From Vogesella sp. LIG4 (GTDB taxonomy: Bacteria > Pseudomonadota > Gammaproteobacteria > Burkholderiales > Chromobacteriaceae), in contig NZ_LT607802.1 of NCBI RefSeq assembly GCF_900090205.1, positions 1,249,215-1,313,214 on the forward strand: DNA of 64,000 nucleotides, in the 5' to 3' direction. The notes beneath the pieces were generated by a model. It saw nothing but the letters and a program-made list of their open reading frames with translations. It searched no databases and was not told the origin of the DNA. Shown here piece after piece: positions 1 to 64,000 of this stretch; within the stretch, counting starts at the first letter, position 1; the number at the start of each line of letters is the position of its first letter. The position numbers and the translations under genes were made by a program.

Positions 1-585
1 GTGATCGAAGAGGACGGCTATGGCGGCGTGCCGGTGGAGCTGACCGCCTTGCGCGAGCTGTTCGGCCCCACGCGCAGGCCACAGCAGGGGCAGGCTACGC
101 AGCACAGGAGTTATGACTACATCAGCAGCCGCATCAGCAAGGTGCGCCGCAAACTGCGCGAGCTGTATTTCTCGGTGCCCGACGTGGCGCAGCGCAAGGC
201 GCTGATCACCGCCCGGCGCCAACCCCGGCGCCTGGTATGCGAGGCGCTGCAGGACGAGCTGAATGTTGCCCGGCACACCCTGCAAACCACCAAGCACCGC
301 TCGCACGCCAAGCCCTGGCTGCTGGGCGCGGCGGTGGGCGCCGGTGCGGTACTGCTGGGCGCTGCGCTGGCGCATCTGTACGGCGCACTGGCCGGCATGG
401 TGGCGGGGTTTTTTGTCGGCAAATGGCTGGTGGACAACCACAACAAGCAGCTGCAGCGCCAGACGCGCAGCGAGCAGTTCGATGCCGACAGTCTGGCCAA
501 TCTGCTGCAGACCTGCCGCCGCGCGCCGGAGTGGTTTTCCGAGGCGGAGGAAAACAGCGGTGAGCGCGACGCGTACGAAGTCTGA
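1..585 (+). CDS. Unknown membrane-anchored protein, 5' end cut by window
   Basis: The frame is open from the first base, and the GTG at position 1 is probably an internal codon, so the true start lies upstream of the window. The visible 194 residues begin with a basic, helical segment (about 35-100, rich in Arg/Lys). A Gly/Ala-rich hydrophobic stretch at about 106-140 could form one long or two short membrane helices. The end is a charged tail. I do not recognise the family. The gene ends 236 bases before pilT and is separated from it by a copy of the GTTGGCCGCA motif, so co-transcription with pilT is not evident. No function is proposed. Confidence 0.6.
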   Translation: MIEEDGYGGVPVELTALRELFGPTRRPQQGQATQHRSYDYISSRISKVRRKLRELYFSVPDVAQRKALITARRQPRRLVCEALQDELNVARHTLQTTKHRSHAKPWLLGAAVGAGAVLLGAALAHLYGALAGMVAGFFVGKWLVDNHNKQLQRQTRSEQFDADSLANLLQTCRRAPEWFSEAEENSGERDAYEV

Positions 586-604
586 AGCGCCGCGCATGCC
601 CAAG

Positions 605-614
605 GTTGGCCGCA
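605..614 (+). repeat. GTTGGCCGCA motif copy, between the first gene and pilT
   Basis: This is the first of 48 exact copies of a 10-base motif found on either strand in this window; the extended form here is AAGGTTGGCCGCA (602-614). The first finding gives the full list and the interpretation as a possible uptake-type sequence. Other single copies in noncoding DNA start at 3016, 4492, 7343, 17200, 27623, 34901, 38332, 45783, 53728 and 62109. Confidence 0.85.
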
Positions 615-820
615 GCCGGCATAGCGGCAGACCAATGTTCTGCCCGGCGGGGTACGGCCGCCGGCCCAGGCAGGTGCTGGCGGCATGGAAGCCCCGCCAA
701 GCGCCGTGTATGATTTATCAAAACAACTGTTACAAGCCTGCCATTTAACGCATCACTACTGCGCGCCGGTTTTTTGTGGAGCAATGGCCTGGCGGCCATT
801 CCGGGCGAACGGGGAACTCA

Positions 821-1861
821 ATGGAAATTTCCGACCTGCTGTCCTTCACGGTCAAGAACAAGGCATCCGACCTGCATCTGTCCGCCGGTCTGCCGCCGCT
901 GATCCGCGTGCATGGCGACATCCGCCGCATCAACCTGCCGCCGATGGACCACCACGACGTGCACGACATGGTGTACGACATCATGAACGACTATCAGCGC
1001 AAGAACTTCGAGGACAGCTTCGAGTGCGACTTCTCGTTCGAGGTGCCCAACCTGGCACGCTTCCGGGTGAACACCTTCATGCAGAACCGCGGCATGGGCG
1101 CGGTGTTCCGCGTGATTCCGTCCAAGGTGCTGTCGCTGGAAGACCTGAACGCGCCGAAGATTTTCCGCGATATTTCCGAATACCCGCGCGGCATCGTGCT
1201 GGTGACCGGGCCGACCGGCTCCGGTAAATCCACCACCCTGGCGGCGATGGTCGATTACATCAACAGCAACTACTACGCGCACATTCTCACCGCGGAAGAC
1301 CCGATCGAATTCGTGCACGAGAGCAAGAAGTCGCTGATCAACCAGCGTGAACTGGGTACCCAGACCCGCAGCTTCGCCAATGCGCTGAAGAGCGCGCTGC
1401 GTGAAGACCCGGACGTGATCCTGGTGGGCGAGATGCGCGACCTGGAAACCATCCGCCTGGCGCTGACTGCGGCGGAAACCGGCCACCTGGTATTCGGTAC
1501 CCTGCATACCAGCAGCGCGGCCAAGACCATCGACCGTATCGTGGACGTGTTCCCGGCAGCGGAAAAGGACATGGTGCGCGCCATGCTGTCGGAAAGCCTG
1601 CGCGCGGTGATTTCGCAGGCACTGCTGAAGACCAAGGACGGCGCCGGCCGGGTGGCGGCGCACGAAATCATGATCGGCACCCCGGCGATTCGCAACCTGA
1701 TCCGTGAGAACAAGCTGGCGCAGATCAACTCGATGATCCAGACCGGCCAGCAATATGGCATGCAGACACTGGACCAGTGTCTGACCGACCTGGTGCGCCG
1801 CAATATCGTGTCCGACGAAGAAGCGCGCGGCAAGGCCACCAACAAGGACAACTTCCTGTAA
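821..1861 (+). CDS. pilT: Type IV pilus retraction ATPase PilT
   Basis: PilT is the hexameric cytoplasmic ATPase that depolymerises type IV pili. It powers twitching motility and pilus-mediated DNA import. The 346-residue product has the usual length. It carries an N-terminal PAS-like half (1-100), Walker A GPTGSGKST at about 130-138, the acidic Asp-box segment AEDPIEF and the VGEMRDLETI Walker B region. The ATG at 821 follows GGGGAAC and starts the typical MEISDLL sequence; an in-frame ATG at 776 would add 15 residues unlike the family. pilU follows after 12 bases, the standard pilT-pilU operon of beta- and gammaproteobacteria. Confidence 0.97.
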   Translation: MEISDLLSFTVKNKASDLHLSAGLPPLIRVHGDIRRINLPPMDHHDVHDMVYDIMNDYQRKNFEDSFECDFSFEVPNLARFRVNTFMQNRGMGAVFRVIPSKVLSLEDLNAPKIFRDISEYPRGIVLVTGPTGSGKSTTLAAMVDYINSNYYAHILTAEDPIEFVHESKKSLINQRELGTQTRSFANALKSALREDPDVILVGEMRDLETIRLALTAAETGHLVFGTLHTSSAAKTIDRIVDVFPAAEKDMVRAMLSESLRAVISQALLKTKDGAGRVAAHEIMIGTPAIRNLIRENKLAQINSMIQTGQQYGMQTLDQCLTDLVRRNIVSDEEARGKATNKDNFL

Positions 1862-1873
1862 GCGGAGCGGGTG

Positions 1874-3013
1874 ATGGAAAAGGAACAGGCATCAAAATTT
1901 ATCCATGATCTGCTGCGCCACGCGGTCAGCAAGAACGCGTCCGATATCTTCATTGCCGCGGAATTTCCGCCGGCGATGAAAATCGACGGCAAGATCACCC
2001 CGGTATCGCCGCAGCCGCTGTCCGGCCAGCACACCAAGGAACTGGTGCGCGCGGTGATGAACGACCGCCAGACCGAGGAATTCGAGGCCAACAAGGAAGC
2101 CAACTTCGCCATCAGCCCGCCGGGCATCGGCCGCTTCCGCGTCAGCGCCTATATCCAGCAGGGCAAGGCCGGCATGGTGCTGCGCAAGATCAACACCGAT
2201 ATCCCCACTTTCGAGCAGCTGCAGCTGCCGGAGGTGCTGAAGGACATCGCGATGATCAAGCGCGGGCTGGTGATCTTCGTCGGCGGCACCGGCTCGGGTA
2301 AATCCACCTCGCTGGCCGCCATGGTCGATTTCCGCAACAGCAACAGCGCCGACCACATCATCACCATCGAGGACCCGGTGGAGTATGTGCACCCGCACAA
2401 GAAGAGCATCATCACCCAGCGCGAAATCGGCGTGGATACCGACAGCTGGGAGATTGCACTGAAGAACACGCTGCGCCAGGCGCCGGACGTGATCCTGATG
2501 GGCGAGATCCGCGACCGCGAAACCATGATGTACGGCCTGCAGTTCGCCGAAACCGGCCACCTGTGCCTGGCCACGCTGCACGCCAACAACGCCAACCAGG
2601 CGCTGGACCGCATCCTGAACTTCTTCCCGGAAGAGCGGCACCAGCAGGTGCTGATGGACCTGTCGCTGAACATGAAGTCCATCATCTCGCAGCGCCTGGT
2701 GCCGCTGAAGGGTGGCAAGGGCCGTACCGCGGCGATCGAGATCCTGATCAACACCCCGCTGATCGCCGACCTGGTGTTCAAGGGCGAGGTGTCCAGCATC
2801 AAGGAGGTGATGAGCCGCTCGCGCGAATCCGGCATGCAGACTTTCGACCAGGCGCTGTTCGACCTGTTCGAAAGCGGCAAGATCAGTTACGAGGATGCGC
2901 TGCGCAATGCCGACTCGGTGAACGATCTGCGGCTGCAGATCAAGCTGCACAGCGAAACCGCCAAGCACCAGGGGCTGGAGCAGGGCGGCATCGACCACCT
3001 GGACATCGTCTAG
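1874..3013 (+). CDS. pilU: PilT-dependent retraction ATPase PilU
   Basis: This is a paralogue of PilT that cooperates with it in forceful pilus retraction. The 379-residue product has Walker A GGTGSGKS at about 137-144, ITIEDPVEYVH as the Asp box and MGEIRDRETM as the Walker B region. Its C-terminal extension, ending GIDHLDIV, is longer than in PilT, which distinguishes PilU. The ATG at 1874 is preferred over the overlapping GTG at 1871, because GGAGCGG lies just upstream of either. It is the second gene of the pilTU operon. A motif copy (3016-3025) begins 3 bases after the stop, followed by a very long bidirectional terminator. Confidence 0.96.
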   Translation: MEKEQASKFIHDLLRHAVSKNASDIFIAAEFPPAMKIDGKITPVSPQPLSGQHTKELVRAVMNDRQTEEFEANKEANFAISPPGIGRFRVSAYIQQGKAGMVLRKINTDIPTFEQLQLPEVLKDIAMIKRGLVIFVGGTGSGKSTSLAAMVDFRNSNSADHIITIEDPVEYVHPHKKSIITQREIGVDTDSWEIALKNTLRQAPDVILMGEIRDRETMMYGLQFAETGHLCLATLHANNANQALDRILNFFPEERHQQVLMDLSLNMKSIISQRLVPLKGGKGRTAAIEILINTPLIADLVFKGEVSSIKEVMSRSRESGMQTFDQALFDLFESGKISYEDALRNADSVNDLRLQIKLHSETAKHQGLEQGGIDHLDIV

Positions 3014-3030
3014 CCTGCGGCCAACCCTGG

Positions 3031-3086
3031 CCACAGCAAAACGCACAAGGCCGGTCTTGCGACCGGCCTTGTGCGTTTTGCTGTGG
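3031..3086. terminator. Perfect 26-bp inverted repeat, bidirectional terminator
   Basis: The two 26-base arms (3031-3056 and 3061-3086) are perfectly complementary around a TTGC loop. The stem contains GCACAAGGCCGGTC near its tip and CAAAAC/GTTTTG tracts near its base, so either transcript gets an A-rich/U-rich flank. It sits between the convergent pilU (+) and EAL-HDOD (-) genes, where a shared terminator is expected. Confidence 0.85.
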
Positions 3087-3100
3087 CGATTCCTGCCTGC

Positions 3101-4315
3101 TCAGTGCGGCAGCTCGTCCTGCCACAGCTGCTTCACCCACTCCAGCGCATGCAGCTGCAGGCGGTTGAAGCGTTCGGCATCCATCTGCGGCAAGGGGCTG
3201 CCGCTCTGGCGGCACTCCGCCAGCTCCACCTGCTGCAGCAGGTCGCCCAGCTCGCCGTTGCGATGCAGCAGCGCGTCTTCCACCGCCGGGTGCAGCGCCA
3301 GGCTGGAAACCAGCTCCGGCATCGGCATCGCCAGCATGCTGTCGGCCAGCGACAGGATGCCGGCCATGAAGGCGTCGTCGCTGTCATGCCCCAGCTCGTC
3401 GGCCAGCAGTTCCATCATGCGGCCGCGCACCGCCGCCATTTCCAGCAGCGGGCTGTGGCCGCTGCGCCCCGGCTTGCAGTCGGCGGCGAACAGCAGGATC
3501 AGCGCCCAGCGCTTGAGCCGCGCCGTGCCCAGCAGCATCAGCGCTTCGCGGATGGAGGACACCGGGCGGCGATAGTTTTCCGCGGCATTCACCAGCTTGA
3601 GCAGGCCCAGCACCATGTCCGGCGCTGCCTTGAACACTTCCTCCAGCCGGCCGATGTCCGCCTCCTGCAGCACCAGGCCCAGCAGGCGCAGCGTTACCGC
3701 GCGGTTGGGGGTGGCGCGGTTGTGGGTCATCACCGTTGGCCGCGCAAAGAAATAGCCCTGGAACAGCGAGATGCCCAGCGCCTTGCAGGCCTCGAACTCT
3801 TCCACCGAATCCACTTTTTCCGCCAGCAGCCGGCCCTGGAAGCCCTGCAGGCGGGAAACCACCTCGGGCAGGGTGGCCAGCGGAATCTCGCGCAGGTCGA
3901 ACTTGATGTAGTCCACCAGCGGCAGCATGCGGGTGACATCCGGCGTAATTGCCACCACATCGTCCAGCGCAAAGTGATAGCCCAGCCGGCGCAGCTCGGC
4001 ACAGCGCGCGCGCACGCTGTCGTCCAGCGGTACGTTTTCCAGGATTTCCAGGATGATGTTGTCCGGCGGCATCAGTTCGATCAGCGGGCTTTTCAGCAGC
4101 GTTTCGTTGACGTTGATGAAGCCCGGGCAGCCTTCCAGCACCCGCGACAACCCCAGGTCGATGAAGGTGTGGCGGATCACCGCGGCGGTGGCATTGATGT
4201 CGTCCTGAAACAGCGCCCGGTTTTCCGGCCCTGAGCGGAACAACAGTTCGTACGCCACGCGTTGTTGCTTGAGGTCGACGATCGGCTGACGCCCCAGATA
4301 GATGGTGGAGTACAT
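3101..4315 (-). CDS. EAL-HDOD domain signalling protein (YuxH-like)
   Basis: The first half (about 1-200) is an EAL-type domain. The second half (about 205-404) is an HDOD domain of the kind found in signalling proteins. Instead of EAL the first motif reads YELLFR. Equivalents of the other conserved EAL positions can be seen (FINVNE, ILEILENV, DDVV, DYIKFD, AEKVD, QGYFFARP), so c-di-GMP binding is plausible and hydrolysis uncertain. The family is often regulatory rather than catalytic. The ATG at 4315 has AGGA at suitable spacing; an in-frame ATG at 4333 would add six residues. Its neighbour pilTU is convergent, so a link to pilus control is only suggestive. Confidence 0.85.
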   Translation of the reverse strand: MYSTIYLGRQPIVDLKQQRVAYELLFRSGPENRALFQDDINATAAVIRHTFIDLGLSRVLEGCPGFINVNETLLKSPLIELMPPDNIILEILENVPLDDSVRARCAELRRLGYHFALDDVVAITPDVTRMLPLVDYIKFDLREIPLATLPEVVSRLQGFQGRLLAEKVDSVEEFEACKALGISLFQGYFFARPTVMTHNRATPNRAVTLRLLGLVLQEADIGRLEEVFKAAPDMVLGLLKLVNAAENYRRPVSSIREALMLLGTARLKRWALILLFAADCKPGRSGHSPLLEMAAVRGRMMELLADELGHDSDDAFMAGILSLADSMLAMPMPELVSSLALHPAVEDALLHRNGELGDLLQQVELAECRQSGSPLPQMDAERFNRLQLHALEWVKQLWQDELPH

Positions 4316-4536
4316 GTTTTCGATTCCTGCCATGACTATTCGATAGTAGCCGAAAGCGCCGGCAGCGGGCAGCACCGGCGTTGCCGGCTGCTCGCCGCCA
4401 GGGGCGGGCGTGGGTGGCTTGCAACAAAACTGCAACTGGCTGCCCCGTGCCGCTGCTGTTTCATGTGAAACCTGCCCGGCAGCGCTGCGGTGTTGGCCGC
4501 ATACTGCAAACATGCCCCCGCAGCCAGGAGCCTGCC

Positions 4537-5043
4537 GTGCGACTGTTTTTCGCCATCCTGCCAGGCCGGCACCTTGCCGGCACCCTGCATGGCCTGGCAC
4601 GCCCGCTCACCCGGCGCTGCCGCGGCCGCCTGGTGCCGCAGGGCAGCCTGCACCTCACGCTGGCCTTTCTGGGCGAGGTGGCGCCACAGCGGCTGGACGA
4701 GTTGCGCCGCATTGGCAGCCAGTTGCCGCACGCTGCCGGGGCGCCCTGGCAGCTGGACCAGGTAGGCAGCTGGCATGGCGGCATCGTCTGGGCCGGCGCC
4801 AGCCAGCCCTGCCCGGCGCTGGACGAACTGGCCGCCGCCCTGCGCAGCGCGCTGGCTGCTGCCGGCTTCGGCCTCGAGCAGCGTGCCTATCTGCCGCACG
4901 TCACCCTGCTGCGCCACGCGCGCCAGCTACTGCCAACACATGCCATCACGCCGCTGGCCTACCCGCTGCGGCGCATTTCGCTGATGGCATCCACGCTGAC
5001 ACCGCAGGGCGCACACTACCGCGAGCTGGCGCACTGGCCCTGA
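4537..5043 (+). CDS. thpR: RNA 2',3'-cyclic phosphodiesterase (LigT/2H family)
   Basis: This 2H-phosphoesterase opens RNA 2',3'-cyclic phosphates; family members were first known as 2'-5' RNA ligases. The two diagnostic histidine motifs are visible: HLTLAFLG at about residues 43-50 and HVTLLRH about 80 residues later. At 168 residues the length is slightly below the usual 175-180. The start is GTG at 4537, chosen because CAGGAG lies six bases upstream and the family begins with RLFFAI. It is transcribed divergently from the EAL-HDOD gene. The 221-base gap contains a motif copy at 4492-4501. Two consecutive hairpins follow the stop codon. Confidence 0.88.
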   Translation: MRLFFAILPGRHLAGTLHGLARPLTRRCRGRLVPQGSLHLTLAFLGEVAPQRLDELRRIGSQLPHAAGAPWQLDQVGSWHGGIVWAGASQPCPALDELAAALRSALAAAGFGLEQRAYLPHVTLLRHARQLLPTHAITPLAYPLRRISLMASTLTPQGAHYRELAHWP

Positions 5044-5049
5044 TGCGAC

Positions 5050-5073
5050 AACGCCACCGCGGGCGGTGGCGTT
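5050..5073. terminator. Hairpin after thpR
   Basis: AACGCCACCGC and GCGGTGGCGTT form an 11-bp stem with a 2-base loop immediately after the thpR stop. It lacks a strong T run, so it may act together with the next hairpin. Confidence 0.5.
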
Positions 5074-5080
5074 GATGGCC

Positions 5081-5110
5081 AGGGTTGGCCGCAAGCTTGC
5101 GGCCAACCTT
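5081..5110. repeat. Inverted pair of GTTGGCCGCA motifs forming a hairpin
   Basis: AGGGTTGGCCGCA (5081-5093), the spacer AGCT and TGCGGCCAACCTT (5098-5110) make a stem. Positions 5083-5108 form a perfect palindrome. It lies between the convergent thpR (+) and gltL (-) genes and probably serves both as terminator. This matches the way Neisseria and Haemophilus uptake sequences form inverted pairs at gene ends. Confidence 0.8.
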
Positions 5111-5123
5111 GTGGCGAGAGTGC

Positions 5124-5860
<737 letters not shown>

Positions 5861-5864
<4 letters not shown>

Positions 5865-6526
5865 ACCGCGAACCTCTTTTGCAGGCGCTTCACCAGGGTG
5901 GAGGCGCCGAAACTGATCACAAAGTACACCGCACCGGCAAAAATCAGGAATTCATGCGGCAAACCGACGATGTCGCCCTTGGAACGGGCCATGTTGAGGA
6001 AGTCCATCAGGCCCACCGCGTATACCAGCGAGGTGTCCTGGAACAGGATGATGGATTGCTGCAGCAGCAGCGGCATCATCTTGCGGAACGCCTGCGGCAG
6101 GATGATCAGGCGCATGGCCTGGCCATAGCCCATGCCCAGCGCGTAGGCGGCGTTGAGCTGGCCGCTGGAGATGGACTGGATGCCGGCGCGCACGATCTCG
6201 CAGTAGTAGGCGGCCTCGAACATCATGAAGGCCACCAGGCAGGAGGTGAAGGCGCCGACGGTGACGAAGTGCCCGGTCATCCAGTTCAGCAGCATGGGCA
6301 CCGCCAGGTAGAACCAGGTGATGACCAGCAGCAGCGGAATGGAGCGGAAATAGTTGACGTAGACCTTGGCCAGCCCGGACAGCAGGCTGTTGCTGGACAT
6401 GCGCATCAGCGCCAGCACGGTGCCCAGCGCCACGCCGCCGCTCACTGCCAGCAGCAGCAGCTTGAGGGTGAGCAGCATGCCGTCCGCCAGGTTGGGCAGC
6501 GTCGGAATGATCTGGTTGAAATCCAT
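5861..6526 (-). CDS. gltK: Glutamate/aspartate ABC transporter permease, GltK type
   Basis: This inner-membrane permease has 221 residues, several hydrophobic helices and the HisM/GltK-type coupling segment around [21 protein letters not shown], where the ATPase docks. It pairs with GltJ in the heteromeric amino-acid importer. Its start overlaps the last base of the gltJ stop (TAATG), and its stop overlaps the gltL start. The three genes are therefore tightly coupled. Confidence 0.92.
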
Positions 6527-7269
6527 TATTTACCCCCTCCCATCATGCCGGGCACGCGCACCTTGCGTTCCACCCAGCCCATCAACCCCATCAGGCTCAT
6601 ATTGAGCACGAAGTAGATCAGCGTGGACAGCGTGAAGGCTTCAAACATATTGGCGGTGAATTCCGCGGTCTGCTTGGTTTGCGCCAGCAGCTCCATCAGG
6701 CCGATCAGCGATGCCACCGAGGAGTTCTTGAATATGTTGAGAAATTCGCTGGTGAGCGGCGGGATGATGATGCGGAACGCCTGTGGCAGCAGCACGTAGC
6801 GGTAGGTCTGCGCCTGGTTGAAGCCCACCGCCAGTGCCGCGGCACGCTGGCCCTTGGGCAGCGCCTCGATGCCGGTGCGTACCTGCTCGCAGACGCGGGA
6901 GGCGGTGAACAGCGCCAGGCAGATCACCACCGAGATATAGGCCGAGATGGTCGGCGGCAGCTCCTGCTTGAACCAGACCTGCGCATGTTCTGGCAGCAGG
7001 TCCGGCACCAGGAAGTACCACACGAAAAGCTGCACCAGCAGCGGTACGTTGCGGAACAGCTCGACATAGGCGGTGGCAAAGCCGGATACCGCCTTGTTTG
7101 GCAGGGTGCGCATCACGCCCAGAATGGCACCGAGCAGCAGTGCCACGATCCAGGCCACCAGCGCCACGGCGATGGTCCAGCCCAGGCCGGCGATGAACCA
7201 GTCGAGGTAGATCTCGTGGCCGATACCGGTGGACCTGAAGAAAACGTGCCAGTCCCAGTTGTAGTTCAT
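6526..7269 (-). CDS. gltJ: Glutamate/aspartate ABC transporter permease, GltJ type
   Basis: This is the second permease of the importer, 247 residues, beginning MNYNWDWHVFF like other GltJ proteins. The coupling loop AVGFNQAQTYRYVLLPQAFR is visible. The ATG at 7269 is chosen because GGAG lies seven bases upstream; a longer frame would have to start at a TTG. A hairpin with a T-rich tail lies between gltI and this gene, which probably lowers permease expression relative to the abundant binding protein. Confidence 0.92.
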   Translation of the reverse strand: MNYNWDWHVFFRSTGIGHEIYLDWFIAGLGWTIAVALVAWIVALLLGAILGVMRTLPNKAVSGFATAYVELFRNVPLLVQLFVWYFLVPDLLPEHAQVWFKQELPPTISAYISVVICLALFTASRVCEQVRTGIEALPKGQRAAALAVGFNQAQTYRYVLLPQAFRIIIPPLTSEFLNIFKNSSVASLIGLMELLAQTKQTAEFTANMFEAFTLSTLIYFVLNMSLMGLMGWVERKVRVPGMMGGGK

Positions 7270-7285
7270 TGATGTCTCCAAAGAA

Positions 7286-7307
7286 AAAGGGGCGCGCGGC
7301 GCCCCTT
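7286..7307 (-). terminator. Intercistronic attenuator between gltI and gltJ
   Basis: Read on the minus strand, AAGGGGCGC and GCGCCCCTT (9-bp stem, 3-base loop) are followed by TTTTTCTTT just before the gltJ ribosome site. A leaky intrinsic terminator at this position is the usual way binding-protein mRNA is kept in excess over permease mRNA. A motif copy at 7343-7352 lies in the same gap. Confidence 0.65.
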
Positions 7308-7385
7308 CGCAAGCGGGAGGGGCACGCCCCTGGCCCGGTTACGTTGGCCGCAAGCCGAACTCACCCGCTTGTATGACCACGCCGC

Positions 7386-8282
7386 TTACATCTGCTCCGC
7401 AGACTTGTCGGTCGGCTTGGCAACCAGGTTCTTGATTTCTTCGGACATCGGGAAGTTCAGGTTCAGACCTTTCGGCGGTACCGGGCTCATGAACCACTTG
7501 TTGTAGATCTTGTTGATTTCGCCGGACTTGTACACCGCCTTCAGCGCGTCATCCACCACCTTCTTGAAGGCCGGGTCATCCTTGCGCAGCATGCAACCGT
7601 AGATCTCGTAGGACTGCGGCTTGCCGGTTACTACCCAGTTGGCCGGGTTCTTGGCTTTCACCAGTTCGCCGTACAGCAGCACGTCGTCCATCATGAAGGC
7701 CACGGCGCGGCCGGATTCCAGCATCAGGAACGCTTCGCCATGGTCCTTGGCGGAGATGATGTTCATGCCCATCTGCTTCTCGGCGTTCATCGCCTTCAGC
7801 AGGCGCTCGGAGGTGGTGCCGGCGGTGGTCACCACGTTCTTGCCCTTCAGGTCCGGGAAGTCCTTCACGCCGGAAGTCTTGGCGGTCAGCAGGCGGGTGC
7901 CGATCTCGAAGATGCCCATCGAGAAGGCCACCTGTTTCTGGCGTTCCAGGTTATTGGTGGTGGAGCCGCACTCCAGGTCCACGGTGCCGTTCTGTACCAG
8001 CGGGATGCGGGTCTGCGAGGTCACCAGGTTGTAGCGCACCTGCAGGTTCGGCATCTTCAGCTGTTTCTTCAGCGCTTCCACTACCTTCAGCTGCAGGTCG
8101 TGCGAGTAGCCGATCGGGGTCTGGCCTTCGGCCAGGTAGGAGAACGGGATCGAGGCATCGCGGTGGCCCAGCACGATGGTGCCGGATTGCTTGATCTTGT
8201 CCAGGGTACCTTCGGCCATGGCCGGTGCGGCCAGGGCGGATGCCATCACGGCGCTGGCCAGCAGTCGGGTAGTAAATCGCAT
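7386..8282 (-). CDS. gltI: Glutamate/aspartate periplasmic binding protein
   Basis: This is the periplasmic solute-binding protein (SBP_bac_3 family) that delivers acidic amino acids to the GltJK permease. The product has a clear signal peptide (MRFTTRLLASAVMASALA, cleavage after APAMA) and the family segment IPFSYLAEGQTPIGYSHDL. The ATG at 8282 is preferred because GGAG lies ten bases upstream; the alternative ATG at 8294 would add MEKL. At 298 residues the length is typical. It is the first gene of the gltIJKL group, with another ATPase gene directly upstream. Confidence 0.92.
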   Translation of the reverse strand: MRFTTRLLASAVMASALAAPAMAEGTLDKIKQSGTIVLGHRDASIPFSYLAEGQTPIGYSHDLQLKVVEALKKQLKMPNLQVRYNLVTSQTRIPLVQNGTVDLECGSTTNNLERQKQVAFSMGIFEIGTRLLTAKTSGVKDFPDLKGKNVVTTAGTTSERLLKAMNAEKQMGMNIISAKDHGEAFLMLESGRAVAFMMDDVLLYGELVKAKNPANWVVTGKPQSYEIYGCMLRKDDPAFKKVVDDALKAVYKSGEINKIYNKWFMSPVPPKGLNLNFPMSEEIKNLVAKPTDKSAEQM

Positions 8283-8365
8283 GAGTTTCTCCATTTTTCT
8301 CGAGTGTTTGCTGCTTGTCCCGGCCGCTCCGGCATGCCGGGCGACCTAAAAAATCTGTATTGCGG

Positions 8366-9100
8366 CTAGTTCATCGGCGTCAGCAACTGGCGCAGGAACT
8401 GCTTGGCGCGTTCGTGCTGCGGGTTGGTGAAGAACGCCTCCGGCGCCGCCTGCTCGATGATCTCGCCGTGGTCGATGAACACCACGCGGTCGGCCACTTC
8501 GCGGGCAAAGCCCATTTCGTGGGTCACCACCATCATGGTCATGCCGGACTCGGCCAGGTCCTTCATCACCTTCAGTACTTCGCCGATCATCTCCGGGTCC
8601 AGCGCCGAGGTCGGTTCGTCAAACAGCATCACCCGCGGCTGCATGGCCAGGCTGCGGGCTATCGCCACACGCTGCTGCTGGCCGCCGGACAGCTGCGACG
8701 GAAAGGCATCGCGCTTGTGCGCCAGGCCCACCCGTTCCAGCAGGTCGATGGCCAGCTTTTCCGCCGCCGCCTGCGGTACACCTTTTACCTTGATAGGCGA
8801 AAGCGTGATGTTGTCCAGCACGGACAGGTGCGGGTAGAGGTTGAAGTGCTGGAACACGAAGCCCACCTCGGCGCGCAGCGCGTTCAGATCGGTCTTCTTA
8901 TCGGCCACATTCACCCCGTCCACCCAGATGCCGCCTTCGCTGATGGTCTCCAGCTGGTTGACGGTACGGATCAGCGTGGACTTGCCGGAGCCGGACGGCC
9001 CGCACACCACCACCACCTCGCCCTGCTGCACTTCCAGGCTGATGCCCTTGAGCACATGCAGGTCCTTGAACCACTTGTGCACATTGTCGAATCGGATCAT
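8366..9100 (-). CDS. Second amino-acid ABC transporter ATP-binding protein
   Basis: This 244-residue paralogue of GltL has all ATPase motifs: Walker [21 protein letters not shown], signature [16 protein letters not shown], Walker [14 protein letters not shown] and VTHEMGFA. It lies upstream of gltI on the same strand, separated by 83 bases, and 32 bases after the rsmA stop. A five-gene cluster with an ATPase at each end is unusual. It may be a duplication, with either ATPase serving the permease, or it may drive a permease encoded elsewhere. The sequence does not decide between these. Confidence 0.9.
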
Positions 9101-9132
9101 GACTGCCCTTTTCCGCCGTCTGTCGATGCCGC

Positions 9133-9918
9133 CTAGCCGGCAGCCTGGGGCGCCAGCGCGTTGGCAATGGCCACGTACTGCTGCACGCTGAGGTTCTCGG
9201 CACGCAGCCCGGCATCAATGCCCAGTGCGGCCAGGGCCTCGTCGCTGATTACGCCCTTCAGGTTGTTGCGCAGCGTCTTGCGTCGCTGCGCGAACGCCTT
9301 GGCTACCACCTCCTCCAGCAGCGCCTCGTCGCGGGCAATGCCGCAACGCCCCGGTACCGGAATCATGCGCACCACGGCCGAGTCCACCTTCGGCGGCGGG
9401 TAGAACGAGCCGGGCGGTACCAGCAAGATCTGTTCCATGTCGAAACGGTACTGCAGCATCACCGTCAGGCGGCCGTAATCGGCGGTGCCGGGCACGGCCA
9501 CCATGCGGTCCACCACTTCCTTCTGCAGCATGAAATGCATGTCGGTCACCCGCTCGCCGTAGCTCGCCAGGTGGAACAGCAGCGGGGTGGAAATGTTGTA
9601 CGGCAGGTTGCCCACCAGCTTGAATTTGCCGTCGGTTACCGAGCCGAAATCGAAGACCAGCGCATCGCCTTCGTGAATGGTCAGCCGTGCCGGCGGGTAC
9701 TCGCTTTTCAGGCGGGAGATGATGTCGCGGTCGATCTCCGCCACGTGCAGGTGGTCCAGGCGCTGCAACAGCGGCTTGGTCAGCGCGCCCAGGCCCGGGC
9801 CGATCTCCACTACCACGTCGTTGCGCGCGGCGCCGACGGCGTTGACGATGTCCTCGATGACTTTCTGATCCTGCAGAAAGTTCTGGCCGAAACGTTTGCG
9901 CGGAATGTGTTTGCTCAT
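9133..9918 (-). CDS. rsmA: 16S rRNA dimethyladenosine transferase RsmA (KsgA)
   Basis: This enzyme dimethylates two adjacent adenosines in the 3' hairpin of 16S rRNA during small-subunit maturation. The 261-residue product shows the SAM-binding motif [10 protein letters not shown] at about residue 47, the catalytic NLPYNIS at about 103 and the C-terminal [11 protein letters not shown]. The start is the ATG at 9918, giving the typical [15 protein letters not shown]; the open frame extends further upstream without family similarity. Its usual partner pdxA is absent; the upstream neighbour is a YqaA-like gene 200 bases away. Confidence 0.97.
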
Positions 9919-10118
9919 GAAATGTCCGGGTAGCTGATAAAGCGCGCAGCCGGCGCCGGCGGGCACCGGCTGCGTATAAAAATAATGGCCGCCATGTTCA
10001 CCTTACGTGCTGGCGGCAGTTTTGCCATGACTAACTGGGCAGGTGGCTGCCAGTGCGCCGGCGCACGGAAAACCGAACAGGCGACGGGGGCGATGGTCGC
10101 CCTGCCGGATGGCAGCGC

Positions 10119-10535
10119 TCAATGGCCATGCCCCAGCCACAGCATGCCGGCCACCAGCACCGCGTAGCGGGCGAACTTGCCCAGCGTGATCCAGCACACG
10201 CAGGCGGCCCACGGCAGGCGCAGCCAGCCGGCGGCCAGCGGCAGCGCATCGCCCAGCACCGGCAGCCAGCTCAGCAGCAGCGCTGCCGGGCCGAAGCGGG
10301 CGAACCACGCCGCCGCGCGCGGCGGCAGCGGCTTGGGCGGTACACGGCGCCCCAGCCATACGCTGGTCAGGCTGCCGACACTGTTGGCCGCAGTGGCCAC
10401 CAGCAAGGCCGGCAGCCACAGCCGCGGCGCCGCCAGCAGCACGCCGCCCAGCGCCAGCTCGGAATTACCCGGCAGCACCGTGGCGGACAGGAAGGCCGAT
10501 GCCGCCAGCCCTGCCAGCAGCAGTACGCTGTCCAT
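10119..10535 (-). CDS. YqaA-like DedA/VTT-family membrane protein
   Basis: This 138-residue inner-membrane protein has three or four hydrophobic segments and the family signature around GNSELALGGVLLAAP and FARFGPAALLLSWLPVLGDALPLAAGWLRLP. The family (SNARE-associated/VTT, YqaA branch) is linked to membrane homeostasis; the substrate of this branch is not established. The ATG at 10535 begins MDSVLLL, two bases after the cyaY stop on the same strand, so the two genes are probably co-transcribed. A motif copy at 10383-10392 lies inside the gene. Confidence 0.85.
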   Translation of the reverse strand: MDSVLLLAGLAASAFLSATVLPGNSELALGGVLLAAPRLWLPALLVATAANSVGSLTSVWLGRRVPPKPLPPRAAAWFARFGPAALLLSWLPVLGDALPLAAGWLRLPWAACVCWITLGKFARYAVLVAGMLWLGHGH

Positions 10536-10537
10536 GC

Positions 10538-10855
10538 CTAGACGCTGAACTGGAACGGCTCGCCGGCCGCGGCGCTCACCACCTGCGACAGCGTGGCGCC
10601 GAACTCGGCGCCGTCGCGGGCGGCGATCCACTGGCCGTCGCGCTGGGCAAAGTGGAAGCCGCCGCTCTTGGCGGCGATCCATAGCTCCTGGTTCGGTACG
10701 TGGCGGTTCACCACCACCTTGCTGCCGTCATCGAACTCGATCTCCAGCACATTGCCGCTGATCACGCAGTCCACATCCAGCCCGGCATCGTCCAGCGCGT
10801 TTTCGATGCGGCGGAAGATGGCTTCGCTGATGCTCAGGAATTCGGTTTCGCTCAT
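10538..10855 (-). CDS. cyaY: Frataxin homologue CyaY
   Basis: This small acidic iron-binding protein modulates iron-sulfur cluster assembly by interaction with IscS. The 105 residues match the family: an acidic first helix (EAIFRRIENALDDAGLDVDC), the beta-sheet segment EIEFDDGSKVVVNRHVPNQELWIAA and SGGFHFAQRDGQW. It is divergent from lptM with 96 bases between them, the arrangement common in proteobacteria. Confidence 0.96.
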   Translation of the reverse strand: MSETEFLSISEAIFRRIENALDDAGLDVDCVISGNVLEIEFDDGSKVVVNRHVPNQELWIAAKSGGFHFAQRDGQWIAARDGAEFGATLSQVVSAAAGEPFQFSV

Positions 10856-10951
10856 TGCTTGTCCTGTCCAAAAGAGCGGCCGCGGCGCTTGGGTGAGGCT
10901 GCCGCGGCCTGTTAGACTGCCATTTTGCCATAGCTGACCACTGGAATCCTT

Positions 10952-11071
10952 ATGCGTACTGTGCTGCTGCTTGCCCTGCTGTCCGTTACCGTTGCCGCTT
11001 GCGGCTACAAGGCGCCGCTGTATCTGCCCAAACCGCCGGTCGATCAGCTGTCGTCGAGCGCAGCCAAATGA
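10952..11071 (+). CDS. lptM: LPS-assembly lipoprotein LptM (YifL-like)
   Basis: This 39-residue lipoprotein has a signal peptide MRTVLLLALLSVTVAAC, a lipobox ending in Cys17 and the family signature CGYKAPLYLPKPP just after it. LptM helps mature the LptD-LptE outer-membrane translocon. The position divergent from cyaY is diagnostic. In most relatives lysA follows. Here a GNAT gene follows instead, with its ATG overlapping the lptM stop (ATGA). Confidence 0.92.
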   Translation: MRTVLLLALLSVTVAACGYKAPLYLPKPPVDQLSSSAAK

Positions 11072-11547
11072 GTGTCCTGCAGGTTCGTGCGGCCAACCTT
11101 GCCGACCGCGCCGACCGCGCGCTGCTGGTGCGGCTGACCGACGGCTATGCCAGCGACCCGATGGGCGGCGGCGCCGGCCTGTCCAGCCATGCCCGGCTGC
11201 ATCTGGCCGATGCGCTGGGCCGCCACCCCGGCCTGTTCGCGGTGATCGCGGAGCTGGATGGCGAGCCGGTGGGCCATGCGCTGTGCGTGCTGGGCTTTTC
11301 CAGCTTCTACGCCGCGCCGGTGTGCAATCTGCATGATCTGTCGGTGCTGGCAGCCGGCCGCGGCAAGGGGCTGGGCCGCTTGCTGATGCAGGCGGTGGAA
11401 GACGGCGCCCGTAGCCGTGGCTGTGCCAAGGTGACGCTGGAAGTGCGCGAGGACAACCACATCGGCCTTGGCCTGTACCACAGTGAAGGGTTTGCCCATT
11501 CCGGGCTGGGCGACGCCCGCTACCTGATGATGGAAAAGAAACTCTAA
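11068..11547 (+). CDS. GNAT-family N-acetyltransferase
   Basis: This 159-residue acetyltransferase is translationally coupled to lptM by an ATGA overlap. The GNAT core is visible: LHDLSVLAAGRGKGLGRLLMQAVEDGARSRG contains the acetyl-CoA pyrophosphate loop (R/Q-x-x-G-x-G/A), followed by KVTLEVREDN and GLYHSEGFAHSG. The acceptor substrate cannot be told. It occupies the place where lysA usually stands in the cyaY-lptM-lysA arrangement. A motif copy (11088-11097) lies at codons 7-10. Confidence 0.88.
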   Translation: MSVLQVRAANLADRADRALLVRLTDGYASDPMGGGAGLSSHARLHLADALGRHPGLFAVIAELDGEPVGHALCVLGFSSFYAAPVCNLHDLSVLAAGRGKGLGRLLMQAVEDGARSRGCAKVTLEVREDNHIGLGLYHSEGFAHSGLGDARYLMMEKKL

Positions 11548-11560
11548 GCGATACCGGCGC

Positions 11561-13300
11561 TCAGCCGGACAGGCCGCCGGCGGACATCTGCAGCCGGTTG
11601 CGGCCATTGTGCTTGGCGCCGTACAGCGCCAGGTCGGCCGCGCGCAGCGCCTCGTCCCAGCCCTGCGGCTGTTCGCACCAGTGCAGGCCGAAACTGGCGG
11701 TAACGTGCAGCAGCGGGTGCACGTCCTGCCAGCTGTATTCCATGATTGCCAGCCGCAGGCGCTCGCAACAGGCCAGCGCGCTTTCCACCATGTCTTCCTG
11801 CAGCAGCAGCACGAACTCCTCGCCGCCGTAGCGCGCTACCAGGTCGCTACTGCGCGTGCGCAGGGTCACCAGCTGCGCCACCTTCTTCAGCGCCTCGTCG
11901 CCGATGGCGTGGCCAAAGCGGTCGTTGATGCTCTTGAAGTGATCCAGATCCAGCACCACCACTGCCAGGCCGCCGGCTTCGGTGCCCAGCCGCGCCAGCC
12001 GCGCCGGGCCTTCCAGATCCAGTGAACGGCGGTTGGCCACCCCGGTCAGCGGGTCGAACAGCGCCGCCTGCTCCAGCTCGTTCATGCGCGCATCGGCCAG
12101 CGCCTTTTCCGCCTCAAGCCGCGCCGCGCGCAGCCGTTCGCGCTCCGCCTGCAGCCGTTCGCGCTCGGCGGAAAGCTGGGCGCTGGTGATCTCCAGCTCC
12201 TTGCGGATCGCCCAGCCCTGGGTGCTGCTGCGCTGGTTGGTCAGCGCCTTCTCGATGCGGCGCAGTTCTTCCAGCTCGGCCAGCGCCAGCTGGAACTGGC
12301 CGGTGTCCTTGTACAGCCGGTACAGCCCTTCGTGCGCCAGTACCACCATGTCGAATTCGATCAGCTCGCCCTGCGCCAGCAGGTTGCGCAGCGCCTTCGC
12401 CGCCGCCTCGTGCTCGCCGGAGTGATGCAGCAGCGCGGCCTCGGCCAGGTCGGCATTGCGCTGCATATGGGTGAAGTGCCCCTGCTCGGCCAGGCCGCGC
12501 GCCCGCGCCAGCGCGCTGGTGGCCGTGGCCAGGTCGCCCAGGTTGATGTCGATTTCCGCCAGGTTGATGTAGCTGGTGGTCAGCGAGTGCAGATTGCTGC
12601 CGCTGGTGGCCAGCGCCTCCGCCTGCACGAACTGCTGGCGTGCCAGCAGGAACAGCCGCCGCGCCTCGTCGTGATTGCCCAGCACTTCCTGCTGCAGGCC
12701 GGCCGCGCGGTAGTTGACTCCCAGGTTGGTCAGCGCGCTGAAACAGGCGACATCGTCGCCGGCCTGCCGCGCCTGCTGGTCGGCCTGCTGCAGCAGGCTC
12801 ACGCTCTGCTCCAGGTCGCCCAGCGCGGAAAAGGTGGCCAGCCCGGCGCGGTTCAGCGCCCAGGACAGCAGCAGCGGGTCGCCATCAATGCGCGCGGCGC
12901 TCAGCGCCTCCAGCGCGTACTTCAGCGCGTCCTGCCCCAGCCCCATCTCGTTGCAGGCCATGGCCACCGTGCACAGCACGTCGGCACGGGCGCCGGCCTG
13001 GCCAACGAAATCCAGCCCGGCCGCTGCCTCCAGCCCGTATTGCACCGCCTCGGTGAGGTGCCCCATGCGCAGCAGGTGCAGCGCCAGCAGCAGCAGCGCC
13101 TCGTTGCGCTGCTGCTGGTGTTGCGGCGTCTTGCACAAGGCCAGCGCGTTCGCCGCCGCCAGCCTGCCCAGGTGGTGCTGGCCGCTCTTTCTGGCTTGCC
13201 TTGCCTGACGCAAGTGCATGGCAATCATGCGTCCCGGCTGGGACGTTGCTGCCGGCGCAGTGGAGTCGCTCATGGCTCTGGCCATCACTCTGGTGGGCAT
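11561..13300 (-). CDS. TPR-containing diguanylate cyclase
   Basis: This soluble signalling protein of up to 579 residues has TPR-like helical repeats (about 40-360), a coiled coil rich in Glu/Arg/Leu (about 375-420) and a C-terminal GGDEF domain (about 420-575). The active-site loop is GGEEF at about residue 488. The inhibitory RxxD site (RSSD) stands five residues before it, so a feedback-controlled c-di-GMP synthase is predicted. No membrane segment or signal peptide is seen. The start is uncertain: the ATG at 13300 gives the longest form, and ATGs at 13285 and 13273 are alternatives without better ribosome sites. Confidence 0.88.
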   Translation of the reverse strand: MPTRVMARAMSDSTAPAATSQPGRMIAMHLRQARQARKSGQHHLGRLAAANALALCKTPQHQQQRNEALLLLALHLLRMGHLTEAVQYGLEAAAGLDFVGQAGARADVLCTVAMACNEMGLGQDALKYALEALSAARIDGDPLLLSWALNRAGLATFSALGDLEQSVSLLQQADQQARQAGDDVACFSALTNLGVNYRAAGLQQEVLGNHDEARRLFLLARQQFVQAEALATSGSNLHSLTTSYINLAEIDINLGDLATATSALARARGLAEQGHFTHMQRNADLAEAALLHHSGEHEAAAKALRNLLAQGELIEFDMVVLAHEGLYRLYKDTGQFQLALAELEELRRIEKALTNQRSSTQGWAIRKELEITSAQLSAERERLQAERERLRAARLEAEKALADARMNELEQAALFDPLTGVANRRSLDLEGPARLARLGTEAGGLAVVVLDLDHFKSINDRFGHAIGDEALKKVAQLVTLRTRSSDLVARYGGEEFVLLLQEDMVESALACCERLRLAIMEYSWQDVHPLLHVTASFGLHWCEQPQGWDEALRAADLALYGAKHNGRNRLQMSAGGLSG

Positions 13301-13648
13301 GTCGTTGTTGTGGCAGGCGCGTTAGTTGAAAGTGAAAAACATAGAATCAATACAGCCAATTGCAGGCTGTATTTATATATCCGAATCCACGGCGACAACA
13401 ACGGCTAAACAAGTGATAGCCGGTTTTTTTGCACGCTGCTGTCTTGTATGGGCCGCTGCGGCACGGCCAGCGAAGCCGCGCAGGCAATGGTGAGATTTTT
13501 ATAAATATTTACTTAAAGCACGAATGCCGCCGTGTTGCTGCCGCGCCACGCCCGGCCACTGTGCTACCGCCCTGCTGACAATACGCTGTCAGCAGCCCCT
13601 GCCGATACTGGCCACATGCAGGATGTCCTGCCCAACAAGGAAACCATC
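13301..13648. other. AT-rich divergent intergenic region
   Basis: These 348 bases separate the TPR-GGDEF gene (-) from the VOC gene (+). They are much richer in A and T than the surroundings. They contain an inverted repeat (AATACAGCC/GGCTGTATT), a TATATAT stretch, an isolated rho-independent terminator and a second AT-rich block (13498-13516). I see no convincing protein gene. A possible small RNA is listed separately. Confidence 0.7.
13326..13430 (+). ncRNA. Candidate small RNA with its own terminator
   Basis: A plus-strand stem CGGCTA/TAGCCG (13402-13407 and 13417-13422) followed by G and seven Ts (13424-13430) is a typical intrinsic terminator. No plus-strand gene ends upstream of it, since the neighbour starts there on the minus strand. 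A possible -35 TTGAAA (13326-13331) with AATACA 17 bases later, or the TATATAT further on, could serve as promoter. The 5' end is a guess. Confidence 0.35.
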
Positions 13649-14017
13649 ATGTCGCCATTCGTTCACTGGTTCGAAATCCCCGTCACCGACTTCGAGCGCG
13701 CCGTCGCCTTCTATCAGCAGGTCTTCGCCACCACGCTGCGCTGCCGGGACTTCATGGGCGAGCGCAATGCGGTGTTCACCCAGGCCGATGGCAGCAGCCA
13801 GGGCTGCCTGCTGGCCAGCCCGCGGCTGCGACCGGCCGCACAGGGCTGCCGCTTGTACCTCGACGGTGGCGCCGATGTCGCCACCCTGCTGGCGCGGGTG
13901 CCTGCCGCCGGTGGCCAGGTGGTGCTGGAGAAGACGGCGCTGCCGGAAGGCCTCGGCCATATCGGCCAGTTCGCCGACCCGGACGGCAACATCATCGGCG
14001 TGCACAGCGCGCCATGA
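13649..14017 (+). CDS. VOC-family protein (glyoxalase/bleomycin-resistance fold)
   Basis: This 122-residue protein has the vicinal-oxygen-chelate fold. The opening MSPFVHWFEIPVTDFERAVAFYQQVF and the closing GHIGQFADPDGNIIGVHS are typical of the YdcJ/PhnB-like glyoxalase branch. The ATG at 13649 has AAGGAAA upstream. The stop overlaps the start of the EVE gene by four bases, so it opens a tight four-gene cassette (VOC, EVE, WYL regulator, VOC). The substrate is unknown. Confidence 0.88.
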   Translation: MSPFVHWFEIPVTDFERAVAFYQQVFATTLRCRDFMGERNAVFTQADGSSQGCLLASPRLRPAAQGCRLYLDGGADVATLLARVPAAGGQVVLEKTALPEGLGHIGQFADPDGNIIGVHSAP

Positions 14018-14457
14018 GCCGCTACTGGATAGGTGTTGCCAGCCGCGACCACGTTGGCCGCGGCGTGGCTGGCGGCTTCGCCCAGCTGTGCCACGGCAAG
14101 GCCGGGCCGCTGGCGCGCATGCAGCCCGGCGACGGCCTGGTGTACTACTCGCCGCGCGAGCAGTTCGCTGGTGATACGCCCTGCCAGTGCTTTACCGCCA
14201 TCGGCCTGGTGCAGCCGGGCCAGCCCTACCAGGTGCAGATGGCGGCGGATTTCACGCCGTGGCGGCGCGATGTGCAGTTCCTGCCCGCCACGGCAGCTGC
14301 CATCCGTCCGCTGCTGACACGGCTGGCCTGCATCCCCGACCCGCAGCACTGGGGCCAGGCCTTCCGTTTTGGCATGCTGCAGATCAGCGCCGCCGACTTC
14401 CGCTTGATCGCCGCCGCGATGACGGCCACACTGCCGGCGGACATGCCAATGGAGTGA
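14014..14457 (+). CDS. EVE-domain protein
   Basis: This 147-residue protein has the PUA-like EVE domain, seen in MSRYWIGVASRDHV at the start, the segment GKAGPLARMQPGDGLVYYSPRE and the end RFGMLQISAADFRLIAAAM. EVE domains bind modified bases in DNA or RNA, and some occur in defence systems. Here it stands alone without a nuclease. It is coupled to the preceding VOC gene by ATGA and followed four bases later by the regulator gene. A GTTGGCCGCG variant of the motif is inside it. Confidence 0.88.
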   Translation: MSRYWIGVASRDHVGRGVAGGFAQLCHGKAGPLARMQPGDGLVYYSPREQFAGDTPCQCFTAIGLVQPGQPYQVQMAADFTPWRRDVQFLPATAAAIRPLLTRLACIPDPQHWGQAFRFGMLQISAADFRLIAAAMTATLPADMPME

Positions 14458-14461
14458 CATC

Positions 14462-15175
14462 ATGCGCCGAGCCGACCGCCTGCTGCAGATCCTGCTGCTG
14501 ATGCGTGGGCGCCGCCGAACCACTGCCGCACAGTTGGCCGCATGGCTGGAGGTATCGCCGCGCACCGTGTACCGCGACATGGCCGCACTGCTGGCCAGCG
14601 GCGCACCGCTGAACGGCGAGGCCGGCGAAGGCTACTGGCTGGAGGCGGGCTTCACCCCGCCGCCGATCAGCTTCGACACGGCGGAACTGGCGGCGCTGGA
14701 AGCTGGTGCGCGCATGCTGGCCGGCTGCGCCGACAGCGACACCGCCGCAGCCGCCGCCAGCGCGCTGCAGAAGATCCACGCCGTGCTGGGCAGCGGCGGG
14801 CTCACGCCCTCGCCGCTGTTCGTGCCGCCGCTGCGCTCCCCGGCGCCGGCGGTGCTGACCGAACTGCGCCAGGCCTGCGAGCAGCAGCGCTGCCTGCAGC
14901 TGCACTACCGCGACGAAGGCGGCCGCAGCAGCGAGCGGGAAGTGGCGCCGCTGGGGCTATTCTTCTGGGGGGAGCACTGGACATTGGCTGCCTGGTGCCG
15001 GCTGCGCCAGGCTTACCGCCACTTCCGCACCGACCGCATCCAGGCGGTGCATGCGGCCAACCTTGCCTGGCCGGACGATATTTCGCTGGATGGCTTTCTG
15101 CAGCAGGCCGGTGCCGGCACGGATGTCCGCCAGCGCCTGCAGCAGCAGACCAGCCAGCCCTGGCACCGGCGCTGA
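14462..15175 (+). CDS. YafY-type HTH/WYL transcriptional regulator
   Basis: The 237-residue product has an N-terminal HTH_11 winged helix (RADRLLQILLLMRGRRRTTAAQLAAWLEVSPRTVYRD) and a C-terminal WYL-type ligand-sensing domain (about 135-215, with LQLHYRDEGG and GEHWTLAAWCRLRQAYRHFR). Such regulators usually control the adjacent VOC and hydrolase genes and may sense nucleic-acid ligands. It lies between the EVE and second VOC genes in one transcription unit. Two motif copies (14533, 15052) are inside the gene. Confidence 0.9.
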   Translation: MRRADRLLQILLLMRGRRRTTAAQLAAWLEVSPRTVYRDMAALLASGAPLNGEAGEGYWLEAGFTPPPISFDTAELAALEAGARMLAGCADSDTAAAAASALQKIHAVLGSGGLTPSPLFVPPLRSPAPAVLTELRQACEQQRCLQLHYRDEGGRSSEREVAPLGLFFWGEHWTLAAWCRLRQAYRHFRTDRIQAVHAANLAWPDDISLDGFLQQAGAGTDVRQRLQQQTSQPWHRR

Positions 15176-15197
15176 ACATTGCCACGAGGAGAGCGAC

Positions 15198-15605
15198 ATG
15201 GAAGCACGACTGAGTTTCATTACCCTGGGAGTGGCCGATCTGGCGCGCGCCACCGCCTTCTACCGCGACGTACTGGCGCTGCCGCAGATCGCCATGCCGG
15301 AAGGCGCCGGAGTGGCCTTCTTCGAAATGGGCAGGACCTGGCTGTCGCTGTTCCCGCGCAGCGAGCTGGCCAAGGACGCCGGCGTGCCGGACAGCCCGCC
15401 GGCGGCGTTTCCCGGTTTCTCGCTGGCGCACAATGTGCGCGAACGGCTGCAGGTGGATGCGCTGCTGGATGAAATCGCCAGCCGCGGCGGCGAGATCGTC
15501 AAGCCGGCGGAAGATGCGTTCTGGGGCGGGCGCAGCGGTTATTTCCGCGACCCGGACGGCTTTTTGTGGGAAGTGGCGTGGAATCCGCAGTTCCCGCACA
15601 CCTGA
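15198..15605 (+). CDS. VOC-family protein
   Basis: This 135-residue glyoxalase-fold protein opens with LSFITLGVADLARATAFYRDVL and ends with WGGRSGYFRDPDGFLWEVAWNP, a second VOC member of the cassette and more similar to the PhnB/GloA-like branch. The ATG at 15198 follows GAGGAGAG. It starts 22 bases after the regulator stop. The enzymatic reaction is unknown. Conserved metal-ligand positions (a Glu near the C-terminus, WEVAW) are present. Confidence 0.88.
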   Translation: MEARLSFITLGVADLARATAFYRDVLALPQIAMPEGAGVAFFEMGRTWLSLFPRSELAKDAGVPDSPPAAFPGFSLAHNVRERLQVDALLDEIASRGGEIVKPAEDAFWGGRSGYFRDPDGFLWEVAWNPQFPHT

Positions 15606-15621
15606 GCCGGCTCGGCGGATG

Positions 15622-16461
15622 TCAGGGTAGCGGGCGGCGCATCAGGTACTGGTGCAGCGGCTCGCGCCGGCAGCCCAGCGCCAGCAGCGCATCACCCCCC
15701 AGCTGCGGCGCCTGGAGGTAAGGCACTCGCCAAGGCAATGCCGGGTGGGCAGCGCGCAGTGACTGCAGCAGCGCACGCGCCGCCTGCTGTGCCGGCTGGC
15801 GGTCTACCAGGCTGAGAATCTGCACATCATCGTCCTGCGCCACGAAAACCAGCTGTGCGCTGTCCTGCTGCCAGGCCTGCCAGGGTAGCTGCGACGAGGC
15901 CAGCACCGGCGCGCTGACCTGCAGCGGCAGCACGCAGCCGGCGGCCTCGGCGGCATCCAGCCAGCCCAGCGCCGCCTCGCGGCCAACGTCCTGCGGCGGC
16001 TGGCCGGCCGCCGGCAACGCCGCGCCTGCCGCCAGGCTGTAACCATGCAGCGGCATCAGCTCGGCAAAACCGCGGCTGCGGTACAGCCGCAAGGCGCGTT
16101 CGTTCTGCGCAAACACTTCCAGCTCCAGTTCCGCCAGCCCGTGCGCGCTGGCGCGGGCGATCAGCTCGTCCAGCAGCGCCGGCGCCGCACCGCTGCCGCG
16201 GGCCTGCGGCAAGGCGCCCATGGTGGCCAGCCGCCAGCGCGGGCCACGTGGCGCCACCAGCGCGAAAGCCACGATCTCGCTGCCGCGCAGCGCCACCCGG
16301 CTGCGCGACAGCGACACCGCCTGGCGGGCAAGAAAGCTCGGCCACAATGCCAGTGGCTGGCTGAACGGGCCGATCAGGTAGTCGGCAAAGGCGGTGCCGA
16401 AGGCAGCATGCAGCTGTGCCGGCGGCACTACATTGGCGGCTTCGAGGCGGAAAACGGACAT
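15622..16461 (-). CDS. GNAT-family N-acetyltransferase, two-domain
   Basis: This 279-residue protein has an N-terminal GNAT domain. The acetyl-CoA site is MGALPQARGSGAAPALLDELIARA and the core ends in AQNERALRLYRSRGFAEL. A second, weaker half (about 150-279) may be a degenerate GNAT repeat. The acceptor is unknown. The gene is convergent with the VOC cassette, leaving 16 bases between the stops. Confidence 0.85.
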   Translation of the reverse strand: MSVFRLEAANVVPPAQLHAAFGTAFADYLIGPFSQPLALWPSFLARQAVSLSRSRVALRGSEIVAFALVAPRGPRWRLATMGALPQARGSGAAPALLDELIARASAHGLAELELEVFAQNERALRLYRSRGFAELMPLHGYSLAAGAALPAAGQPPQDVGREAALGWLDAAEAAGCVLPLQVSAPVLASSQLPWQAWQQDSAQLVFVAQDDDVQILSLVDRQPAQQAARALLQSLRAAHPALPWRVPYLQAPQLGGDALLALGCRREPLHQYLMRRPLP

Positions 16462-16550
16462 GGCGCGGCTCCGTGACAGAACCGCGCCATTCTAGAAAGC
16501 CGGCGGCGGGCGCACAGCCCGCCGGAAGGACAGCCCGGCAGAAAGAAAAC

Positions 16551-17096
16551 TCAGCGCTGCGGGCCGATCAGCCGGGTGAGGGTGTCGTCGCGCAGGAAGC
16601 GGTGGTGCCACACCGCGGCAGCCACGTGTATCGCCAGCACGATCAGCAGCAGGTTGCCCAGCAGGCCGTGGATTTCGCGCCACAGGTGGCGCAGACCCGG
16701 CGCCGGGGCGATGAATGCCGGCATGGCGATGCCGAACAGTGCCACCGGCTTGCCGCCGGCCTGCTGCGTCAGCACACCGAACAGCGGCAACAGCAGCATC
16801 AGCGCGTACAGCGTCCAGTGCCCGGCGTGCGCCAGCCGCTGCACCAGTGGCGATGGCAGCGGGGTGATGACCGGCGGGCGGTTGCCCAGCCGCCACAGCA
16901 GGCGCGGCACCAGCAGCAGGGCGGTCAGCAGGCCGGCATCGATATGCCACAGCAGCAGCTGCATGCGCTCGGCGGAGCCTCGCGGCCAGAAACCGTTGAT
17001 CTCGACGCAGAACAGCGCCGTCAGCACGGCGATGGCCGACAGCCAGTGAAAGACACGGGCTGCCAGCCCGTAGCTGTGTTGCGAGTTGCGCAGCAT
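16551..17096 (-). CDS. Cytochrome b561 family protein
   Basis: This 181-residue inner-membrane di-heme protein has four hydrophobic helices. Histidines are placed as in YodB/CybB proteins: AARVFHWLSA, LLWHIDAG, LAHAGHWTLYALM and LRHLWREIHGLLGN. The family can pass electrons from quinol, for example to superoxide. The ATG at 17096 is chosen because GGAGGT lies five bases upstream; the frame stays open to 17135 without family similarity. It stands alone between the GNAT and SNF2 genes. Confidence 0.9.
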   Translation of the reverse strand: MLRNSQHSYGLAARVFHWLSAIAVLTALFCVEINGFWPRGSAERMQLLLWHIDAGLLTALLLVPRLLWRLGNRPPVITPLPSPLVQRLAHAGHWTLYALMLLLPLFGVLTQQAGGKPVALFGIAMPAFIAPAPGLRHLWREIHGLLGNLLLIVLAIHVAAAVWHHRFLRDDTLTRLIGPQR

Positions 17097-17168
17097 GCCA
17101 ACCTCCACCCCAGAGTAGGCTTTGAGCATAGCCAAGCCGGCTTAATCCGTACTTATGCACGCAAAAAA

Positions 17169-17199
17169 ATCGCGCCCGCCGTGACATGGCGGGCGCGAT
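17169..17199 (-). terminator. Rho-independent terminator of the SNF2 gene
   Basis: ATCGCGCCCGCC and GGCGGGCGCGAT form a 12-bp stem with a 7-base loop, followed on the minus strand by seven Ts. It lies directly downstream of the SNF2 helicase gene. A motif copy (17200-17209) sits between the stop codon and the stem. Confidence 0.85.
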
Positions 17200-17215
17200 G
17201 TTGGCCGCAAGGGTG

Positions 17216-20200
17216 TTACAGCTCGCCCTTGAGCAGCGCCAGCAGCGCCTCGGTATCCAGCTTGGCGCTGGCGTCGCCGCCTTCCAGCAGGCTGTCGGCC
17301 AGATCGCGCTTCACGCCGTGCAGCGCCACGATCTGCTCCTCGATGGTGTGCTCGGCCACCAGCCGGTAGATGGTCACCGGCCGTTGCTGGCCCATGCGGT
17401 AGGCGCGGTCGGAGGCCTGGTCTTCCACTGCCGGGTTCCACCACGGGTCGAGGTGGATGACGAAATCGGCGGCGGTGAGGTTGAGGCCGGTGCCGCCGGC
17501 TTTCAGGCTGATCAGGAACACATCGCCCTCGCCGCGCTGGAAGGCATCCACCCGCGCCTTGCGCTCCCGGGCCGGTGTGCTGCCGTCCAGGTACTGGTAG
17601 GCGATGCCCTGATCGTCCAGCCACTGCCGCACCAGCTTGAGATGGTCGACGAACTGGCTGAACACCAGTGCCTTGTGGCCGTTTTCCAGCAGCTCCTCGG
17701 CGATTTCGGTAAATGCGGCCAACTTGCTGCCGGCAATGGCGCTGTCCGGCAGCACCAGTTGCGGGTGGCAGCAGAAGCGGCGCAGCTTGGTGATTTCGGC
17801 CAGCACCTGCATCTGCCTGCCATCGGTGCCCTGCAGCTGGTCGAGCTTGTCCACCGCCTGCTGGCGCATGGCTTCGTACAGATGCACCTCGTCCGGAGAC
17901 AGCGGCACCTTGCGGGTGATCTCGGTGCGCGGCGGCAGCTCGTGCAGCACCTGGCTCTTGGTACGACGCAGGATGAAGGGCTGGATCAGCGCCTTCAGCG
18001 CCGCGCGCGCGTTCTTGTCGCCGCGCTCGATCGGCGTGGAAAAACGCTGCTGGAAGCGCTCCTGGCTGCCCAGCAGGCCGGGGTTGAGGAAGCGGAACAG
18101 GTTCCACAGCTCGCCCAGGTGGTTTTCCACCGGGGTGCCGGAGGCGGCCAGGCGGAAGCCGGCGTTCAGCGACATCACCGCCTGCGAGCGCTTGGTGCCG
18201 GCGTTCTTGATCGCCTGCGCCTCGTCCAGCACCACCGAGCGCCAGTCCACCGCGGCAAAGGCGTCGGCATCCAGCTGCAGCAGGCCGTAGCTCACCACCA
18301 CCAGGTCGAACGGCCCCAGGTCCACCAGCGAGCGGAACTGGTGATACGGCCGCACGCGCAGGGTGGGGGCGAAGCGGGCGGCCTCGGACAGCCAGTTCAG
18401 CGCCACCGAGGTGGGCGCCACCACCAGCTGCGGGCCGCCGGGAGCGCGCTCCAGCAGCAGCGCCAGCGTCTGCACCGTCTTGCCCAGGCCCATGTCGTCG
18501 GCCAGGCAGGCGCCCACGCCCCAGTGCGCCAGGCGCGCCATCCAGTCGTAGCCTTCGCGCTGGTAGTCGCGCAGCTCTGCCTGCAGCGTGGACGGCAGCT
18601 GCGGCTGGTAGTCGCGCAGGCTGTCCAGCGTGGCCAGCTGCTGCTGCCAGGCGGTGTCGGCGTCGAATTCGCCCACCTCGCCGGACAGCTCGGCCAGCAC
18701 CGGTGCGGCCAACTGTGCGTAATGTATGCCGTCGCGGCCAACGTGGTCGGCCAGCAGCGCCAGCTCTTCCAGCCGCTGTTTCATGCTGTCGGTCAGCGCC
18801 AGCCAGTCGTCGTCGCCCAGTGCGATGAAGCGGCCCTGCTGCTGCGCGGCCAGTTCCAGCAGCTCCTTGAGCTGCAGTACGCGGCCGTCGTCCAGCTGCA
18901 GCTTGCCGGTGAGCACGAACCATTCGCCGTGGCGCTTCACCGACAACTGCAGCTGCGGCAGGCCGCGGCGCGACTTGATGCGCAGCCGCTCGCCCTCCGG
19001 CCACACGCAGGCCAGCAGCGCAGCATCCAGCTGCTGCAGTTCGGACAGCACTTCCAGTGCCTGCTGCGGCGACGGCAACTGCCATTCCTGGCCGTCGTTG
19101 TCGGCGCCGGCCAGCGCCGGGCAGGCGGCCAGCACCTGCTGCAGCGCGGCGCGCTCGGCCGCCAGGTTGCGGCGGGTCTGCACGGTGCGGCCATCCACCT
19201 CGCCGACGATGCTTTCCATGCCGCTGCCCGGCTTGCACCAGTTGGCCGCCGCCAGCGGCCGCATCAAGAGTTGCAGGCGCAGGCCCTGCGCCAGCGGCAG
19301 CAGGTGGGCGTACAGGCGGCCGTCGGCCGGAATGCTGTCCAGGTGGCCGGCCAGCTCCGGCAGGTCGGAATGAATCGGCACCAGCGGCGCCACGCTGGTC
19401 ACCGCGTCGATCAGCTGCGCCTTGGCCGCCAGCGGCACGGTGAGTTCGCGGCCGATGATGCCGGCGATCTGCCGCACCTCGCGGCCAACCTGGTACACCG
19501 CCAGCCGGGTGGGGGTGTCTTTTTCCCACACCACTTCGCTGTCGGCGGCGATCTTGCCCGGGTGCAGGCGCACGCGGATCTCGCGCGCGTCCTCGGTAAG
19601 CTGCAGCGACACCTGGCCGGCAATCACGTCCACGCGCACGTCCGGGGCGTCGGCCCAGTACACCGCGCCGTGGCCTACCAGCGCCGGTAGCGATTTCTCG
19701 GCGTCCAGCTCGTAGGCGCTGCCGCCGCCGTAGTAGCTGTCGTGCGCCGATTTGATGTGGCGCAGGATGCGGCGATCCGGCTCGCCCAGGTAGTCGAATT
19801 CGTCCGGGGTCTCCAGCAGGCGGCGCAGTGCCACGGCGCGGCCGCGGCTCCATTGCCCGCGGGCGCCCAGTTTCTGTTCGCGCGGCTCCATCAGCACGCC
19901 ATGCGGCGCCACGGTGATGAGCCAGGCCAGGCGGGTGTCCTTGCTGTCCACGGTAAGCGGGGTCTCCTTGCCGGCGCCCAGCAGCTTGAGCGCATTGAGT
20001 GCGTGCTGCCAGGCTTCCTGGCGGCGGTAGATGTCCACCAGCGGGGTGAGCTGGCGCTGGGCATGCCACTGCGGCTGCTGCCGCGGCACGCCGAACTGGC
20101 GCCACAGCAGCGCGGCCACTTCCTCTGCCGCCCAGGCATAGCCTTCGTCCTGCAGCTGCTGGCCGAACTGTGTCAGCGCCGCCTGCCACGCCGGGGTGCG

Positions 20201-21328
20201 CGCCTGTTTCACGTCCAGCCACCAGGCGGCCACCGCCAGCAGCAGGCCATCGAGGCCGCTCAGCGCCGAGGCGTCCGGCAGTTGCAGGCCGGCGGCCACC
20301 GCCGCGCTTTCCTGCACCGTGAGCAGGTGCTGCAGCACGTAGTAGCTGTGGCCGTGGCGCTGGCGCACGCCGGCGGCAATGGCCTGCTTCAGTTCGGCCT
20401 GGCGTTTGTCGTCGCGGCTGCCGATCAGCGCCAGGCAGTAGAAGGCGTTGAATACCGCCGGCAGCTCCAGCGTGCGCTTGCCGGTTTCGCGGCGGATGTC
20501 GGCCAGCCATTCGGCCACCACCTCCAGCGCCTCGGCATAGCGGCCCTGCATTACCGGCAGCAGCAGCCGGCGCGCCACCGGCAGGCCGTCGCCTTCGGCG
20601 CCCGGCCGGGTGACCAGCTCGAAATCGGCACGCCACAGTGCCTGCTGCAGCAGCTGCGCGGTGAGTTCGTCCCAGTCGCGGTAGCCGTCTTCCAGCCGCG
20701 CCAGTGCGTAGCGGTAGCCTTCGGTGAAATGGTCCAGCCGCCAGTTGGCGTCCGGCAGGTAGTCCATCAGCAGCAGCACCTGGATGTCGTCGTCCAGGCG
20801 GTCGAACAGCGCGCGGCCGGCGGCGGTGTGGAACAGGCGCTTGAACGGCGGTTGCGGTGCCACTCCGCTGCTGCCCTGCACCAGCTGCTGGTACAGCGCC
20901 AGCCACTCGGCGGTGGGCTCGGCGCGGCCCTGCAGGATCGCCAGCCACAGCCGCAGCTGCACCGCCGGCGCACTGGGCGCGGCGCGTGGCAGCGGCAGGT
21001 GGTCGCACAGCAGCTCGCCCCAGGCGGCCAGCTCGGCCTGGTCGTCCAGCAGCTGCAGCAGCACCGCGTTGCGCGCCTGCGGCGCGATGCGGTAGGGCAG
21101 GCCGGTGGTGCGAACGATGGCGTCGCGGTGTTCCAGGTCGCCCAGCACCGCCCCCAGGGTTTCATTGTTCAGTGCCTTGCCGTGTGCATCGCGGATCAGG
21201 TTCAGGCTGAGCAGCATCAGCAGGTTGGGCTTGTTCTCGCCGTTGGGCAGCAGCGCCAGCGCGCGCAGCACCGCCAGGTGGGGGGCGGGCAGCTGGTCGA
21301 GCGGCAGCAGGAGTTCGGACGTGGTCAT
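17216..21328 (-). CDS. SNF2-family DEAD/DEAH-box helicase
   Basis: This large protein of 1370 residues has a C-terminal SNF2/RapA-type double-RecA motor (about 915-1370). Motif Q is LRDYQREGYDWM, Walker A DDMGLGKT is at about 941, Walker B VLDEAQAIKN at about 1033, then ASGTPVENHLGELWNLF and the second lobe LVFSQFVDHL, LDGSTPARER and QASDRAYRMGQQRPV. All motor motifs are intact. The first 900 residues have no motif I recognise. Related bacterial proteins are suspected to remodel nucleoprotein or RNA polymerase complexes; no restriction or phage-defence partner is adjacent. It contains two exact copies of the GTTGGCCGCA motif (17714, 18704) and several one-mismatch variants. Confidence 0.92.
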   Translation of the reverse strand: MTTSELLLPLDQLPAPHLAVLRALALLPNGENKPNLLMLLSLNLIRDAHGKALNNETLGAVLGDLEHRDAIVRTTGLPYRIAPQARNAVLLQLLDDQAELAAWGELLCDHLPLPRAAPSAPAVQLRLWLAILQGRAEPTAEWLALYQQLVQGSSGVAPQPPFKRLFHTAAGRALFDRLDDDIQVLLLMDYLPDANWRLDHFTEGYRYALARLEDGYRDWDELTAQLLQQALWRADFELVTRPGAEGDGLPVARRLLLPVMQGRYAEALEVVAEWLADIRRETGKRTLELPAVFNAFYCLALIGSRDDKRQAELKQAIAAGVRQRHGHSYYVLQHLLTVQESAAVAAGLQLPDASALSGLDGLLLAVAAWWLDVKQARTPAWQAALTQFGQQLQDEGYAWAAEEVAALLWRQFGVPRQQPQWHAQRQLTPLVDIYRRQEAWQHALNALKLLGAGKETPLTVDSKDTRLAWLITVAPHGVLMEPREQKLGARGQWSRGRAVALRRLLETPDEFDYLGEPDRRILRHIKSAHDSYYGGGSAYELDAEKSLPALVGHGAVYWADAPDVRVDVIAGQVSLQLTEDAREIRVRLHPGKIAADSEVVWEKDTPTRLAVYQVGREVRQIAGIIGRELTVPLAAKAQLIDAVTSVAPLVPIHSDLPELAGHLDSIPADGRLYAHLLPLAQGLRLQLLMRPLAAANWCKPGSGMESIVGEVDGRTVQTRRNLAAERAALQQVLAACPALAGADNDGQEWQLPSPQQALEVLSELQQLDAALLACVWPEGERLRIKSRRGLPQLQLSVKRHGEWFVLTGKLQLDDGRVLQLKELLELAAQQQGRFIALGDDDWLALTDSMKQRLEELALLADHVGRDGIHYAQLAAPVLAELSGEVGEFDADTAWQQQLATLDSLRDYQPQLPSTLQAELRDYQREGYDWMARLAHWGVGACLADDMGLGKTVQTLALLLERAPGGPQLVVAPTSVALNWLSEAARFAPTLRVRPYHQFRSLVDLGPFDLVVVSYGLLQLDADAFAAVDWRSVVLDEAQAIKNAGTKRSQAVMSLNAGFRLAASGTPVENHLGELWNLFRFLNPGLLGSQERFQQRFSTPIERGDKNARAALKALIQPFILRRTKSQVLHELPPRTEITRKVPLSPDEVHLYEAMRQQAVDKLDQLQGTDGRQMQVLAEITKLRRFCCHPQLVLPDSAIAGSKLAAFTEIAEELLENGHKALVFSQFVDHLKLVRQWLDDQGIAYQYLDGSTPARERKARVDAFQRGEGDVFLISLKAGGTGLNLTAADFVIHLDPWWNPAVEDQASDRAYRMGQQRPVTIYRLVAEHTIEEQIVALHGVKRDLADSLLEGGDASAKLDTEALLALLKGEL

Positions 21329-21646
21329 GGGGCGGCGGGCAATCGGGTTGGCCGCGGCTCAGCAAACTGTGTGCCGCGGTGTGGCGAAACGAACCCGAAA
21401 GTGTACGCCAAGGCGGCGGCGGCGGCCATCGGCGGCGCGAGAAAACGAGCAGGAACTGCTGCAAAAAGCAGGGCGGAAGCCCCGCCGGGGCGTTCCGCCA
21501 TTCAGCTGCCATATTAGGCGTGGTACCAGGCCCGGATGCGCCTGTGGCTTGTCCGGGCTACGGGGTTGCGGAGCACAACGTTGGCCGCACGCTGGCGGAT
21601 CGCCCTGCGGGCATCCGCCCTACTGCCTTATGCGGCCAACCCTGGC
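21329..21646. other. Gene-free interval with hairpins and an inverted motif pair
   Basis: These 318 bases lie between the start of the SNF2 gene and the end of the chemoreceptor gene, both on the minus strand. They hold a GTTGGCCGCG variant (21345-21354), a GC-rich hairpin around 21482-21510 and an inverted pair of exact motif copies (21580-21589 and 21631-21640). Between the pair is a GGCGGAT/ATCCGCC stem. The motif pair lies just past the chemoreceptor stop and may terminate it. I see no protein gene. Confidence 0.7.
21580..21640. repeat. Inverted pair of GTTGGCCGCA motifs, 41 bases apart
   Basis: GTTGGCCGCA at 21580-21589 and TGCGGCCAAC at 21631-21640 face each other with a small internal hairpin between them, directly after the chemoreceptor gene. 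The pair can fold as a long stem. Confidence 0.7.
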
Positions 21647-23662
21647 CTACACCGTGAAGCGCGCCACGGCCTGGCGCAGTTGCTGCGCCAGCGCGGTCAT
21701 TTCGCAGGCGGCCAGCGAGGCGTCGCGGGCCTTGTGGTGGTTCTGGTCGGCCTGCTGCGCCACCCGCTCCACGTTGTGGGCGATGTCCATGCTGGCGGTG
21801 CTCTGCTCGCGCAGCGCGTCGGCAATGCCCACCACCGCCTGCTCCACCTGGCGTGCGCCGTCGCGGATGTCTTGCAGGCTGTCGCCGGCTTCGCTGGCGG
21901 CGCGCACGCCGCTTTCTACCTGCAGCGCGGCGCTGTTCATGCTGTCCACCGCCTGCTGCGCCTCGTTCTGGATGCGGGTGACGATGCCGGTGATTTCCTG
22001 GGTGGACTGGGTGGTGCGTTCGGCCAGCTGGCGCACTTCGTCGGCCACCACCGAGAAGCCGCGGCCCATTTCGCCGGCGCGGGCAGCTTCGATGGCGGCG
22101 TTCAGCGCCAGCAGGTTGGTCTGGTCGGCGATATCGCGGATCACCGTTACCACCCGGCTGATCTGCTCCGAGCGCTCGCCCAGCTGGGTGACGGTGCGCG
22201 CGGTGTCACCGGAGGCGGCGGCGATTTCGCGCATGGTGTTCACCGTGCGGCCAACGGTCTCCTCGCCGCTGCGCGATACCTGGTCGGACTGTACCGCCAG
22301 TTCGCGCGCGCTGCCGGCGTGCTGGCTGACCTGGCCGATGCTGTGGGTCATTTCCTCCACGCAGGCGGCCATGGCCGATACCGCGGCGCTTTGCTCGCTG
22401 GAGCTTTGTGCCACGTCGTCGGCCAGTTGCGACACGTTCTGCGCATTGCGGCCCAGGCCGCCCACGCCCTGGTTGACCTCGCTGATCAGCTGGCGCAGCT
22501 CGCTGCACATGTGGTTGCTGGCGGCCAGCACCTGGCCGATCTCGTCGCCACGGTCCACGTCGACCTGCGCGGTGAGGTCGCCGGCGGCGATGCGGCGGGT
22601 AACCGCCACCAGCTGTTCCAGCGGGCGGCTGACCCAGCGGCGCATGGCGAAGTGCAGCATGGCCACCAGTGCCAGCAGCACCAGCAGCGTGCCCAGCAGC
22701 ATGGTCAGCTGCATTTGCCGCGGCTCGCGCACCAGTTCGTCCTGGTAGGCGCCGGTGGCGACCAGCCAGCCCCAGTGTGGGTAGCTCTGGAAGGTGGCCA
22801 GCTTGCGGCGCGGTTCGCTGGCGCCCGGGTCCTGCCACAGGTAGCTGATCTGGCCGTTCTGCTGCTGCAGCATGGTCTTGATGAAGGTGTTGCCGTCGGC
22901 GTCGGTTTTTTCCAGCAGGTTTTTGCCGGCGGCGCTCGGGTGGATCAGCATGGTGCCCGGCCGCTGGCGGGCATCCAGCACGTAGACGTAGCCGGTATCG
23001 CCGATCTTGATCGACAGGATCTTCTGCTGCAGCGCCTTCAGGCCGTCGGTGTTGTCGATGCCGACGAACAGCGCGCCCACCACCTGGCCGGCGTCATCGC
23101 TGATCGGCTGGTAGTGGGTCATGTAGTCGCGGCCGAACAGGCGCGCCGGGCCGGTATACGGCTGGCCGGCAGACAGCAGCGCGTAGGCAGGGCTCTCGTG
23201 CGCCAGCGAGGTGCCCACCGCGCGGCGGCCGTCTTCCTGCTTCACCGAGGAACTGATGCGGCGGAAGTCACTGCCGTTCTTCACGAACAGGGTGGCGACG
23301 TTGCCGGTGGCCTGGGTGTAGTTGTCCACCAGGCTGTTGTTGTCGTTCAGCAGCTGGCTGCCGCCGTACAGCGCCGCGCTGGCGCCGGAGGCATCGACGC
23401 GCAGCGGGCGCGGCAGGCCGGTGGCCAGCAGGCGGGTGCTCTGCCGGGCGTTGTCTTCCAGCACGCGGGCATAGGCGTCGATGGTGTCCACCACCTGCTG
23501 GTTGGTGGTCTGCATGGTGGCGATGGCGCGCGCTTCGATGCGGTTGCCCAGCCAGTTGCTGAGCAGGAAGCCGGCGCCGCCGAGGACGAGCAGCAGTGCC
23601 AGGCTCAGCAGCAGGCCGAGCCTGGTCGCCAGGGAAAGTGATTTGGGAGTGGTTGTAGGCAT
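21647..23662 (-). CDS. Methyl-accepting chemotaxis protein (Cache-type sensor)
   Basis: This 671-residue transmembrane chemoreceptor has TM1 at about 14-36, a periplasmic Cache-type sensor (about 37-312, with [15 protein letters not shown] and [21 protein letters not shown]), TM2 at about 314-336, a HAMP domain ([25 protein letters not shown]) and a long methyl-accepting helix pair. The conserved CheA/CheW tip reads [20 protein letters not shown]. Cache sensors usually bind small organic ligands; the ligand is unknown. There is no C-terminal CheR-binding pentapeptide (it ends VARFTV). It is an orphan receptor with no che genes nearby. Confidence 0.95.
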
Positions 23663-23974
23663 GTCTGGTCACGGTGCATGGATAGGGATCAACTGCGCCT
23701 TATCTGTCGGGCACCCCGCAAAACCCTGCTTTCGTCGCGATACTGCGTTGCTCACGAAAAACGCCTCCTGACATAGCAACCCTATGCGGCGTCGGAGTTT
23801 TTCATTCGCGCCTTGTCTCGCCGCGACTGGCTTCTATTGGAAACCGGGGCTTTTCGAGGCGCCCTGTAATAAGAATTTTTCTTTTTTTGGCGCAATCGAA
23901 TGTTATCCACACAGCAATGCCACCGTGTTGATGGCCGTCAAGCAGCCGGCTAATGCCTTGATCGGGCGGCGATT
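23663..23974. other. Gene-free interval with a possible dispersed repeat
   Basis: These 312 bases lie upstream of the chemoreceptor gene and downstream of the LysR gene. No protein gene is visible. The segment from about 23730 to 23820 contains GCGATACTGCGTT and AAAAACGCCT plus a CATAG/CTATG stem. It resembles segments near 32787 and 44268, suggesting a dispersed intergenic repeat. An A/T-rich stretch follows (23868-23892). Confidence 0.5.
23737..23766 (+). repeat. Possible copy of a dispersed GCGATAC-type repeat
   Basis: GCGATACTGCGTT (23737-23749) and AAAAACGCCT (23757-23766) recur in related form at 44268-44299 (minus strand, GCGATACGGCGTT then AAAAACACCT) and at 32787-32800. All three lie between genes. 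Confidence 0.4.
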
Positions 23975-24832
23975 TCAGCCGCCGGCGGCGCCCGGCAGCA
24001 AGGCGGCCAGCGCATCGATGGCCGGCGCGTGCTGGCCGTGGCGGCGCACCAGCACGGTATCGGCCACCGCCAGCTGTGGCGGCAGCGGGTGGATGGCCAC
24101 GTTGCCGGCGGCCGGGGTGATGGCCAGCAGCGCTTCCGGCACCATCGCCAGCCCCATGCCGCTGGCGGCGCAGCTGATCATGGCGTGGTAGGAATCCAGC
24201 TCCACCAGGCGGTCGGCCACGCAGCCGCTGTCGGCCAGCCAGCGCTCCAGCCGCTGGCGGTAGGCGCAGCCGCGGTCGAAGGCCAGCAGCGTGTAGGGGC
24301 CGGCATCCGGCGCCACCCGCTGCCCCAGCGCGCTGATCAGCACCAGGTTTTCGCGGCTGAACGGCACGCTGTCCAGCCGTACATCGTCCACCGGGCCGCA
24401 TACCAGCGCGCAGTCCAGCTCGCCGGCCAGCACCGCGGCGATCAGCGGCGCGGTGGGGGCGGTGCGCAGCTCCAGCCGTACCTGCGGGTAGCGCTGGTGG
24501 AAATCGGCCAGCAAGGGCGGCAGCCGCACCGCGGCGGTGTTTTCCATCGCCCCCAGCCGCAGGCTGCCGGCCGGGGTATCGCCGGCCACCGCCTGTTGCG
24601 CCTCTTCCGCCAGCTGCAGCAGGCGGCCGGCATAGCCTTGCAGCACGCGCGCCGCCGGGGTTGGCCGCAACTGCTTGCCTTCGCGTTCGAACAGCGCCAC
24701 GCCCAGGTTGTCTTCCAGCTGGCGGATGCGGGTGGTGACATTGGATTGCACGCGGTGCAGGCGGCGGGCAGCGGCAGTCACGCCGCCTTCCTGCAGCACG
24801 GCCTGGAAAATGCGCAGATCGCCCAGGTCCAT
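23975..24832 (-). CDS. LysR-family transcriptional regulator
   Basis: This 285-residue regulator has an N-terminal winged helix (MDLGDLRIFQAVLQEGGVTA to VTTRIRQLEDNLGVALFERE) and a periplasmic-binding-type effector domain (about 90-280). It is transcribed divergently from an EamA exporter and a tautomerase, which are its likely targets. The shared gap of about 100 bases carries a palindrome. The RLHRVQSNVTTRIRQLE helix is typical of the branch that controls neighbouring DMT exporters. The inducer is unknown. Confidence 0.92.
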   Translation of the reverse strand: MDLGDLRIFQAVLQEGGVTAAARRLHRVQSNVTTRIRQLEDNLGVALFEREGKQLRPTPAARVLQGYAGRLLQLAEEAQQAVAGDTPAGSLRLGAMENTAAVRLPPLLADFHQRYPQVRLELRTAPTAPLIAAVLAGELDCALVCGPVDDVRLDSVPFSRENLVLISALGQRVAPDAGPYTLLAFDRGCAYRQRLERWLADSGCVADRLVELDSYHAMISCAASGMGLAMVPEALLAITPAAGNVAIHPLPPQLAVADTVLVRRHGQHAPAIDALAALLPGAAGG

Positions 24833-24855
24833 GATCGTTCTCTTTTCGGGATGGA

Positions 24856-24865
24856 TATGATCATA
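24856..24865. promoter_or_regulatory. Palindrome in the LysR/EamA divergent promoter
   Basis: TATGATCATA is a perfect 10-bp palindrome within the T-N11-A context expected of LysR operators, 24 bases from the lysR start and 70 bases from the EamA start. It is the best candidate binding site in the gap. Confidence 0.45.
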
Positions 24866-24934
24866 CTAATTCATTTTTCAGGATGATGTGGCCGGCGCAA
24901 ACTGTTGCCGTCACATCTCGTCCTGGAGCCTGTC

Positions 24935-25867
24935 ATGGCTACGCCTTCCCTGCGGCAGGGCTATCTTGCCGCCTTTTCCGCCGTCGCCATCTGGAGCGGT
25001 TTCATGCTGGTGGCCCGTGCCGGTGGCCACAGCGGCCTTACCCCGTACGATTTGCTGGGCCTGCGCCTGGCCATCGCCAGCCTGCTGTTGTGCTTTCTGG
25101 GGCTGCCGCCGCGCGAGAGCTGGCGCGACGGCCGGCTGTGGCTGCTGGCGGTGATCGGCTGCATCGGCTTCTGCCTGCTGTGCTACAGCGCGGTGCAGTG
25201 GGTGCCGGCAGCGCATGCCGCGCTGCTGATTCCCGGCCTGCAGCCCTTCCTGATGGCCTTGCTGCTGCTTTGCACCGGCCAGGGTTGGCCGCAGCGGCGG
25301 CAAGGCCCCGGCTACCTGCTGATGGCACTGGGCGTGCTGCTGCTGGCGCTGCCGCTGCTGCAGGGCCATGCCGGCAGCCGGCAATGGCTGGGCGACGGCA
25401 TGCTGTTGCTGGCGTCGCTGTTATGGGCGGTATATGGTCTGCTGGCGCGGCGCTGGCAGCTGCCGGCCTGGCAGCTCACCGCCTTCGTCACCCTGGCCTC
25501 CGCCGTGCTGTACCTGCCGGTATACCTGCTGTGGCTGCCCAAGGGCCTGGGCCAGGTGTCGCTGGCTACCGTGGCCGGGCTGGGGCTGTTTCATGCCGTG
25601 GTACCGGCCATTGTCGGCATGCTGGTGTACCTGCGTGCGGTCAGCGTGCTGGGGCCGGCGCGCATCTCGGCGCTGATGGCGCTGATACCGGTGCTGACCG
25701 GCCTGCTGGCGGTGCCGGCACTGGGCGAGGCGCTGAGCCTGCCGCTGGCCGCCGCGCTGTGCAGCGTGTCGCTGGGCGCCTGGCTGGTGGCGCGCGAAGG
25801 GCTGCCCGCCGGCAGGGCAAGGTTGGCCGCAACGACTTTCAACAAGGAGCAGACATGCCGTACGTGA
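24935..25867 (+). CDS. EamA/DMT-family transporter
   Basis: This 310-residue inner-membrane exporter has ten hydrophobic helices and the two internally repeated EamA halves. Many family members export amino acids or other metabolites. The ATG at 24935 follows TGGAG; the longer frame would start at 24905. It overlaps the following 4-OT gene by 13 bases and is divergent from a LysR gene, so a LysR-controlled efflux unit is likely. Motif copies occur at 25284 and 25822; the second falls in the last few codons, just before the next ribosome site. Confidence 0.9.
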   Translation: MATPSLRQGYLAAFSAVAIWSGFMLVARAGGHSGLTPYDLLGLRLAIASLLLCFLGLPPRESWRDGRLWLLAVIGCIGFCLLCYSAVQWVPAAHAALLIPGLQPFLMALLLLCTGQGWPQRRQGPGYLLMALGVLLLALPLLQGHAGSRQWLGDGMLLLASLLWAVYGLLARRWQLPAWQLTAFVTLASAVLYLPVYLLWLPKGLGQVSLATVAGLGLFHAVVPAIVGMLVYLRAVSVLGPARISALMALIPVLTGLLAVPALGEALSLPLAAALCSVSLGAWLVAREGLPAGRARLAATTFNKEQTCRT

Positions 25868-26058
25868 ACATCAAGATTACCCGCGAAGGCGCCAGCAGCG
25901 AGCAGAAGGCCGAGCTGATCGCCGGCGTCACCCGACTGCTGCAGGACGTGCTGGGCAAGAACCCGGCTACTACCGTGGTGGTGATCGACGAGGTGGATAC
26001 CGACAACTGGGGCATAGGCGGCGAGAGTGTCTCCGTGCGCCGCGCGCGCGGCAGCTAG
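25855..26058 (+). CDS. 4-oxalocrotonate tautomerase family enzyme
   Basis: This 67-residue small tautomerase begins MPYVNIKITREG, so after Met removal Pro1 is the catalytic base. The helix SSEQKAELIAGVTRLLQDVLGK and the segment TTVVVIDEVDTDNWGIGGESV match the family. AAGGAG stands six bases before the ATG, inside the end of the EamA gene. The substrate is unknown. Coupling to an exporter suggests a role with an aromatic or keto-acid metabolite, which is inference. Confidence 0.92.
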   Translation: MPYVNIKITREGASSEQKAELIAGVTRLLQDVLGKNPATTVVVIDEVDTDNWGIGGESVSVRRARGS

Positions 26059-26176
26059 CCCCATCCGCCTCGCGCAATGGCTGCTGCGCTGCAGGGCGCG
26101 CATGGCACAGGCGCCGGGCGGGCCCGGTGTTGCGGCCATGGCACTGGTCTTTGGTGCAGGCGGCCGCTGCAAACAA

Positions 26177-26200
26177 AACGCCCCGGCATGCCGGGGCGTT
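26177..26200. terminator. Bidirectional terminator between tautomerase and PsiF genes
   Basis: AACGCCCCGGCA and TGCCGGGGCGTT form a perfect 24-base palindrome. On the minus strand it is followed by TTTTGTTT, fitting termination of the PsiF gene; it can also end the plus-strand operon. Confidence 0.75.
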
Positions 26201-26222
26201 GTGCTGACTGACAGGCTGGCGC

Positions 26223-26606
26223 TTAGTTGCCGCCGGCGTCTTTCACGCACTTCTGGATGAAGCTCTTCTTGGCGGCGCCGGCCAGTTTCTTGTCGGCGGC
26301 CTTGTTCTCGCACACGCCCTGGGCACCCGGTGCCTGCGCCTTCATGTCCTTCTCGCATTTCTTGATGAAGCTGCCCTTGGCTGCGCCGGCCAGTTTCTTG
26401 TCGGCAGCCTTGGCTTCGCACGATGCCGGCGCGGCAGCGGCAGCCGGGGCGGCGGCTTTCATGTCTTTCTGGCACTTCTGGATGAAGCTGTTCTTGGCGG
26501 CGCCGGCCAGTTTCTTCTCGGCAGCCTTGGCTTCGCAGGCGTTATCGGCGGCGTAGGCGCCGGCAGCGGTACAGGCCAGAGCGGCCAGCAGCAACAGTTT
26601 ACGCAT
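26223..26606 (-). CDS. PsiF-repeat secreted protein
   Basis: This 127-residue protein has a signal peptide (MRKLLLLAALACTAAGAYA) and three copies of the PsiF repeat, each with C-E-x-K-A-A-x-K-K-L-A-G-A-A-K and a following S-F-I-x-K-C. That gives two cysteines per repeat. PsiF of E. coli is phosphate-starvation inducible with unknown function. The usual protein has two repeats, so three is slightly longer. The ATG at 26606 follows GGAAAGGAAG; the longer frame upstream is not supported. It is divergent from an orphan binding protein. Confidence 0.9.
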   Translation of the reverse strand: MRKLLLLAALACTAAGAYAADNACEAKAAEKKLAGAAKNSFIQKCQKDMKAAAPAAAAAPASCEAKAADKKLAGAAKGSFIKKCEKDMKAQAPGAQGVCENKAADKKLAGAAKKSFIQKCVKDAGGN

Positions 26607-26804
26607 TTTGCTTCCTTTCCTGGAGGGGACATCAGACCGGTGAATATTGCGCCGTCGTACGACGTGATGCAATGTGTAGGCCATTAAATTCACGGCAATG
26701 TCATCTTGTGCTGCCAGCCTGCCGGCTGTAGCCGGCGCGTTTCGGGCGCCATGCCGGCATTGTCACATCATCCTCCGGCAGCCACTGCCGGGACGCGAGG
26801 TTCC

Positions 26805-27569
26805 ATGCGCCTGTTTTTCCTGTTGAGCCTGATCCTGCTTGTGCCGGCGCCGCCGGCGGCCGCGGCTGAAACACTGCGGCTGGTGATCAGCGACCAGGCG
26901 GGCATGCCCTACCTGACCGATACGGACAAGGCGGACGGTGGCCTGCCCGGCCTGGCGGTGGAGCTGGTGCAGTTGGCTGCCCAGGCCTGCGATATCACAC
27001 TGAAGATAGACCGGTTGCCCAGCTTGCGTAGCCTGCAGGCGCTGCGCAACGGCACCGAGGACGCCATGCTGCTGTTGTCCTACAACCCGGAGCGCGCCGT
27101 CTACGCCCACTACCCGCTGCGTGACGGCCAGCCGGATGGGCGCTACCGGCTGGCCACGCTCAGCTACAGCTTCTTCGTGCAGCGCGGCAGCGGCATCAGC
27201 TGGGACGGCAAGCAGTTGCTGGGTTATGACGGCAAGGTGGGCACCGATCTTGGCTGGTCGGTGGTTCGGGATCTGGCGCAGCTGGGCATTCCGGTGGAAA
27301 ACGCGGTGGGGGTGGAAACCAATCTGGCCAAGCTGCGCAAGGGGCGCATCAGGGTGTATGCCGCGCAGAACATCCTGGTGGATACCTACCTGAAGAACAG
27401 CGACGATATCGTGGCGCTGTCGCCGCCCATCGCTACCCGTGATTATTTCCTGCCCTTCAACCGGCTGTACGCGCAGTACCACCCGCAGGTGGTGCACTGC
27501 CTGTGGCAGCAGATCGCCAGCCAGCGCGAGCCGCTGTACCGGCAGCGGGCCAGAGCCTACGGCCTGTAG
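26805..27569 (+). CDS. Orphan periplasmic binding protein (SBP_bac_3 fold)
   Basis: This 254-residue exported protein has a signal peptide (MRLFFLLSLILLVPAPPAAAA) and a transporter-substrate-binding fold like that of amino-acid receptors, with LRLVISDQAGMPYLTD at the start and GTDLGWSVVRDL as the hinge region. The usual ligand arginine in the first lobe is not obvious. No permease or ATPase is encoded nearby, so it is an orphan receptor, like two others in this window. GCGAGG precedes the ATG at 26805. Confidence 0.82.
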   Translation: MRLFFLLSLILLVPAPPAAAAETLRLVISDQAGMPYLTDTDKADGGLPGLAVELVQLAAQACDITLKIDRLPSLRSLQALRNGTEDAMLLLSYNPERAVYAHYPLRDGQPDGRYRLATLSYSFFVQRGSGISWDGKQLLGYDGKVGTDLGWSVVRDLAQLGIPVENAVGVETNLAKLRKGRIRVYAAQNILVDTYLKNSDDIVALSPPIATRDYFLPFNRLYAQYHPQVVHCLWQQIASQREPLYRQRARAYGL

Positions 27570-27587
27570 CCGCGGCGCCGGCCACAA

Positions 27588-27616
27588 GACAAAGCCACCG
27601 TAACGGTGGCTTTGTC
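27588..27616. terminator. Bidirectional terminator between binding protein and argH
   Basis: GACAAAGCCACCG and CGGTGGCTTTGTC form a 13-bp stem with a TAA loop between convergent genes. A motif copy (27623-27632) lies between it and the argH stop. Confidence 0.8.
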
Positions 27617-27635
27617 ATCAGGGTTGGCCGCAGGC

Positions 27636-29018
<1,383 letters not shown>

Positions 29019-29068
29019 GATGGATGTCCCAAAGTTGTAAGTGTGCGGCGACTATGGGCAAGGATTAT

Positions 29069-29095
29069 AGGTTGGCCGCACCGTGCGGCCAACCT
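29069..29095. repeat. Inverted pair of GTTGGCCGCA motifs, hairpin
   Basis: AGGTTGGCCGCA (29069-29080), loop CCG and TGCGGCCAACCT (29084-29095) form a perfect 12-bp stem. It lies just upstream of the argH start (51 bases), not at a gene end, so it is not simply a terminator of argH. Confidence 0.8.
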
Positions 29096-29148
29096 TGCTG
29101 TCGGATGCCTCGAGTTTGCTGGGCTGTTGCGCTGATGATGGTGGGTGT

Positions 29149-29620
29149 GGAATCCGCTGCGCGGATGCTATTTGAAGTCGCCGGTTCCGCCCGGCGTACG
29201 GGGAGGGGGGCGTGCCGCCGCCCCCCTCCACCCCCGCTCGCCCCTTATGGTCCGCGAAACCCCGTCAAAAACGGCACCCGCAAGGCGCGGCCGAACTCGC
29301 CGCGCGCTAACGTCGCGCGGCTCAGACAAAGCGGCCGCTTAAAACCTTGCGGATACCGTTTTTGCCGGCGCTCCCCGTGGGGCAGTTTGGGTGCTACACA
29401 ACGTTGGCCGCATGTCATGGTTGTGGGTTGATGCGGCCAACCCGCCCTACGAGGTTAGGCACACTAAGCGCCCACCAGGGCAACCTTCCAAAAAATAGAA
29501 CCGATGTGCCCCAATCCCGTTGGTGCGAGCCGGGGATTGTTAAGGGGGCTGCGGTGGCCCCCTTAACCTGTCCGCCGGGCGGAACCGGCGATTTCAAACA
29601 TCATCCGCGCAGCGGATACC
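29149..29620. mobile_element. Structured inverted-repeat element, possibly a non-autonomous mobile unit
   Basis: The 48-base ends (29149-29196 and 29573-29620) are inverted copies matching at 44 positions; each contains CCGCTGCGCGGAT and CGCCGGTTCCGCCCGGCG. Each arm is followed inward by a strong hairpin: GGGAGGGGGGCG/CGCCCCCCTCC on the left (about 29199-29229) and GTTAAGGGGGC/GCCCCCTTAAC on the right (about 29539-29567). The middle holds a facing pair of GTTGGCCGCA motifs. No transposase or other gene fits inside. No target-site duplication could be seen with certainty. It could be a MITE-like element, the remains of a larger element or a non-mobile structured locus. Confidence 0.5.
29403..29441. 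repeat. Inverted motif pair inside the structured element
   Basis: GTTGGCCGCA (29403-29412) and TGCGGCCAAC (29432-29441) face each other across 19 bases at the centre of the inverted-repeat element. Confidence 0.75.
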
Positions 29621-29691
29621 AAGCCGGTTTGGTTTGTGCAGGCGGCGGAAGGCCCACCTGCATCGGGCTTCTGCCTTACCGTGTACGGTCC

Positions 29692-29726
29692 AAAAAAATG
29701 CCGCCAACCTTGCGGTTGGGCGGCAT
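29692..29726 (-). terminator. Rho-independent terminator of ftsK
   Basis: ATGCCGCCAACC and GGTTGGGCGGCAT (one bulge, TTGC loop) are followed on the minus strand by seven Ts, 21 bases after the ftsK stop. Confidence 0.85.
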
Positions 29727-29746
29727 GTTTGCCTGGCGGGGCGGGC

Positions 29747-32671
29747 TCAGTAATCCCGCTGCGGTACCAGCACCGTGCGGTTGCCGTTGCTTTCCATCGC
29801 CGAAACGATGCCGGCGGCTTCCATGTCCTCGATCAGCCGTGCGGCGCGGTTGTAGCCGATGCGCAACTGGCGCTGCACCGAGGAGATCGATGCCTTGCGG
29901 GTGCGCAGCACGATTTCCACCGCCTCGTCGTACAGCGGGTCGGCCTCGCTGCCGGCGGCCGCCTTGCCCTTGGCTTCCAGCTGTTCCTCGTCGGCCACCG
30001 ATTCGCCGGTGAGCAGGCCTTCCACGTAGTCCGGCTCGCCCCACTGCTTCAGGTACTCCACCACTGCGTGCACTTCCTCGTCGGTCACGAAGGCGCCGTG
30101 TACGCGCTGCGGGTAGCCGGTGCCCGGCGGCAGGAACAGCATGTCGCCCTGGCCCAGCAGGCTTTCGGCGCCCATCTGGTCGAGGATGGTGCGGCTGTCG
30201 ATCTTGCTGGATACCTGGAACGCCACGCGGGTGGGGATGTTGGCCTTGATCAGGCCGGTGATCACGTCCACCGACGGCCGCTGGGTGGCCAGGATCAGGT
30301 GGATGCCGGCGGCGCGTGCCTTCTGCGCCAGGCGCGCGATCAGTTCCTCGATCTTCTTGCCGGCCACCATCATCAGGTCGGCGAACTCATCCACCACCAC
30401 TACGATGAAGGGCAGCGTGGTCAGTGGTTCCGGCGTTTCCGGCGTCAGCGTGAACGGGTTGGTCAGGCGCAGGCCGGCGGCTTCGGCGGCGCGCACCTTG
30501 TCGTTGTAGCCGGCGATGTTGCGCACGCCGAGGTGGCTCATCAGCCGGTAGCGCTTTTCCATCTCGCCCACGCACCAGTTCAGCGCGTTGGCGGCCAGCT
30601 TCATGTCGGTCACCACCGGTGCCAGCAGGTGCGGGATGTCGTTGTACACCGACAGCTCCAGCATCTTGGGGTCGATCATGATGAAGCGCACTTCGTCCGG
30701 CGTGGCCTTGAACAGCAGTGACAGGATCATGGCGTTGACGCCCACCGACTTGCCGGAGCCGGTGGTGCCGGCCACCAGCAGGTGCGGCGCCTTGGCCAGG
30801 TCCGTCACCACCGGCGCGCCGGTGATGTCCTGCCCCAGCGCCATGGTGAGCTTGGAGGCGGACTGGGTGAATACGTCGGCGCCGAAGATCTCCGACAGGC
30901 GGATCATCTGCCGCTGCGGGTTGGGCAGCTCCAGCCCCATGCAGGTCTTGCCGGGGATGGTTTCCACCACGCGGATGGAGGCCAGGCCCAGCGCGCGCGA
31001 CAGGTCCTTGCTGAGGTTCACCACCTGGCTGCCGCGCACGCCCACCGCCGGTTCCACCTCGTAGCGGGTGATCACCGGGCCGGCGTAGGCATCCACCACC
31101 GCCACTTTTACCTTGAATTCGGCGCAGCGCTCCTCGATCAGGATGCCGCGTTCGATCAGGTAGTCCTCGCTCTGCACCGCCTTGTGCGTCTCCGCCGGGC
31201 GCAGCAGCTCCAGCGACGGCAGCGTCACGTCGCCGTACACCACCGGGATGTGGCGCGGCGGCGGCATCAGCGGCAGTTGCTGCGGCGCGGCCTGCCAGCT
31301 GCTGTCGTGGCCAAGGTGCGCATCTTCGGTATCGTCTTCGGCATCGCCTTCATCCGGGGCTGCATCGTCGTCCAGCACCTGCCACACCAGGGGGCTGGCG
31401 GGGCGCAGTGCTGCCGCTGCCGGCTCGTCGTCGGGCGCAGCGGCGCTGTCGTCATCCAGCACATGCCAGACGATGTCGCCATTGGATGATGGCTGCTGCT
31501 GCCAGCTGCTCGGGCGCGGCGCGTCGTCCCACGGCGCTGCTTCTGCCGCAGGGTTGGCCGCAGGCAACGGCGCTGCCGGCGGAGTGGGCGCCGGTACTGC
31601 TGGCGGGGCGATTTCCTGCGGCTCACTCACCGGCTGGGCGGCATCCGCCGGGCTGCTGGCGGCCGGGACTTCCGCTGGCGCCGGCACGGCTGGCGGGCTG
31701 AAGCGGGCGGCCTGCGGCGTGGCCGGTTTGGCTGTCCAGTTGCCTTGCTGGCGCAGTTGCCACGGCGAGCGGGTGTCGATGCTGATGCTGGCGCCGGGCA
31801 GCGGGCTGGCTGGCAGCGGCTGGGCTGCCGCAATGCTGTCTGGCGTGCTTGCGGCCAACGTTGCCGGCGGCAGCTCGGCCTCGGCGGCCGTTTCGTTACT
31901 GCCATCCCACGCATCGTGCATGGCGGTGCTGTCGTCCTGCTCTGGCGCGGCCTCGCTGGCTGCGGTGTCGGCCGGCTGCTCGCGCTCCTTGTTGCCAAAG
32001 CGCGAGTTGGGGCCGAACAGTGCGCTGGCGGCACGTTCGCGCTCGTCCGGCGGCAGCGGGGTTTCGAAATGCGGCAGCGGGTCCGGCGGGTAGTAGGCGG
32101 CCAGGCTGGAAGGTGCCGGCTCGCTGGTGCCCAGCATGGCGTCCGGGGCGCGGTAGCGCTCGCCGTGCAGCTGCTGCAGGCTGGCGCGCACTTCTTCCGG
32201 CGCAATCAGCGGCAGGTCGCGCGACGGTTTGCCGCTGCGCGGCTGCGGCAGCTCGCGCGGGCTGCGGCGTTTCAGGTCGCGCTGCAGATTGTGCTGTACC
32301 TCCGCCAGCCCGATCACCGGCAGCGGCTCGGCGCTGGGCGGCGGGGCGACGTGCTTGTACTGCGGCAGTTGGCTCGGCAGCTCGCTGATGAGTTCCGGCG
32401 CGGGCGGCGGCGCCGGCTGCGGCTTGGGCTGCCGTGGCGGCAGGGTGATGATTTCCGGCTGCGGCGTGTCGGCAGCGGGTGTGGCTACCGGCGCCGGCGG
32501 CAACTCGTCCAGCACTTCGCTGACCAGGTTGCGGCGTGGCTTGGCGGTGGCGGGGGGCGCCGTGTCGTCGCTGGCGGCGGGCGCGGGCTCGTTCACGCCG
32601 TCGCCCTCCTCCATGCTCAGGGTGTCGCGCACACGCTGACCCAGCGTGTGCAGCATTTTGAACAGCTCCAT
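29747..32671 (-). CDS. ftsK: DNA translocase FtsK without N-terminal membrane domain
   Basis: The C-terminal half (about 490-974) is the complete FtsK motor. It has the alpha domain, the beta RecA-type domain with Walker A GTTGSGKS at about 632-640 and Walker [14 protein letters not shown], and the gamma winged helix ([40 protein letters not shown]). FtsK pumps DNA toward dif at division. The first 470 residues are Pro/Ala/Glu-rich and contain no membrane helix, unlike classical FtsK with four. Two-FtsK genomes of Neisseriales have such shorter forms, so another, membrane-bound FtsK may exist elsewhere. The first ATG is at 32671; a TTG at 32689 would add six residues. Motif copies lie at 31553 and 31850. 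Confidence 0.9.
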
Positions 32672-32690
32672 GCCTGTGTTCGCTTGCAAA

Positions 32691-32712
32691 ACAGGCCGCG
32701 CGGGCGGCCTGT
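32691..32712. terminator. Hairpin just upstream of ftsK
   Basis: ACAGGCCGC and GCGGCCTGT pair around GCGG. On the minus strand it is followed by TTTTGC, only 20 bases before the ftsK ATG. It looks like a terminator for upstream transcription or an attenuator for ftsK. Confidence 0.45.
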
Positions 32713-32786
32713 CGGGGTTGTCCGGGTTAGCCGGGGGCCGGGTGGAAAGATCGCGCTTTGAGTCTGCTTGCGATCTGCTGCGCCTT

Positions 32787-32800
32787 GGCGATACGGCGTT
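32787..32800 (+). repeat. Possible copy of a dispersed GCGATAC-type repeat
   Basis: GGCGATACGGCGTT is identical to the core of the repeat at 44268-44299 (minus strand) and close to that at 23737. The following bases (CGACTCGGAGATGCGCATTG) are not shared. Confidence 0.4.
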
Positions 32801-32896
32801 GAATTCGACTCGGAGATGCGCATTGACTTCATGTCACTGCGCGCCCCTCCGTTTTTGCCTTGCCTCACCTTGGTTCGCGAGATCGTAAATAGGTTC

Positions 32897-33085
32897 TCAG
32901 CGCAGCTTGTTCCAGCCGGCGATGGCCTCTTTCTTGTTGTCGGCCTGCGGGCCGATGGCACTGCAGTTACCCTGGCCGGCGTAGCGCGTGCATTGCACCC
33001 AGAAGCGACGCGAGCCTGCCTTGACCAGTTCGGCGGGCGAGCCGCACTTGAAGCAGGGTTGCGGGGTGGTGTTGCTGTCGCTCAT
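32897..33085 (-). CDS. Lar-like zinc-ribbon protein
   Basis: This 62-residue protein resembles the restriction-alleviation (Lar) family: CFKCGSPAELV, WVQCTRYAGQGNCSAIGPQA and the end KKEAIAGWNKLR, where two CxxC-type pairs should bind zinc. Lar proteins of phages weaken restriction of unmodified DNA; small chromosomal copies like this are common and their role is unknown. The ATG at 33085 begins MSDSNTT. The gene stands alone between ftsK and a chemoreceptor gene. Confidence 0.7.
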   Translation of the reverse strand: MSDSNTTPQPCFKCGSPAELVKAGSRRFWVQCTRYAGQGNCSAIGPQADNKKEAIAGWNKLR

Positions 33086-33201
33086 GGCGAGTCTCCAGGG
33101 TGGCAAGGCCCAGATGATACCGCAAAGCCGTGCCGGGGTTGGCGCGTGCCGGGCATGGCATCAAATTGTCACGCAGGCGGCGTACCCTTCGCCCTCCGGC
33201 T

Positions 33202-33228
33202 TGACGAGCCCGGTGGCGTGGCCGATAC
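33202..33228 (+). promoter_or_regulatory. Possible sigma-28 promoter of chemoreceptor gene
   Basis: GCCGATAC (33221-33228) matches seven of eight bases of the flagellar sigma-28 -10 box (GCCGATAA). Fifteen bases upstream the -35 element is only TGAC instead of TAAA. It lies 58 bases before the chemoreceptor start. Confidence 0.3.
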
Positions 33229-33285
33229 CGGAGACTACGGCGGCATGCGCCAGAAACAACAATTAGCCCCACGGAAACATCCCCC

Positions 33286-34896
33286 ATGAAACTCTCCACC
33301 CGTTTGCTGATCCTGATCGGCGCCAGCCTGATCGGGCTGTTGCTGCTGGGCGGCTTTGCCTTGCAGACCATCCGCAGCACGCTGATCCATGAAAAAGAAC
33401 TGCAGATCACCCAGCTGCTGAAAGTGGCCGAGCACGTGGTGGCCGAGGCAGCCAAGCAGGCCGAGGCCGGCAAGCTGTCCGAAGCCGATGCCAAGCAGCA
33501 GGCGCTGCGCACGCTGGGCCTGATCCGCAACGACGATGTGTATTTCTTCGCCCGCGACAGCGGCAGCGTGATGCTGCTGCACCCCAAGGCATCGCGCATC
33601 GGCAAGGTGGACGACGGCGGCAAGATGGCGGATGGCCGCACTTCGGTGCAGGTGTACGACGCGGCGTTGCAACAGCAGCACTACGGGCTGGTGTACGTGC
33701 CCGCGGCCCGGCCCGGCAGCAGCGAGGAGATCACCAAGCTCAACGGCGTGGTGCGGGTGCAGCCCTGGGGCTGGGTGATCGGCACCGGCTTCTTCGTCGA
33801 TGACATCGATACCGTGTTCTGGCGCGAGGCCAGCTTCATGCTGGTGCTGATCGTGCTGGGCGTGCTGCTGGTGGGCGTGCTGGCCCACTTCATGGCGCGC
33901 AGCATCCTGCGCTCGCTGGGGGGCGACCCGACCTATGCCGCGCAAGTGGTTGGCCGCATCGCCGAGGGCGACCTGACCCATGTCATCGAAGTGCGCGGGC
34001 CGGCGGACAGCGTGCTGGGCAGCATGCAGCAGATGCAGAGCGGGCTGGCGCGCATCATCGAGCAGATCCGCGACGGCAGCCACCGCATTGCCGATGCCGG
34101 CGAGGCGCTGAAGGGCCAGATGTCGCACCTGCGGTCGGTGTCGCACAATGCCAGCGAGTCCACCTCGTCGGCGGCGGCGGCCATCGAGCAGCTGTCGGTG
34201 AGCATCGACCACGTTACCGCCAGCGCGCGGGAAACCGAGCAGGATGCGCAGCGCACCGCCGAGGAAGCGGCCAGCGGCGCCGGGCTCACCGGCCAGGCCA
34301 TGGGCAGCATCCAGCAGATTTCCGGCCAGGTGGGCGAGGTGAACGGCCTGGTGGCGTCGCTGTCGGAGCGCACGCGCAATATCAGCGGTATTGCCGAAAC
34401 CATCCGCGAGATCGCCAACCAGACCAATCTGCTGGCGCTGAATGCGGCGATCGAGGCGGCGCGCGCCGGCGAGACCGGCCGCGGTTTCGCGGTGGTGGCG
34501 GACGAGGTACGCAAGCTGGCCGAGCGCACCGCGCTGGCCACCGACGAGATCGCCAGCATCGTGCAGGCGGTGGTGGCGGAAACCGGCAGCGTGTCCGAGC
34601 GGGTGCAGGCGATTGCGCCGTCGGTGGCGGGCGGCGTGGAGCAGGTGCAGGAGGCGTCGCAGGCGCTGGGCAGCATCAACGAGCGCGCGCATACCTCGCT
34701 GCAGCATATCCGAGCAGTGGCGCAGGCGATGTCGGAGCAGAGCAAGGCCGGCACCAGCATTGCCGGCAGTGTGGAACAGGTGGCGGCGGTGGTGGAGGAT
34801 GCGCTGTCCGCCGCCGACAGTGCCGTGGTGCAGGTGGAGGACATCTATGGCCGCGCCGAGGCGCTGCGCCTGGCGGTGAACCGCTTCCGCACCTGA
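33286..34896 (+). CDS. Methyl-accepting chemotaxis protein (sCache_2)
   Basis: This 536-residue chemoreceptor has TM1 (6-27), a single Cache_2 sensor (about 30-180, with [20 protein letters not shown] and [40 protein letters not shown]), TM2 (about 183-203), a HAMP domain and the methyl-accepting helices with [27 protein letters not shown] at the signalling tip. sCache_2 receptors often sense short organic acids. There is no CheR-binding pentapeptide. It is unlinked to che genes, like the receptor at 21647. A motif copy at 33949-33958 lies in the HAMP region. Confidence 0.95.
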
Positions 34897-34944
34897 CAGG
34901 GTTGGCCGCAAGGCCGCCTCCGGCAGGCTGCTGCCAACACACCC

Positions 34945-34966
34945 GCCCGGCGTTGCCGGGCTTTTT
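34945..34966 (+). terminator. Rho-independent terminator of chemoreceptor gene
   Basis: GCCCGGC and GCCGGGC around GTT are followed by five Ts, 48 bases after the stop. A motif copy (34901-34910) lies between the stop and the stem. Confidence 0.8.
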
Positions 34967-34977
34967 CACGCCCGCGC

Positions 34978-35481
34978 TCAGTCGGGGGCGGCCTCCTGCT
35001 CGCGCGCCAGCAGCCACAGCCGCAGGTCGAGTTCCAGCTGGTGGTAGTGCGGCTCCATGTGGCAGCACAGCTGGTAGAAGGCCTTGTCGTGGTCTTTGAC
35101 CTTGAGGTGGGCCAGCTCGTGCACCACGATCATGCGTAACAGCGGCGGCGGGGCATCGCGGAACAGCGTGGCGATGCGGATCTCGTTCTTGCTCTTGAGC
35201 TTGCCGCCCTGCACCCGCGACACGAAGGCGTTGCTGCCCAGCGTGCCCTTTACCGGGTGCAGCTTGTTGTCGTACTGCACGCGCGCCAGCGCCGGGGTGT
35301 TTTTCAGGTAGCGCTGCTTGAGCTCGCTGACGTAGTCGTACAGCGCGCGGTCGGTCTGGATGTCGTGGCGTTCCGGGTAGCGGCGGGCCAGCCAGCTGCC
35401 CAGCTGGCCGCTGTCCAGCAGGGCGGCCACCTGTTGCAGAATGGCTTCCGGGTAGCCGGCGAGGTATTTGATCTGGAGCAT
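34978..35481 (-). CDS. YgjP-like zinc metallopeptidase (M48/WLM clan)
   Basis: This 167-residue protein has the zinc motif HELAHLKVKDHDKAFYQLCCHMEP: HExxH, then a third ligand region. YgjP/DUF45 proteins have this HELAH...H pattern; their substrates are mostly unknown. No signal peptide is present, so it is cytoplasmic. Its stop lies 11 bases from the preceding plus-strand terminator, and the gene runs in the same direction as the GAF-GGDEF gene upstream, 27 bases away. Confidence 0.85.
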   Translation of the reverse strand: MLQIKYLAGYPEAILQQVAALLDSGQLGSWLARRYPERHDIQTDRALYDYVSELKQRYLKNTPALARVQYDNKLHPVKGTLGSNAFVSRVQGGKLKSKNEIRIATLFRDAPPPLLRMIVVHELAHLKVKDHDKAFYQLCCHMEPHYHQLELDLRLWLLAREQEAAPD

Positions 35482-35508
35482 GCGCGCATTGTAGCGCGCG
35501 GCAGGCGC

Positions 35509-37062
35509 TCAGGCTTCCGCCTGCAGGCAGCAGTTGCGCCCGGCGCGCTTGGCGGCGTACAGCGCCTGGTCGGCGCGGGCGAGCAGGATGTCGATATTGT
35601 CCTGCGGCGACTGCATGTCGGCCACGCCGATGCTGACGGTGAGCTGGATCAGCCGCTCGTGCCAGCTCAGCTCCAGCCGCGATATCGCCTCGCGCAGGCG
35701 GTTGGCCAGGCGCAGCGCGTTGGTGCTGTCTTCCTGCGGCAGCAGGATGCAGAACTCCTCGCCGCCCCAGCGCGCGATCTGGTCGGTGTCGCGCAGCTGC
35801 TGACGCAGGAGTTGCGCGATCTCGCACAGCACGTAGTCGCCGGCGGCATGGCCCAGGCCGTCGTTGATCAGCTTGAAGTGGTCCAGGTCCAGCATCAGCA
35901 CGCTGAAGCGGCTCTGGTAGCGCTGCAGCAGCTGCAGCGCCGTCTGGCAGCGCTCCAGGAAGGCGCGGCGGTTGGCCAGGCCGGTGAGCGGGTCGATGCT
36001 GGCCTGGCGCGCCAGTTCCGCCTCGGCCGCCTGGCGCGCCAGTTCCAGGTCGCGTACGTGCAGCAGCGAGCCTATGGTGTCGGCCAGGGTGGACAGCTGC
36101 GCCACCAGTTCGTGCTCGTAGCCGCCGGGGCGGTCGGCCAGCACCATCAGGCCTTTCACCGTGCCGTGGCAGAAGCAGGGAATCGCCAGCAGCGAGGTCA
36201 GCTCGGCCAGCCGGCTGTCGTCCTCGGCGAACAGCCGCGGCTGGTTGATCACCAGCGGCTCGCCGTCGCTCAGTGCCGACGCCAGGATGTGGTCGAAGCC
36301 ATACAACCGGTAGCTGCCCTCGTGCTTGTGCAGCAGCGGCAGCAGCCAGGCCATGGCGATGGGGTCGTTCTGCGCCAGGCCGAGGATGTCCAGGTACAGG
36401 TTGCCTTCCGGGTCCAGCTGACAGCTGGCGATGAAGCCGAGCTTGCTGCCGCTGCTTTCCAGCAAGGGTGAAAGAATGGTCTGGCTGGCCGGCTCCATAT
36501 TGCGGTCGAGCAGAAAGCCGGCCTGCGCCCGGTTGACGCTGAGCAGCCGTTCGCACTGCCGTTCCACCGCCTGCAGCGCCATGCGCCGGCGCAGCAGATC
36601 GCTGACGGTATCGGCCAGCAGTTGCAGCTGTTGTTGCTGCTCCTGGCCGAACTGCCGTGGCTGTTCATCCACTACGCACAGTGTTCCGATGACGTACTGC
36701 CCTTCCAGCCGCAGCGGCGCGCCGGCGTAGAAGCGCATGCCCTGCTCGGCTACCAGCGGGTTGTCGGCAAAGCGCTCGTCCTGCAGCGCGTCTTCCACCA
36801 CCAGCAGGCTGCCATCGGCGACCACGTGGCCGCAGAAGGAAACATCGCGCGGGGTTTCGCACAGCGTGGTGCCATGCCGTGCCTTGAACCACTGGCGATG
36901 GCTGTCCACCAGGCTGAGCATGGCGGTAGGCATGGCAAATACCGCGGCCGCCAGGGAAACGGCGCGGTCCAGATCCGCCTCCGGCGGGGTATCCAGCAAG
37001 GCGGCACGATGCAGTATGGCGAGTCTGGCCTGCTCGCCGGCAGGCATTGGGGGTGCTTGCAT
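35509..37062 (-). CDS. GAF-domain diguanylate cyclase
   Basis: This soluble protein of 517 residues has two GAF-type sensor domains (about 10-160, opening EADLDRAVSLAAAVF and containing SFCGHVV; and about 190-345) and a GGDEF domain with GGEEF at about 430. The inhibitory RxxD site (RDTD) precedes it by five residues, so it is predicted to be active and product-inhibited. The ATG at 37062 is preferred because CGGAG lies eight bases before it. The first GAF resembles those in light- or redox-type histidine kinases, but no chromophore cysteine could be assigned. Confidence 0.92.
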   Translation of the reverse strand: MQAPPMPAGEQARLAILHRAALLDTPPEADLDRAVSLAAAVFAMPTAMLSLVDSHRQWFKARHGTTLCETPRDVSFCGHVVADGSLLVVEDALQDERFADNPLVAEQGMRFYAGAPLRLEGQYVIGTLCVVDEQPRQFGQEQQQQLQLLADTVSDLLRRRMALQAVERQCERLLSVNRAQAGFLLDRNMEPASQTILSPLLESSGSKLGFIASCQLDPEGNLYLDILGLAQNDPIAMAWLLPLLHKHEGSYRLYGFDHILASALSDGEPLVINQPRLFAEDDSRLAELTSLLAIPCFCHGTVKGLMVLADRPGGYEHELVAQLSTLADTIGSLLHVRDLELARQAAEAELARQASIDPLTGLANRRAFLERCQTALQLLQRYQSRFSVLMLDLDHFKLINDGLGHAAGDYVLCEIAQLLRQQLRDTDQIARWGGEEFCILLPQEDSTNALRLANRLREAISRLELSWHERLIQLTVSIGVADMQSPQDNIDILLARADQALYAAKRAGRNCCLQAEA

Positions 37063-37184
37063 GCAAATTCTCCGGGTACCTTTCTCAGTGTAGGAAATCC
37101 CCGCGGAATCATGAAGCTGGCTGTATAAACAGCTGTGTGTGTTTTTATCGAACCTGTGGTGTGGCCAGGCTGGCCGGAAAAAGC

Positions 37185-37211
37185 ACAAGGCCCGGCATGG
37201 CCGGGCCTTGT
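37185..37211 (-). terminator. Terminator of the rRNA methyltransferase gene
   Basis: ACAAGGCCCGGC and GCCGGGCCTTGT form a 12-bp stem with loop ATG, followed on the minus strand by GC and five Ts. Confidence 0.8.
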
Positions 37212-37233
37212 CACGCGGTGGATGCGGCTACGC

Positions 37234-38241
37234 TCACACGTGCAGCAGCACCATCTTCAGCGGCGGCTGGCCGTCAAAGCTGGGGAAGTCGCCTTCCGGC
37301 TCGATCCACTCGTGGCTGTGCACCGGGCGGCCGGCCTTCTCGGCGCTGCGCAGCAGCTGCGCCAGCCAGGTGTCGCGGTCCACTTGTGCCACGTTGTTGC
37401 AGCAGATCAGCACGCCGCCGGGCGCGGTGCTCAGCAGCGCCGGCTTGAGCAGCGCCGGGTAGTCGTTGATCAGATCCACCACGCCGAACGGGCTCTTGGC
37501 GTAGCGCGGCGGGTCGAGGAACACCAGGTCGAACTGGCGCGGCTCCAGCGCCGGGAACGGGGGCATTTTCTTGCCGCGCACCATTTTCGGCTGGCCGATG
37601 CCGGACAGCTGGCGCATGGCGGCGAAGCAGTCGCTCTGCACGCAGCGCGGGCGGGTAGTCAGCGCGTTGAGCTTGGCGTTGGCGCGCGCTACCTGCAGGC
37701 TGGATTCGGCGAAGTCCACGTTCATCACGAAGCTGGCGCCGGCCTTGGCGGCGGCCACACCCACGCCACCGGTGTAGGCGAACAGGTTGAGCACGCTCTT
37801 GCCTGCGGCCAGTTCCATCACGCGGCGGCGGCCGGCGCGCAGGTCGAGGAACAGCCACGGGTCCTGGCCCTGGTGGCGGGCCTGGAAGTGGTAGTTCACC
37901 CCCAGTTCGCTGATCAGGCGCGGCAGCTGTGCCTGCTCCAGTTCGTCCGCCGGCAGCGGGTTGCCGATGCGCGAATTGGCTTCGCTGCGGTCGTTGTATA
38001 CCGGGTGCAGATTCAGCGGTGCGTAGTGCGCCACGATGGCGGCGTACTCGTCGTCGCTCAGCGGGTGGTGGAAGGTCTGCAGCAGCAGCACATCGCCGTA
38101 GCGGTCGATGGACAGGCCGGGGCGGCCTTCGGCGCTGCCGTGGAACAGGCGGTAGGCATTGGTGTGCTCTTCCGCCAGGCGGGGAGTCAGCTCGGCACGG
38201 CGCGCGTCGGCGGCCTGCAGCAGTTCGGTCAGGGTGGACAT
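37234..38241 (-). CDS. Class I SAM-dependent rRNA methyltransferase (RlmI-type)
   Basis: This 335-residue protein has the N-terminal PUA-like segment (GRPGLSIDRYGDVLLLQTF), the SAM motif VLNLFAYTGGVGVAAAKAGA and the catalytic motif FLDPPRYAKS of the RlmI/RlmK-like family that methylates 23S rRNA (cytosine or guanine). Which base is modified cannot be said. The ATG at 38241 begins MSTLTELL; the frame upstream stays open for 280 codons but without similarity. DUF1304 and thioesterase genes precede it on the same strand. Confidence 0.85.
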   Translation of the reverse strand: MSTLTELLQAADARRAELTPRLAEEHTNAYRLFHGSAEGRPGLSIDRYGDVLLLQTFHHPLSDDEYAAIVAHYAPLNLHPVYNDRSEANSRIGNPLPADELEQAQLPRLISELGVNYHFQARHQGQDPWLFLDLRAGRRRVMELAAGKSVLNLFAYTGGVGVAAAKAGASFVMNVDFAESSLQVARANAKLNALTTRPRCVQSDCFAAMRQLSGIGQPKMVRGKKMPPFPALEPRQFDLVFLDPPRYAKSPFGVVDLINDYPALLKPALLSTAPGGVLICCNNVAQVDRDTWLAQLLRSAEKAGRPVHSHEWIEPEGDFPSFDGQPPLKMVLLHV

Positions 38242-38348
38242 GGTTCTCGCTCGAAAAAGGGCGGCCGGTAGCAAAGGCTCCGGCCGGATGTGCCCATTGT
38301 ACGCCTTTGCCGCGCCCCCTGCCCGCCGCGCTGCGGCCAACCTTGCGG

Positions 38349-38699
38349 CTACAGCTGCAGCAGCGCCAGCGCAATGGCGGCCGGCAGCGCCTGCACGTAC
38401 AGGATCTTGCGGCTGGCGGTGGCGGCGCCGAACACGCCGGCCAGCAGCACGCAGCCCAGGAAGAACGGCGCGATGCCGGCCGGGCTGCCAGGCAGCAGGC
38501 TCCACAGCAGGCCGGCGGCCAGGAAGCCGTTGTACAGCCCCTGGTTGGCCGCAAGCACGCGGGTGTCGGCGGCCAGCTGCGGCGTCAGGCCAAAGGCACG
38601 CCGGCCGGCCGGGCGCGTCCACAGCAGCATTTCCAGCACCAGGATGTAGACATGGATCAGCGCCACTACGGCGATGGCGATACGGGCGGCAAGCGGCAT
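38349..38699 (-). CDS. DUF1304 family membrane protein
   Basis: This 116-residue inner-membrane protein has four hydrophobic helices and the DUF1304 features HVYILVLEMLLWTRPAGRRAFGL and NQGLYNGFLAAGLLWSL. Function is unknown in the family. It follows the thioesterase gene by 15 bases, in a unit divergent from the TetR regulator. A motif copy is at 38544-38553. Confidence 0.88.
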   Translation of the reverse strand: MPLAARIAIAVVALIHVYILVLEMLLWTRPAGRRAFGLTPQLAADTRVLAANQGLYNGFLAAGLLWSLLPGSPAGIAPFFLGCVLLAGVFGAATASRKILYVQALPAAIALALLQL

Positions 38700-38714
38700 G
38701 GCAAGGCTCCGGGT

Positions 38715-39167
38715 TTATTTGTAGGTGGGCAGCGGCAGGGCGATGAAGTCGGCGCTGTGGCCGAGTTCGGCCAGCAGCGGCTGCAGCTCGCCCGGCGGCG
38801 GGATCAGCTTGCGCGCCGTGAGGCTCATCCAGGCGCCGGTGACTTCGTGGATGGCGGCCAGCTGGCCGTCCGGCTTGTACAGCTCGTGGCGGAAGGTCCA
38901 GCGGCCGTTGTCCGGGCTGGCGGCGGCCAGGCTCAGGCGGATGGTGATACGCTCGCCCAGGTGCACTTCGCGGCGGTACTCGGTGCTTTCGCGGAACAGC
39001 ACCGGGCCAAAGCCCAGGCGCTGGAAGGCCTCCGGGCCGAAGCCGGCATCCTGCAGCCATTCGATGCGGCTGTGCGCGCACAGGTCGGCATAGGCGCTGT
39101 GGCGCAGGTGGCGGTTGGCGTCGATGTCCGCCCAGCGGATTTCCACGGTTTTGCTGAAAACGCTCAT
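38715..39167 (-). CDS. Acyl-CoA thioesterase, hotdog (4HBT) fold
   Basis: This 150-residue protein has the 4HBT hotdog features VEIRWADIDANRHLRHSAYADLCAHSRIEWL, where the Asp that activates water is in the D-x-N-x-H pattern. It should hydrolyse acyl-CoA or a related thioester; the chain length is unknown. The ATG at 39167 begins MSVFSKTV. It shares a short promoter region with the divergent TetR gene, so it is the likely target, together with DUF1304. Confidence 0.9.
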   Translation of the reverse strand: MSVFSKTVEIRWADIDANRHLRHSAYADLCAHSRIEWLQDAGFGPEAFQRLGFGPVLFRESTEYRREVHLGERITIRLSLAAASPDNGRWTFRHELYKPDGQLAAIHEVTGAWMSLTARKLIPPPGELQPLLAELGHSADFIALPLPTYK

Positions 39168-39187
39168 GATGGGGCTTTCAAAAAAGA

Positions 39188-39195
39188 ACGATCGT
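39188..39195. promoter_or_regulatory. Candidate TetR operator
   Basis: ACGATCGT is a perfect 8-bp palindrome in the 65-base gap between the divergent thioesterase and TetR genes, embedded in AAAAAGAACGATCGTGCTAT. Such AACGATCGT-type sites are typical of autoregulated AcrR/TetR proteins with this gene layout. Confidence 0.5.
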
Positions 39196-39232
39196 GCTAT
39201 TTTGCACGTAAACCCAGGCAAGGCAAGTAGTG

Positions 39233-39823
39233 ATGAGTAAAAAGTCAGTCACGCGGGAGACCATCCTGCAACAGGCCGTGGCATTGGCCAGCGCCAGCGG
39301 TATTGCCGCGTTGACCATAGGCGAGCTGGCATCGGCCAGCGGCATGTCGAAAAGCGGGCTGTTCGCGCACTTCGGCAGCAAGGAGGCGCTGCAGCTGGCG
39401 GTGGTGGAGGCGGCGCAGGCGCAGTTCGTCGAGGAGACGCTCAAGCCGGTGCTGCAACTGCCGCGCGGCCTGCCGCGGCTGAGCGCGCTGTTCGACGCCT
39501 GGGTGGGGCGGCTGGAAGCCGGCCGCTACCCGGGCGGCTGCCCGCTGCTGGCGGCCTGCTACGAGTTCGACGATCAGCCCGGCGTGGTGCGCGATGCGCT
39601 GATGGCCGGCCAGGCCAGGCTGCGCGAGGCGCTGCAGCGCATGCTGCAGGACGCCTGCGAGCAGGGCGAGCTGCCGGCGGGCAGCGACCCGGCGCTACTG
39701 GCCTTCATGCTGTTCGGCCTGGTGCAGAGCGCGCATCACGACCGCCAGCTGCTGGGCCGCAATGACGCCGAGCAGCTGGCGCGGCGCGGCTTTGCGCTGC
39801 TGACGGCTCAGGGCAGCGCCTGA
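39233..39823 (+). CDS. TetR/AcrR-family regulator
   Basis: This 196-residue regulator has a TetR-type HTH (ETILQQAVALASASGIAALTIGELASASGMSKSGLFAHFGSKEALQLAV) and a C-terminal ligand domain with YPGGCPLLAACYEFDDQPG, typical of one AcrR branch. It is divergent from the thioesterase-DUF1304 unit, probably represses that unit and itself. The ATG at 39233 is preferred to the adjacent GTG at 39230. Its last 16 bases overlap the end of the convergent binding-protein gene. Confidence 0.92.
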   Translation: MSKKSVTRETILQQAVALASASGIAALTIGELASASGMSKSGLFAHFGSKEALQLAVVEAAQAQFVEETLKPVLQLPRGLPRLSALFDAWVGRLEAGRYPGGCPLLAACYEFDDQPGVVRDALMAGQARLREALQRMLQDACEQGELPAGSDPALLAFMLFGLVQSAHHDRQLLGRNDAEQLARRGFALLTAQGSA

Positions 39824-40548
39824 CGTGCGCGTGCTGCCGCCACTTCGGCATCGAACTGCTGCAGGATGCGCTGCATGCTGTGGTCGCGCTGCATGTCGCG
39901 CAGCACGGCGGTCAGCCCGGGTAGCAGTGCGGCGCGGCGCTTGTTGAGGTAGTGGTATAGCGGCTCGCTGCTCAGCGGCGGTTCCAGCGCGTGCAGCGGC
40001 CCCTGGTGCAGGCGGTCGATCAGCAGCCAGGAATCCTGGCTGAGAATGGCCATGTCGCAGCGGCCGGCACGCAGCATGGAGAACAGCTGCTGCTCGCTGT
40101 GGGTGATTTCGCGCTGCATGCCCTCGGTGTGCTGCAGCACGATGCGGATGCCGCTGCGCACGCACAGCCGGTAGTTCTGCAGGCTCTGCCAGCCATGCAC
40201 CGGGTAGTTGGCCCCGGTGGTGAAGGCCTGCATCCGCACCTCCAGCAGCGGCACCGGCACGCGCACCAGGTTGGGGTAGTCCTGTTCGAGGCCGGCGATG
40301 CGCATCACCTCGCCGTCGGTGCCACCGCTGTTGGAGTAGCGCAGCGAGCGCTCGACCGGCAGCGCTACGCTGCTCAGGCGGATGCCCAGCCGGCGGTACG
40401 CCTCCTGCAGGATGCGGTAGGTGACATCGGACAGCGGCTCCCCGGAGATGCGCGACAGTACTATGGCATCGGGGTTGGCCGCATGGGCTGGCAGGCTGAC
40501 CAGCAGTGCCGGCAGCAGGCACAGGCAGGGTAGGAATCGGCTGAGCAT
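39808..40548 (-). CDS. Orphan periplasmic binding protein (SBP_bac_3 fold)
   Basis: This 246-residue exported protein has a signal peptide (MLSRFLPCLCLLPALLVSLPAHA) and a SBP_bac_3-like fold with LSRISGEPLSDVTYRILQEAYRRLGI at the start. The ATG at 40548 has no clear ribosome site; a GTG at 40563 would extend it by five residues. No transporter genes are near. Its 3' end overlaps the tetR 3' end by 16 bases, tail to tail. A motif copy is at 40474-40483, within the signal peptide coding region. Confidence 0.8.
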   Translation of the reverse strand: MLSRFLPCLCLLPALLVSLPAHAANPDAIVLSRISGEPLSDVTYRILQEAYRRLGIRLSSVALPVERSLRYSNSGGTDGEVMRIAGLEQDYPNLVRVPVPLLEVRMQAFTTGANYPVHGWQSLQNYRLCVRSGIRIVLQHTEGMQREITHSEQQLFSMLRAGRCDMAILSQDSWLLIDRLHQGPLHALEPPLSSEPLYHYLNKRRAALLPGLTAVLRDMQRDHSMQRILQQFDAEVAAARARQALP

Positions 40549-40594
40549 GCTATGTGATAGCACGTCAGCCGGCGGGCGCCAGTAAGCGTGCCGC

Positions 40595-41146
40595 TCAGCG
40601 GTTGTCGCCGCCGTACAGCCGCTGCGGCGTCAGGCTGGCGCTGCCCTGCTCGCTACTCAGCCACAGCGTGCCGTCCTGGATGGTGGCGGTCAGCTGCATG
40701 CTGCGCTGGCACAGCGCGGCCAGTTCCGCCAGTGCCTCGACCGGCACGCTCATGATGTTCAGGTGCTCGAAGCGGCCCACCTTGCCGGCCATGCCCGGCC
40801 ACCACACCTCGGCCGAGCGGCCGCCGTAGCTGTACACCCACACGTTGTCGGCGCGGCTGCAGATCTGGCGCATGCGTTTTTCGTCCGGCTCGCCCAGCTC
40901 GATCCACTGCTCTACTTCTTCGGCGTAATTCTTGCGCCACAGGTCCGGCTCGTCGTCGGCGCTGATGCCCTTGCTGAAGTGCAGCCGTTCGTCGGCATGC
41001 AGTGCGAACACCGCGATGCGCAGCATCATGCGCTCGATGGTTTCCGACGGGTGCTGTGCCAGCGTCAGGTTGTGGCTGGCGTAGTAGCCGCGATCCATGT
41101 CGGAAATGGCGAGGTCGGCTTTGTAGATGGTGGCTTTCAGGGCCAT
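40595..41146 (-). CDS. yaeQ: YaeQ family protein
   Basis: This 183-residue protein belongs to the YaeQ family: MALKATIYKADLAISDMDRGYY, LRIAVFALHADERLHFSKGISADDEPDLW, IELGEPDEKRMRQICSRADNVWVYSYG. YaeQ has a PD-(D/E)XK nuclease-like fold; E. coli YaeQ is linked to haemolysin regulation in older reports, and its reaction is unknown. The ATG at 41146 gives the conserved start. It runs in the same direction as the PaiB-like gene, 59 bases downstream of it. Confidence 0.93.
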   Translation of the reverse strand: MALKATIYKADLAISDMDRGYYASHNLTLAQHPSETIERMMLRIAVFALHADERLHFSKGISADDEPDLWRKNYAEEVEQWIELGEPDEKRMRQICSRADNVWVYSYGGRSAEVWWPGMAGKVGRFEHLNIMSVPVEALAELAALCQRSMQLTATIQDGTLWLSSEQGSASLTPQRLYGGDNR

Positions 41147-41205
41147 GGCTGGCTTTCGTGCTGGGCTTGTCGAGGCCGGCAGTATAGACCTCCGGCCCCG
41201 CTGCG

Positions 41206-41814
41206 TCAGCGCGCGGCTACCGCCAGCATGCGTGCGGCCAACTGTTGCTGCTGCGGGCTGCCGGCCTGCAGCGCCTCTACCGCGCCGGCCACGTCCTGCG
41301 GTGTGCGGTTCTGGCTGAGCTTTTCCTTCACTTCCCAGCGTGCCACCCGCAGGCGGAAACCGACGATGGCGCGCTGCATGGCAGTCAGCGCCTTTTCCGG
41401 CACCGCGTCCATGCTCCAGCCATCCGCACCTTCGAAGCGCGCGGCCAGCAGCTGCAGCAGGACAGACAGCCCGGCACCGTCCACCACGCTGGCCTGGCCG
41501 TGGGCATGGGCGACGCGGTAGTTCCAGGTGGGCACCATATTGGGGCTGCTGTACCAGCGCGGCGAGATGTAGTCGTGCTCGCCGTGGAAGATAGCCACGC
41601 TGGGCGCCTGCAGCACGGCCTGGCTGTGGCCGTTGGCGGCGGCCAGGTGGCCCAGCAGGCAGTCCGGGTCGGCAGGGTCCGGCAGTAGCACCAGGTGGCT
41701 GATCCACGGCGTGCCCTCGTGCTGGGTGATCAGGGTGGCGAACGGAAACTCGCTGGCAAGTGTGCGGCCAACGTTGGCCGCAGCGACGAAAGACGGGGGC
41801 TGGTAGAAGGGCAT
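41206..41814 (-). CDS. FMN-binding PaiB-type regulator
   Basis: This 202-residue flavin-binding split-barrel protein of the PaiB family begins MPFYQPPSFVAA and shows ATLITQHEGTPWISHLVLL, YISPRWYSSPNMVPTWNYRVAHAHG and WSMDAVPEKALTAMQRAIVGFRLRV. PaiB of Bacillus negatively affects sporulation and protease genes; in proteobacteria its role is unknown. The ATG at 41814 follows GGAG. Codons 12-17 carry a 20-bp palindrome made of two abutting motif copies. A third copy is at 41233-41242. Confidence 0.9.
   Translation of the reverse strand: MPFYQPPSFVAAANVGRTLASEFPFATLITQHEGTPWISHLVLLPDPADPDCLLGHLAAANGHSQAVLQAPSVAIFHGEHDYISPRWYSSPNMVPTWNYRVAHAHGQASVVDGAGLSVLLQLLAARFEGADGWSMDAVPEKALTAMQRAIVGFRLRVARWEVKEKLSQNRTPQDVAGAVEALQAGSPQQQQLAARMLAVAAR
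41763..41782. repeat. 20-bp palindrome of two abutting motifs
   Basis: TGCGGCCAACGTTGGCCGCA is a perfect palindrome made by joining TGCGGCCAAC and GTTGGCCGCA head to head, inside the paiB-like gene. Confidence 0.9.
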
Positions 41815-42062
41815 GGCAGGCTCCGGTAGATAACGCTGCCGTGATGCTGCCGGCAAAGTGGCCCCGTCGCCAGTGCCACTTCCTGTTAAGGCCAGGGGGC
41901 CAGTTCCCGCGTGGTCGTGTGGCGTCGGCTTTTCTATCCTCAAACCAGTAGGCGGGCAGGACGATGCAGGGGACTACCTGTCCTGTTGGGCTTTGTTTTT
42001 AGTGCGCGCTCCGGTTTACGCTCGCGCTTATAAAAACAAGGTAGTCACGAAGGAAGATAACG

Positions 42063-42848
42063 ATGTGGCGCACTATCGCGCTGGTGTGGCTTGGCCTGTT
42101 GCCGTGCCTGGGGCAGGCGGCGGAGCCACCGCTCAGCGTGCATTTTTCCAATTCGGAGTATGCCCCGCTGATAGGCGAGAAGCTGCGCTACGGCGGCGTG
42201 CTGACGCGGCTGGTCACCGAGGTGTTCCGCCGCGGCAATGTTACCGTGCGCTACAGCTGGTACCCGAACAACCGCGCCATCCAGCTGGCGCGCATCGGCG
42301 ACGTGGACGGCAGCGTGGGCTGGACGCCGAACGAGGATCGCCGCCGCGACCTGCTGTTCACCGACGAGGTGCTGCCGTTCCGCATGGTGCTGTTCCAGCG
42401 CCGCGGCGAACGCTACCCCTGGCACACGCTGGCCGACCTGTCGCGCTACCGTTTCGGCATCACCGTCGGCAATTTCTACTCCGACACCTTTACCCGGCTG
42501 CAGGAAAAGGGTGTGCTGAAGGTAGACACCGCCGGTGACGATGTCAGCAATCTGCGCAAGCTGGCCGCCGGGCGCATCGACCTGTTCCCGATGGAAAGCG
42601 AGGCCGGCATGCTCACCACCCTGCTGCACCTGGAGCCGGGCGACGCCACGCGCATCGTGCCGCAGGACCGCGCCTACTGGAGCACGCCGCTGTGCGTGGC
42701 CATCTCGCGCAAGACGCCGCACGCGGCGGAGCTGGTGGCGCGTTTCAACCGCGAGCTGAAGAAACTGCGCGACAGCGGCGGCTTCGACAGCCTGCTCAGC
42801 GGCACCCGCGCCGAGGTCTATGCGGCGCTGGAACATCACGAACGCTGA
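42063..42848 (+). CDS. Orphan periplasmic binding protein (SBP_bac_3 fold)
   Basis: This 261-residue exported protein has a signal peptide (MWRTIALVWLGLLPCLGQAA) and the SBP_bac_3 fold: YGGVLTRLVTEVFRRGNVTVRYSWYPNNRAIQLA, GSVGWTPNEDRRRDLLFTDEV and SRKTPHAAELVARFNRELKKLRDSG. GAAGGAAG precedes the ATG. No permease is nearby, so it is an orphan. It is followed by a MocR-type regulator on the same strand, 55 bases away; whether they form one unit is unclear. Confidence 0.88.
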   Translation: MWRTIALVWLGLLPCLGQAAEPPLSVHFSNSEYAPLIGEKLRYGGVLTRLVTEVFRRGNVTVRYSWYPNNRAIQLARIGDVDGSVGWTPNEDRRRDLLFTDEVLPFRMVLFQRRGERYPWHTLADLSRYRFGITVGNFYSDTFTRLQEKGVLKVDTAGDDVSNLRKLAAGRIDLFPMESEAGMLTTLLHLEPGDATRIVPQDRAYWSTPLCVAISRKTPHAAELVARFNRELKKLRDSGGFDSLLSGTRAEVYAALEHHER

Positions 42849-42903
42849 TTTGCCACGGCGCTGCCGCACGGCATAATCGCCCTTTTCCGCGCAGGGGCGC
42901 AGC

Positions 42904-44229
42904 GTGAGCAAATACGGTCAACTGGTGCAGGGCATCATCCACGCCATCGAACGCGGCGACTACCGCCGCGGCGATGCGCTGCCTTCACTGCGCCAGCTGG
43001 TGCAGCAGCATGCCGTCAGCCTCAACACCGCGCGCCGCGCTTACTACGAGCTGGAGCGGCTGGGCTATGCCGAGGCGCAGCCGCGCCGCGGCTACGTGGT
43101 GGCTGCCGGCGCCAGTGCCGCCGGCGACAGCCTGATTGCCCCGCTGGGCGCACCGTTTCCCCACCCTGCCCTGTACGACACCCGCGCGCTGAGCCATGCC
43201 TTTGTTGCCGCCATGCGCCACTACCACGAGGCGCTGGCGGAGCCGGCGCTGGCCGGGCTGCCGGCGTTGCGTCGCCAGCTGGCGCGCGAAGCGGCGACGG
43301 AAGGCTGGGAGCTGCACGCCGACGAAGTGCTGATCACCTGCGGCGGCATGGAGGCATTGTCACTGGCGATTGCCGCCGTCACCCACGGTGTGGCGCGGCC
43401 AACCCTGGCGGTGCTGCTGCCGGCCTTCCCCGGCCTGCTGGGCTGGCTGGCCGAACACGGCGTGCGCCTGCTGCCGTTGCAACTGGCGGCGGATGGCTCG
43501 CTGGATACCACCGCGCTGGAGGCGGCGCTGGCGCGCGGCGAGCTGCAGGGCATCGCGCTGATGTCGGCGTTTGCCCACCCGCATGGCCGCAGCCTGCCAC
43601 CGGCCACCCGGCAGCAACTGCTGGCGTTGGCCGCGCGCTACGACGTGGCGCTGATCGAGGACGACGCCTACCGCCAACTGGGCTTCGACGAAGCCGTACC
43701 GCTGCCGCTGCGCGCCGCCGACGACAGCGGCCGGGTGCTGCTGTGCGGCACTTTTTCCAAATCGCTGGCGCCGGGTTACCGCGTGGGCTGGCTGCTGCCG
43801 GGGCGCTATGCCGAACTGGCGCGGCGCTTGAAGCTGGCGCAGACCCTGGCCAGCCCGCTGCCCAACCAGCTGGCGTTGGCCGAATTGCTGACCGGCGGCC
43901 GCCACCTGCCCGGCCTGCGTCGCCTGCGCCAGCAACTGGCCGGCCGGGTGCGCGCGCTGGAGTCGGCACTGCGGCCCATCCTGCCTGCCGGCTGCGTACT
44001 GCCGCCAGCCGAGGGCGGCTATTTCGTGTGGCTGGAAAACCTGCCGGCGGACTGCGAACTGCTGGCGGCCGAGGCGCAGCAGCATGGCATCCAGCTGGCG
44101 GCGGGCACGCTGTGCCAGCCGGGCGAGGCCGGCCGCCATGCACTGCGGCTCAATGCCAGCTACTTCGATGCCGCCAGCCAGCAGCCGGCACTGGACTGGC
44201 TGGCGCGCGCCTGGCGGCGTAGCGGTTGA
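42904..44229 (+). CDS. MocR/PdxR-type GntR regulator with aminotransferase domain
   Basis: The 441-residue product has a GntR winged helix (about 1-70, with DALPSLRQLVQQHAVSLNTARRAYYELERLGY) fused to a fold-type I PLP domain. The PLP lysine is in GTFSKSLAPGYRVGW and the region SAFAHPHGRSL is also visible. MocR proteins bind PLP or an amino-acid adduct and regulate neighbouring or vitamin B6 genes. GTG at 42904 is the start. A divergent or convergent B6 gene is not present, so the target is unknown. Confidence 0.92.
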   Translation: MSKYGQLVQGIIHAIERGDYRRGDALPSLRQLVQQHAVSLNTARRAYYELERLGYAEAQPRRGYVVAAGASAAGDSLIAPLGAPFPHPALYDTRALSHAFVAAMRHYHEALAEPALAGLPALRRQLAREAATEGWELHADEVLITCGGMEALSLAIAAVTHGVARPTLAVLLPAFPGLLGWLAEHGVRLLPLQLAADGSLDTTALEAALARGELQGIALMSAFAHPHGRSLPPATRQQLLALAARYDVALIEDDAYRQLGFDEAVPLPLRAADDSGRVLLCGTFSKSLAPGYRVGWLLPGRYAELARRLKLAQTLASPLPNQLALAELLTGGRHLPGLRRLRQQLAGRVRALESALRPILPAGCVLPPAEGGYFVWLENLPADCELLAAEAQQHGIQLAAGTLCQPGEAGRHALRLNASYFDAASQQPALDWLARAWRRSG

Positions 44230-44267
44230 ACCGGCTTTGGCGCGTATTCACGCTCTCGCGAGCCAGG

Positions 44268-44299
44268 GCGATACAAGGTGTTTTTAACGCCGTATCGCC
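44268..44299 (-). repeat. Hairpin and possible dispersed GCGATAC-type repeat
   Basis: GGCGATAC and GTATCGCC (8-bp arms) bracket a loop with GGTG/CGCC. On the minus strand it reads GCGATACGGCGTT then AAAAACACCT, related to 23737-23766 and 32787-32800. It lies between the convergent MocR and ccoG genes. Confidence 0.45.
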
Positions 44300-44326
44300 G
44301 ACGCGCAGCCGATCGTGAACACGCTC

Positions 44327-45685
44327 TTACGGCATCAGCAGCCGCGCTTCCTCGCTAACCCGTTGCTGCGGGTTGGCCGCATCCTGCAGGGTGAATGTCA
44401 CCGCATGGCTGCCGCGCGCCAGCTGGTTCGGGTCGGCGGCCACGGTAACGATAAAGCTGCGGTCGCCATCGGCCGGCACCAGCAGCGGTTCCGCCGGCTG
44501 CGCCGCCACCACGCCTTCGCCATTCACCGCCAGCCGGTACTGCCGCGCTTGCGGCAGGGTGTTGAAGATGCGCACGGTATAGGCGTTCTCAATATTGCCG
44601 TCCGGCGTTTCGCGCGCCATCACCGCGCGGTCGCGCAGGATATCGACACGGAACGGCTGGCGCAGCGCCAGGCTGGCCAGCATGGCCACGGTGACCGTGG
44701 CGATCAGCCCGCCGTAGACCAGTGCGCGCGGGCGTTGCCACAGCCGCGGCGGCTTGCCGCTGGCCAGCGCATGCTGGGTGGTGAAGCGGATCAGCCCGCG
44801 CGGCGCGGCCAGCTTGTCCATTACCGTGTCGCAGGCGTCGGCGCACAGGCCACAGCCGATGCACTCGTATTGCAGCCCGGCGCGGATGTCGATGCCGGTG
44901 GGACACACTTGCACGCACAGGCCGCAGTCCACGCAGTCGCCTTGCGCTGCGGCGGTGGCGGCTTCCTTGCGCCGGGCGCCGCGCGGCTCGCCGCGGGCCT
45001 GGTCATAGGCCACCAGCAAGGTGTGGTCGTCGAACATGGCGCCCTGGAAGCGGGCGTACGGGCACATGTGCTTGCAGACCTGCTCGCGCAGGTGGCCGGC
45101 CAGCAGCCAGGTAAAGGCGGCATAGCCCAGCGCGAACATGGCTTCCCATGGGCCGATATGGCCGGCGCCAAGGTTGGCCGCAAGCTCGCGCATCGGGGTG
45201 AAATAGCCCACCAGGGTCAGGCCGGTCCACAGCGAGAACAGCAGCAGCAGTGTTTGCGTGCTGCCCTTCTTCAGCAGTTTCTCCGCGCCCCACGGTGCGG
45301 CATCAAGCCGGCGGCGGGCATTGGGCGGGCCTTCCACCCAGCGCTCCAGCCACAGCATGATCTGGCTGTACACCGTTTGCGGGCAGGAAAAGCCGCACCA
45401 CAGCCGCCCGGCCAGCATGGTCCACAGGAACAGCCCCAGCGCGGCAATGATCAGGCTGCCGGCCAGGTAGATCAGGTCCTGCGGCAGCAGCGTCAGGCCG
45501 AACAGGTAGCCGCGCATGCTGGCGAAGTCGTAGCGCACCGCCTGGCGGCCGCCCCACTGCAGCCACGGCAGGCCGAAGTAGATCAGCTGGGTAATCAGCA
45601 CGAAGGCGATGCGCCAGTTGTTGAAACGCCCGCCGGTAAGCCGCGGGTAGACCTTGCTGGAAACGAAATGGATGGGAATGGCCAT
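44327..45685 (-). CDS. ccoG: Cytochrome c oxidase accessory protein CcoG (RdxA/FixG)
   Basis: This membrane-bound iron-sulfur protein of 452 residues has several hydrophobic helices in the first half. It has two 4Fe-4S ferredoxin motifs (CVDCGLCVQVCPTGIDI and CIGCGLCADACDTVMDK), a CGFSCPQTVYSQ motif and a C-terminal Ig-like domain. CcoG reduces copper during assembly of cbb3-type oxidase. The ATG at 45685 begins MAIPIHF. No ccoNOPQ genes are in the window, so it is separated from the oxidase operon or the operon lies outside. Motif copies occur at 44372 and 45173. Confidence 0.95.
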   Translation of the reverse strand: MAIPIHFVSSKVYPRLTGGRFNNWRIAFVLITQLIYFGLPWLQWGGRQAVRYDFASMRGYLFGLTLLPQDLIYLAGSLIIAALGLFLWTMLAGRLWCGFSCPQTVYSQIMLWLERWVEGPPNARRRLDAAPWGAEKLLKKGSTQTLLLLFSLWTGLTLVGYFTPMRELAANLGAGHIGPWEAMFALGYAAFTWLLAGHLREQVCKHMCPYARFQGAMFDDHTLLVAYDQARGEPRGARRKEAATAAAQGDCVDCGLCVQVCPTGIDIRAGLQYECIGCGLCADACDTVMDKLAAPRGLIRFTTQHALASGKPPRLWQRPRALVYGGLIATVTVAMLASLALRQPFRVDILRDRAVMARETPDGNIENAYTVRIFNTLPQARQYRLAVNGEGVVAAQPAEPLLVPADGDRSFIVTVAADPNQLARGSHAVTFTLQDAANPQQRVSEEARLLMP

Positions 45686-45812
45686 GATCTGCGCCCGATG
45701 AGTTGTACGCGCCGAGCTTAGGCAGCGTCCAGGGGGGCAGACAGGCACAGATGGCGGCTATCGGGCGGACACAGCGCCGGCTTGCGGCCAACGTTTGCGC
45801 CAGCGCAAACGG

Positions 45813-47651
45813 CTAGCCGGTGCGCACCCGGTTGCGGCCTTCCTGCTTGGCCAGGTACAGCGCCGCGTCGGCGCGCGCCATCATCGGCGTGGCGGTGGCA
45901 TCGCCCGGGTATAGCTCGCTGATGCCGATGCTGACGGTGAACTGCACCGGCATGCCGCCCAGCGGGTTGGGCAGCTGCAGCGCGGCCACCGCCTCGCGTA
46001 CCCGTTCCATGACCTGGCTGGCGCTGTAGCGGTCGGTGTCCGGTAGCAGGATGGCGAATTCCTCGCCGCCGAGCCGGCCGCAGACATCCTCCAGCCGTAC
46101 CGTGGTCTGGCAGCAGGCGGCGAAGCGGCGCAGCACTTCGTCGCCAAACGGGTGGCCGTAGCGGTCGTTGACCTGCTTGAAGTGGTCCAGGTCGAGCATG
46201 GCCAGTGTCAGCGGGCGATCCCAGCGCTGGCTGCGGGCGATTTCCTCGCTGGTGCGCTGCATGAACTGGCGGCGGTTGTACAGGCCGGTCAGCTCGTCGG
46301 TGTTGGCCAGCCGTTGCAGCTCGGCCTGCAGCAGCTTGGCGTCGCTGATATCGTGCTTGATCGCCACCGTGTACTGTACGCGGCCTTCCGGCGACAGCAC
46401 CGGCGCTACCGAGATGGTTTCGTGGTACGGGTGGCCGTCGCGGTGCTTGCTGGCCAGCTCGCCGCGCCAGGTATCGCCGGAGATCAGCGTTTCCACCATG
46501 GTGTTTTTCAGGTCCGGATGCTCGGCCAGCAGCAGCTCGGCCAGCTGGATTTTGCCCTGCACGTCGGCATTGCCAAGGCCGGTGAGGCGCTCGAACGCCG
46601 GGTTGACGTACTCCACCGCGCCTTCGGCATTGGCGATCACGATGGCCTCGGCGGCGTGGTCGACGGCAATGCTGCGGATGGCCAGTTTTTCCAGCTTGCG
46701 GCTGCCCTGCTGGTAGCGCGTCACACAGTAGGCAGCCAGGGCGCTGACCAGCAGCCAGGCCAGCAGCGACAGCCAGGCGCGAAGCTGCCAGCCCTGCAGC
46801 AGCGTGTCCTTGTCCAGCCCCACGGTGACCAGCAGCGGCAGGCGGTCGATCTTGCGCACCGAGTACAGCCGGCTGCGGCCATCCAGTGGCGAGCGGCGCT
46901 CGTAGCTGGCTTCGCTGTCGCTGCGGGCCAGCATGGCCCGCGCCTCGCGGTCGTCCACTGCCTGGGCGGCGTCACCCGACAGCATGGGCATGCGCGCCAG
47001 CAGCTGCAGGCGGCTGTCGAGAAAGGCCATTTCGTCGTAGCGGCCGCTCACCACCGAGCGATCCAGCAGCTGCTGGAACACGCCGGTGCGGATCACGGTG
47101 CCGATCAGGCCGATGACGCGGCCATTGAGCCCGCGCACGCGCTGGGTAGCCACCACCACGTCATCGCCGCTGGCGTTGCGAAAGCGGGTGGAAACAAAAC
47201 GGTCGTCACGGGTGGGGGCCAGCATCGCCTTGCAGTAGCTGCTTTCGCTGGCATCGAAACCGGGGGAAACCTTGAACGACAGCACCAGCTGGCAGTGGCG
47301 GTCCACCAGCATGATGTCGTAAGCCTGCGGCACGCCGCGCATGGCGTGCACCAGCCGCGATTCCAGCGCATTGCGCTGCGGCCCGCTGCTGATGATGAAG
47401 TCCTGCTCCTCCAGCTGCTCGGACAGCATGTTCTGCAGCAGCTCCACCTCGCGCAGTTCCTGCTGCATCCATTCGGCAAACAGCATGCTGTCCAGCCGCG
47501 CCTGGTTGTAGCCCTGCTCCAGCGTGGCGCGATAGGCGCTGGCCAGCTCGATACTGCCGCCAATGAGCAATAGCAGGCTGATGATGATGCCTGCGGCAAG
47601 GACTTTCAGACGCTGGCCGTGAGCGCTGACCAGTTGCGGGGTATCGGGCAT
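45813..47651 (-). CDS. Cache/PAS diguanylate cyclase
   Basis: This inner-membrane protein of 612 residues has TM1 (about 19-42), a periplasmic Cache-type sensor (about 45-290, with DIMLVDRHCQLVLSFKVSPGF), TM2 (about 295-315), a PAS domain (about 330-450, VIANAEGAVEYVNPAFERLTG) and a GGDEF domain with GGEEF at about 525. The inhibitory RxxD site (RLED) is five residues before it. An active, feedback-inhibited c-di-GMP synthase is predicted. The ATG at 47651 is used; the frame extends to a TTG four codons upstream. Confidence 0.93.
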   Translation of the reverse strand: MPDTPQLVSAHGQRLKVLAAGIIISLLLLIGGSIELASAYRATLEQGYNQARLDSMLFAEWMQQELREVELLQNMLSEQLEEQDFIISSGPQRNALESRLVHAMRGVPQAYDIMLVDRHCQLVLSFKVSPGFDASESSYCKAMLAPTRDDRFVSTRFRNASGDDVVVATQRVRGLNGRVIGLIGTVIRTGVFQQLLDRSVVSGRYDEMAFLDSRLQLLARMPMLSGDAAQAVDDREARAMLARSDSEASYERRSPLDGRSRLYSVRKIDRLPLLVTVGLDKDTLLQGWQLRAWLSLLAWLLVSALAAYCVTRYQQGSRKLEKLAIRSIAVDHAAEAIVIANAEGAVEYVNPAFERLTGLGNADVQGKIQLAELLLAEHPDLKNTMVETLISGDTWRGELASKHRDGHPYHETISVAPVLSPEGRVQYTVAIKHDISDAKLLQAELQRLANTDELTGLYNRRQFMQRTSEEIARSQRWDRPLTLAMLDLDHFKQVNDRYGHPFGDEVLRRFAACCQTTVRLEDVCGRLGGEEFAILLPDTDRYSASQVMERVREAVAALQLPNPLGGMPVQFTVSIGISELYPGDATATPMMARADAALYLAKQEGRNRVRTG

Positions 47652-47792
47652 GGTTGAATGCAAGGGGCGAGCATGTGGTCATTCTGGCATGAAGCTGTGC
47701 TTGCCACATGGCTTGTTACGACAATTGTCAGATGTCGTGATGCTTTATGCCGCAGGGGTTGAAAATTGTCGCATTTCGCGGCCTCCGGCCGT

Positions 47793-48422
47793 TCAGCGAA
47801 CCACCAGCAGGCGCAGGCCCAGGCCGATGAACACGGTGCCGGCCAGGCGATCCAGCCACATGCCGCGCCGTGGCGAGGTGTTCAGCCAGCGGCCGGCATG
47901 GCCGGCGAAATAGCCCAGGCTGCCGAACAGCACCGCCGCCTGCAGCGTGAACAGCACGCCCAGCTGCGCCGTCTGCCAGGCGGCATGCTGGCTGCCGGAG
48001 ATGAACTGCGGCAGGAAGGCCAGAAAGAACAGGATCACCTTGGGATTGACGGCATTGGCCACCAGCCCCTTGCCGAACAGCTGCCGCAGCGAAGGTTCCG
48101 CGCCGCCCTGCTGCGCCGGTTGCAGCCGGCTGCCGGCACTGTGCAGCGCCTGCCAGCCCAGCCACACCAGATAGCCGCCACCCAGCACCTTCAGCCCCAG
48201 CAGCGCCCACGGCGTGGCGGCAATCAGCGCGCTTACGCCCAGCGCGGCCAGTAGCGTGTGGCTCAGGCAACCCAGCGCACAACCCAGGCCGAACACCATG
48301 CCGCTCTTGCGGCCACGGGCCACACCCAGGCTCAGCACCATCAGGTTGTCCGGGCCGGGCGACAGGGTAATCAGTACCGCGGCGGGCAGAAAGGCAAGCA
48401 ATTGTTCCGGGCTGAGCAACAT
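47793..48422 (-). CDS. LysE-family exporter
   Basis: This 209-residue inner-membrane protein has six hydrophobic helices and the LysE features LITLSPGPDNLMVLSLGVARGRKSGMVFGLG and ANAVNPKVILFFLAFLPQF. Such RhtB/LysE exporters release amino acids or homoserine lactones. CAGGAG precedes the ATG at 48422. It stands alone next to a gene-free kilobase. Confidence 0.92.
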   Translation of the reverse strand: MLLSPEQLLAFLPAAVLITLSPGPDNLMVLSLGVARGRKSGMVFGLGCALGCLSHTLLAALGVSALIAATPWALLGLKVLGGGYLVWLGWQALHSAGSRLQPAQQGGAEPSLRQLFGKGLVANAVNPKVILFFLAFLPQFISGSQHAAWQTAQLGVLFTLQAAVLFGSLGYFAGHAGRWLNTSPRRGMWLDRLAGTVFIGLGLRLLVVR

Positions 48423-48702
48423 GGTGACTCCTGTGGAAAGGCGCTGTTTACCCGCTCGCGGGTAAGCGCGAGGCCGGGCGAAAACGGCTGGGCAGGCCGG
48501 GTTTACAAAGTATGAATATGCAATTCGATGTGCTGCTTACCGTGTGAGGTTTGATCAAGTGCTGCCTGGCGTCAACTGCTTGCCGATTGGCGTTGGCCAG
48601 TTGTGTCGGCAAAAGCGTCATATGGCTGCTATCAAGGATGATGTCCGGCTTTCTGCGGGAAAGATCGGGTTGTGGCGCTCGCTGCCTGGTGTTGCCGGCC
48701 GT

Positions 48703-48738
48703 TGCGGCTAACGTTGCGGCCAACGTTGCGGCCAACGT
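48703..48738 (+). repeat. Tandem array of three 12-base motif units
   Basis: TGCGGCTAACGT followed by two exact TGCGGCCAACGT units make a head-to-tail array. A partial TGCGACTG continues it at 48739. The second and third units each contain an exact copy of the motif complement TGCGGCCAAC. Confidence 0.85.
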
Positions 48739-49115
48739 TGCGACTGGGCACGGCTGCTGGGTAACAGGGCGATGCTCGCCGCTGGCTACGCCTTCGGGGT
48801 GGCGGCTCCCTTGCCGCGCTTTTCGTGCAATGCCTTCCGTGCGGCCGGAGAGTGAGGGATGTGTCGAATGAGGGTGCTGCACTGGATTGCCGCAATGGCG
48901 GGTTGTTCAGCGCGGCAGGTTGGGCGCAGCTGGTGTGGGTCGAGCCCGGGCATGTTTTGTCCCCGCCACTGATTTTTGCGGTGGGTGGCCATGGTGCTGG
49001 CCAGGCGTGATGTGCAGCCGCCGGTACCGCCTGTTTTTGCCGGGTTGCCTGGCGGATTTTTAGCAGGCCTGCCATGGGGTGCTCCGGCGGGCTGCAGGTG
49101 CTGGTAGGTAAAATT

Positions 49116-49153
49116 CGTAATATATTTACGATTAACATGTATTTATTACGTAA
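49116..49153. promoter_or_regulatory. AT-rich block with TTACG half-sites
   Basis: CGTAA (49116-49120), TTACG (49126-49130) and TTACGTAA (49146-49153) form a cluster of related half-sites in an AT-rich stretch. No gene on the plus strand follows at a normal distance, and the next gene (minus) ends nearby. A regulatory or RNA-promoter role is only suggested. Confidence 0.3.
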
Positions 49154-49409
49154 AAATCATATTGAACGCTGAGGAAGCGGAGTGCCGCCGTGCCAGTGGC
49201 CTGGCTGATGGCGGGATCGGGGAAGGATTGGTGAGCGGGGAGCTACGGCAATGCACGGCGCGGCGCTATGGCAAGGCTCTCGCCGCATCAGGGGGTAGCG
49301 GTGGGTGTTGCCGGGAGGAGCGGGAAGAAACGGCGAGGACAGCTGGTGTGAGCTGCCGGCTGTGCAGGCCGGCAGCGTCAGCGCAGGAAGAAACGGCTGC
49401 GTGATGGGC

Positions 49410-50543
49410 TCAGGCGTCGCACCAGATCAGCTGGTTGCGCCCCGCACGTTTGGCCCGCAGCAGGCGCCGGTCGGCCTGCTCGAACAGTTGCGGCCAACCA
49501 TGCGGCCCGCAGTCCGGCACGCTGGAGATGCCGATGCTGGCTGTCAGCCGGCTGCACTCGCTGCCGGCGCCTACCTCCACTTCACGAATGCAGGCCGACA
49601 GCTTGGCGGCTACCTCGCAGGCCCCCGGCATGTCGGTATGCGGCAGCAGCAGGCAGAACTCCTCGCCGCCGATGCGGCCGAACAGGTCGCCGCGGCGGAT
49701 GTTGCCGCTGATCACGGCGGCCAGCCGGCGCAGTGCACTATCACCCGCGCTGTGGCCGAAGCGATCGTTGATGCGCTTGAAGTAATCCAGATCGATGACC
49801 AGCAAGGCCAGTGGCTGCTGCAGGCGCGCGTGCAGTGCGCACAGGCGTGCGGCCTGCTCCTCGAAGCCACGCCGGTTGAGAATGCCGGTCAGCGGGTCGA
49901 GGTGGGCCAGCTGCTGTAGCGCCGCCAGCTCCTGCTCACGGCCCAGATGGATGAAGCACAGCGGCAGGATGGCGGCATTGGCCAGCAAGGGCAGCAGCAA
50001 CAGCGGCGACATGGCCGGGTGCTCCACCGGCTGTGGCATGGCCTGGGCAAGCAGCAGCTGGTAGCCGCACCAGGCGGCCAGGTAGCCGGCCAGCACGCGT
50101 GTCGCACGCTGCTGGTTATGGCCGTGTTGCCACAGCAGCCAGGCCAGCTGGCTGCCGCAGGCCAGCGACAACAGCAGCGGGCAGACCGTGGCCAGCAGCG
50201 GGCCGGCGGGCAGCAGCAGCGTTGCCGCCACGGTAATGGCGCACAGTGGCAGCAGATGCTGGCGTTGCAGCAGGGCCGGCCGTGGCAGGGCCAGCAACTG
50301 CTGGAAGGCGCCCAGCAGCAGCAGGCCCTTGAGCAGGGTAAGCAGGGGAATCAGCAAGGCCGGCGGATAGGCCGGCATGGGCAGCAACGGCAGGGTATTG
50401 CTGGCTTGCAAGGCGGAGGCAAGGCTGAAGCCCAGCCAGTAATATCGGGCGCTCTGGCGTTGCAGCAGCCAGACCATCGCGCCGCACAGCAGGTGCAGCA
50501 GGGCCAGGCAGAGCAACAGCGTGCCGGAATCCAGGTAAATCAT
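49410..50543 (-). CDS. Membrane diguanylate cyclase
   Basis: This 377-residue protein has an N-terminal region with six or seven hydrophobic helices (about 5-200; a 7TM-type sensor), a short linker and a GGDEF domain (about 215-370) with GGEEF at about 290. The inhibitory RxxD site (RRGD) is five residues upstream. It is the fourth GGDEF gene of the window with the same active-site and inhibitory pattern. An A/T-rich promoter region lies just upstream (about 50545-50620). A motif copy is at 49489-49498. Confidence 0.9.
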   Translation of the reverse strand: MIYLDSGTLLLCLALLHLLCGAMVWLLQRQSARYYWLGFSLASALQASNTLPLLPMPAYPPALLIPLLTLLKGLLLLGAFQQLLALPRPALLQRQHLLPLCAITVAATLLLPAGPLLATVCPLLLSLACGSQLAWLLWQHGHNQQRATRVLAGYLAAWCGYQLLLAQAMPQPVEHPAMSPLLLLPLLANAAILPLCFIHLGREQELAALQQLAHLDPLTGILNRRGFEEQAARLCALHARLQQPLALLVIDLDYFKRINDRFGHSAGDSALRRLAAVISGNIRRGDLFGRIGGEEFCLLLPHTDMPGACEVAAKLSACIREVEVGAGSECSRLTASIGISSVPDCGPHGWPQLFEQADRRLLRAKRAGRNQLIWCDA

Positions 50544-50688
50544 TACAAATAACGCGACTAGCTAAAGGTTTTTGTTATTAAAAGCCAATGCTAGCACGGT
50601 TGTTGGAATAAAAAATCACCAGCTGACATGACAACGCGCTGACACCGTCGGGCGCGGGGCGCTGCGGTGCTAATGCTAGAATGGCGCG

Positions 50689-51402
50689 ATGGAACTGTAC
50701 CGTTTATTGCAACAACAGGGCTTTGGCAGCCGCAAGGAATGCCGGCAGCTGATCGACTACGGCCTGGTGGCCGTGGATGGCGAAACCATCGACGACTGGC
50801 GCGCGCCGGTGGAGCCGGCGGCCATCCGCCAGCTGACGGTGGATGGTGAGGACTGGCCGCTGCTGACGTTGCCGCTGTACCTGCTGCTGCACAAGCCGGC
50901 CAACTTCGAAACCTCGCACAAGCCCATCCATCACCCCAGCGTGTACCGGCTGCTGCCGCCGCAGCTGAACAACCTCGGCATCAGCGCGGTGGGGCGGCTG
51001 GACGTGGATACCACCGGCCTGCTGCTGTTCAGCAGCGATGGCCAGTTTGTGCACGCGCTGACCTCGCCGAAGAAACAGGTGCCCAAGCTGTACCGCGTCA
51101 CCACCAAGCACCCGGTGAGCGCCGAACTGCTGCAGCGGCTGCGCGACGGCGTGCTGCTGCACGACGAGAACGAAACCCTTGCTGCGGACAGTGCCGAACA
51201 GGTGGCTGACTGCGTACTGGACATGGCCATTACCCAGGGCAAGTACCACCAGGTGAAGCGCATGGTGGCGGCCGCGGGCAACCGCGTGGAGCAGCTGCAC
51301 CGGCTGGCGCTGGGCGCGGTGACGCTGGGCGAGCTGCCGCCGGGGCAGTGGCGCCATCTGACGGCGGCAGAGTTGGCCGCATTGGGTTTCGGGCCGGCCT
51401 GA
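50689..51402 (+). CDS. rsuA: 16S rRNA pseudouridine synthase RsuA
   Basis: This enzyme makes pseudouridine at position 516 of 16S rRNA in E. coli. The 237-residue protein begins with an S4-like domain (MELYRLLQQQGFGSRKECRQLID) and has the catalytic motif AVGRLDVDTTGLLLFS (catalytic Asp) and PKLYRVTTKHPV. KYHQVKRMVAAAGNRVEQLHRLALG is the conserved C-terminal motif. It is convergent with hemY and shares its terminator. A motif copy is at 51372-51381. Confidence 0.95.
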   Translation: MELYRLLQQQGFGSRKECRQLIDYGLVAVDGETIDDWRAPVEPAAIRQLTVDGEDWPLLTLPLYLLLHKPANFETSHKPIHHPSVYRLLPPQLNNLGISAVGRLDVDTTGLLLFSSDGQFVHALTSPKKQVPKLYRVTTKHPVSAELLQRLRDGVLLHDENETLAADSAEQVADCVLDMAITQGKYHQVKRMVAAAGNRVEQLHRLALGAVTLGELPPGQWRHLTAAELAALGFGPA

Positions 51403-51425
51403 ATTGCTGCCGCGCCGCAGGCAAG

Positions 51426-51454
51426 AAAAAACCGCCCCGAAGGGCGGTTTTTTT
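51426..51454. terminator. Strong bidirectional terminator between rsuA and hemY
   Basis: AAAAAACCGCCC and GGGCGGTTTTTT form a 12-bp stem with loop CGAA, followed by Ts on both strands. It is a textbook bidirectional rho-independent terminator between convergent genes. Confidence 0.95.
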
Positions 51455-51470
51455 ATCGGCAGGAAAAAAC

Positions 51471-52679
51471 TCAGCAGCCCTGCTGCAGCGCGATTTCCAG
51501 CGCCAGCGCCTGGTGCTGCGCGGCCTTGTCTTCCTTGCCGATGGTGGCAAACAGCTGGTGCAGCTCGGCATGGGCGCACAGTGTCGGCTGCACCGACAGG
51601 CTGGCTTCCAGGTAGCTCTGCGCCTTGCCCCATAGCTGCTCGGCCCGTGCCAGGCGGCCCAGCGCCAGCAGCAGCATGTGGTCGTGCGGGCGCGATTTCA
51701 GCCAGTTCTCGGCGTCGCGCATCAGCGTCAGGCGGCGCTGGCTGTCGATATGCTCGGCCAGCATGCCCAGTTCGCGTGCCAGCTCCGGTGTGGCCTGCTC
51801 GTCATTGGACAGCGCGCCGGCAATCACCTCGGCGGCGGCGCCGTAGGCCTGCAGGGCGATCAGCTGCTTGGCGCAGTCGGACACCAGGTCCGGGTTCTGC
51901 CGTTCCACTTCCGGGATGCGCTTGAGCCAGTCGCGCACTTCGCGCTCGCTGGCGAAGCCGGCCAGCTGCTGGCGGTAGGCGGCCAGGCGGTAGCGGCGTG
52001 CGCGTTCGGCGTCCAGCGCGTCGGCCTTCAGCAGTTTTTCGGTGAGCTGCAGTACCTGTTCCGGCTGTTTCAGCATCAGGCGGATCTTCAGCTCCAGCCG
52101 CAGCGCGGAAGTGAGGTTGCTGCTGATGGCGCGGGCGCGTTCCACCGCGGCCAGTGCTTCCAGCGGCTGTTTGGCATCCATGCGGATCTGCGCTTCCACC
52201 ATGTGGCGCGCCAGCTGGCTGCGCTCCGGCATGCCTTCCAGCCGCGACAGGTAGCCATCGCGCTTGGCGTTGTCGCCCACGCTGGCGGCGGAGCGGGCGG
52301 CGATCAGCAGCGCCAGCGCCTGGTTGTCGCTGGAGTACTCGTCGTCGATCGACTTGATCGCTTCACGTTCGGCGCGCTGGTAGCGGCCCTCGAACATGGC
52401 CAGTGCCGCTTCGCGCAGTGCATGGCGCGAGGCTTTCAGCCGCTTCTGGCGCTGGAAGGCACGCACCTCGGTCGGCAGGTTGGCCGCAAGGCTGATCAGG
52501 CGCAGCACGCCGTAGGCCAGCAGGATCAGCACCACGATGGCGACGATCAGCAGGTTGAACGACACCTCCATGCGGTACGGCGGCACGAACAGGATGGCGT
52601 ATCCGGTGTTGACGGTAGAGGCCAGCCCGATCAGCACCGCCAGGGCAAACAGCCCGACAATCCACAGTACGAATCTCAC
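51471..52679 (-). CDS. hemY: HemY, heme-biosynthesis-associated TPR membrane protein
   Basis: This 402-residue inner-membrane protein has two N-terminal hydrophobic helices (about 4-22 and 38-60; FALAVLIGLASTVNTGYAILFVPPYRMEVSFNLL) and a TPR-like periplasmic or cytoplasmic tail. HemY is encoded at the end of the hemCDXY cluster in beta- and gammaproteobacteria; its precise role in tetrapyrrole synthesis is not settled. The ATG at 52679 lies three bases after the hemX stop, so the two are coupled. A motif copy is at 52489-52498, and hemY is the last gene before the terminator. Confidence 0.94.
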   Translation of the reverse strand: MRFVLWIVGLFALAVLIGLASTVNTGYAILFVPPYRMEVSFNLLIVAIVVLILLAYGVLRLISLAANLPTEVRAFQRQKRLKASRHALREAALAMFEGRYQRAEREAIKSIDDEYSSDNQALALLIAARSAASVGDNAKRDGYLSRLEGMPERSQLARHMVEAQIRMDAKQPLEALAAVERARAISSNLTSALRLELKIRLMLKQPEQVLQLTEKLLKADALDAERARRYRLAAYRQQLAGFASEREVRDWLKRIPEVERQNPDLVSDCAKQLIALQAYGAAAEVIAGALSNDEQATPELARELGMLAEHIDSQRRLTLMRDAENWLKSRPHDHMLLLALGRLARAEQLWGKAQSYLEASLSVQPTLCAHAELHQLFATIGKEDKAAQHQALALEIALQQGC

Positions 52680-52682
52680 GGC

Positions 52683-53708
52683 TTACTCCACTTTGGTGCC
52701 CTGCGCCTCGCGCACGGCTTTCAGGCTGGCGGACAGGTCCGGCAGGGTGATGTTCAGGCGTGCGGTGGCCAGCTCGCCCAGGGTGGCCAGCCATTTCTGC
52801 GTGGCCGGGGCATCGCCGTCGAAGTAGCGCTTGGCGTACTGGCCGGCGGCGGCGAGATCCGCCTGGTAGCTGGGGCCGTCACGCTGGGTCAGCGCCAGGC
52901 GGGCATCCAGCAGGCGCAGCTTGAGGTTTTCGCGCAGGAAGAATGCCTGCTCCGGCGACAGCAGCAGCGCTTCCGGTTTGTCCATGCGGCGGATGCGCAC
53001 CATCTCGCCCAGGCTGTGGCTCACGTCGGTGAGCAGCCGCTCCCACCACGGCGAGTTGGCCGGCAGCGCGGCCGGGCTGCTCTGGCCGGCCAGGCGGTGC
53101 TGGTCGATCACCAGCGGCAGGGTTTCGGCGCCCAGCATCAGGGTGTCCAGTTTTACGGTCAGGCCCACGCTGTCGAGGTAGGGCAGTGCTTTCAGCGTTT
53201 CCAGGTCCTTGGCCACGGCCTTCTTCACCGGGATCAGCGCCGGGCTGTCCACGCGGTTCAGGCGGTCGCTCACCATTTCCAGCGCGGTGACGGCGCCGCT
53301 GACGTTACCGGCCAGCTGCAGCTGCTGGCTGGATACCGCCAGGGTGTGTTCCACCTCGGACAGCAGCCAGTCGCTGCGGGTCTTGGTGAGTTCCTGGTAC
53401 ATGGCGCCCAGCGTGGCGTACTGGCCGGCGGATTCGTTGACGCGCGCTTCCAGCAGCGTCAGCTTGGCCTCGGCGGCGCGGGAGGCGGCCAGCGCCTGCT
53501 CGGTCTGGGTCTGCATGGCCTTGGCACTGCCGCCGGCTTCGGCCAGGCGGCTGGCCAGCGCGGTTTGCGCCTCGGTCAGCTGCTGGCGGGTCTGAAAGTA
53601 TTGCCAGCCGGTTACGCCCAGCGCCGCGATGGCGATGATCAGTGCCAGATTGACGGATTTCTTGGCGGGCAGCGCACTGCCGCTGTTGACGGAATTGGCT
53701 TCGCTCAT
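52683..53708 (-). CDS. hemX: HemX, uroporphyrinogen-III methyltransferase-like protein
   Basis: This 341-residue protein has one N-terminal hydrophobic helix (about 18-37; KSVNLALIIAIAALGVTGWQYF), a coiled coil (about 40-90) and the HemX domain. It is often annotated as uroporphyrinogen-III C-methyltransferase, but the HemX branch lacks the catalytic methylase domain; a scaffold role is assumed. The ATG at 53708 begins MSEANS. It follows hemD after 158 bases and precedes hemY by three bases. Confidence 0.93.
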   Translation of the reverse strand: MSEANSVNSGSALPAKKSVNLALIIAIAALGVTGWQYFQTRQQLTEAQTALASRLAEAGGSAKAMQTQTEQALAASRAAEAKLTLLEARVNESAGQYATLGAMYQELTKTRSDWLLSEVEHTLAVSSQQLQLAGNVSGAVTALEMVSDRLNRVDSPALIPVKKAVAKDLETLKALPYLDSVGLTVKLDTLMLGAETLPLVIDQHRLAGQSSPAALPANSPWWERLLTDVSHSLGEMVRIRRMDKPEALLLSPEQAFFLRENLKLRLLDARLALTQRDGPSYQADLAAAGQYAKRYFDGDAPATQKWLATLGELATARLNITLPDLSASLKAVREAQGTKVE

Positions 53709-53866
53709 GGGGTACAGGTAACCGCAAGTTGGCCGCAAGGCGCGGCTGGGTTAGCAGAGGGGCGTATCTACGCCGGGTAATGCAGGGCATTGTAACGCCC
53801 AAGTACATGGGCTGCCAGAAATGTGCGCCTGCCGCTGCGGCCGGCTGCGGTGCTGTGCCGGCGGTT

Positions 53867-54607
53867 TCAGCCGTGCAGCATGGCCGCCAGTGCGGCGCTG
53901 CCCCCATCGCACAGGCGGATATCGCGGGCGCCCAGCTGGCGCAGCCGCTCGGCAATGCGCGGGTGCAGGGTAAAGAAAACCTGTGCGGCCAACGCTGGCT
54001 GCCGCGTGGCGCCGGCGGCGGCAAACAGCGCGCTGGCGGCCTCGCTGGAGGCGACCAGCAGGCCGGCAAGCGCGCCGTGTTGCCGCAATTGTTCGAACAG
54101 CGCCCAGTCCAGCGGCTGCGGCTCGCGGCGGTAGATGTCGGCGTAGGCGACGGCAGCGCCGCGCGCGGCAAGGGTCGCCCCCAGTTGCGCGCGACCATCG
54201 GCTCCGCGCACGATCAGCCAGCGCTGGCCGGCCAGTTGCTGCAGCGCCGGCTGGGCCAGCAGCGCGTCACTGTCGTTGCCGTCGTCCGGCGCGATGACCG
54301 TGCGGCCGCTGGCGGCGGCCAGCTTGCCGGCGCTGCCGGCACCGACACAGGCCAGCAGCGTGTGCGGCGGCAGGCTGGCGGCGATGGCCGGCCAGCCGAT
54401 GTCGATGGCGGAAGGGCTGACGAAGATCACGCCGTCGCTGCCGGCGGCCTGGCGCGGCAGTGCAGCCAGCGCCGCGGCATCCGCCACGGTGTCCAGCGCG
54501 CAGAACGGCAGGCTGCTGATGCCCAGTGCCGCCAGCTCGGCCTGCTGGCGCAGCGCCTGGGCCTGCGGCCGGACCAGTAGCAGTGTGGGCGGCAGCGTGC
54601 CGGGCAT
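53867..54607 (-). CDS. hemD: Uroporphyrinogen-III synthase
   Basis: This 246-residue enzyme closes hydroxymethylbilane to uroporphyrinogen III. Sequence identity in this family is low. Gene position directly after hemC (one base after its stop), the length and features such as FVSPSAIDI, VGAGSAGKLA and LLVASSEAASALFAAAG support it. The start overlaps the region just after the hemC stop. A motif copy is at 53984-53993. A 158-base gap before hemX contains no obvious gene, only another motif copy (53728-53737). Confidence 0.93.
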   Translation of the reverse strand: MPGTLPPTLLLVRPQAQALRQQAELAALGISSLPFCALDTVADAAALAALPRQAAGSDGVIFVSPSAIDIGWPAIAASLPPHTLLACVGAGSAGKLAAASGRTVIAPDDGNDSDALLAQPALQQLAGQRWLIVRGADGRAQLGATLAARGAAVAYADIYRREPQPLDWALFEQLRQHGALAGLLVASSEAASALFAAAGATRQPALAAQVFFTLHPRIAERLRQLGARDIRLCDGGSAALAAMLHG

Positions 54608-54608
54608 C

Positions 54609-55544
54609 TTACTTGTTGGCCTGTTCGGCGATGACGGCCGCGATCAGCGGGCCGGCGTCCTGGTCCAGCAGCTTCTTGGCTACCGCACGGCCCAGCGCGT
54701 CGGCGTAGTCGCGCGGCGCGCTGGCGCTGGCGGTGAGCATCACCGAGCCATCCGGGTGCGCCACGAAGCCGCCCAGGGTGATCACGTCATCGGTGATGGT
54801 GGCAAAGCCGCCGATGGGAATCTGACAGCTGCCGCCCAGCACGCGCGACAGCGAGCGTTCGGCGGTGACGCAGGCGGCGGTGTCGGCGTGGTTCAGCGGC
54901 GCCAGCAGTTCGATGAGGTCGTTGCGGTCGGCGCGGATTTCGATGCCCAGTGCGCCCTGGCCCACTGCCGGCAGGCTTTCCGACGGTGCCAGCTCGCAGC
55001 GGATGCGCTCGGCCAGCTCCAGGCGCTTCAGCCCGGCGGCGGCCAGGATGATGGCGTCGAACTCGCCCTCGTCCAGCTTGCGCAGGCGGGTCTGCACATT
55101 GCCGCGCAGCGGCTTGACGGTAAGGTGCGGGTAGCGGGCGCGGATCTGCGATTCGCGGCGCAGGCTGGAGGTGCCCACCACTGCGCCGGCCGGCAGCTCG
55201 TGCAGGCTGGCGTAAGTGTTGGAAACAAAGGCGTCGCGCGGGTCTTCGCGTTCGCAGATCGCGGCCAGCGCGAAGCCTGTCGGCAGGTTCATCGGCACGT
55301 CCTTGATGGAGTGCACGGCAATGTCGGCGCGGCCGTCCTGCAGCGCCTGTTCCAGCTCCTTCACGAACAGGCCCTTGCCGCCGATCTTGGACAGCGTCTT
55401 GTCCAGGATCTGGTCGCCCTGGGTGGTCATGCCGAGGATTTCCACCTGCAGCTGCGGGTAGAGGGCCTCCAGGCGGGTCTTGATGTGTTCGGCCTGCCAC
55501 ATGGCGAGTTTGCTTTCGCGGCTGGCGATGACGAGCTTGTTCAT
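54609..55544 (-). CDS. hemC: Porphobilinogen deaminase (hydroxymethylbilane synthase)
   Basis: This 311-residue enzyme joins four porphobilinogens into hydroxymethylbilane. It shows [19 protein letters not shown], the active-site acid region [21 protein letters not shown] and the dipyrromethane-cofactor cysteine in [12 protein letters not shown]. The ATG at 55544 is the first in frame and gives the typical start. It is the first gene of the minus-strand hemCDXY unit, with a divergent 558-base gap to ppc. Confidence 0.97.
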
Positions 55545-56102
55545 GGACGGCGATCCTGCACGAAAAGGGGATGCGCAATTCTAGCACGCCGGCTACGCAC
55601 CACCTTGACGCAGGGCAGTGTGTGTAGCTGCAACAGTACGTGTAGTTTAACTACACGGCATCGGGGTTTTACGGCAGGATGGATCGGCATGGTGCGCTGC
55701 ACGAGCTGCTGGTGCGGGCATGGCGCGGCGGCAAAATGGCGCGCGGCGCGCAAACAGGTTGACAGCCACGGCCATTGCACTGCACAAAAGTGGTTTGCCC
55801 GCCGTTGCCCGGCAGGAAGGCGGCGAGCGGGCAAGCAGCCGGCGGCCTGGCATGGCACGCTGGCGCAAAGTCCGGCCTGGCGCATGCCGGGGCGCGAAAA
55901 CAGCAGGTGCCGCACAACACAGAAAAAAGCCGCTCCGCTGCGGCAGACAAGGCGGCAGGGATAAAGCCGCCACTTCGCAGCGCGAAGCAGCACAGGATAG
56001 GCGTAGCGCATGGCCACGACACCACTCGAAACGGGGGCCGGCAGCGCGGCGCAGATTCTGCCGGGATTCAACGACAATGACTATCAGGGAAAACGGAAGA
56101 AG
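55545..56102. other. Divergent gap between hemC and ppc
   Basis: These 558 bases contain no credible gene; long open frames here are shadows or extensions of ppc. The region contains a 19-base inverted repeat (55639-55657) about 95 bases from the hemC start, and TTGACA (55759-55764) on the plus strand without a good -10. A long untranslated leader for ppc is possible. Confidence 0.65.
55639..55657. promoter_or_regulatory. Operator-like inverted repeat upstream of hemC
   Basis: CGTGTAGTT and AACTACACG form a perfect 9-bp inverted repeat around one T. A related half-site (TGTGTAGCTGCA) lies 20 bases nearer hemC. Palindromic spacing like this is typical of a dimeric regulator's site. Confidence 0.45.
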
Positions 56103-58811
56103 ATGACTGATCTGGACAAGGACCTGCCCCTGCGCGAAGACCTCGCGCGGCTCAACCGCCTGCTGGAAGCGCTGCTGCGCGAACAGGCCGGCGACGAAGT
56201 AGTGGATGAAATCCGCGCCATTCCCGCTGGCGCGCTGCAGCACGACAAGCGCGCCGACGAACTGGTGCAGCGGCTCACCCCGGCCGCCACCACCGCGCTG
56301 GTGCGTGCCTGCGGCCTGTATTCGCAGCTGTTCAATATTGCCGAAGACCTGCACCACGCCCGCCGCCGCCGTGCGCACCAGCGTGCCGGCAGCGCGCCGC
56401 AGCGCGGCAGCCTGTCGCGGGCGCTGTCCACCATTCACGAGGCTGGCGTGCCGTTTGCACAGCTGAACGCCGCGCTGCAGGAGGCCAGCGTCAGCGCCGT
56501 GCTCACCGCGCACCCCACCGAGGTGCAGCGCCAGAGCGTGCTGGATGGCCACCGGGCAGTGCGCAAGTTCCTGCAGCAGCTGTCTTCCGTGGAGATCACT
56601 CCGGAAGAAGAGCAGGAAGTGGAGGCCAAGCTCACCCGCGTGATCCACGCGCTGTGGCAGACCACCGAGATCCGCCCGTTCAAGATGACGGTAGCCGACG
56701 AGATCGAAAACGGCGTCGCCTACCACCCGCTGTCCTTCTTCCAGTCCATCCCGGCGCTGTACGACCGCCTGGGCAAGCAGATTCGCGAACTGTGGGGCGA
56801 GCGCGCCGACATCCCGTCCTTCCTGCGCGTGGGCAGCTGGATCGGTGGCGACCGAGACGGCAACCCCAATGTCGACGCCGGCGTGCTGCGCCACGCGGTG
56901 AAGCGTCAGGCTGAAGTGGCGTTCAAGCATTACTTCTACGAACTGGCCGGCCTGTACCGTGAATTGTCGCTGTCGCAGCGCCACGTGCAGGTATCCGCCG
57001 GGGTGCAGCGCCTGGCCACCGCTTCGCCGGATACCGCCATCAGCCGCAAGGAAGAACCCTACCGCCTGGCGCTGGCCAGCATCGAAGGCCGCCTGTCCGC
57101 CACCGCGGCCGGCCTGGGCCTGCCGCTGCGTGGCCGCTGGAGCGCCGGCGAGCCCTACGCTTCCGCCTCCGAGTTGCAGGCCGAGCTGCAGACGCTGGCC
57201 GATTCGCTGACCGAGCACGGCAGCGCCCTGCTGATCGACGGCCGTCTGGGCAAACTGCTGCGCGCGGTGGACGTGTTCGGCTTCTACCTGATGCCGCTGG
57301 ACCTGCGCCAGCACGCCGAAAAACATGCCGGCGTGGTCAGCGAACTGTTCGCCCACGCCAACCTGGAGCAATACGACGCGCTGGACGAACCGGCGCGCGT
57401 GCGCGTGCTGCTGCGCGAACTGGCCACGCCGCGCCTGCTGTACTCGCCCTACCTCAGCTACAGCGCCGACAGCGAAAAAGAGCTGGGCATCTTCCGCGAA
57501 GCGGCGCTGGTGCAGCGCCAGTTCGGCGACGGCGCCATCGCGCAGTGCATCATCTCCAACTGCGCCAGCGTGTCCGACATCCTGGCGCTGGCACTGCTGT
57601 GCAAGGAGTGCGGCCTGCTGCGCCTGGATGGCGGCGTGCCGGCCATCAGCCTGAACCTGGTGCCGCTGTTCGAAACCATTGCCGACCTCGACGCCTCCGC
57701 CAGCATCATGCAGCAGCTGTTTGCCCTGCCGTGGTACCAGCAGCTGCTGAAGAGCCGTGGCGAGGTGCAGGAAGTGATGCTGGGCTACTCCGACAGCAAC
57801 AAGGACGGCGGCTATGTCACCAGCCAGTGGCAGCTGTACCAGGCCGAGCAGCGCCTGGTGCGCGTGTTCGACAAGGCCGGCATCCGGATGCGCCTGTTCC
57901 ACGGCCGCGGCGGCTCGGTGGGCCGCGGCGGCGGCCCGTCCTACGAGGCCATCATGGCGCAGCCGGCAGGCACCGTGGTTGGCCGCATCCGCATCACCGA
58001 GCAGGGCGAGGTGATCACCGCCAAGTTCGCCGACCCGGACAACGCCACCCGCAACCTGGAAGCGCTGGTGGCCGCCACGCTGGAATCCACCCTGGCGCAC
58101 GGCGACAGCCGCATCACCGACGAAAGCGCGGTGGCCGAGCTGTCCGACAGCGCCTTCCGCGCCTACCGCGCGCTGGTGGAATCGGACGGCTTCATGCAGT
58201 ACTTCATGGAGGCCACCCCGATCGGCGCCATCGCCAAGCTCAACATCGGCAGCCGCCCGGCCTCGCGCAAGACGCTGGCCAGCATCAAGGACCTGCGCGC
58301 CATTCCGTGGGTGTTCTCCTGGTCGCAGTCGCGGGTGATGCTGCCGGGCTGGTACGGCTTTGGCAGCGCGGTGCGCGCCTTCCTCGATGCCCACGGCGAA
58401 GCGGTCGGCCTGGCACGGCTGCAGGCGCTGTACAGCGGCTCGCCCTTCCTGCAGGTGATGCTGTCCAATATGGAACAGGTACTGGCCAAGGCCGATCTGC
58501 AGATTACGCGCCGCTACGCCGCGCTGGTGGGCGATGCCGCGCTGGCCGACCGCCTGTTCGGCCGCCTGCAGGCCGAGTTCGATGCAACGTTGGCCGCATT
58601 CTTCTCCATCACCGGCCAGGAAAAGCTGCTGCAGGGCAACCCGACGCTGGCGCGCTCGCTGGATACCCGCCTGCCCTACCTGGATGCACTCAACCTGCTG
58701 CAGGTGGAGCTGCTCAAGCGCCTGCGCGACCAGCCGGACGACGAAGAGGCGCTGTACGCCATCCACCTCACCATCAACGGCATCTCCGCCGGCCTGCGCA
58801 ACAGCGGCTGA
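56103..58811 (+). CDS. ppc: Phosphoenolpyruvate carboxylase
   Basis: This anaplerotic enzyme of 902 residues makes oxaloacetate from phosphoenolpyruvate and bicarbonate. It shows the catalytic histidine motif TAHPTEVQR at about 135-143, GGDRDGNPNV at about 249, DSNKDGGYVTS at about 562 and the glycine loop FHGRGGSVGRGGG at about 598. It ends LRNSG rather than the commoner MRNTG. The ATG at 56103 is chosen because GGAAGAAG lies directly upstream; the frame is open from 56010. Motif copies at 57978 and 58589. It stands alone, transcribed away from hemC. Confidence 0.97.
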   Translation: MTDLDKDLPLREDLARLNRLLEALLREQAGDEVVDEIRAIPAGALQHDKRADELVQRLTPAATTALVRACGLYSQLFNIAEDLHHARRRRAHQRAGSAPQRGSLSRALSTIHEAGVPFAQLNAALQEASVSAVLTAHPTEVQRQSVLDGHRAVRKFLQQLSSVEITPEEEQEVEAKLTRVIHALWQTTEIRPFKMTVADEIENGVAYHPLSFFQSIPALYDRLGKQIRELWGERADIPSFLRVGSWIGGDRDGNPNVDAGVLRHAVKRQAEVAFKHYFYELAGLYRELSLSQRHVQVSAGVQRLATASPDTAISRKEEPYRLALASIEGRLSATAAGLGLPLRGRWSAGEPYASASELQAELQTLADSLTEHGSALLIDGRLGKLLRAVDVFGFYLMPLDLRQHAEKHAGVVSELFAHANLEQYDALDEPARVRVLLRELATPRLLYSPYLSYSADSEKELGIFREAALVQRQFGDGAIAQCIISNCASVSDILALALLCKECGLLRLDGGVPAISLNLVPLFETIADLDASASIMQQLFALPWYQQLLKSRGEVQEVMLGYSDSNKDGGYVTSQWQLYQAEQRLVRVFDKAGIRMRLFHGRGGSVGRGGGPSYEAIMAQPAGTVVGRIRITEQGEVITAKFADPDNATRNLEALVAATLESTLAHGDSRITDESAVAELSDSAFRAYRALVESDGFMQYFMEATPIGAIAKLNIGSRPASRKTLASIKDLRAIPWVFSWSQSRVMLPGWYGFGSAVRAFLDAHGEAVGLARLQALYSGSPFLQVMLSNMEQVLAKADLQITRRYAALVGDAALADRLFGRLQAEFDATLAAFFSITGQEKLLQGNPTLARSLDTRLPYLDALNLLQVELLKRLRDQPDDEEALYAIHLTINGISAGLRNSG

Positions 58812-58960
58812 TGCGGCTTGCGTCATGAGCTGCAACGGGCTGCCTGCGGGCGGCCTGTTTTGTTTCCCGATTACATCTGGACACAAGACAGTGCGTGCGG
58901 GCAGTGGGCAGGAATTGGAAAATACCGTAGAGACAACACTATTTCGTTCAGAGGTGCCGC

Positions 58961-59551
58961 ATGAACCCTACCAGCAAAGACATCAAATACCTGGCCGAGC
59001 ACCTTCTGCATACCGGCGTCGGCGGCCTGGCCGACCGTGAGCTGCAGGCCTTGATGCGCATCTCGCGCAAGCTGCAGTCGGTGCGCCCGGAAAGCACGCT
59101 GCTGGACAACGGCCCCACCCTGGGCGAGCGGCTGTCCGACCGCGTGGCCGAGTTCGGCGGCTCGTGGACCTTCATCCTGCTGTTCATGGGCTTTCTGCTG
59201 GCCTGGGCGCTGGTGAACACCTTCGTGCTGGGTACACAGGCAGTCGATCCCTACCCGTATATCTTCCTGAACCTGATGCTGTCGATGCTGGCGGCCATCC
59301 AGGCGCCCATCATCATGATGTCGCAGAACCGCCAGGCTGCGCGCGACCGCATGACCATGATTCGCGACTTCGAGGTGAACCTGAAGTCGGAAAACGCCAT
59401 CGACGGCCTGCACAAGCGGCTGGATCACCTGACCTGGGAGATGCTGTCGGATCTGGACCTGCTCAAGCAGGGGCAGCGCCAGCTGGCGCAGCAGCTGGGC
59501 AAACAGCCGCCGCACGCGCCGGAAACATCCAGCCCGGCCAGCGGTGACTAG
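58961..59551 (+). CDS. DUF1003 membrane protein
   Basis: This 196-residue protein has two hydrophobic helices (about 68-90 and 100-122) in the DUF1003 pattern: ERLSDRVAEFGGSWTFILLFMGFLLAWALVNT and PYPYIFLNLMLSMLAAIQAPIIMMSQNRQAARDR. The charged C-terminus is cytoplasmic, with coiled-coil character. Function is unknown. Its stop codon TAG overlaps the stop of the convergent gene by sharing CTAG (59548-59551). Confidence 0.9.
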   Translation: MNPTSKDIKYLAEHLLHTGVGGLADRELQALMRISRKLQSVRPESTLLDNGPTLGERLSDRVAEFGGSWTFILLFMGFLLAWALVNTFVLGTQAVDPYPYIFLNLMLSMLAAIQAPIIMMSQNRQAARDRMTMIRDFEVNLKSENAIDGLHKRLDHLTWEMLSDLDLLKQGQRQLAQQLGKQPPHAPETSSPASGD

Positions 59552-59883
59552 GCGCGGGACAGCGTTTCCAGCTTCAGCGGCAGCGGCTCGCCCAGCCAGC
59601 TTGCCGCCGTGGTGTGGGCGGCCAGTTCGTCGGCCAGTTGCGGGTGCAGCAGCACCGGCAGCTGGCCGCGGTGTTTTTCCAGCAGTGTACGTACGGCGGG
59701 TAGCAGGCTGTCGGCAAAGTCGATCTCGAACATCGGCCGGGTATGCGGGCCAACCTCGCGGTGGATCAGCCGCCCCAGCCAGCAGCCTGGCGGCAGTTGC
59801 GCGCTCAGGGTGGCATGCAGCGCGGCGGCGAACTCGGCCTGTTCCGGCAGGAAGTAGACGTGGGCGTGGTAGATCAATGACAT
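59548..59883 (-). CDS. DOPA 4,5-dioxygenase family protein
   Basis: This 111-residue small dioxygenase-like protein has YHAHVYFLPEQ at the start and the metal-ligand histidine pattern HREVGPHTRPMFEIDF and VLLHPQLADELAAHTTAASWLGEPLPL. The plant relatives cleave DOPA; bacterial homologues are mostly uncharacterised. Its stop overlaps the DUF1003 stop by three bases. No neighbouring pathway points to a substrate. Confidence 0.9.
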   Translation of the reverse strand: MSLIYHAHVYFLPEQAEFAAALHATLSAQLPPGCWLGRLIHREVGPHTRPMFEIDFADSLLPAVRTLLEKHRGQLPVLLHPQLADELAAHTTAASWLGEPLPLKLETLSRA

Positions 59884-59956
59884 GGCGGCTGGCGTGGCGG
59901 GAAAACGGCATTGTAGCCGCGGACGGCAGCGATGGCTGCCGTCCGGATGGCCGGCA

Positions 59957-60097
59957 TCACACCCAGCGGCCGCGGCTGAGGCTGTCTGCCTGGTGGCGCA
60001 GCTGCTCCAGCCGTTGTTCGGCGCAGGGCAGGGGCGGTTCCACGTGCAGCAGGCGGGGTGAAAACAGGTGATCGAACAGCTGGCGTAGCAGTTTCAT
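59957..60097 (-). CDS. Small hypothetical protein, 46 residues
   Basis: A short frame encodes MKLLRQLFDHLFSPRLLHVE and then PPLPCAEQRLEQLRHQADSL, ending SRGRWV. The ATG at 60097 follows GAGGAT at good spacing. There is an amphipathic, mostly helical composition with one cysteine and no hydrophobic helix. It is divergent from a LysR gene (95 bases), like many small LysR-linked genes. I do not recognise the family. Confidence 0.45.
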   Translation of the reverse strand: MKLLRQLFDHLFSPRLLHVEPPLPCAEQRLEQLRHQADSLSRGRWV

Positions 60098-60191
60098 GAC
60101 ATCCTCACTGTTGAGTGGTGGCGACAGATGTCAGCCTAATCTGCTATGTTGTGGGAATAAACTGCCTATTCCTTGATGGTTTGTCGAGAAA

Positions 60192-61115
60192 ATGAAAACA
60201 ATGCCATCGCCAGACGAAGTGCTGGCATTCGAAGCGCTGGCTCGCTGCGGCAGTTTCACCGCCGCCGCAGAGGCGCTGGGCTGTACCAAGAGCATGGTCA
60301 GCCTGCGGCTGAAGGCGCTGGAGAAGCAGCTGGGGGCGGTGCTGGTGTTGCGCACCACCCGCCGGCTGGCACTCACCGAGGCCGGGCAGCGGCTGCTGCC
60401 GCATGCCGAGGCGCTGCGCCAGAGCCTGCTGCAGATGCAGCCGGCGGTGGACAGCGCGCAGTGCGCGGTGGAAGGCCCGCTGGTGGTGAGCACCTATGTG
60501 TCGGTATCGCAGTTGCTGGCGCCTATCCTGGCCGAGCTGGCCCGCGAACAGCCCGGCCTGCAGCTGCGGCTGGAGGTGAACAACCGCGTGCAGGACCCGA
60601 TTGCCGACGTGCTGGACTTCTGCGTGCGCTCGCGCAAGGTGCACGACGACTCGCTGGTGGCGCGGCCGCTGGGCTGGGTGGAAGAAGCGCTGTATGCCGC
60701 GCCGGGCTACCTGGCGGCACAAGGTTGGCCGCAGACGCCGGAGGAGCTGGCCGCACACCGGCTGATCATGGACGGTAGCTGCCTGACGCTGTGCCGCGGC
60801 GAGGAACTGCGCTCGCTGACGCAGCCTGCGCCGCTGCTGGATTGCAATCTGTACCAGAACAACCTGACGCTTACCCTGCTGGGGCACGGCATCGGTGCGC
60901 TGCCGGACTTCCTGGCGGCGCCGGCGCTGGCGAGCGGGCAGTTGCAGCGGGTGCTGCCGGGCTGGCACAGCGACCGCTGGCCGGTGTTCCTGGTGCACCC
61001 CTACCGCTTGCCGCTGCCGCGCAAGTACCAGGTGTTTCTCGATTTCGTGCTGCCGCGGCTGCGCGCCGTGCTGCAGGCGGCCGATAGCGGCGCATTACCG
61101 TCGCCAATGCACTAA
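60192..61115 (+). CDS. LysR-family transcriptional regulator
   Basis: This 307-residue regulator has a winged helix (DEVLAFEALARCGSFTAAAEALGCTKSMVSLRLKALEKQLG) and an effector domain resembling the GcvA/DsdC branch, including LVVSTYVSVSQLLAPILAEL. It lies between a small gene (divergent) and an EamA gene (same strand, 79 bases downstream), which may be its targets. The ATG at 60192 has a weak ribosome site; an ATG at 60201 is an alternative. A motif copy is at 60724-60733. Confidence 0.9.
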   Translation: MKTMPSPDEVLAFEALARCGSFTAAAEALGCTKSMVSLRLKALEKQLGAVLVLRTTRRLALTEAGQRLLPHAEALRQSLLQMQPAVDSAQCAVEGPLVVSTYVSVSQLLAPILAELAREQPGLQLRLEVNNRVQDPIADVLDFCVRSRKVHDDSLVARPLGWVEEALYAAPGYLAAQGWPQTPEELAAHRLIMDGSCLTLCRGEELRSLTQPAPLLDCNLYQNNLTLTLLGHGIGALPDFLAAPALASGQLQRVLPGWHSDRWPVFLVHPYRLPLPRKYQVFLDFVLPRLRAVLQAADSGALPSPMH

Positions 61116-61194
61116 AACAGGGCGCGTGCGGCTTGCTGCTGCGACGCAGCACAGGCAGGATAGGGCCTCCCCCCATCTATCGAACGGTTTTGTC

Positions 61195-62097
61195 ATGTCT
61201 CACCCCACCGCCCCGTCGCCGCGCGGCATTGCGCTGTCGCTGCTGGCGTCATCGCTGTTTGCCATGCTGCCGGGCTACGTCACCCTGCTGGCACCGCTGG
61301 ACAGCGTGGCCATTTTTGCCTGGCGTATTGTCTGCACCCTGCCCGGCGTGCTGCTGATCCTGCAATTGTCCGGCAAGCGCCAGGCCTTCATCGATACCTG
61401 CCGGCGGCTGCGCGAACCGAAGCTGATGCTGCTGGTGCCGCTGATGACGGCGATGATGGGGGTGCAGCTGTGGCTGTTCCTGTGGGCGCCGTTCCACGGC
61501 CAGGTGGTGGCGGTGTCGCTGGGTTACTTCCTGGCGCCGCTGGTGATGGTGCTGGTAGGCCGTCTGCTGTACGGCGAAAAACTGTACCGGCTGCAGGCGC
61601 TGGCGGTGGCACTGGCGCTGCTGGGTGTGGCGCACGAGATCTGGCTCACCCGCGGCCTCGCCTGGCCGACGCTGCTGGTGGTGCTGGGCTACCCGCCCTA
61701 CTTCGTGCTGCGCCGCATGACCGGGCTGGACGCGGTGTGCGGCTTCGCGCTGGAAATGGCGCTGATGCTGCCGTTGGCGATCGTGCTGCTGCTGTGGCAG
61801 GACCCGTCCGGCTGGGTGGTGCTGCGCGAGTTCAAATACTGGCTGCTGCTGCCGGGGCTGGGGCTGGTGAGTTCGGTGGCGCTGCTGTGCAATATCGCCG
61901 CCAGCCACCTGCTGCCCATGGGGCTGTGGGGTCTGCTGGGCTACGTGGAGCCGGCGCTGCTGTTCGTGCTGGCCATTACCGTGCTGCGCGAGCCGGTGAC
62001 CGCCGGCACGCTGTTCACCTACGGCCCGATCTGGGGCGCCATCATCCTCACCGGCATTCACACCCTGCGTCAGCAGCGCCGCCTGCAGCTGGCCTGA
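61195..62097 (+). CDS. EamA/RarD-type transporter
   Basis: This 300-residue inner-membrane protein has ten helices. The RarD-like features are GIALSLLASSLFAMLPGYVTLLAPLDSVAIFAWRI and SLGYFLAPLVMVLVGRLLYGEKL. RarD exporters are of the EamA/DMT family; substrates are mostly unknown. The ATG at 61195 is the first good start. A motif copy lies after the stop (62109-62118). Confidence 0.9.
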   Translation: MSHPTAPSPRGIALSLLASSLFAMLPGYVTLLAPLDSVAIFAWRIVCTLPGVLLILQLSGKRQAFIDTCRRLREPKLMLLVPLMTAMMGVQLWLFLWAPFHGQVVAVSLGYFLAPLVMVLVGRLLYGEKLYRLQALAVALALLGVAHEIWLTRGLAWPTLLVVLGYPPYFVLRRMTGLDAVCGFALEMALMLPLAIVLLLWQDPSGWVVLREFKYWLLLPGLGLVSSVALLCNIAASHLLPMGLWGLLGYVEPALLFVLAITVLREPVTAGTLFTYGPIWGAIILTGIHTLRQQRRLQLA

Positions 62098-62245
62098 GCC
62101 GACAAGGGGTTGGCCGCAGGGCCGGCTGCTGCCGGCAGTGTGCTATATGGTAATTGTCTGAAATGGCGCAACGGCGCGGGACAGCGGGATTCTATATGCC
62201 AGAATTCCGACTCCCTGAACAATCTCTTGAGTGGAGGGCTTCACC

Positions 62246-62500
62246 ATGTTGCACATCCTCTGGATGTTCATTGTCGGTATCGTTGTTGGTGCCATCGCCA
62301 GGCTCATCATGCCCGGTTCGGAACACCTCGGCCTGCTCATGACCGGTGTGCTGGGCATCGCCGGCTCGTTCGTGGGCGGCTTCATCGCCCGTCTGATCAG
62401 CCCGCCGGCCGAGGGCGCCATGCTCCATCCGGCCGGGCTGGTGCTATCGGTGATCGGCGCGCTCATCCTGCTGTACGCCTGGCACCACCTGGCGCGCTGA
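62246..62500 (+). CDS. GlsB/YeaQ/YmgE family membrane protein
   Basis: This 84-residue protein has three hydrophobic helices and the family pattern MLHILWMFIVGIVVGAIARLIMPG and GVLGIAGSFVGGFIARLI. Such small proteins are stress-induced and often called transglycosylase-associated; function is unknown. The ATG at 62246 follows GGAGGG at eight bases; a GTG start at 62231 is less likely. Confidence 0.9.
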   Translation: MLHILWMFIVGIVVGAIARLIMPGSEHLGLLMTGVLGIAGSFVGGFIARLISPPAEGAMLHPAGLVLSVIGALILLYAWHHLAR

Positions 62501-62518
62501 CGCAGCGGCCTTCCCTGC

Positions 62519-62553
62519 CGGCCGCGGGCATCTGCCTGCGGCCGATTTTCTTT
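62519..62553 (+). terminator. Likely terminator of the GlsB-like gene
   Basis: GCCGCGGGCA (62521-62530), loop TC and TGCCTGCGGC (62533-62542) form a stem with one mismatch, followed by CGATTTTCTTTCC. Confidence 0.55.
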
Positions 62554-62659
62554 CCTTTCCGCGTTCTGTCAGTCGCCACCGCCTGCGGTGCGCATCCTTT
62601 TGCTGCCACGGCAGTCATATCAGCTTGCCCTATAAAATTTCGATAAAACGTTGATTTTA

Positions 62660-62686
62660 TTGAGATCATGGCCGCCTCCCTATACT
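62660..62686 (+). promoter_or_regulatory. Possible promoter of the sugar-type binding protein
   Basis: TATACT (62681-62686) with TTGAGA 15 bases upstream (62660-62665) lies in an AT-rich patch, 40 bases before the binding-protein start. The spacing is shorter than ideal. Confidence 0.3.
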
Positions 62687-62726
62687 GCAGCCACTTCGGA
62701 ACTCGGGCCGATGCCGGGAGGTGGTG

Positions 62727-63980
62727 ATGCGAAGCATCCGATGCGGCTGGCTGTGGCTGGCCCTGCTGCTGGCCGACCCGGCCCGGGCGGTGGATGTACC
62801 GCCCGATCTCACGCTGGCCTTCATGGTCAGCTCTGGTGCACAGCGCAGTGCCTGGGCCGATATCGTGGCGGCGTTCCGCCACGATAATCCGGATATCCGG
62901 GTGCGCAATCTGGTGTTCGGGCAGGAGGATTACAAACAGGACACGGCGCTGCAGCTGCAGCGCCGTGAAGTCGATCTGGCGTTCTGGTTTGCCGGGCAGC
63001 GCCTGCAGCGGGCGGTACGCCTGGGCTGGCTGCTGCCGGTGGACGACCTGCTGTCGCCGGCGTTGCGGGAACGTTTTGTGCCGGCGGTAATGCGCGGGTT
63101 GCGGCAAGGCGGGCACTACTGGGCGGTGCCGGTCAGCTACTACCCGTGGGGGCTGCTGTACCGCCGCTCGCTGTTTGCCGCGCTGGGGCTGCGCGTGCCG
63201 GCCACCTGGGCGCAGTTCCTCAGCATCCTGCAGCACTTGCAGGCGGTGGGTATCGCGCCGCTGGGGCTGGGCGCGAAAAGCGGCTGGCCGGCGGCGGCAT
63301 GGTTCGATTACCTGGATCTGCGCCTGAACGGCGGCCGCTTCCACCGGCAGCTGCTGGCCGGCCGGGCCGACTGCCGCGACCCGCGCGTGGCGGCGGTGCT
63401 GGCGCAGTGGCAGGCGCTGCTGCGTGCCGGCATGTTCCAGCCCGGCGCGGCGGACAGGGAATGGGACGAGGTGCTGCCCTATCTGTACCGCTACCAGGTG
63501 GGCATGGTGCTGGCCGGCTCGTTCGCGCTGGCCTATATGCCGCGTACGGTGCTGGCCGACATCGGTTTCATTCCGTTTCCGGCAATGAATGCGCGGCAAC
63601 CGCGAGTGGAGGATGCGCCGCTGGACGTGCTGGTGCGCCCCAGGACCAGCCGGCATGGTGCGGCGGCACGGCGCTTCATCGACTTCCTGCTGACGCATGG
63701 CGAACTGCTGGCCCGGTATGGCGAGACCGCCTTCCAGCTGCTGCCGCTGCGCGACGGCCCGCCGCCGGAGGCGCCGGTGCTGCGCGAAAGCCAGCAGTGG
63801 CTGGCACAGGCGGCGCAGCTATCGTTCTTCTTCGACAGGGATGCTACGCCGGCACTGAGTGAGGCGGCGTTGCCGGCTTTCCGCCGCTTTCTGCTGCCGC
63901 CTTACGATAGCGGGCAGTTGTGGCACAGCCTGTGCCCACGCTTTCCCTCGCTGGAGCGGGTGCATCGCCTGGGTGGCTGA
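62727..63980 (+). CDS. Periplasmic binding protein, sugar-type (SBP_bac_1)
   Basis: This 417-residue exported protein has a signal peptide (MRSIRCGWLWLALLLADPARA) and the SBP_bac_1 fold of sugar and oligosaccharide receptors: LTLAFMVSSGAQRSAWADIVAAFRHDNPDIRV, YWAVPVSYYPWGLLYRRSLF and GTTTHE-like hinge segment AKSGWPAAAWFDYLDL. The stop is 20 bases before the end of the window, so any partner permease would lie outside. The ATG at 62727 follows GGGAGG; a GTG at 62721 is an alternative. Confidence 0.85.
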   Translation: MRSIRCGWLWLALLLADPARAVDVPPDLTLAFMVSSGAQRSAWADIVAAFRHDNPDIRVRNLVFGQEDYKQDTALQLQRREVDLAFWFAGQRLQRAVRLGWLLPVDDLLSPALRERFVPAVMRGLRQGGHYWAVPVSYYPWGLLYRRSLFAALGLRVPATWAQFLSILQHLQAVGIAPLGLGAKSGWPAAAWFDYLDLRLNGGRFHRQLLAGRADCRDPRVAAVLAQWQALLRAGMFQPGAADREWDEVLPYLYRYQVGMVLAGSFALAYMPRTVLADIGFIPFPAMNARQPRVEDAPLDVLVRPRTSRHGAAARRFIDFLLTHGELLARYGETAFQLLPLRDGPPPEAPVLRESQQWLAQAAQLSFFFDRDATPALSEAALPAFRRFLLPPYDSGQLWHSLCPRFPSLERVHRLGG

Positions 63981-64000
63981 AGCCGCCCGCGCCGGCGTTG

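Follow-up and report, generated by a model that had tools for sequence, protein, structure and literature searches.

The ten-letter word GTTGGCCGCA very likely serves Vogesella as its DNA uptake sequence

Judging from its distribution in the genomes, the word GTTGGCCGCA, extended at its front by a looser CA(A/G)G, very likely serves the genus Vogesella as DNA uptake sequence (DUS), and it very probably belongs to a DUS-type system. The 4.15-Mb genome of Vogesella sp. LIG4 contains 2,895 copies of the word, 1458 and 1437 on the two strands. The word read backwards, which serves as a control, has eight copies (4 + 4). All 13 genomes of the genus carry the word in 1,871-2,895 copies each, and it is absent from the other 48 Chromobacteriaceae genomes compared.

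The window, the 64-kb stretch of DNA analysed here, holds 48 exact copies, 29 on the plus and 19 on the minus strand, as counted in the initial annotation. This corresponds to 0.75 copies per kb. Shuffled versions of the window contain 0.57 copies on average and four at most, in agreement with the earlier estimate of less than one copy by chance on both strands. The earlier list of starts was right for 47 of the 48 copies; the copy placed at 52489 starts at 52479, an error of 10 positions. According to rough gene calls, 20 copies lie outside called genes, and three more (41233, 41763 and 41773) are inside a doubtful gene call that overlaps tRNA-Ala, which makes the previous figure of about 21 noncoding copies a fair one. 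The word is immediately preceded by G, forming GGTTGGCCGCA, in 27 of the 48 copies, and the extension had been ascribed to more than half of them. Two ATPases of the PilT/PilU family, both scoring above the NCBIfam cut-off, are also encoded in the window; they were annotated before as PilT and PilU, a split that follows gene order. Motif copies were located by exact match and placed by gene calls.

605..614, +, GTTGGCCGCA uptake-type motif, outside called genes
776..1861, +, PilT/PilU-family type IV pilus ATPase, PilT-like by order (TIGR01420, 511.5 bits, cut-off 319.1)
1871..3013, +, PilT/PilU-family type IV pilus ATPase, PilU-like by order (TIGR01420, 457 bits, cut-off 319.1)
3016..3025, -, motif copy, intergenic, 3' of the pilU-type gene
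4492..4501, +, motif copy in called gene
5084..5093, +, motif copy, left arm of inverted pair, 4-bp loop, outside called genes
5098..5107, -, motif copy, right arm of pair with 5084..5093
7343..7352, +, motif copy outside called genes
10383..10392, +, motif copy outside called genes
11088..11097, -, motif copy in called gene
14533..14542, +, motif copy in called gene
15052..15061, -, motif copy in called gene
17200..17209, +, motif copy outside called genes
17714..17723, -, motif copy in called gene
18704..18713, -, motif copy in called gene
21580..21589, +, motif copy, left arm of inverted pair, 41-bp gap, outside called genes
21631..21640, -, motif copy, right arm of pair with 21580..21589
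22246..22255, -, motif copy in called chemoreceptor gene
24660..24669, +, motif copy in called gene
25284..25293, +, motif copy in called gene
25822..25831, +, motif copy in called gene
27623..27632, +, motif copy outside called genes
29071..29080, +, motif copy, left arm of inverted pair, 3-bp loop, outside called genes
29084..29093, -, motif copy, right arm of pair with 29071..29080
29403..29412, +, motif copy, left arm of inverted pair, 19-bp gap, outside called genes
29432..29441, -, motif copy, right arm of pair with 29403..29412
31553..31562, +, motif copy in called gene
31850..31859, -, motif copy in called gene
33949..33958, +, motif copy in called gene
34901..34910, +, motif copy directly past a gene end
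38332..38341, -, motif copy outside called genes
38544..38553, +, motif copy in called gene
40474..40483, +, motif copy in called gene
41233..41242, -, motif copy in doubtful gene call overlapping tRNA-Ala
41601-41683, tRNA-Ala
41763..41772, -, motif copy, one half of abutting inverted pair, 3' of tRNA-Ala, doubtful gene call
41773..41782, +, motif copy, other half of abutting pair with 41763..41772
44372..44381, +, motif copy in called gene
45173..45182, +, motif copy in called gene
45783..45792, -, motif copy outside called genes
48715..48724, -, motif copy, part of 12-bp tandem repeat
48727..48736, -, motif copy, 12-bp tandem repeat shared with 48715..48724
49489..49498, -, motif copy in called gene
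51372..51381, +, motif copy in called gene
52479..52488, +, motif copy in called gene (previously given as 52489)
53728..53737, +, motif copy at edge of called gene
53984..53993, -, motif copy in called gene
57978..57987, +, motif copy in PEP carboxylase gene
58589..58598, +, motif copy in PEP carboxylase gene
60724..60733, +, motif copy in called gene
62109..62118, +, motif copy outside called genes

In a 464-kb sample, 11% of the genome, GTTGGCCGCA is the most over-represented 10-mer, with 341 copies found and 15.6 expected. There is no replication-strand bias (178 vs 163 copies). Based on rough gene calls, the density is three times higher outside genes than inside and reaches its maximum in convergent gaps, and called genes hold 224 of the 341 copies. 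The sample contains 37 inverted pairs. Abundance, absence of strand bias, intergenic excess and inverted pairs together make up the anatomy of a DUS. In a logo of 340 sites, conservation extends over about 4 bases 5' of the word, where the CA(A/G)G directly precedes it, and 1 to 3 bases 3', and then fades.

Related words occur in sister genera. The genomes compared fall into ten genera, among them Vogesella (g1), Chromobacterium (g3), one that includes Crenobacter luteus (g5) and one with Crenobacter oryzisoli and JH1-16 (g6). Among the 61 family genomes compared, GTTGGCCGAG is present in two and GTTGGCCGAA in eight genomes of sister genera, and 38 have no such tag. The three words have the genus-specific endings GCA (Vogesella), GAG and GAA; the last two letters vary between genera. 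CCG occupies positions +6 to +8 in all three words, and the A that neisserial DUS have at position +10 is present in the GCA and GAA words, the GAG word having G there. No word like the three was found in 80-kb samples of genera that lack a dialect (G002, G022, G032, G039 and G042), each represented by one genome (two for g8), a sampling that a rare word could escape. The nearest candidate in these samples is CTGGCCGA in G042, with 48 copies found vs 18 expected. The dialects in sister genera strengthen the interpretation of the word as an uptake sequence.

The words resemble the neisserial DUS in their length of 10-12 letters, in numbering thousands on both strands, in an intergenic excess and inverted pairs close to gene ends (from rough gene calls here), in an AG that mostly precedes the ten-letter word, in an encoded ComP-clade protein, and in dialects by genus (here GCA, GAG and GAA, set against a ComP tree). 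The GAA form equals AG-simDUS and AG-mucDUS at 9 of 12 places, and 1.0-1.3% of shuffles match as well. The words differ from DUS in having CCG where DUS has the CTG core, which the main dialect study gives as conserved in all eight described dialects (PMC3630211). Further differences are that the carriers belong to the sister family Chromobacteriaceae, that the soluble part of their ComP has two or three cysteines, and that the Vogesella form matches at only 8 of 12 places, a score equalled by 8.9% of shuffles.

The Pasteurellaceae USS has the same genomic style of repeats (PMC12616744). Eight of 10 places of the reversed word TGCGGCCAAC agree with TGCGGTCAAT in the extended Haemophilus USS, the letters of which come from the same paper. 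In the longer comparison the match is 9 of 12, a score reached by 0.5% of shuffles; the sister dialects resemble the USS less. Of the three words, only GCA contains the USS core GCGG, on its reverse strand; the GAA and GAG words have CGG. The USS differs in that its hosts are Gammaproteobacteria, and the reversed Vogesella word is followed by a weak C(C/T)TG; the logo contains no A/T-rich arm, a trait of the USS. The comparison with known families is thus mixed, as the GAA form points to DUS and the GCA form to USS. The earlier statement that the motif shares no clear core with either was too strong.

We infer that Vogesella ComP reads GTTGGCCGCA and that the word raises uptake. A type IV pilus with the minor pilin ComP would bind free DNA bearing the word, PilT-type retraction would pull the bound DNA through the outer membrane, and ComEC, which the Vogesella genome encodes, would pass one strand inward for recombination. 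Tagged DNA would be taken up more often, and transformation would spread and keep the copies. The comP gene is located outside the window, at chromosome positions 1559002-1559421, and its presence strengthens the uptake interpretation. A ComP-clade protein is encoded in 23 of 23 tag carriers, and the four genomes without a clear one are all tag-free. The ComPs of GCA genomes form a single clade with support 100/100; those of GAA genomes do not. The net charge of ComP, considered as a marker of tag use, does not separate tag users from non-users.

It is possible, albeit rather unlikely, that the word is an uptake sequence read by another pilin and arose independently of the neisserial DUS. One candidate is a GspH-like pilin (PF12019), the gene of which directly precedes comP in two Vogesella genomes; at the chromosome positions given above, its end overlaps the comP start. 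In one of the two genomes, the protein has a weak match, in its N-terminal part, to NCBIfam NF007800 (PpdA). The protein has no convincing PDB sequence match and hence no tie to DNA here. The closer fit of the Vogesella word to USS than to DUS agrees with this reading, and so does the retention of a ComP-clade protein in 34 genomes without these tags. The predicted USS receptor is a different pilin, ComN/PpdA (PMC12616744). In a tree with paralogues, ComP was not recovered as its own clade: the clade includes a second Neisseriaceae pilin group, and orthology to Neisseriaceae ComP is one-to-many. This tree has 79 rows, with ComPs thinned to 30 of 49, one duplicate Neisseria row omitted, and eight rows labelled Neisseriaceae ComP by a profile score of at least 99 bits; three Neisseria stretches (L202-L204) yielded no protein by the search pattern and are absent from it. 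Against another pilin stand the presence of a ComP-clade protein in every carrier and the established role of ComP in Neisseriaceae, the sister family, where it is the receptor for DUS (PMC12061091).

The inverted pairs and the peak in convergent gaps would also suit a structural or regulatory signal, mainly transcription terminators, kept for reasons other than uptake. This is highly improbable, as the pairs account for at most 74 of the 341 copies, most copies are inside called genes, and terminators are not expected to change their last two letters from genus to genus. A chromosome-maintenance motif (Chi, KOPS or matS) or nucleoid-protein site would likewise be a short word over-represented genome-wide, and is still harder to credit given the lack of strand bias, the enrichment outside genes and in inverted pairs, and the absence of the word from the 48 other family genomes. 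A high copy number could also come from a mobile repeat dispersed in the genome, of REP or MITE type, or from codon usage; this is disfavoured, with next to no probability, because conservation ends close to the word, synonymous shuffles yield 7 copies vs 226 observed, and each of 20 sampled 20-kb stretches holds 9-19 copies. Of the counter-evidence named in the initial annotation, none at the sequence level (a different top word in the 11% sample, codon usage, confinement to mobile elements) came up.

Most known cases of abundant uptake sequences for self-DNA come from Pasteurellaceae and Neisseriaceae (PMC7811141). A search of open-licence literature for the three words returned no DNA-uptake title among the matches listed; the motif can be called undescribed only within the literature searched. 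The main dialect study found no obvious DUS in its five genomes of this branch and placed the origin of the system later than the divergence from Chromobacterium (PMC3630211). The chances appear evenly balanced that DUS-ComP is instead older than Neisseriaceae. The ancestor shared with Chromobacteriaceae would have had a word like AGGTTGGCCGAA or AGGCTGCCTGAA that ended in GAA, the last letters would have changed in Vogesella and the genus of Crenobacter luteus, Chromobacterium and others would have lost the tag, and the CTG core, regarded as essential, would be the Neisseriaceae form only. The match of the GAA form to DUS is moderate and the Vogesella word matches USS as well, both of which speak against this origin, and the one-to-many orthology of ComP lowers its odds.

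The sister words occur in a family where published work reported uptake tags to be missing (PMC3630211). Three new words and tag-free relatives that keep a ComP-clade gene constitute a natural series. With Vogesella as a largely environmental model, this series would allow one to ask whether a change in the receptor goes along with one in the tag and in what way, how tags get lost, and which bases count beyond CTG.

The ten-letter word GTTGGCCGCA (the GCA word) occurs 48 times in the window, in 29 plus and 19 minus copies, against a shuffle mean of 0.57. The initial annotation had taken these copies for an undescribed uptake-type sequence; exact matching reproduces 47 of its 48 starts, and the copy placed at 52489 begins at 52479. 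The genome of Vogesella sp. LIG4 is one contig of 4,147,242 bp, with the window at 1249215-1313214, and contains 1458 forward and 1437 reverse copies of the word. The word read backwards, used as a control, is present in 4 + 4 copies. A sequence logo of 340 sites shows a weak 5' extension CA(A/G)G (C 53% at -3, A 59% at -2, A 57% or G 25% at -1, G 51% at 0) and, on the 3' side, weak A/T, G, and C at +11 to +13, flat further out. The sole excess among the 30 single-letter variants is a modest one of G at +10 (28 found vs 17 expected). In a 464-kb sample, 11% of the genome, CAGCCACAG (49 found vs 12.4 expected) and AGGCGCTG (254 vs 138.5) are also over-represented. The sampled stretch L008 (C1:1700001-1720000), which has a low G+C of 0.492, carries an ordinary 13 copies of the GCA word in 20 kb.

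Genes were called with a simple codon-based caller and left uncurated (378 genes, 86% of bases). Of 341 copies in the 464-kb sample, 224 lie inside called genes (0.56 per kb) and 117 outside (1.74 per kb). The density is 2.68 copies per kb in convergent gaps, 1.81 in codirectional, and 0.69 in divergent ones. Of neighboring copies at most 60 bp apart, 37 pairs are in opposite orientation and a single pair shares its orientation. This pair, the one such case in the sample, belongs to a 12-bp tandem repeat of AACGTTGGCCGC units at window positions 48700-48740, in which two units include the word and a third has one change. Copies per 20 kb range from 9 to 19 (mean 14.65, variance 8.87). Given this layout, neither mobile repeats nor terminators alone are sufficient to explain the word. 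Chi-like polar sites alone are insufficient, since copies split 178 vs 163 by leading strand, as judged from GC skew. Codon usage alone is likewise insufficient, as called genes hold 226 copies, whereas 30 synonymous-codon shuffles average 7.3 and never exceed 12.

The PEP-carboxylase protein of the window has 25 matching loci in named genomes. The best match is from Vogesella oryzae (94% identity), followed at 85-87% by six more Vogesella-titled loci, Beta proteobacterium L13, and one MAG; a partial MAG locus reaches 88%. Each of these ten Vogesella-like loci contains 11-20 copies of the GCA word, and six Chromobacterium-titled loci, one of them 5.6 kb long, contain 0-2 copies of each of the words discussed here. 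Vogesella is placed in Chromobacteriaceae, Neisseriales, in NCBI taxonomy. Within the family (61 genomes), counts run from 1,871 to 2,895 in the 13 genomes of the genus, compared with 8-58 in the remaining 48. Among 399 genomes drawn from the order, six of the genus have at least 1,871 and the other 393 at most 52, according to the count table as read. When the PEP-carboxylase region of the window is aligned with nine Vogesella-like loci, 28 of 53 aligned copies of the word are intact, compared with 9,245 of 36,000 control 10-mers (26%). The word is kept better than control 10-mers among these loci, which is suggestive only, as the nine comparisons share history. None of four aligned sites is intact in the locus of Neisseriaceae bacterium JH1-16, and none of seven in that of Chromobacterium haemolyticum.

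Other genera of the family carry sister words, mostly preceded by AG as well. In 80-kb samples of one genome per genus (two for g8), the top 10-mer is GTTGGCCGAG (the GAG word) in g5, and GTTGGCCGAA (the GAA word) in g6, g7, g9, and, more weakly, g10. Genome-wide counts of the GAG word are 1,940 and 1,590 for the two g5 genomes and 165 for G036; the remaining 58 genomes have 13-92. Eight genomes contain the GAA word in 183-2,168 copies, and the remaining 53 in 8-78.

Copies of GTTGGCCGAA in the eight genomes
G010: 1368
G036 (Crenobacter oryzisoli): 579
G037 (Neisseriaceae bacterium JH1-16): 2168
G038: 1245
G045: 1851
G046: 1104
G047 (84% complete genome): 183
G048: 893

Dialect carriers comprise 23 of the 61 genomes, and 38 have none of the three words. 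The species names given for G036 and G037 rest on identical word counts, which likewise link G035 with Crenobacter luteus. Order-wide, the GAA word is high only in the window's family (G010 and G038 in the draw). G010, of genus g2, has nine congeners with 11-36 copies that retain the ComP-group protein described below; this may reflect tag loss within one genus or a misplaced species. In samples L071-L074 of G045, the GAA word is accompanied by another strongly over-represented word, GCTTAAGCA, with the palindromic GCTTAAGC (32 found vs 0.5 expected in 80 kb). The pooled pattern GTTGGCCGMR has 2,164-2,920 copies in nine Vogesella-like genomes and 160-220 in four Chromobacterium genomes (controls 57-109). 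It has 150 copies in Crenobacter intestini and 164 in C. caeni, so some species named Crenobacter carry none of the words. NCBI taxonomy assigns Crenobacter to Neisseriaceae; G035-G037 fall within the window's family in our analysis.

As a positive control, we counted a pattern for the neisserial DUS: of the 11 genomes of family f44, ten contain 542-5,270 copies, compared with 6-99 for reversed controls, and one contains 8. We take f44 as Neisseriaceae because GGCCGTCTGAA is the most frequent among the DUS places listed, which cover two f44 genomes. The GAA word does not exceed 47 copies in any of the 11, and the DUS pattern has 10-27 copies in five genomes of family f41. Three f41 genomes (G221, G254, G421) have several ComP-like pilin genes close together and lack the GAA word; G221 and G254 lack the neisserial DUS as well.

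In Neisseriaceae, the known DUS receptor is the minor pilin ComP. Pfam ComP_DUS (PF16732) matches all 61 family genomes, paralogues included, and none of 14 controls. Within this set, the best PDB matches of one protein group are the three solved ComP structures (2nba, annotated as ComP; 2m3k; 5hz7). A profile of 14 proteins, including those of Vogesella, matches the soluble domain of the ComP structures (E 1.9e-18, 2.3e-17, 1.4e-16), and the other 22 pilins listed match mainly at the N-terminal helix, except PilV (5v0m). The group alignment scores at least 86 bits in 57 of 61 genomes and no more than 61 bits in the four g4 genomes. Some second copies, from g2 and g9, reach 105-126 bits and outscore the Vogesella proteins (87-110), and bit scores alone are therefore insufficient for orthology. 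In a tree of 79 pilins, a branch (96/94) separates the ComP side from 30 other family pilins. The ComP side consists of 30 family ComP-group proteins, eight Neisseriaceae ComPs, four g2 second copies, and seven other Neisseriaceae pilins; Vogesella ComP lies there in its own clade (100/99). Forcing ComP into a clade of its own costs 22 log units, a difference that falls short of rejection (p-AU 0.063). Since the seven other pilins adjoin Neisseriaceae ComP (97/82), the family's gene is best called an orthologue or co-orthologue of ComP. Beside ComP branches a second minor pilin group of Neisseriaceae (L200-L215, f44), as if both derived from one ancestral gene that would be single in Chromobacteriaceae. 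In the LIG4 genome, the gene lies at:

1559002-1559421: comP, whose ATG overlaps the stop codon of a GspH-like minor pilin gene (PF12019)

A gene similar to it (blastp; Pfam checked in three) precedes comP, in the same orientation, in 10 of 10 loci from eight genera; it is adjacent in the two Vogesella loci and 1.8 to 6.4 kb away in the others. ComP of this group is present in the Chromobacterium species C. phragmitis, C. vaccinii, C. sphagni, C. paludis, and C. alticapitis. For C. violaceum, Frye et al. (PMC3630211) report that BLAST found no ComP. The window also encodes PilT/PilU-family ATPases. ComEC (PF03772) is matched in 59 of 61 family genomes, LIG4 included, and in neither of two Vogesella-genus drafts (G058, G059); matches in 10 of 14 controls make it no mark of DUS.

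Papers on DUS and Chromobacterium or Chromobacteriaceae include PMC3630211, PMC10715097, PMC11316581, PMC12061091, and PMC12616744. Frye et al. describe eight DUS dialects that share CTG at +6 to +8 and A at +10, report DUS as absent from five genomes of Laribacter, Lutiella, Pseudogulbenkiania, and Chromobacterium, and date its origin after the split from C. violaceum. Seven possible further Neisseriaceae dialects, mentioned in PMC11316581, all have CTG, and PMC12061091 states that in both N. meningitidis and N. subflava transformation is lost upon any single CTG change. At these positions the new words read CCG. AGGTTGGCCGAA is identical to AG-simDUS and AG-mucDUS at 9 of 12 positions (shuffles as good: 1.0% when offset and strand may vary, 0.34% in register), and AGGTTGGCCGCA at 8 of 12 (8.9% and 1.7%). 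The reversed Vogesella word shares 9 of 12 positions with the extended Haemophilus USS; 0.5% of shuffles do as well. As both DUS and USS are resembled, letters alone leave descent undecided. The predicted receptor does point to the DUS kind. We found no report of a Vogesella DNA uptake sequence in one open-licence literature library, and no title on DNA uptake among the listed matches to open-licence texts containing one of the words. Because the CTG core fails, the Vogesella word would stand outside the Neisseriaceae dialects in the published sense. Nevertheless, the Vogesella system very probably works like a DNA-uptake-sequence system of the DUS kind, for which we infer uptake and binding.
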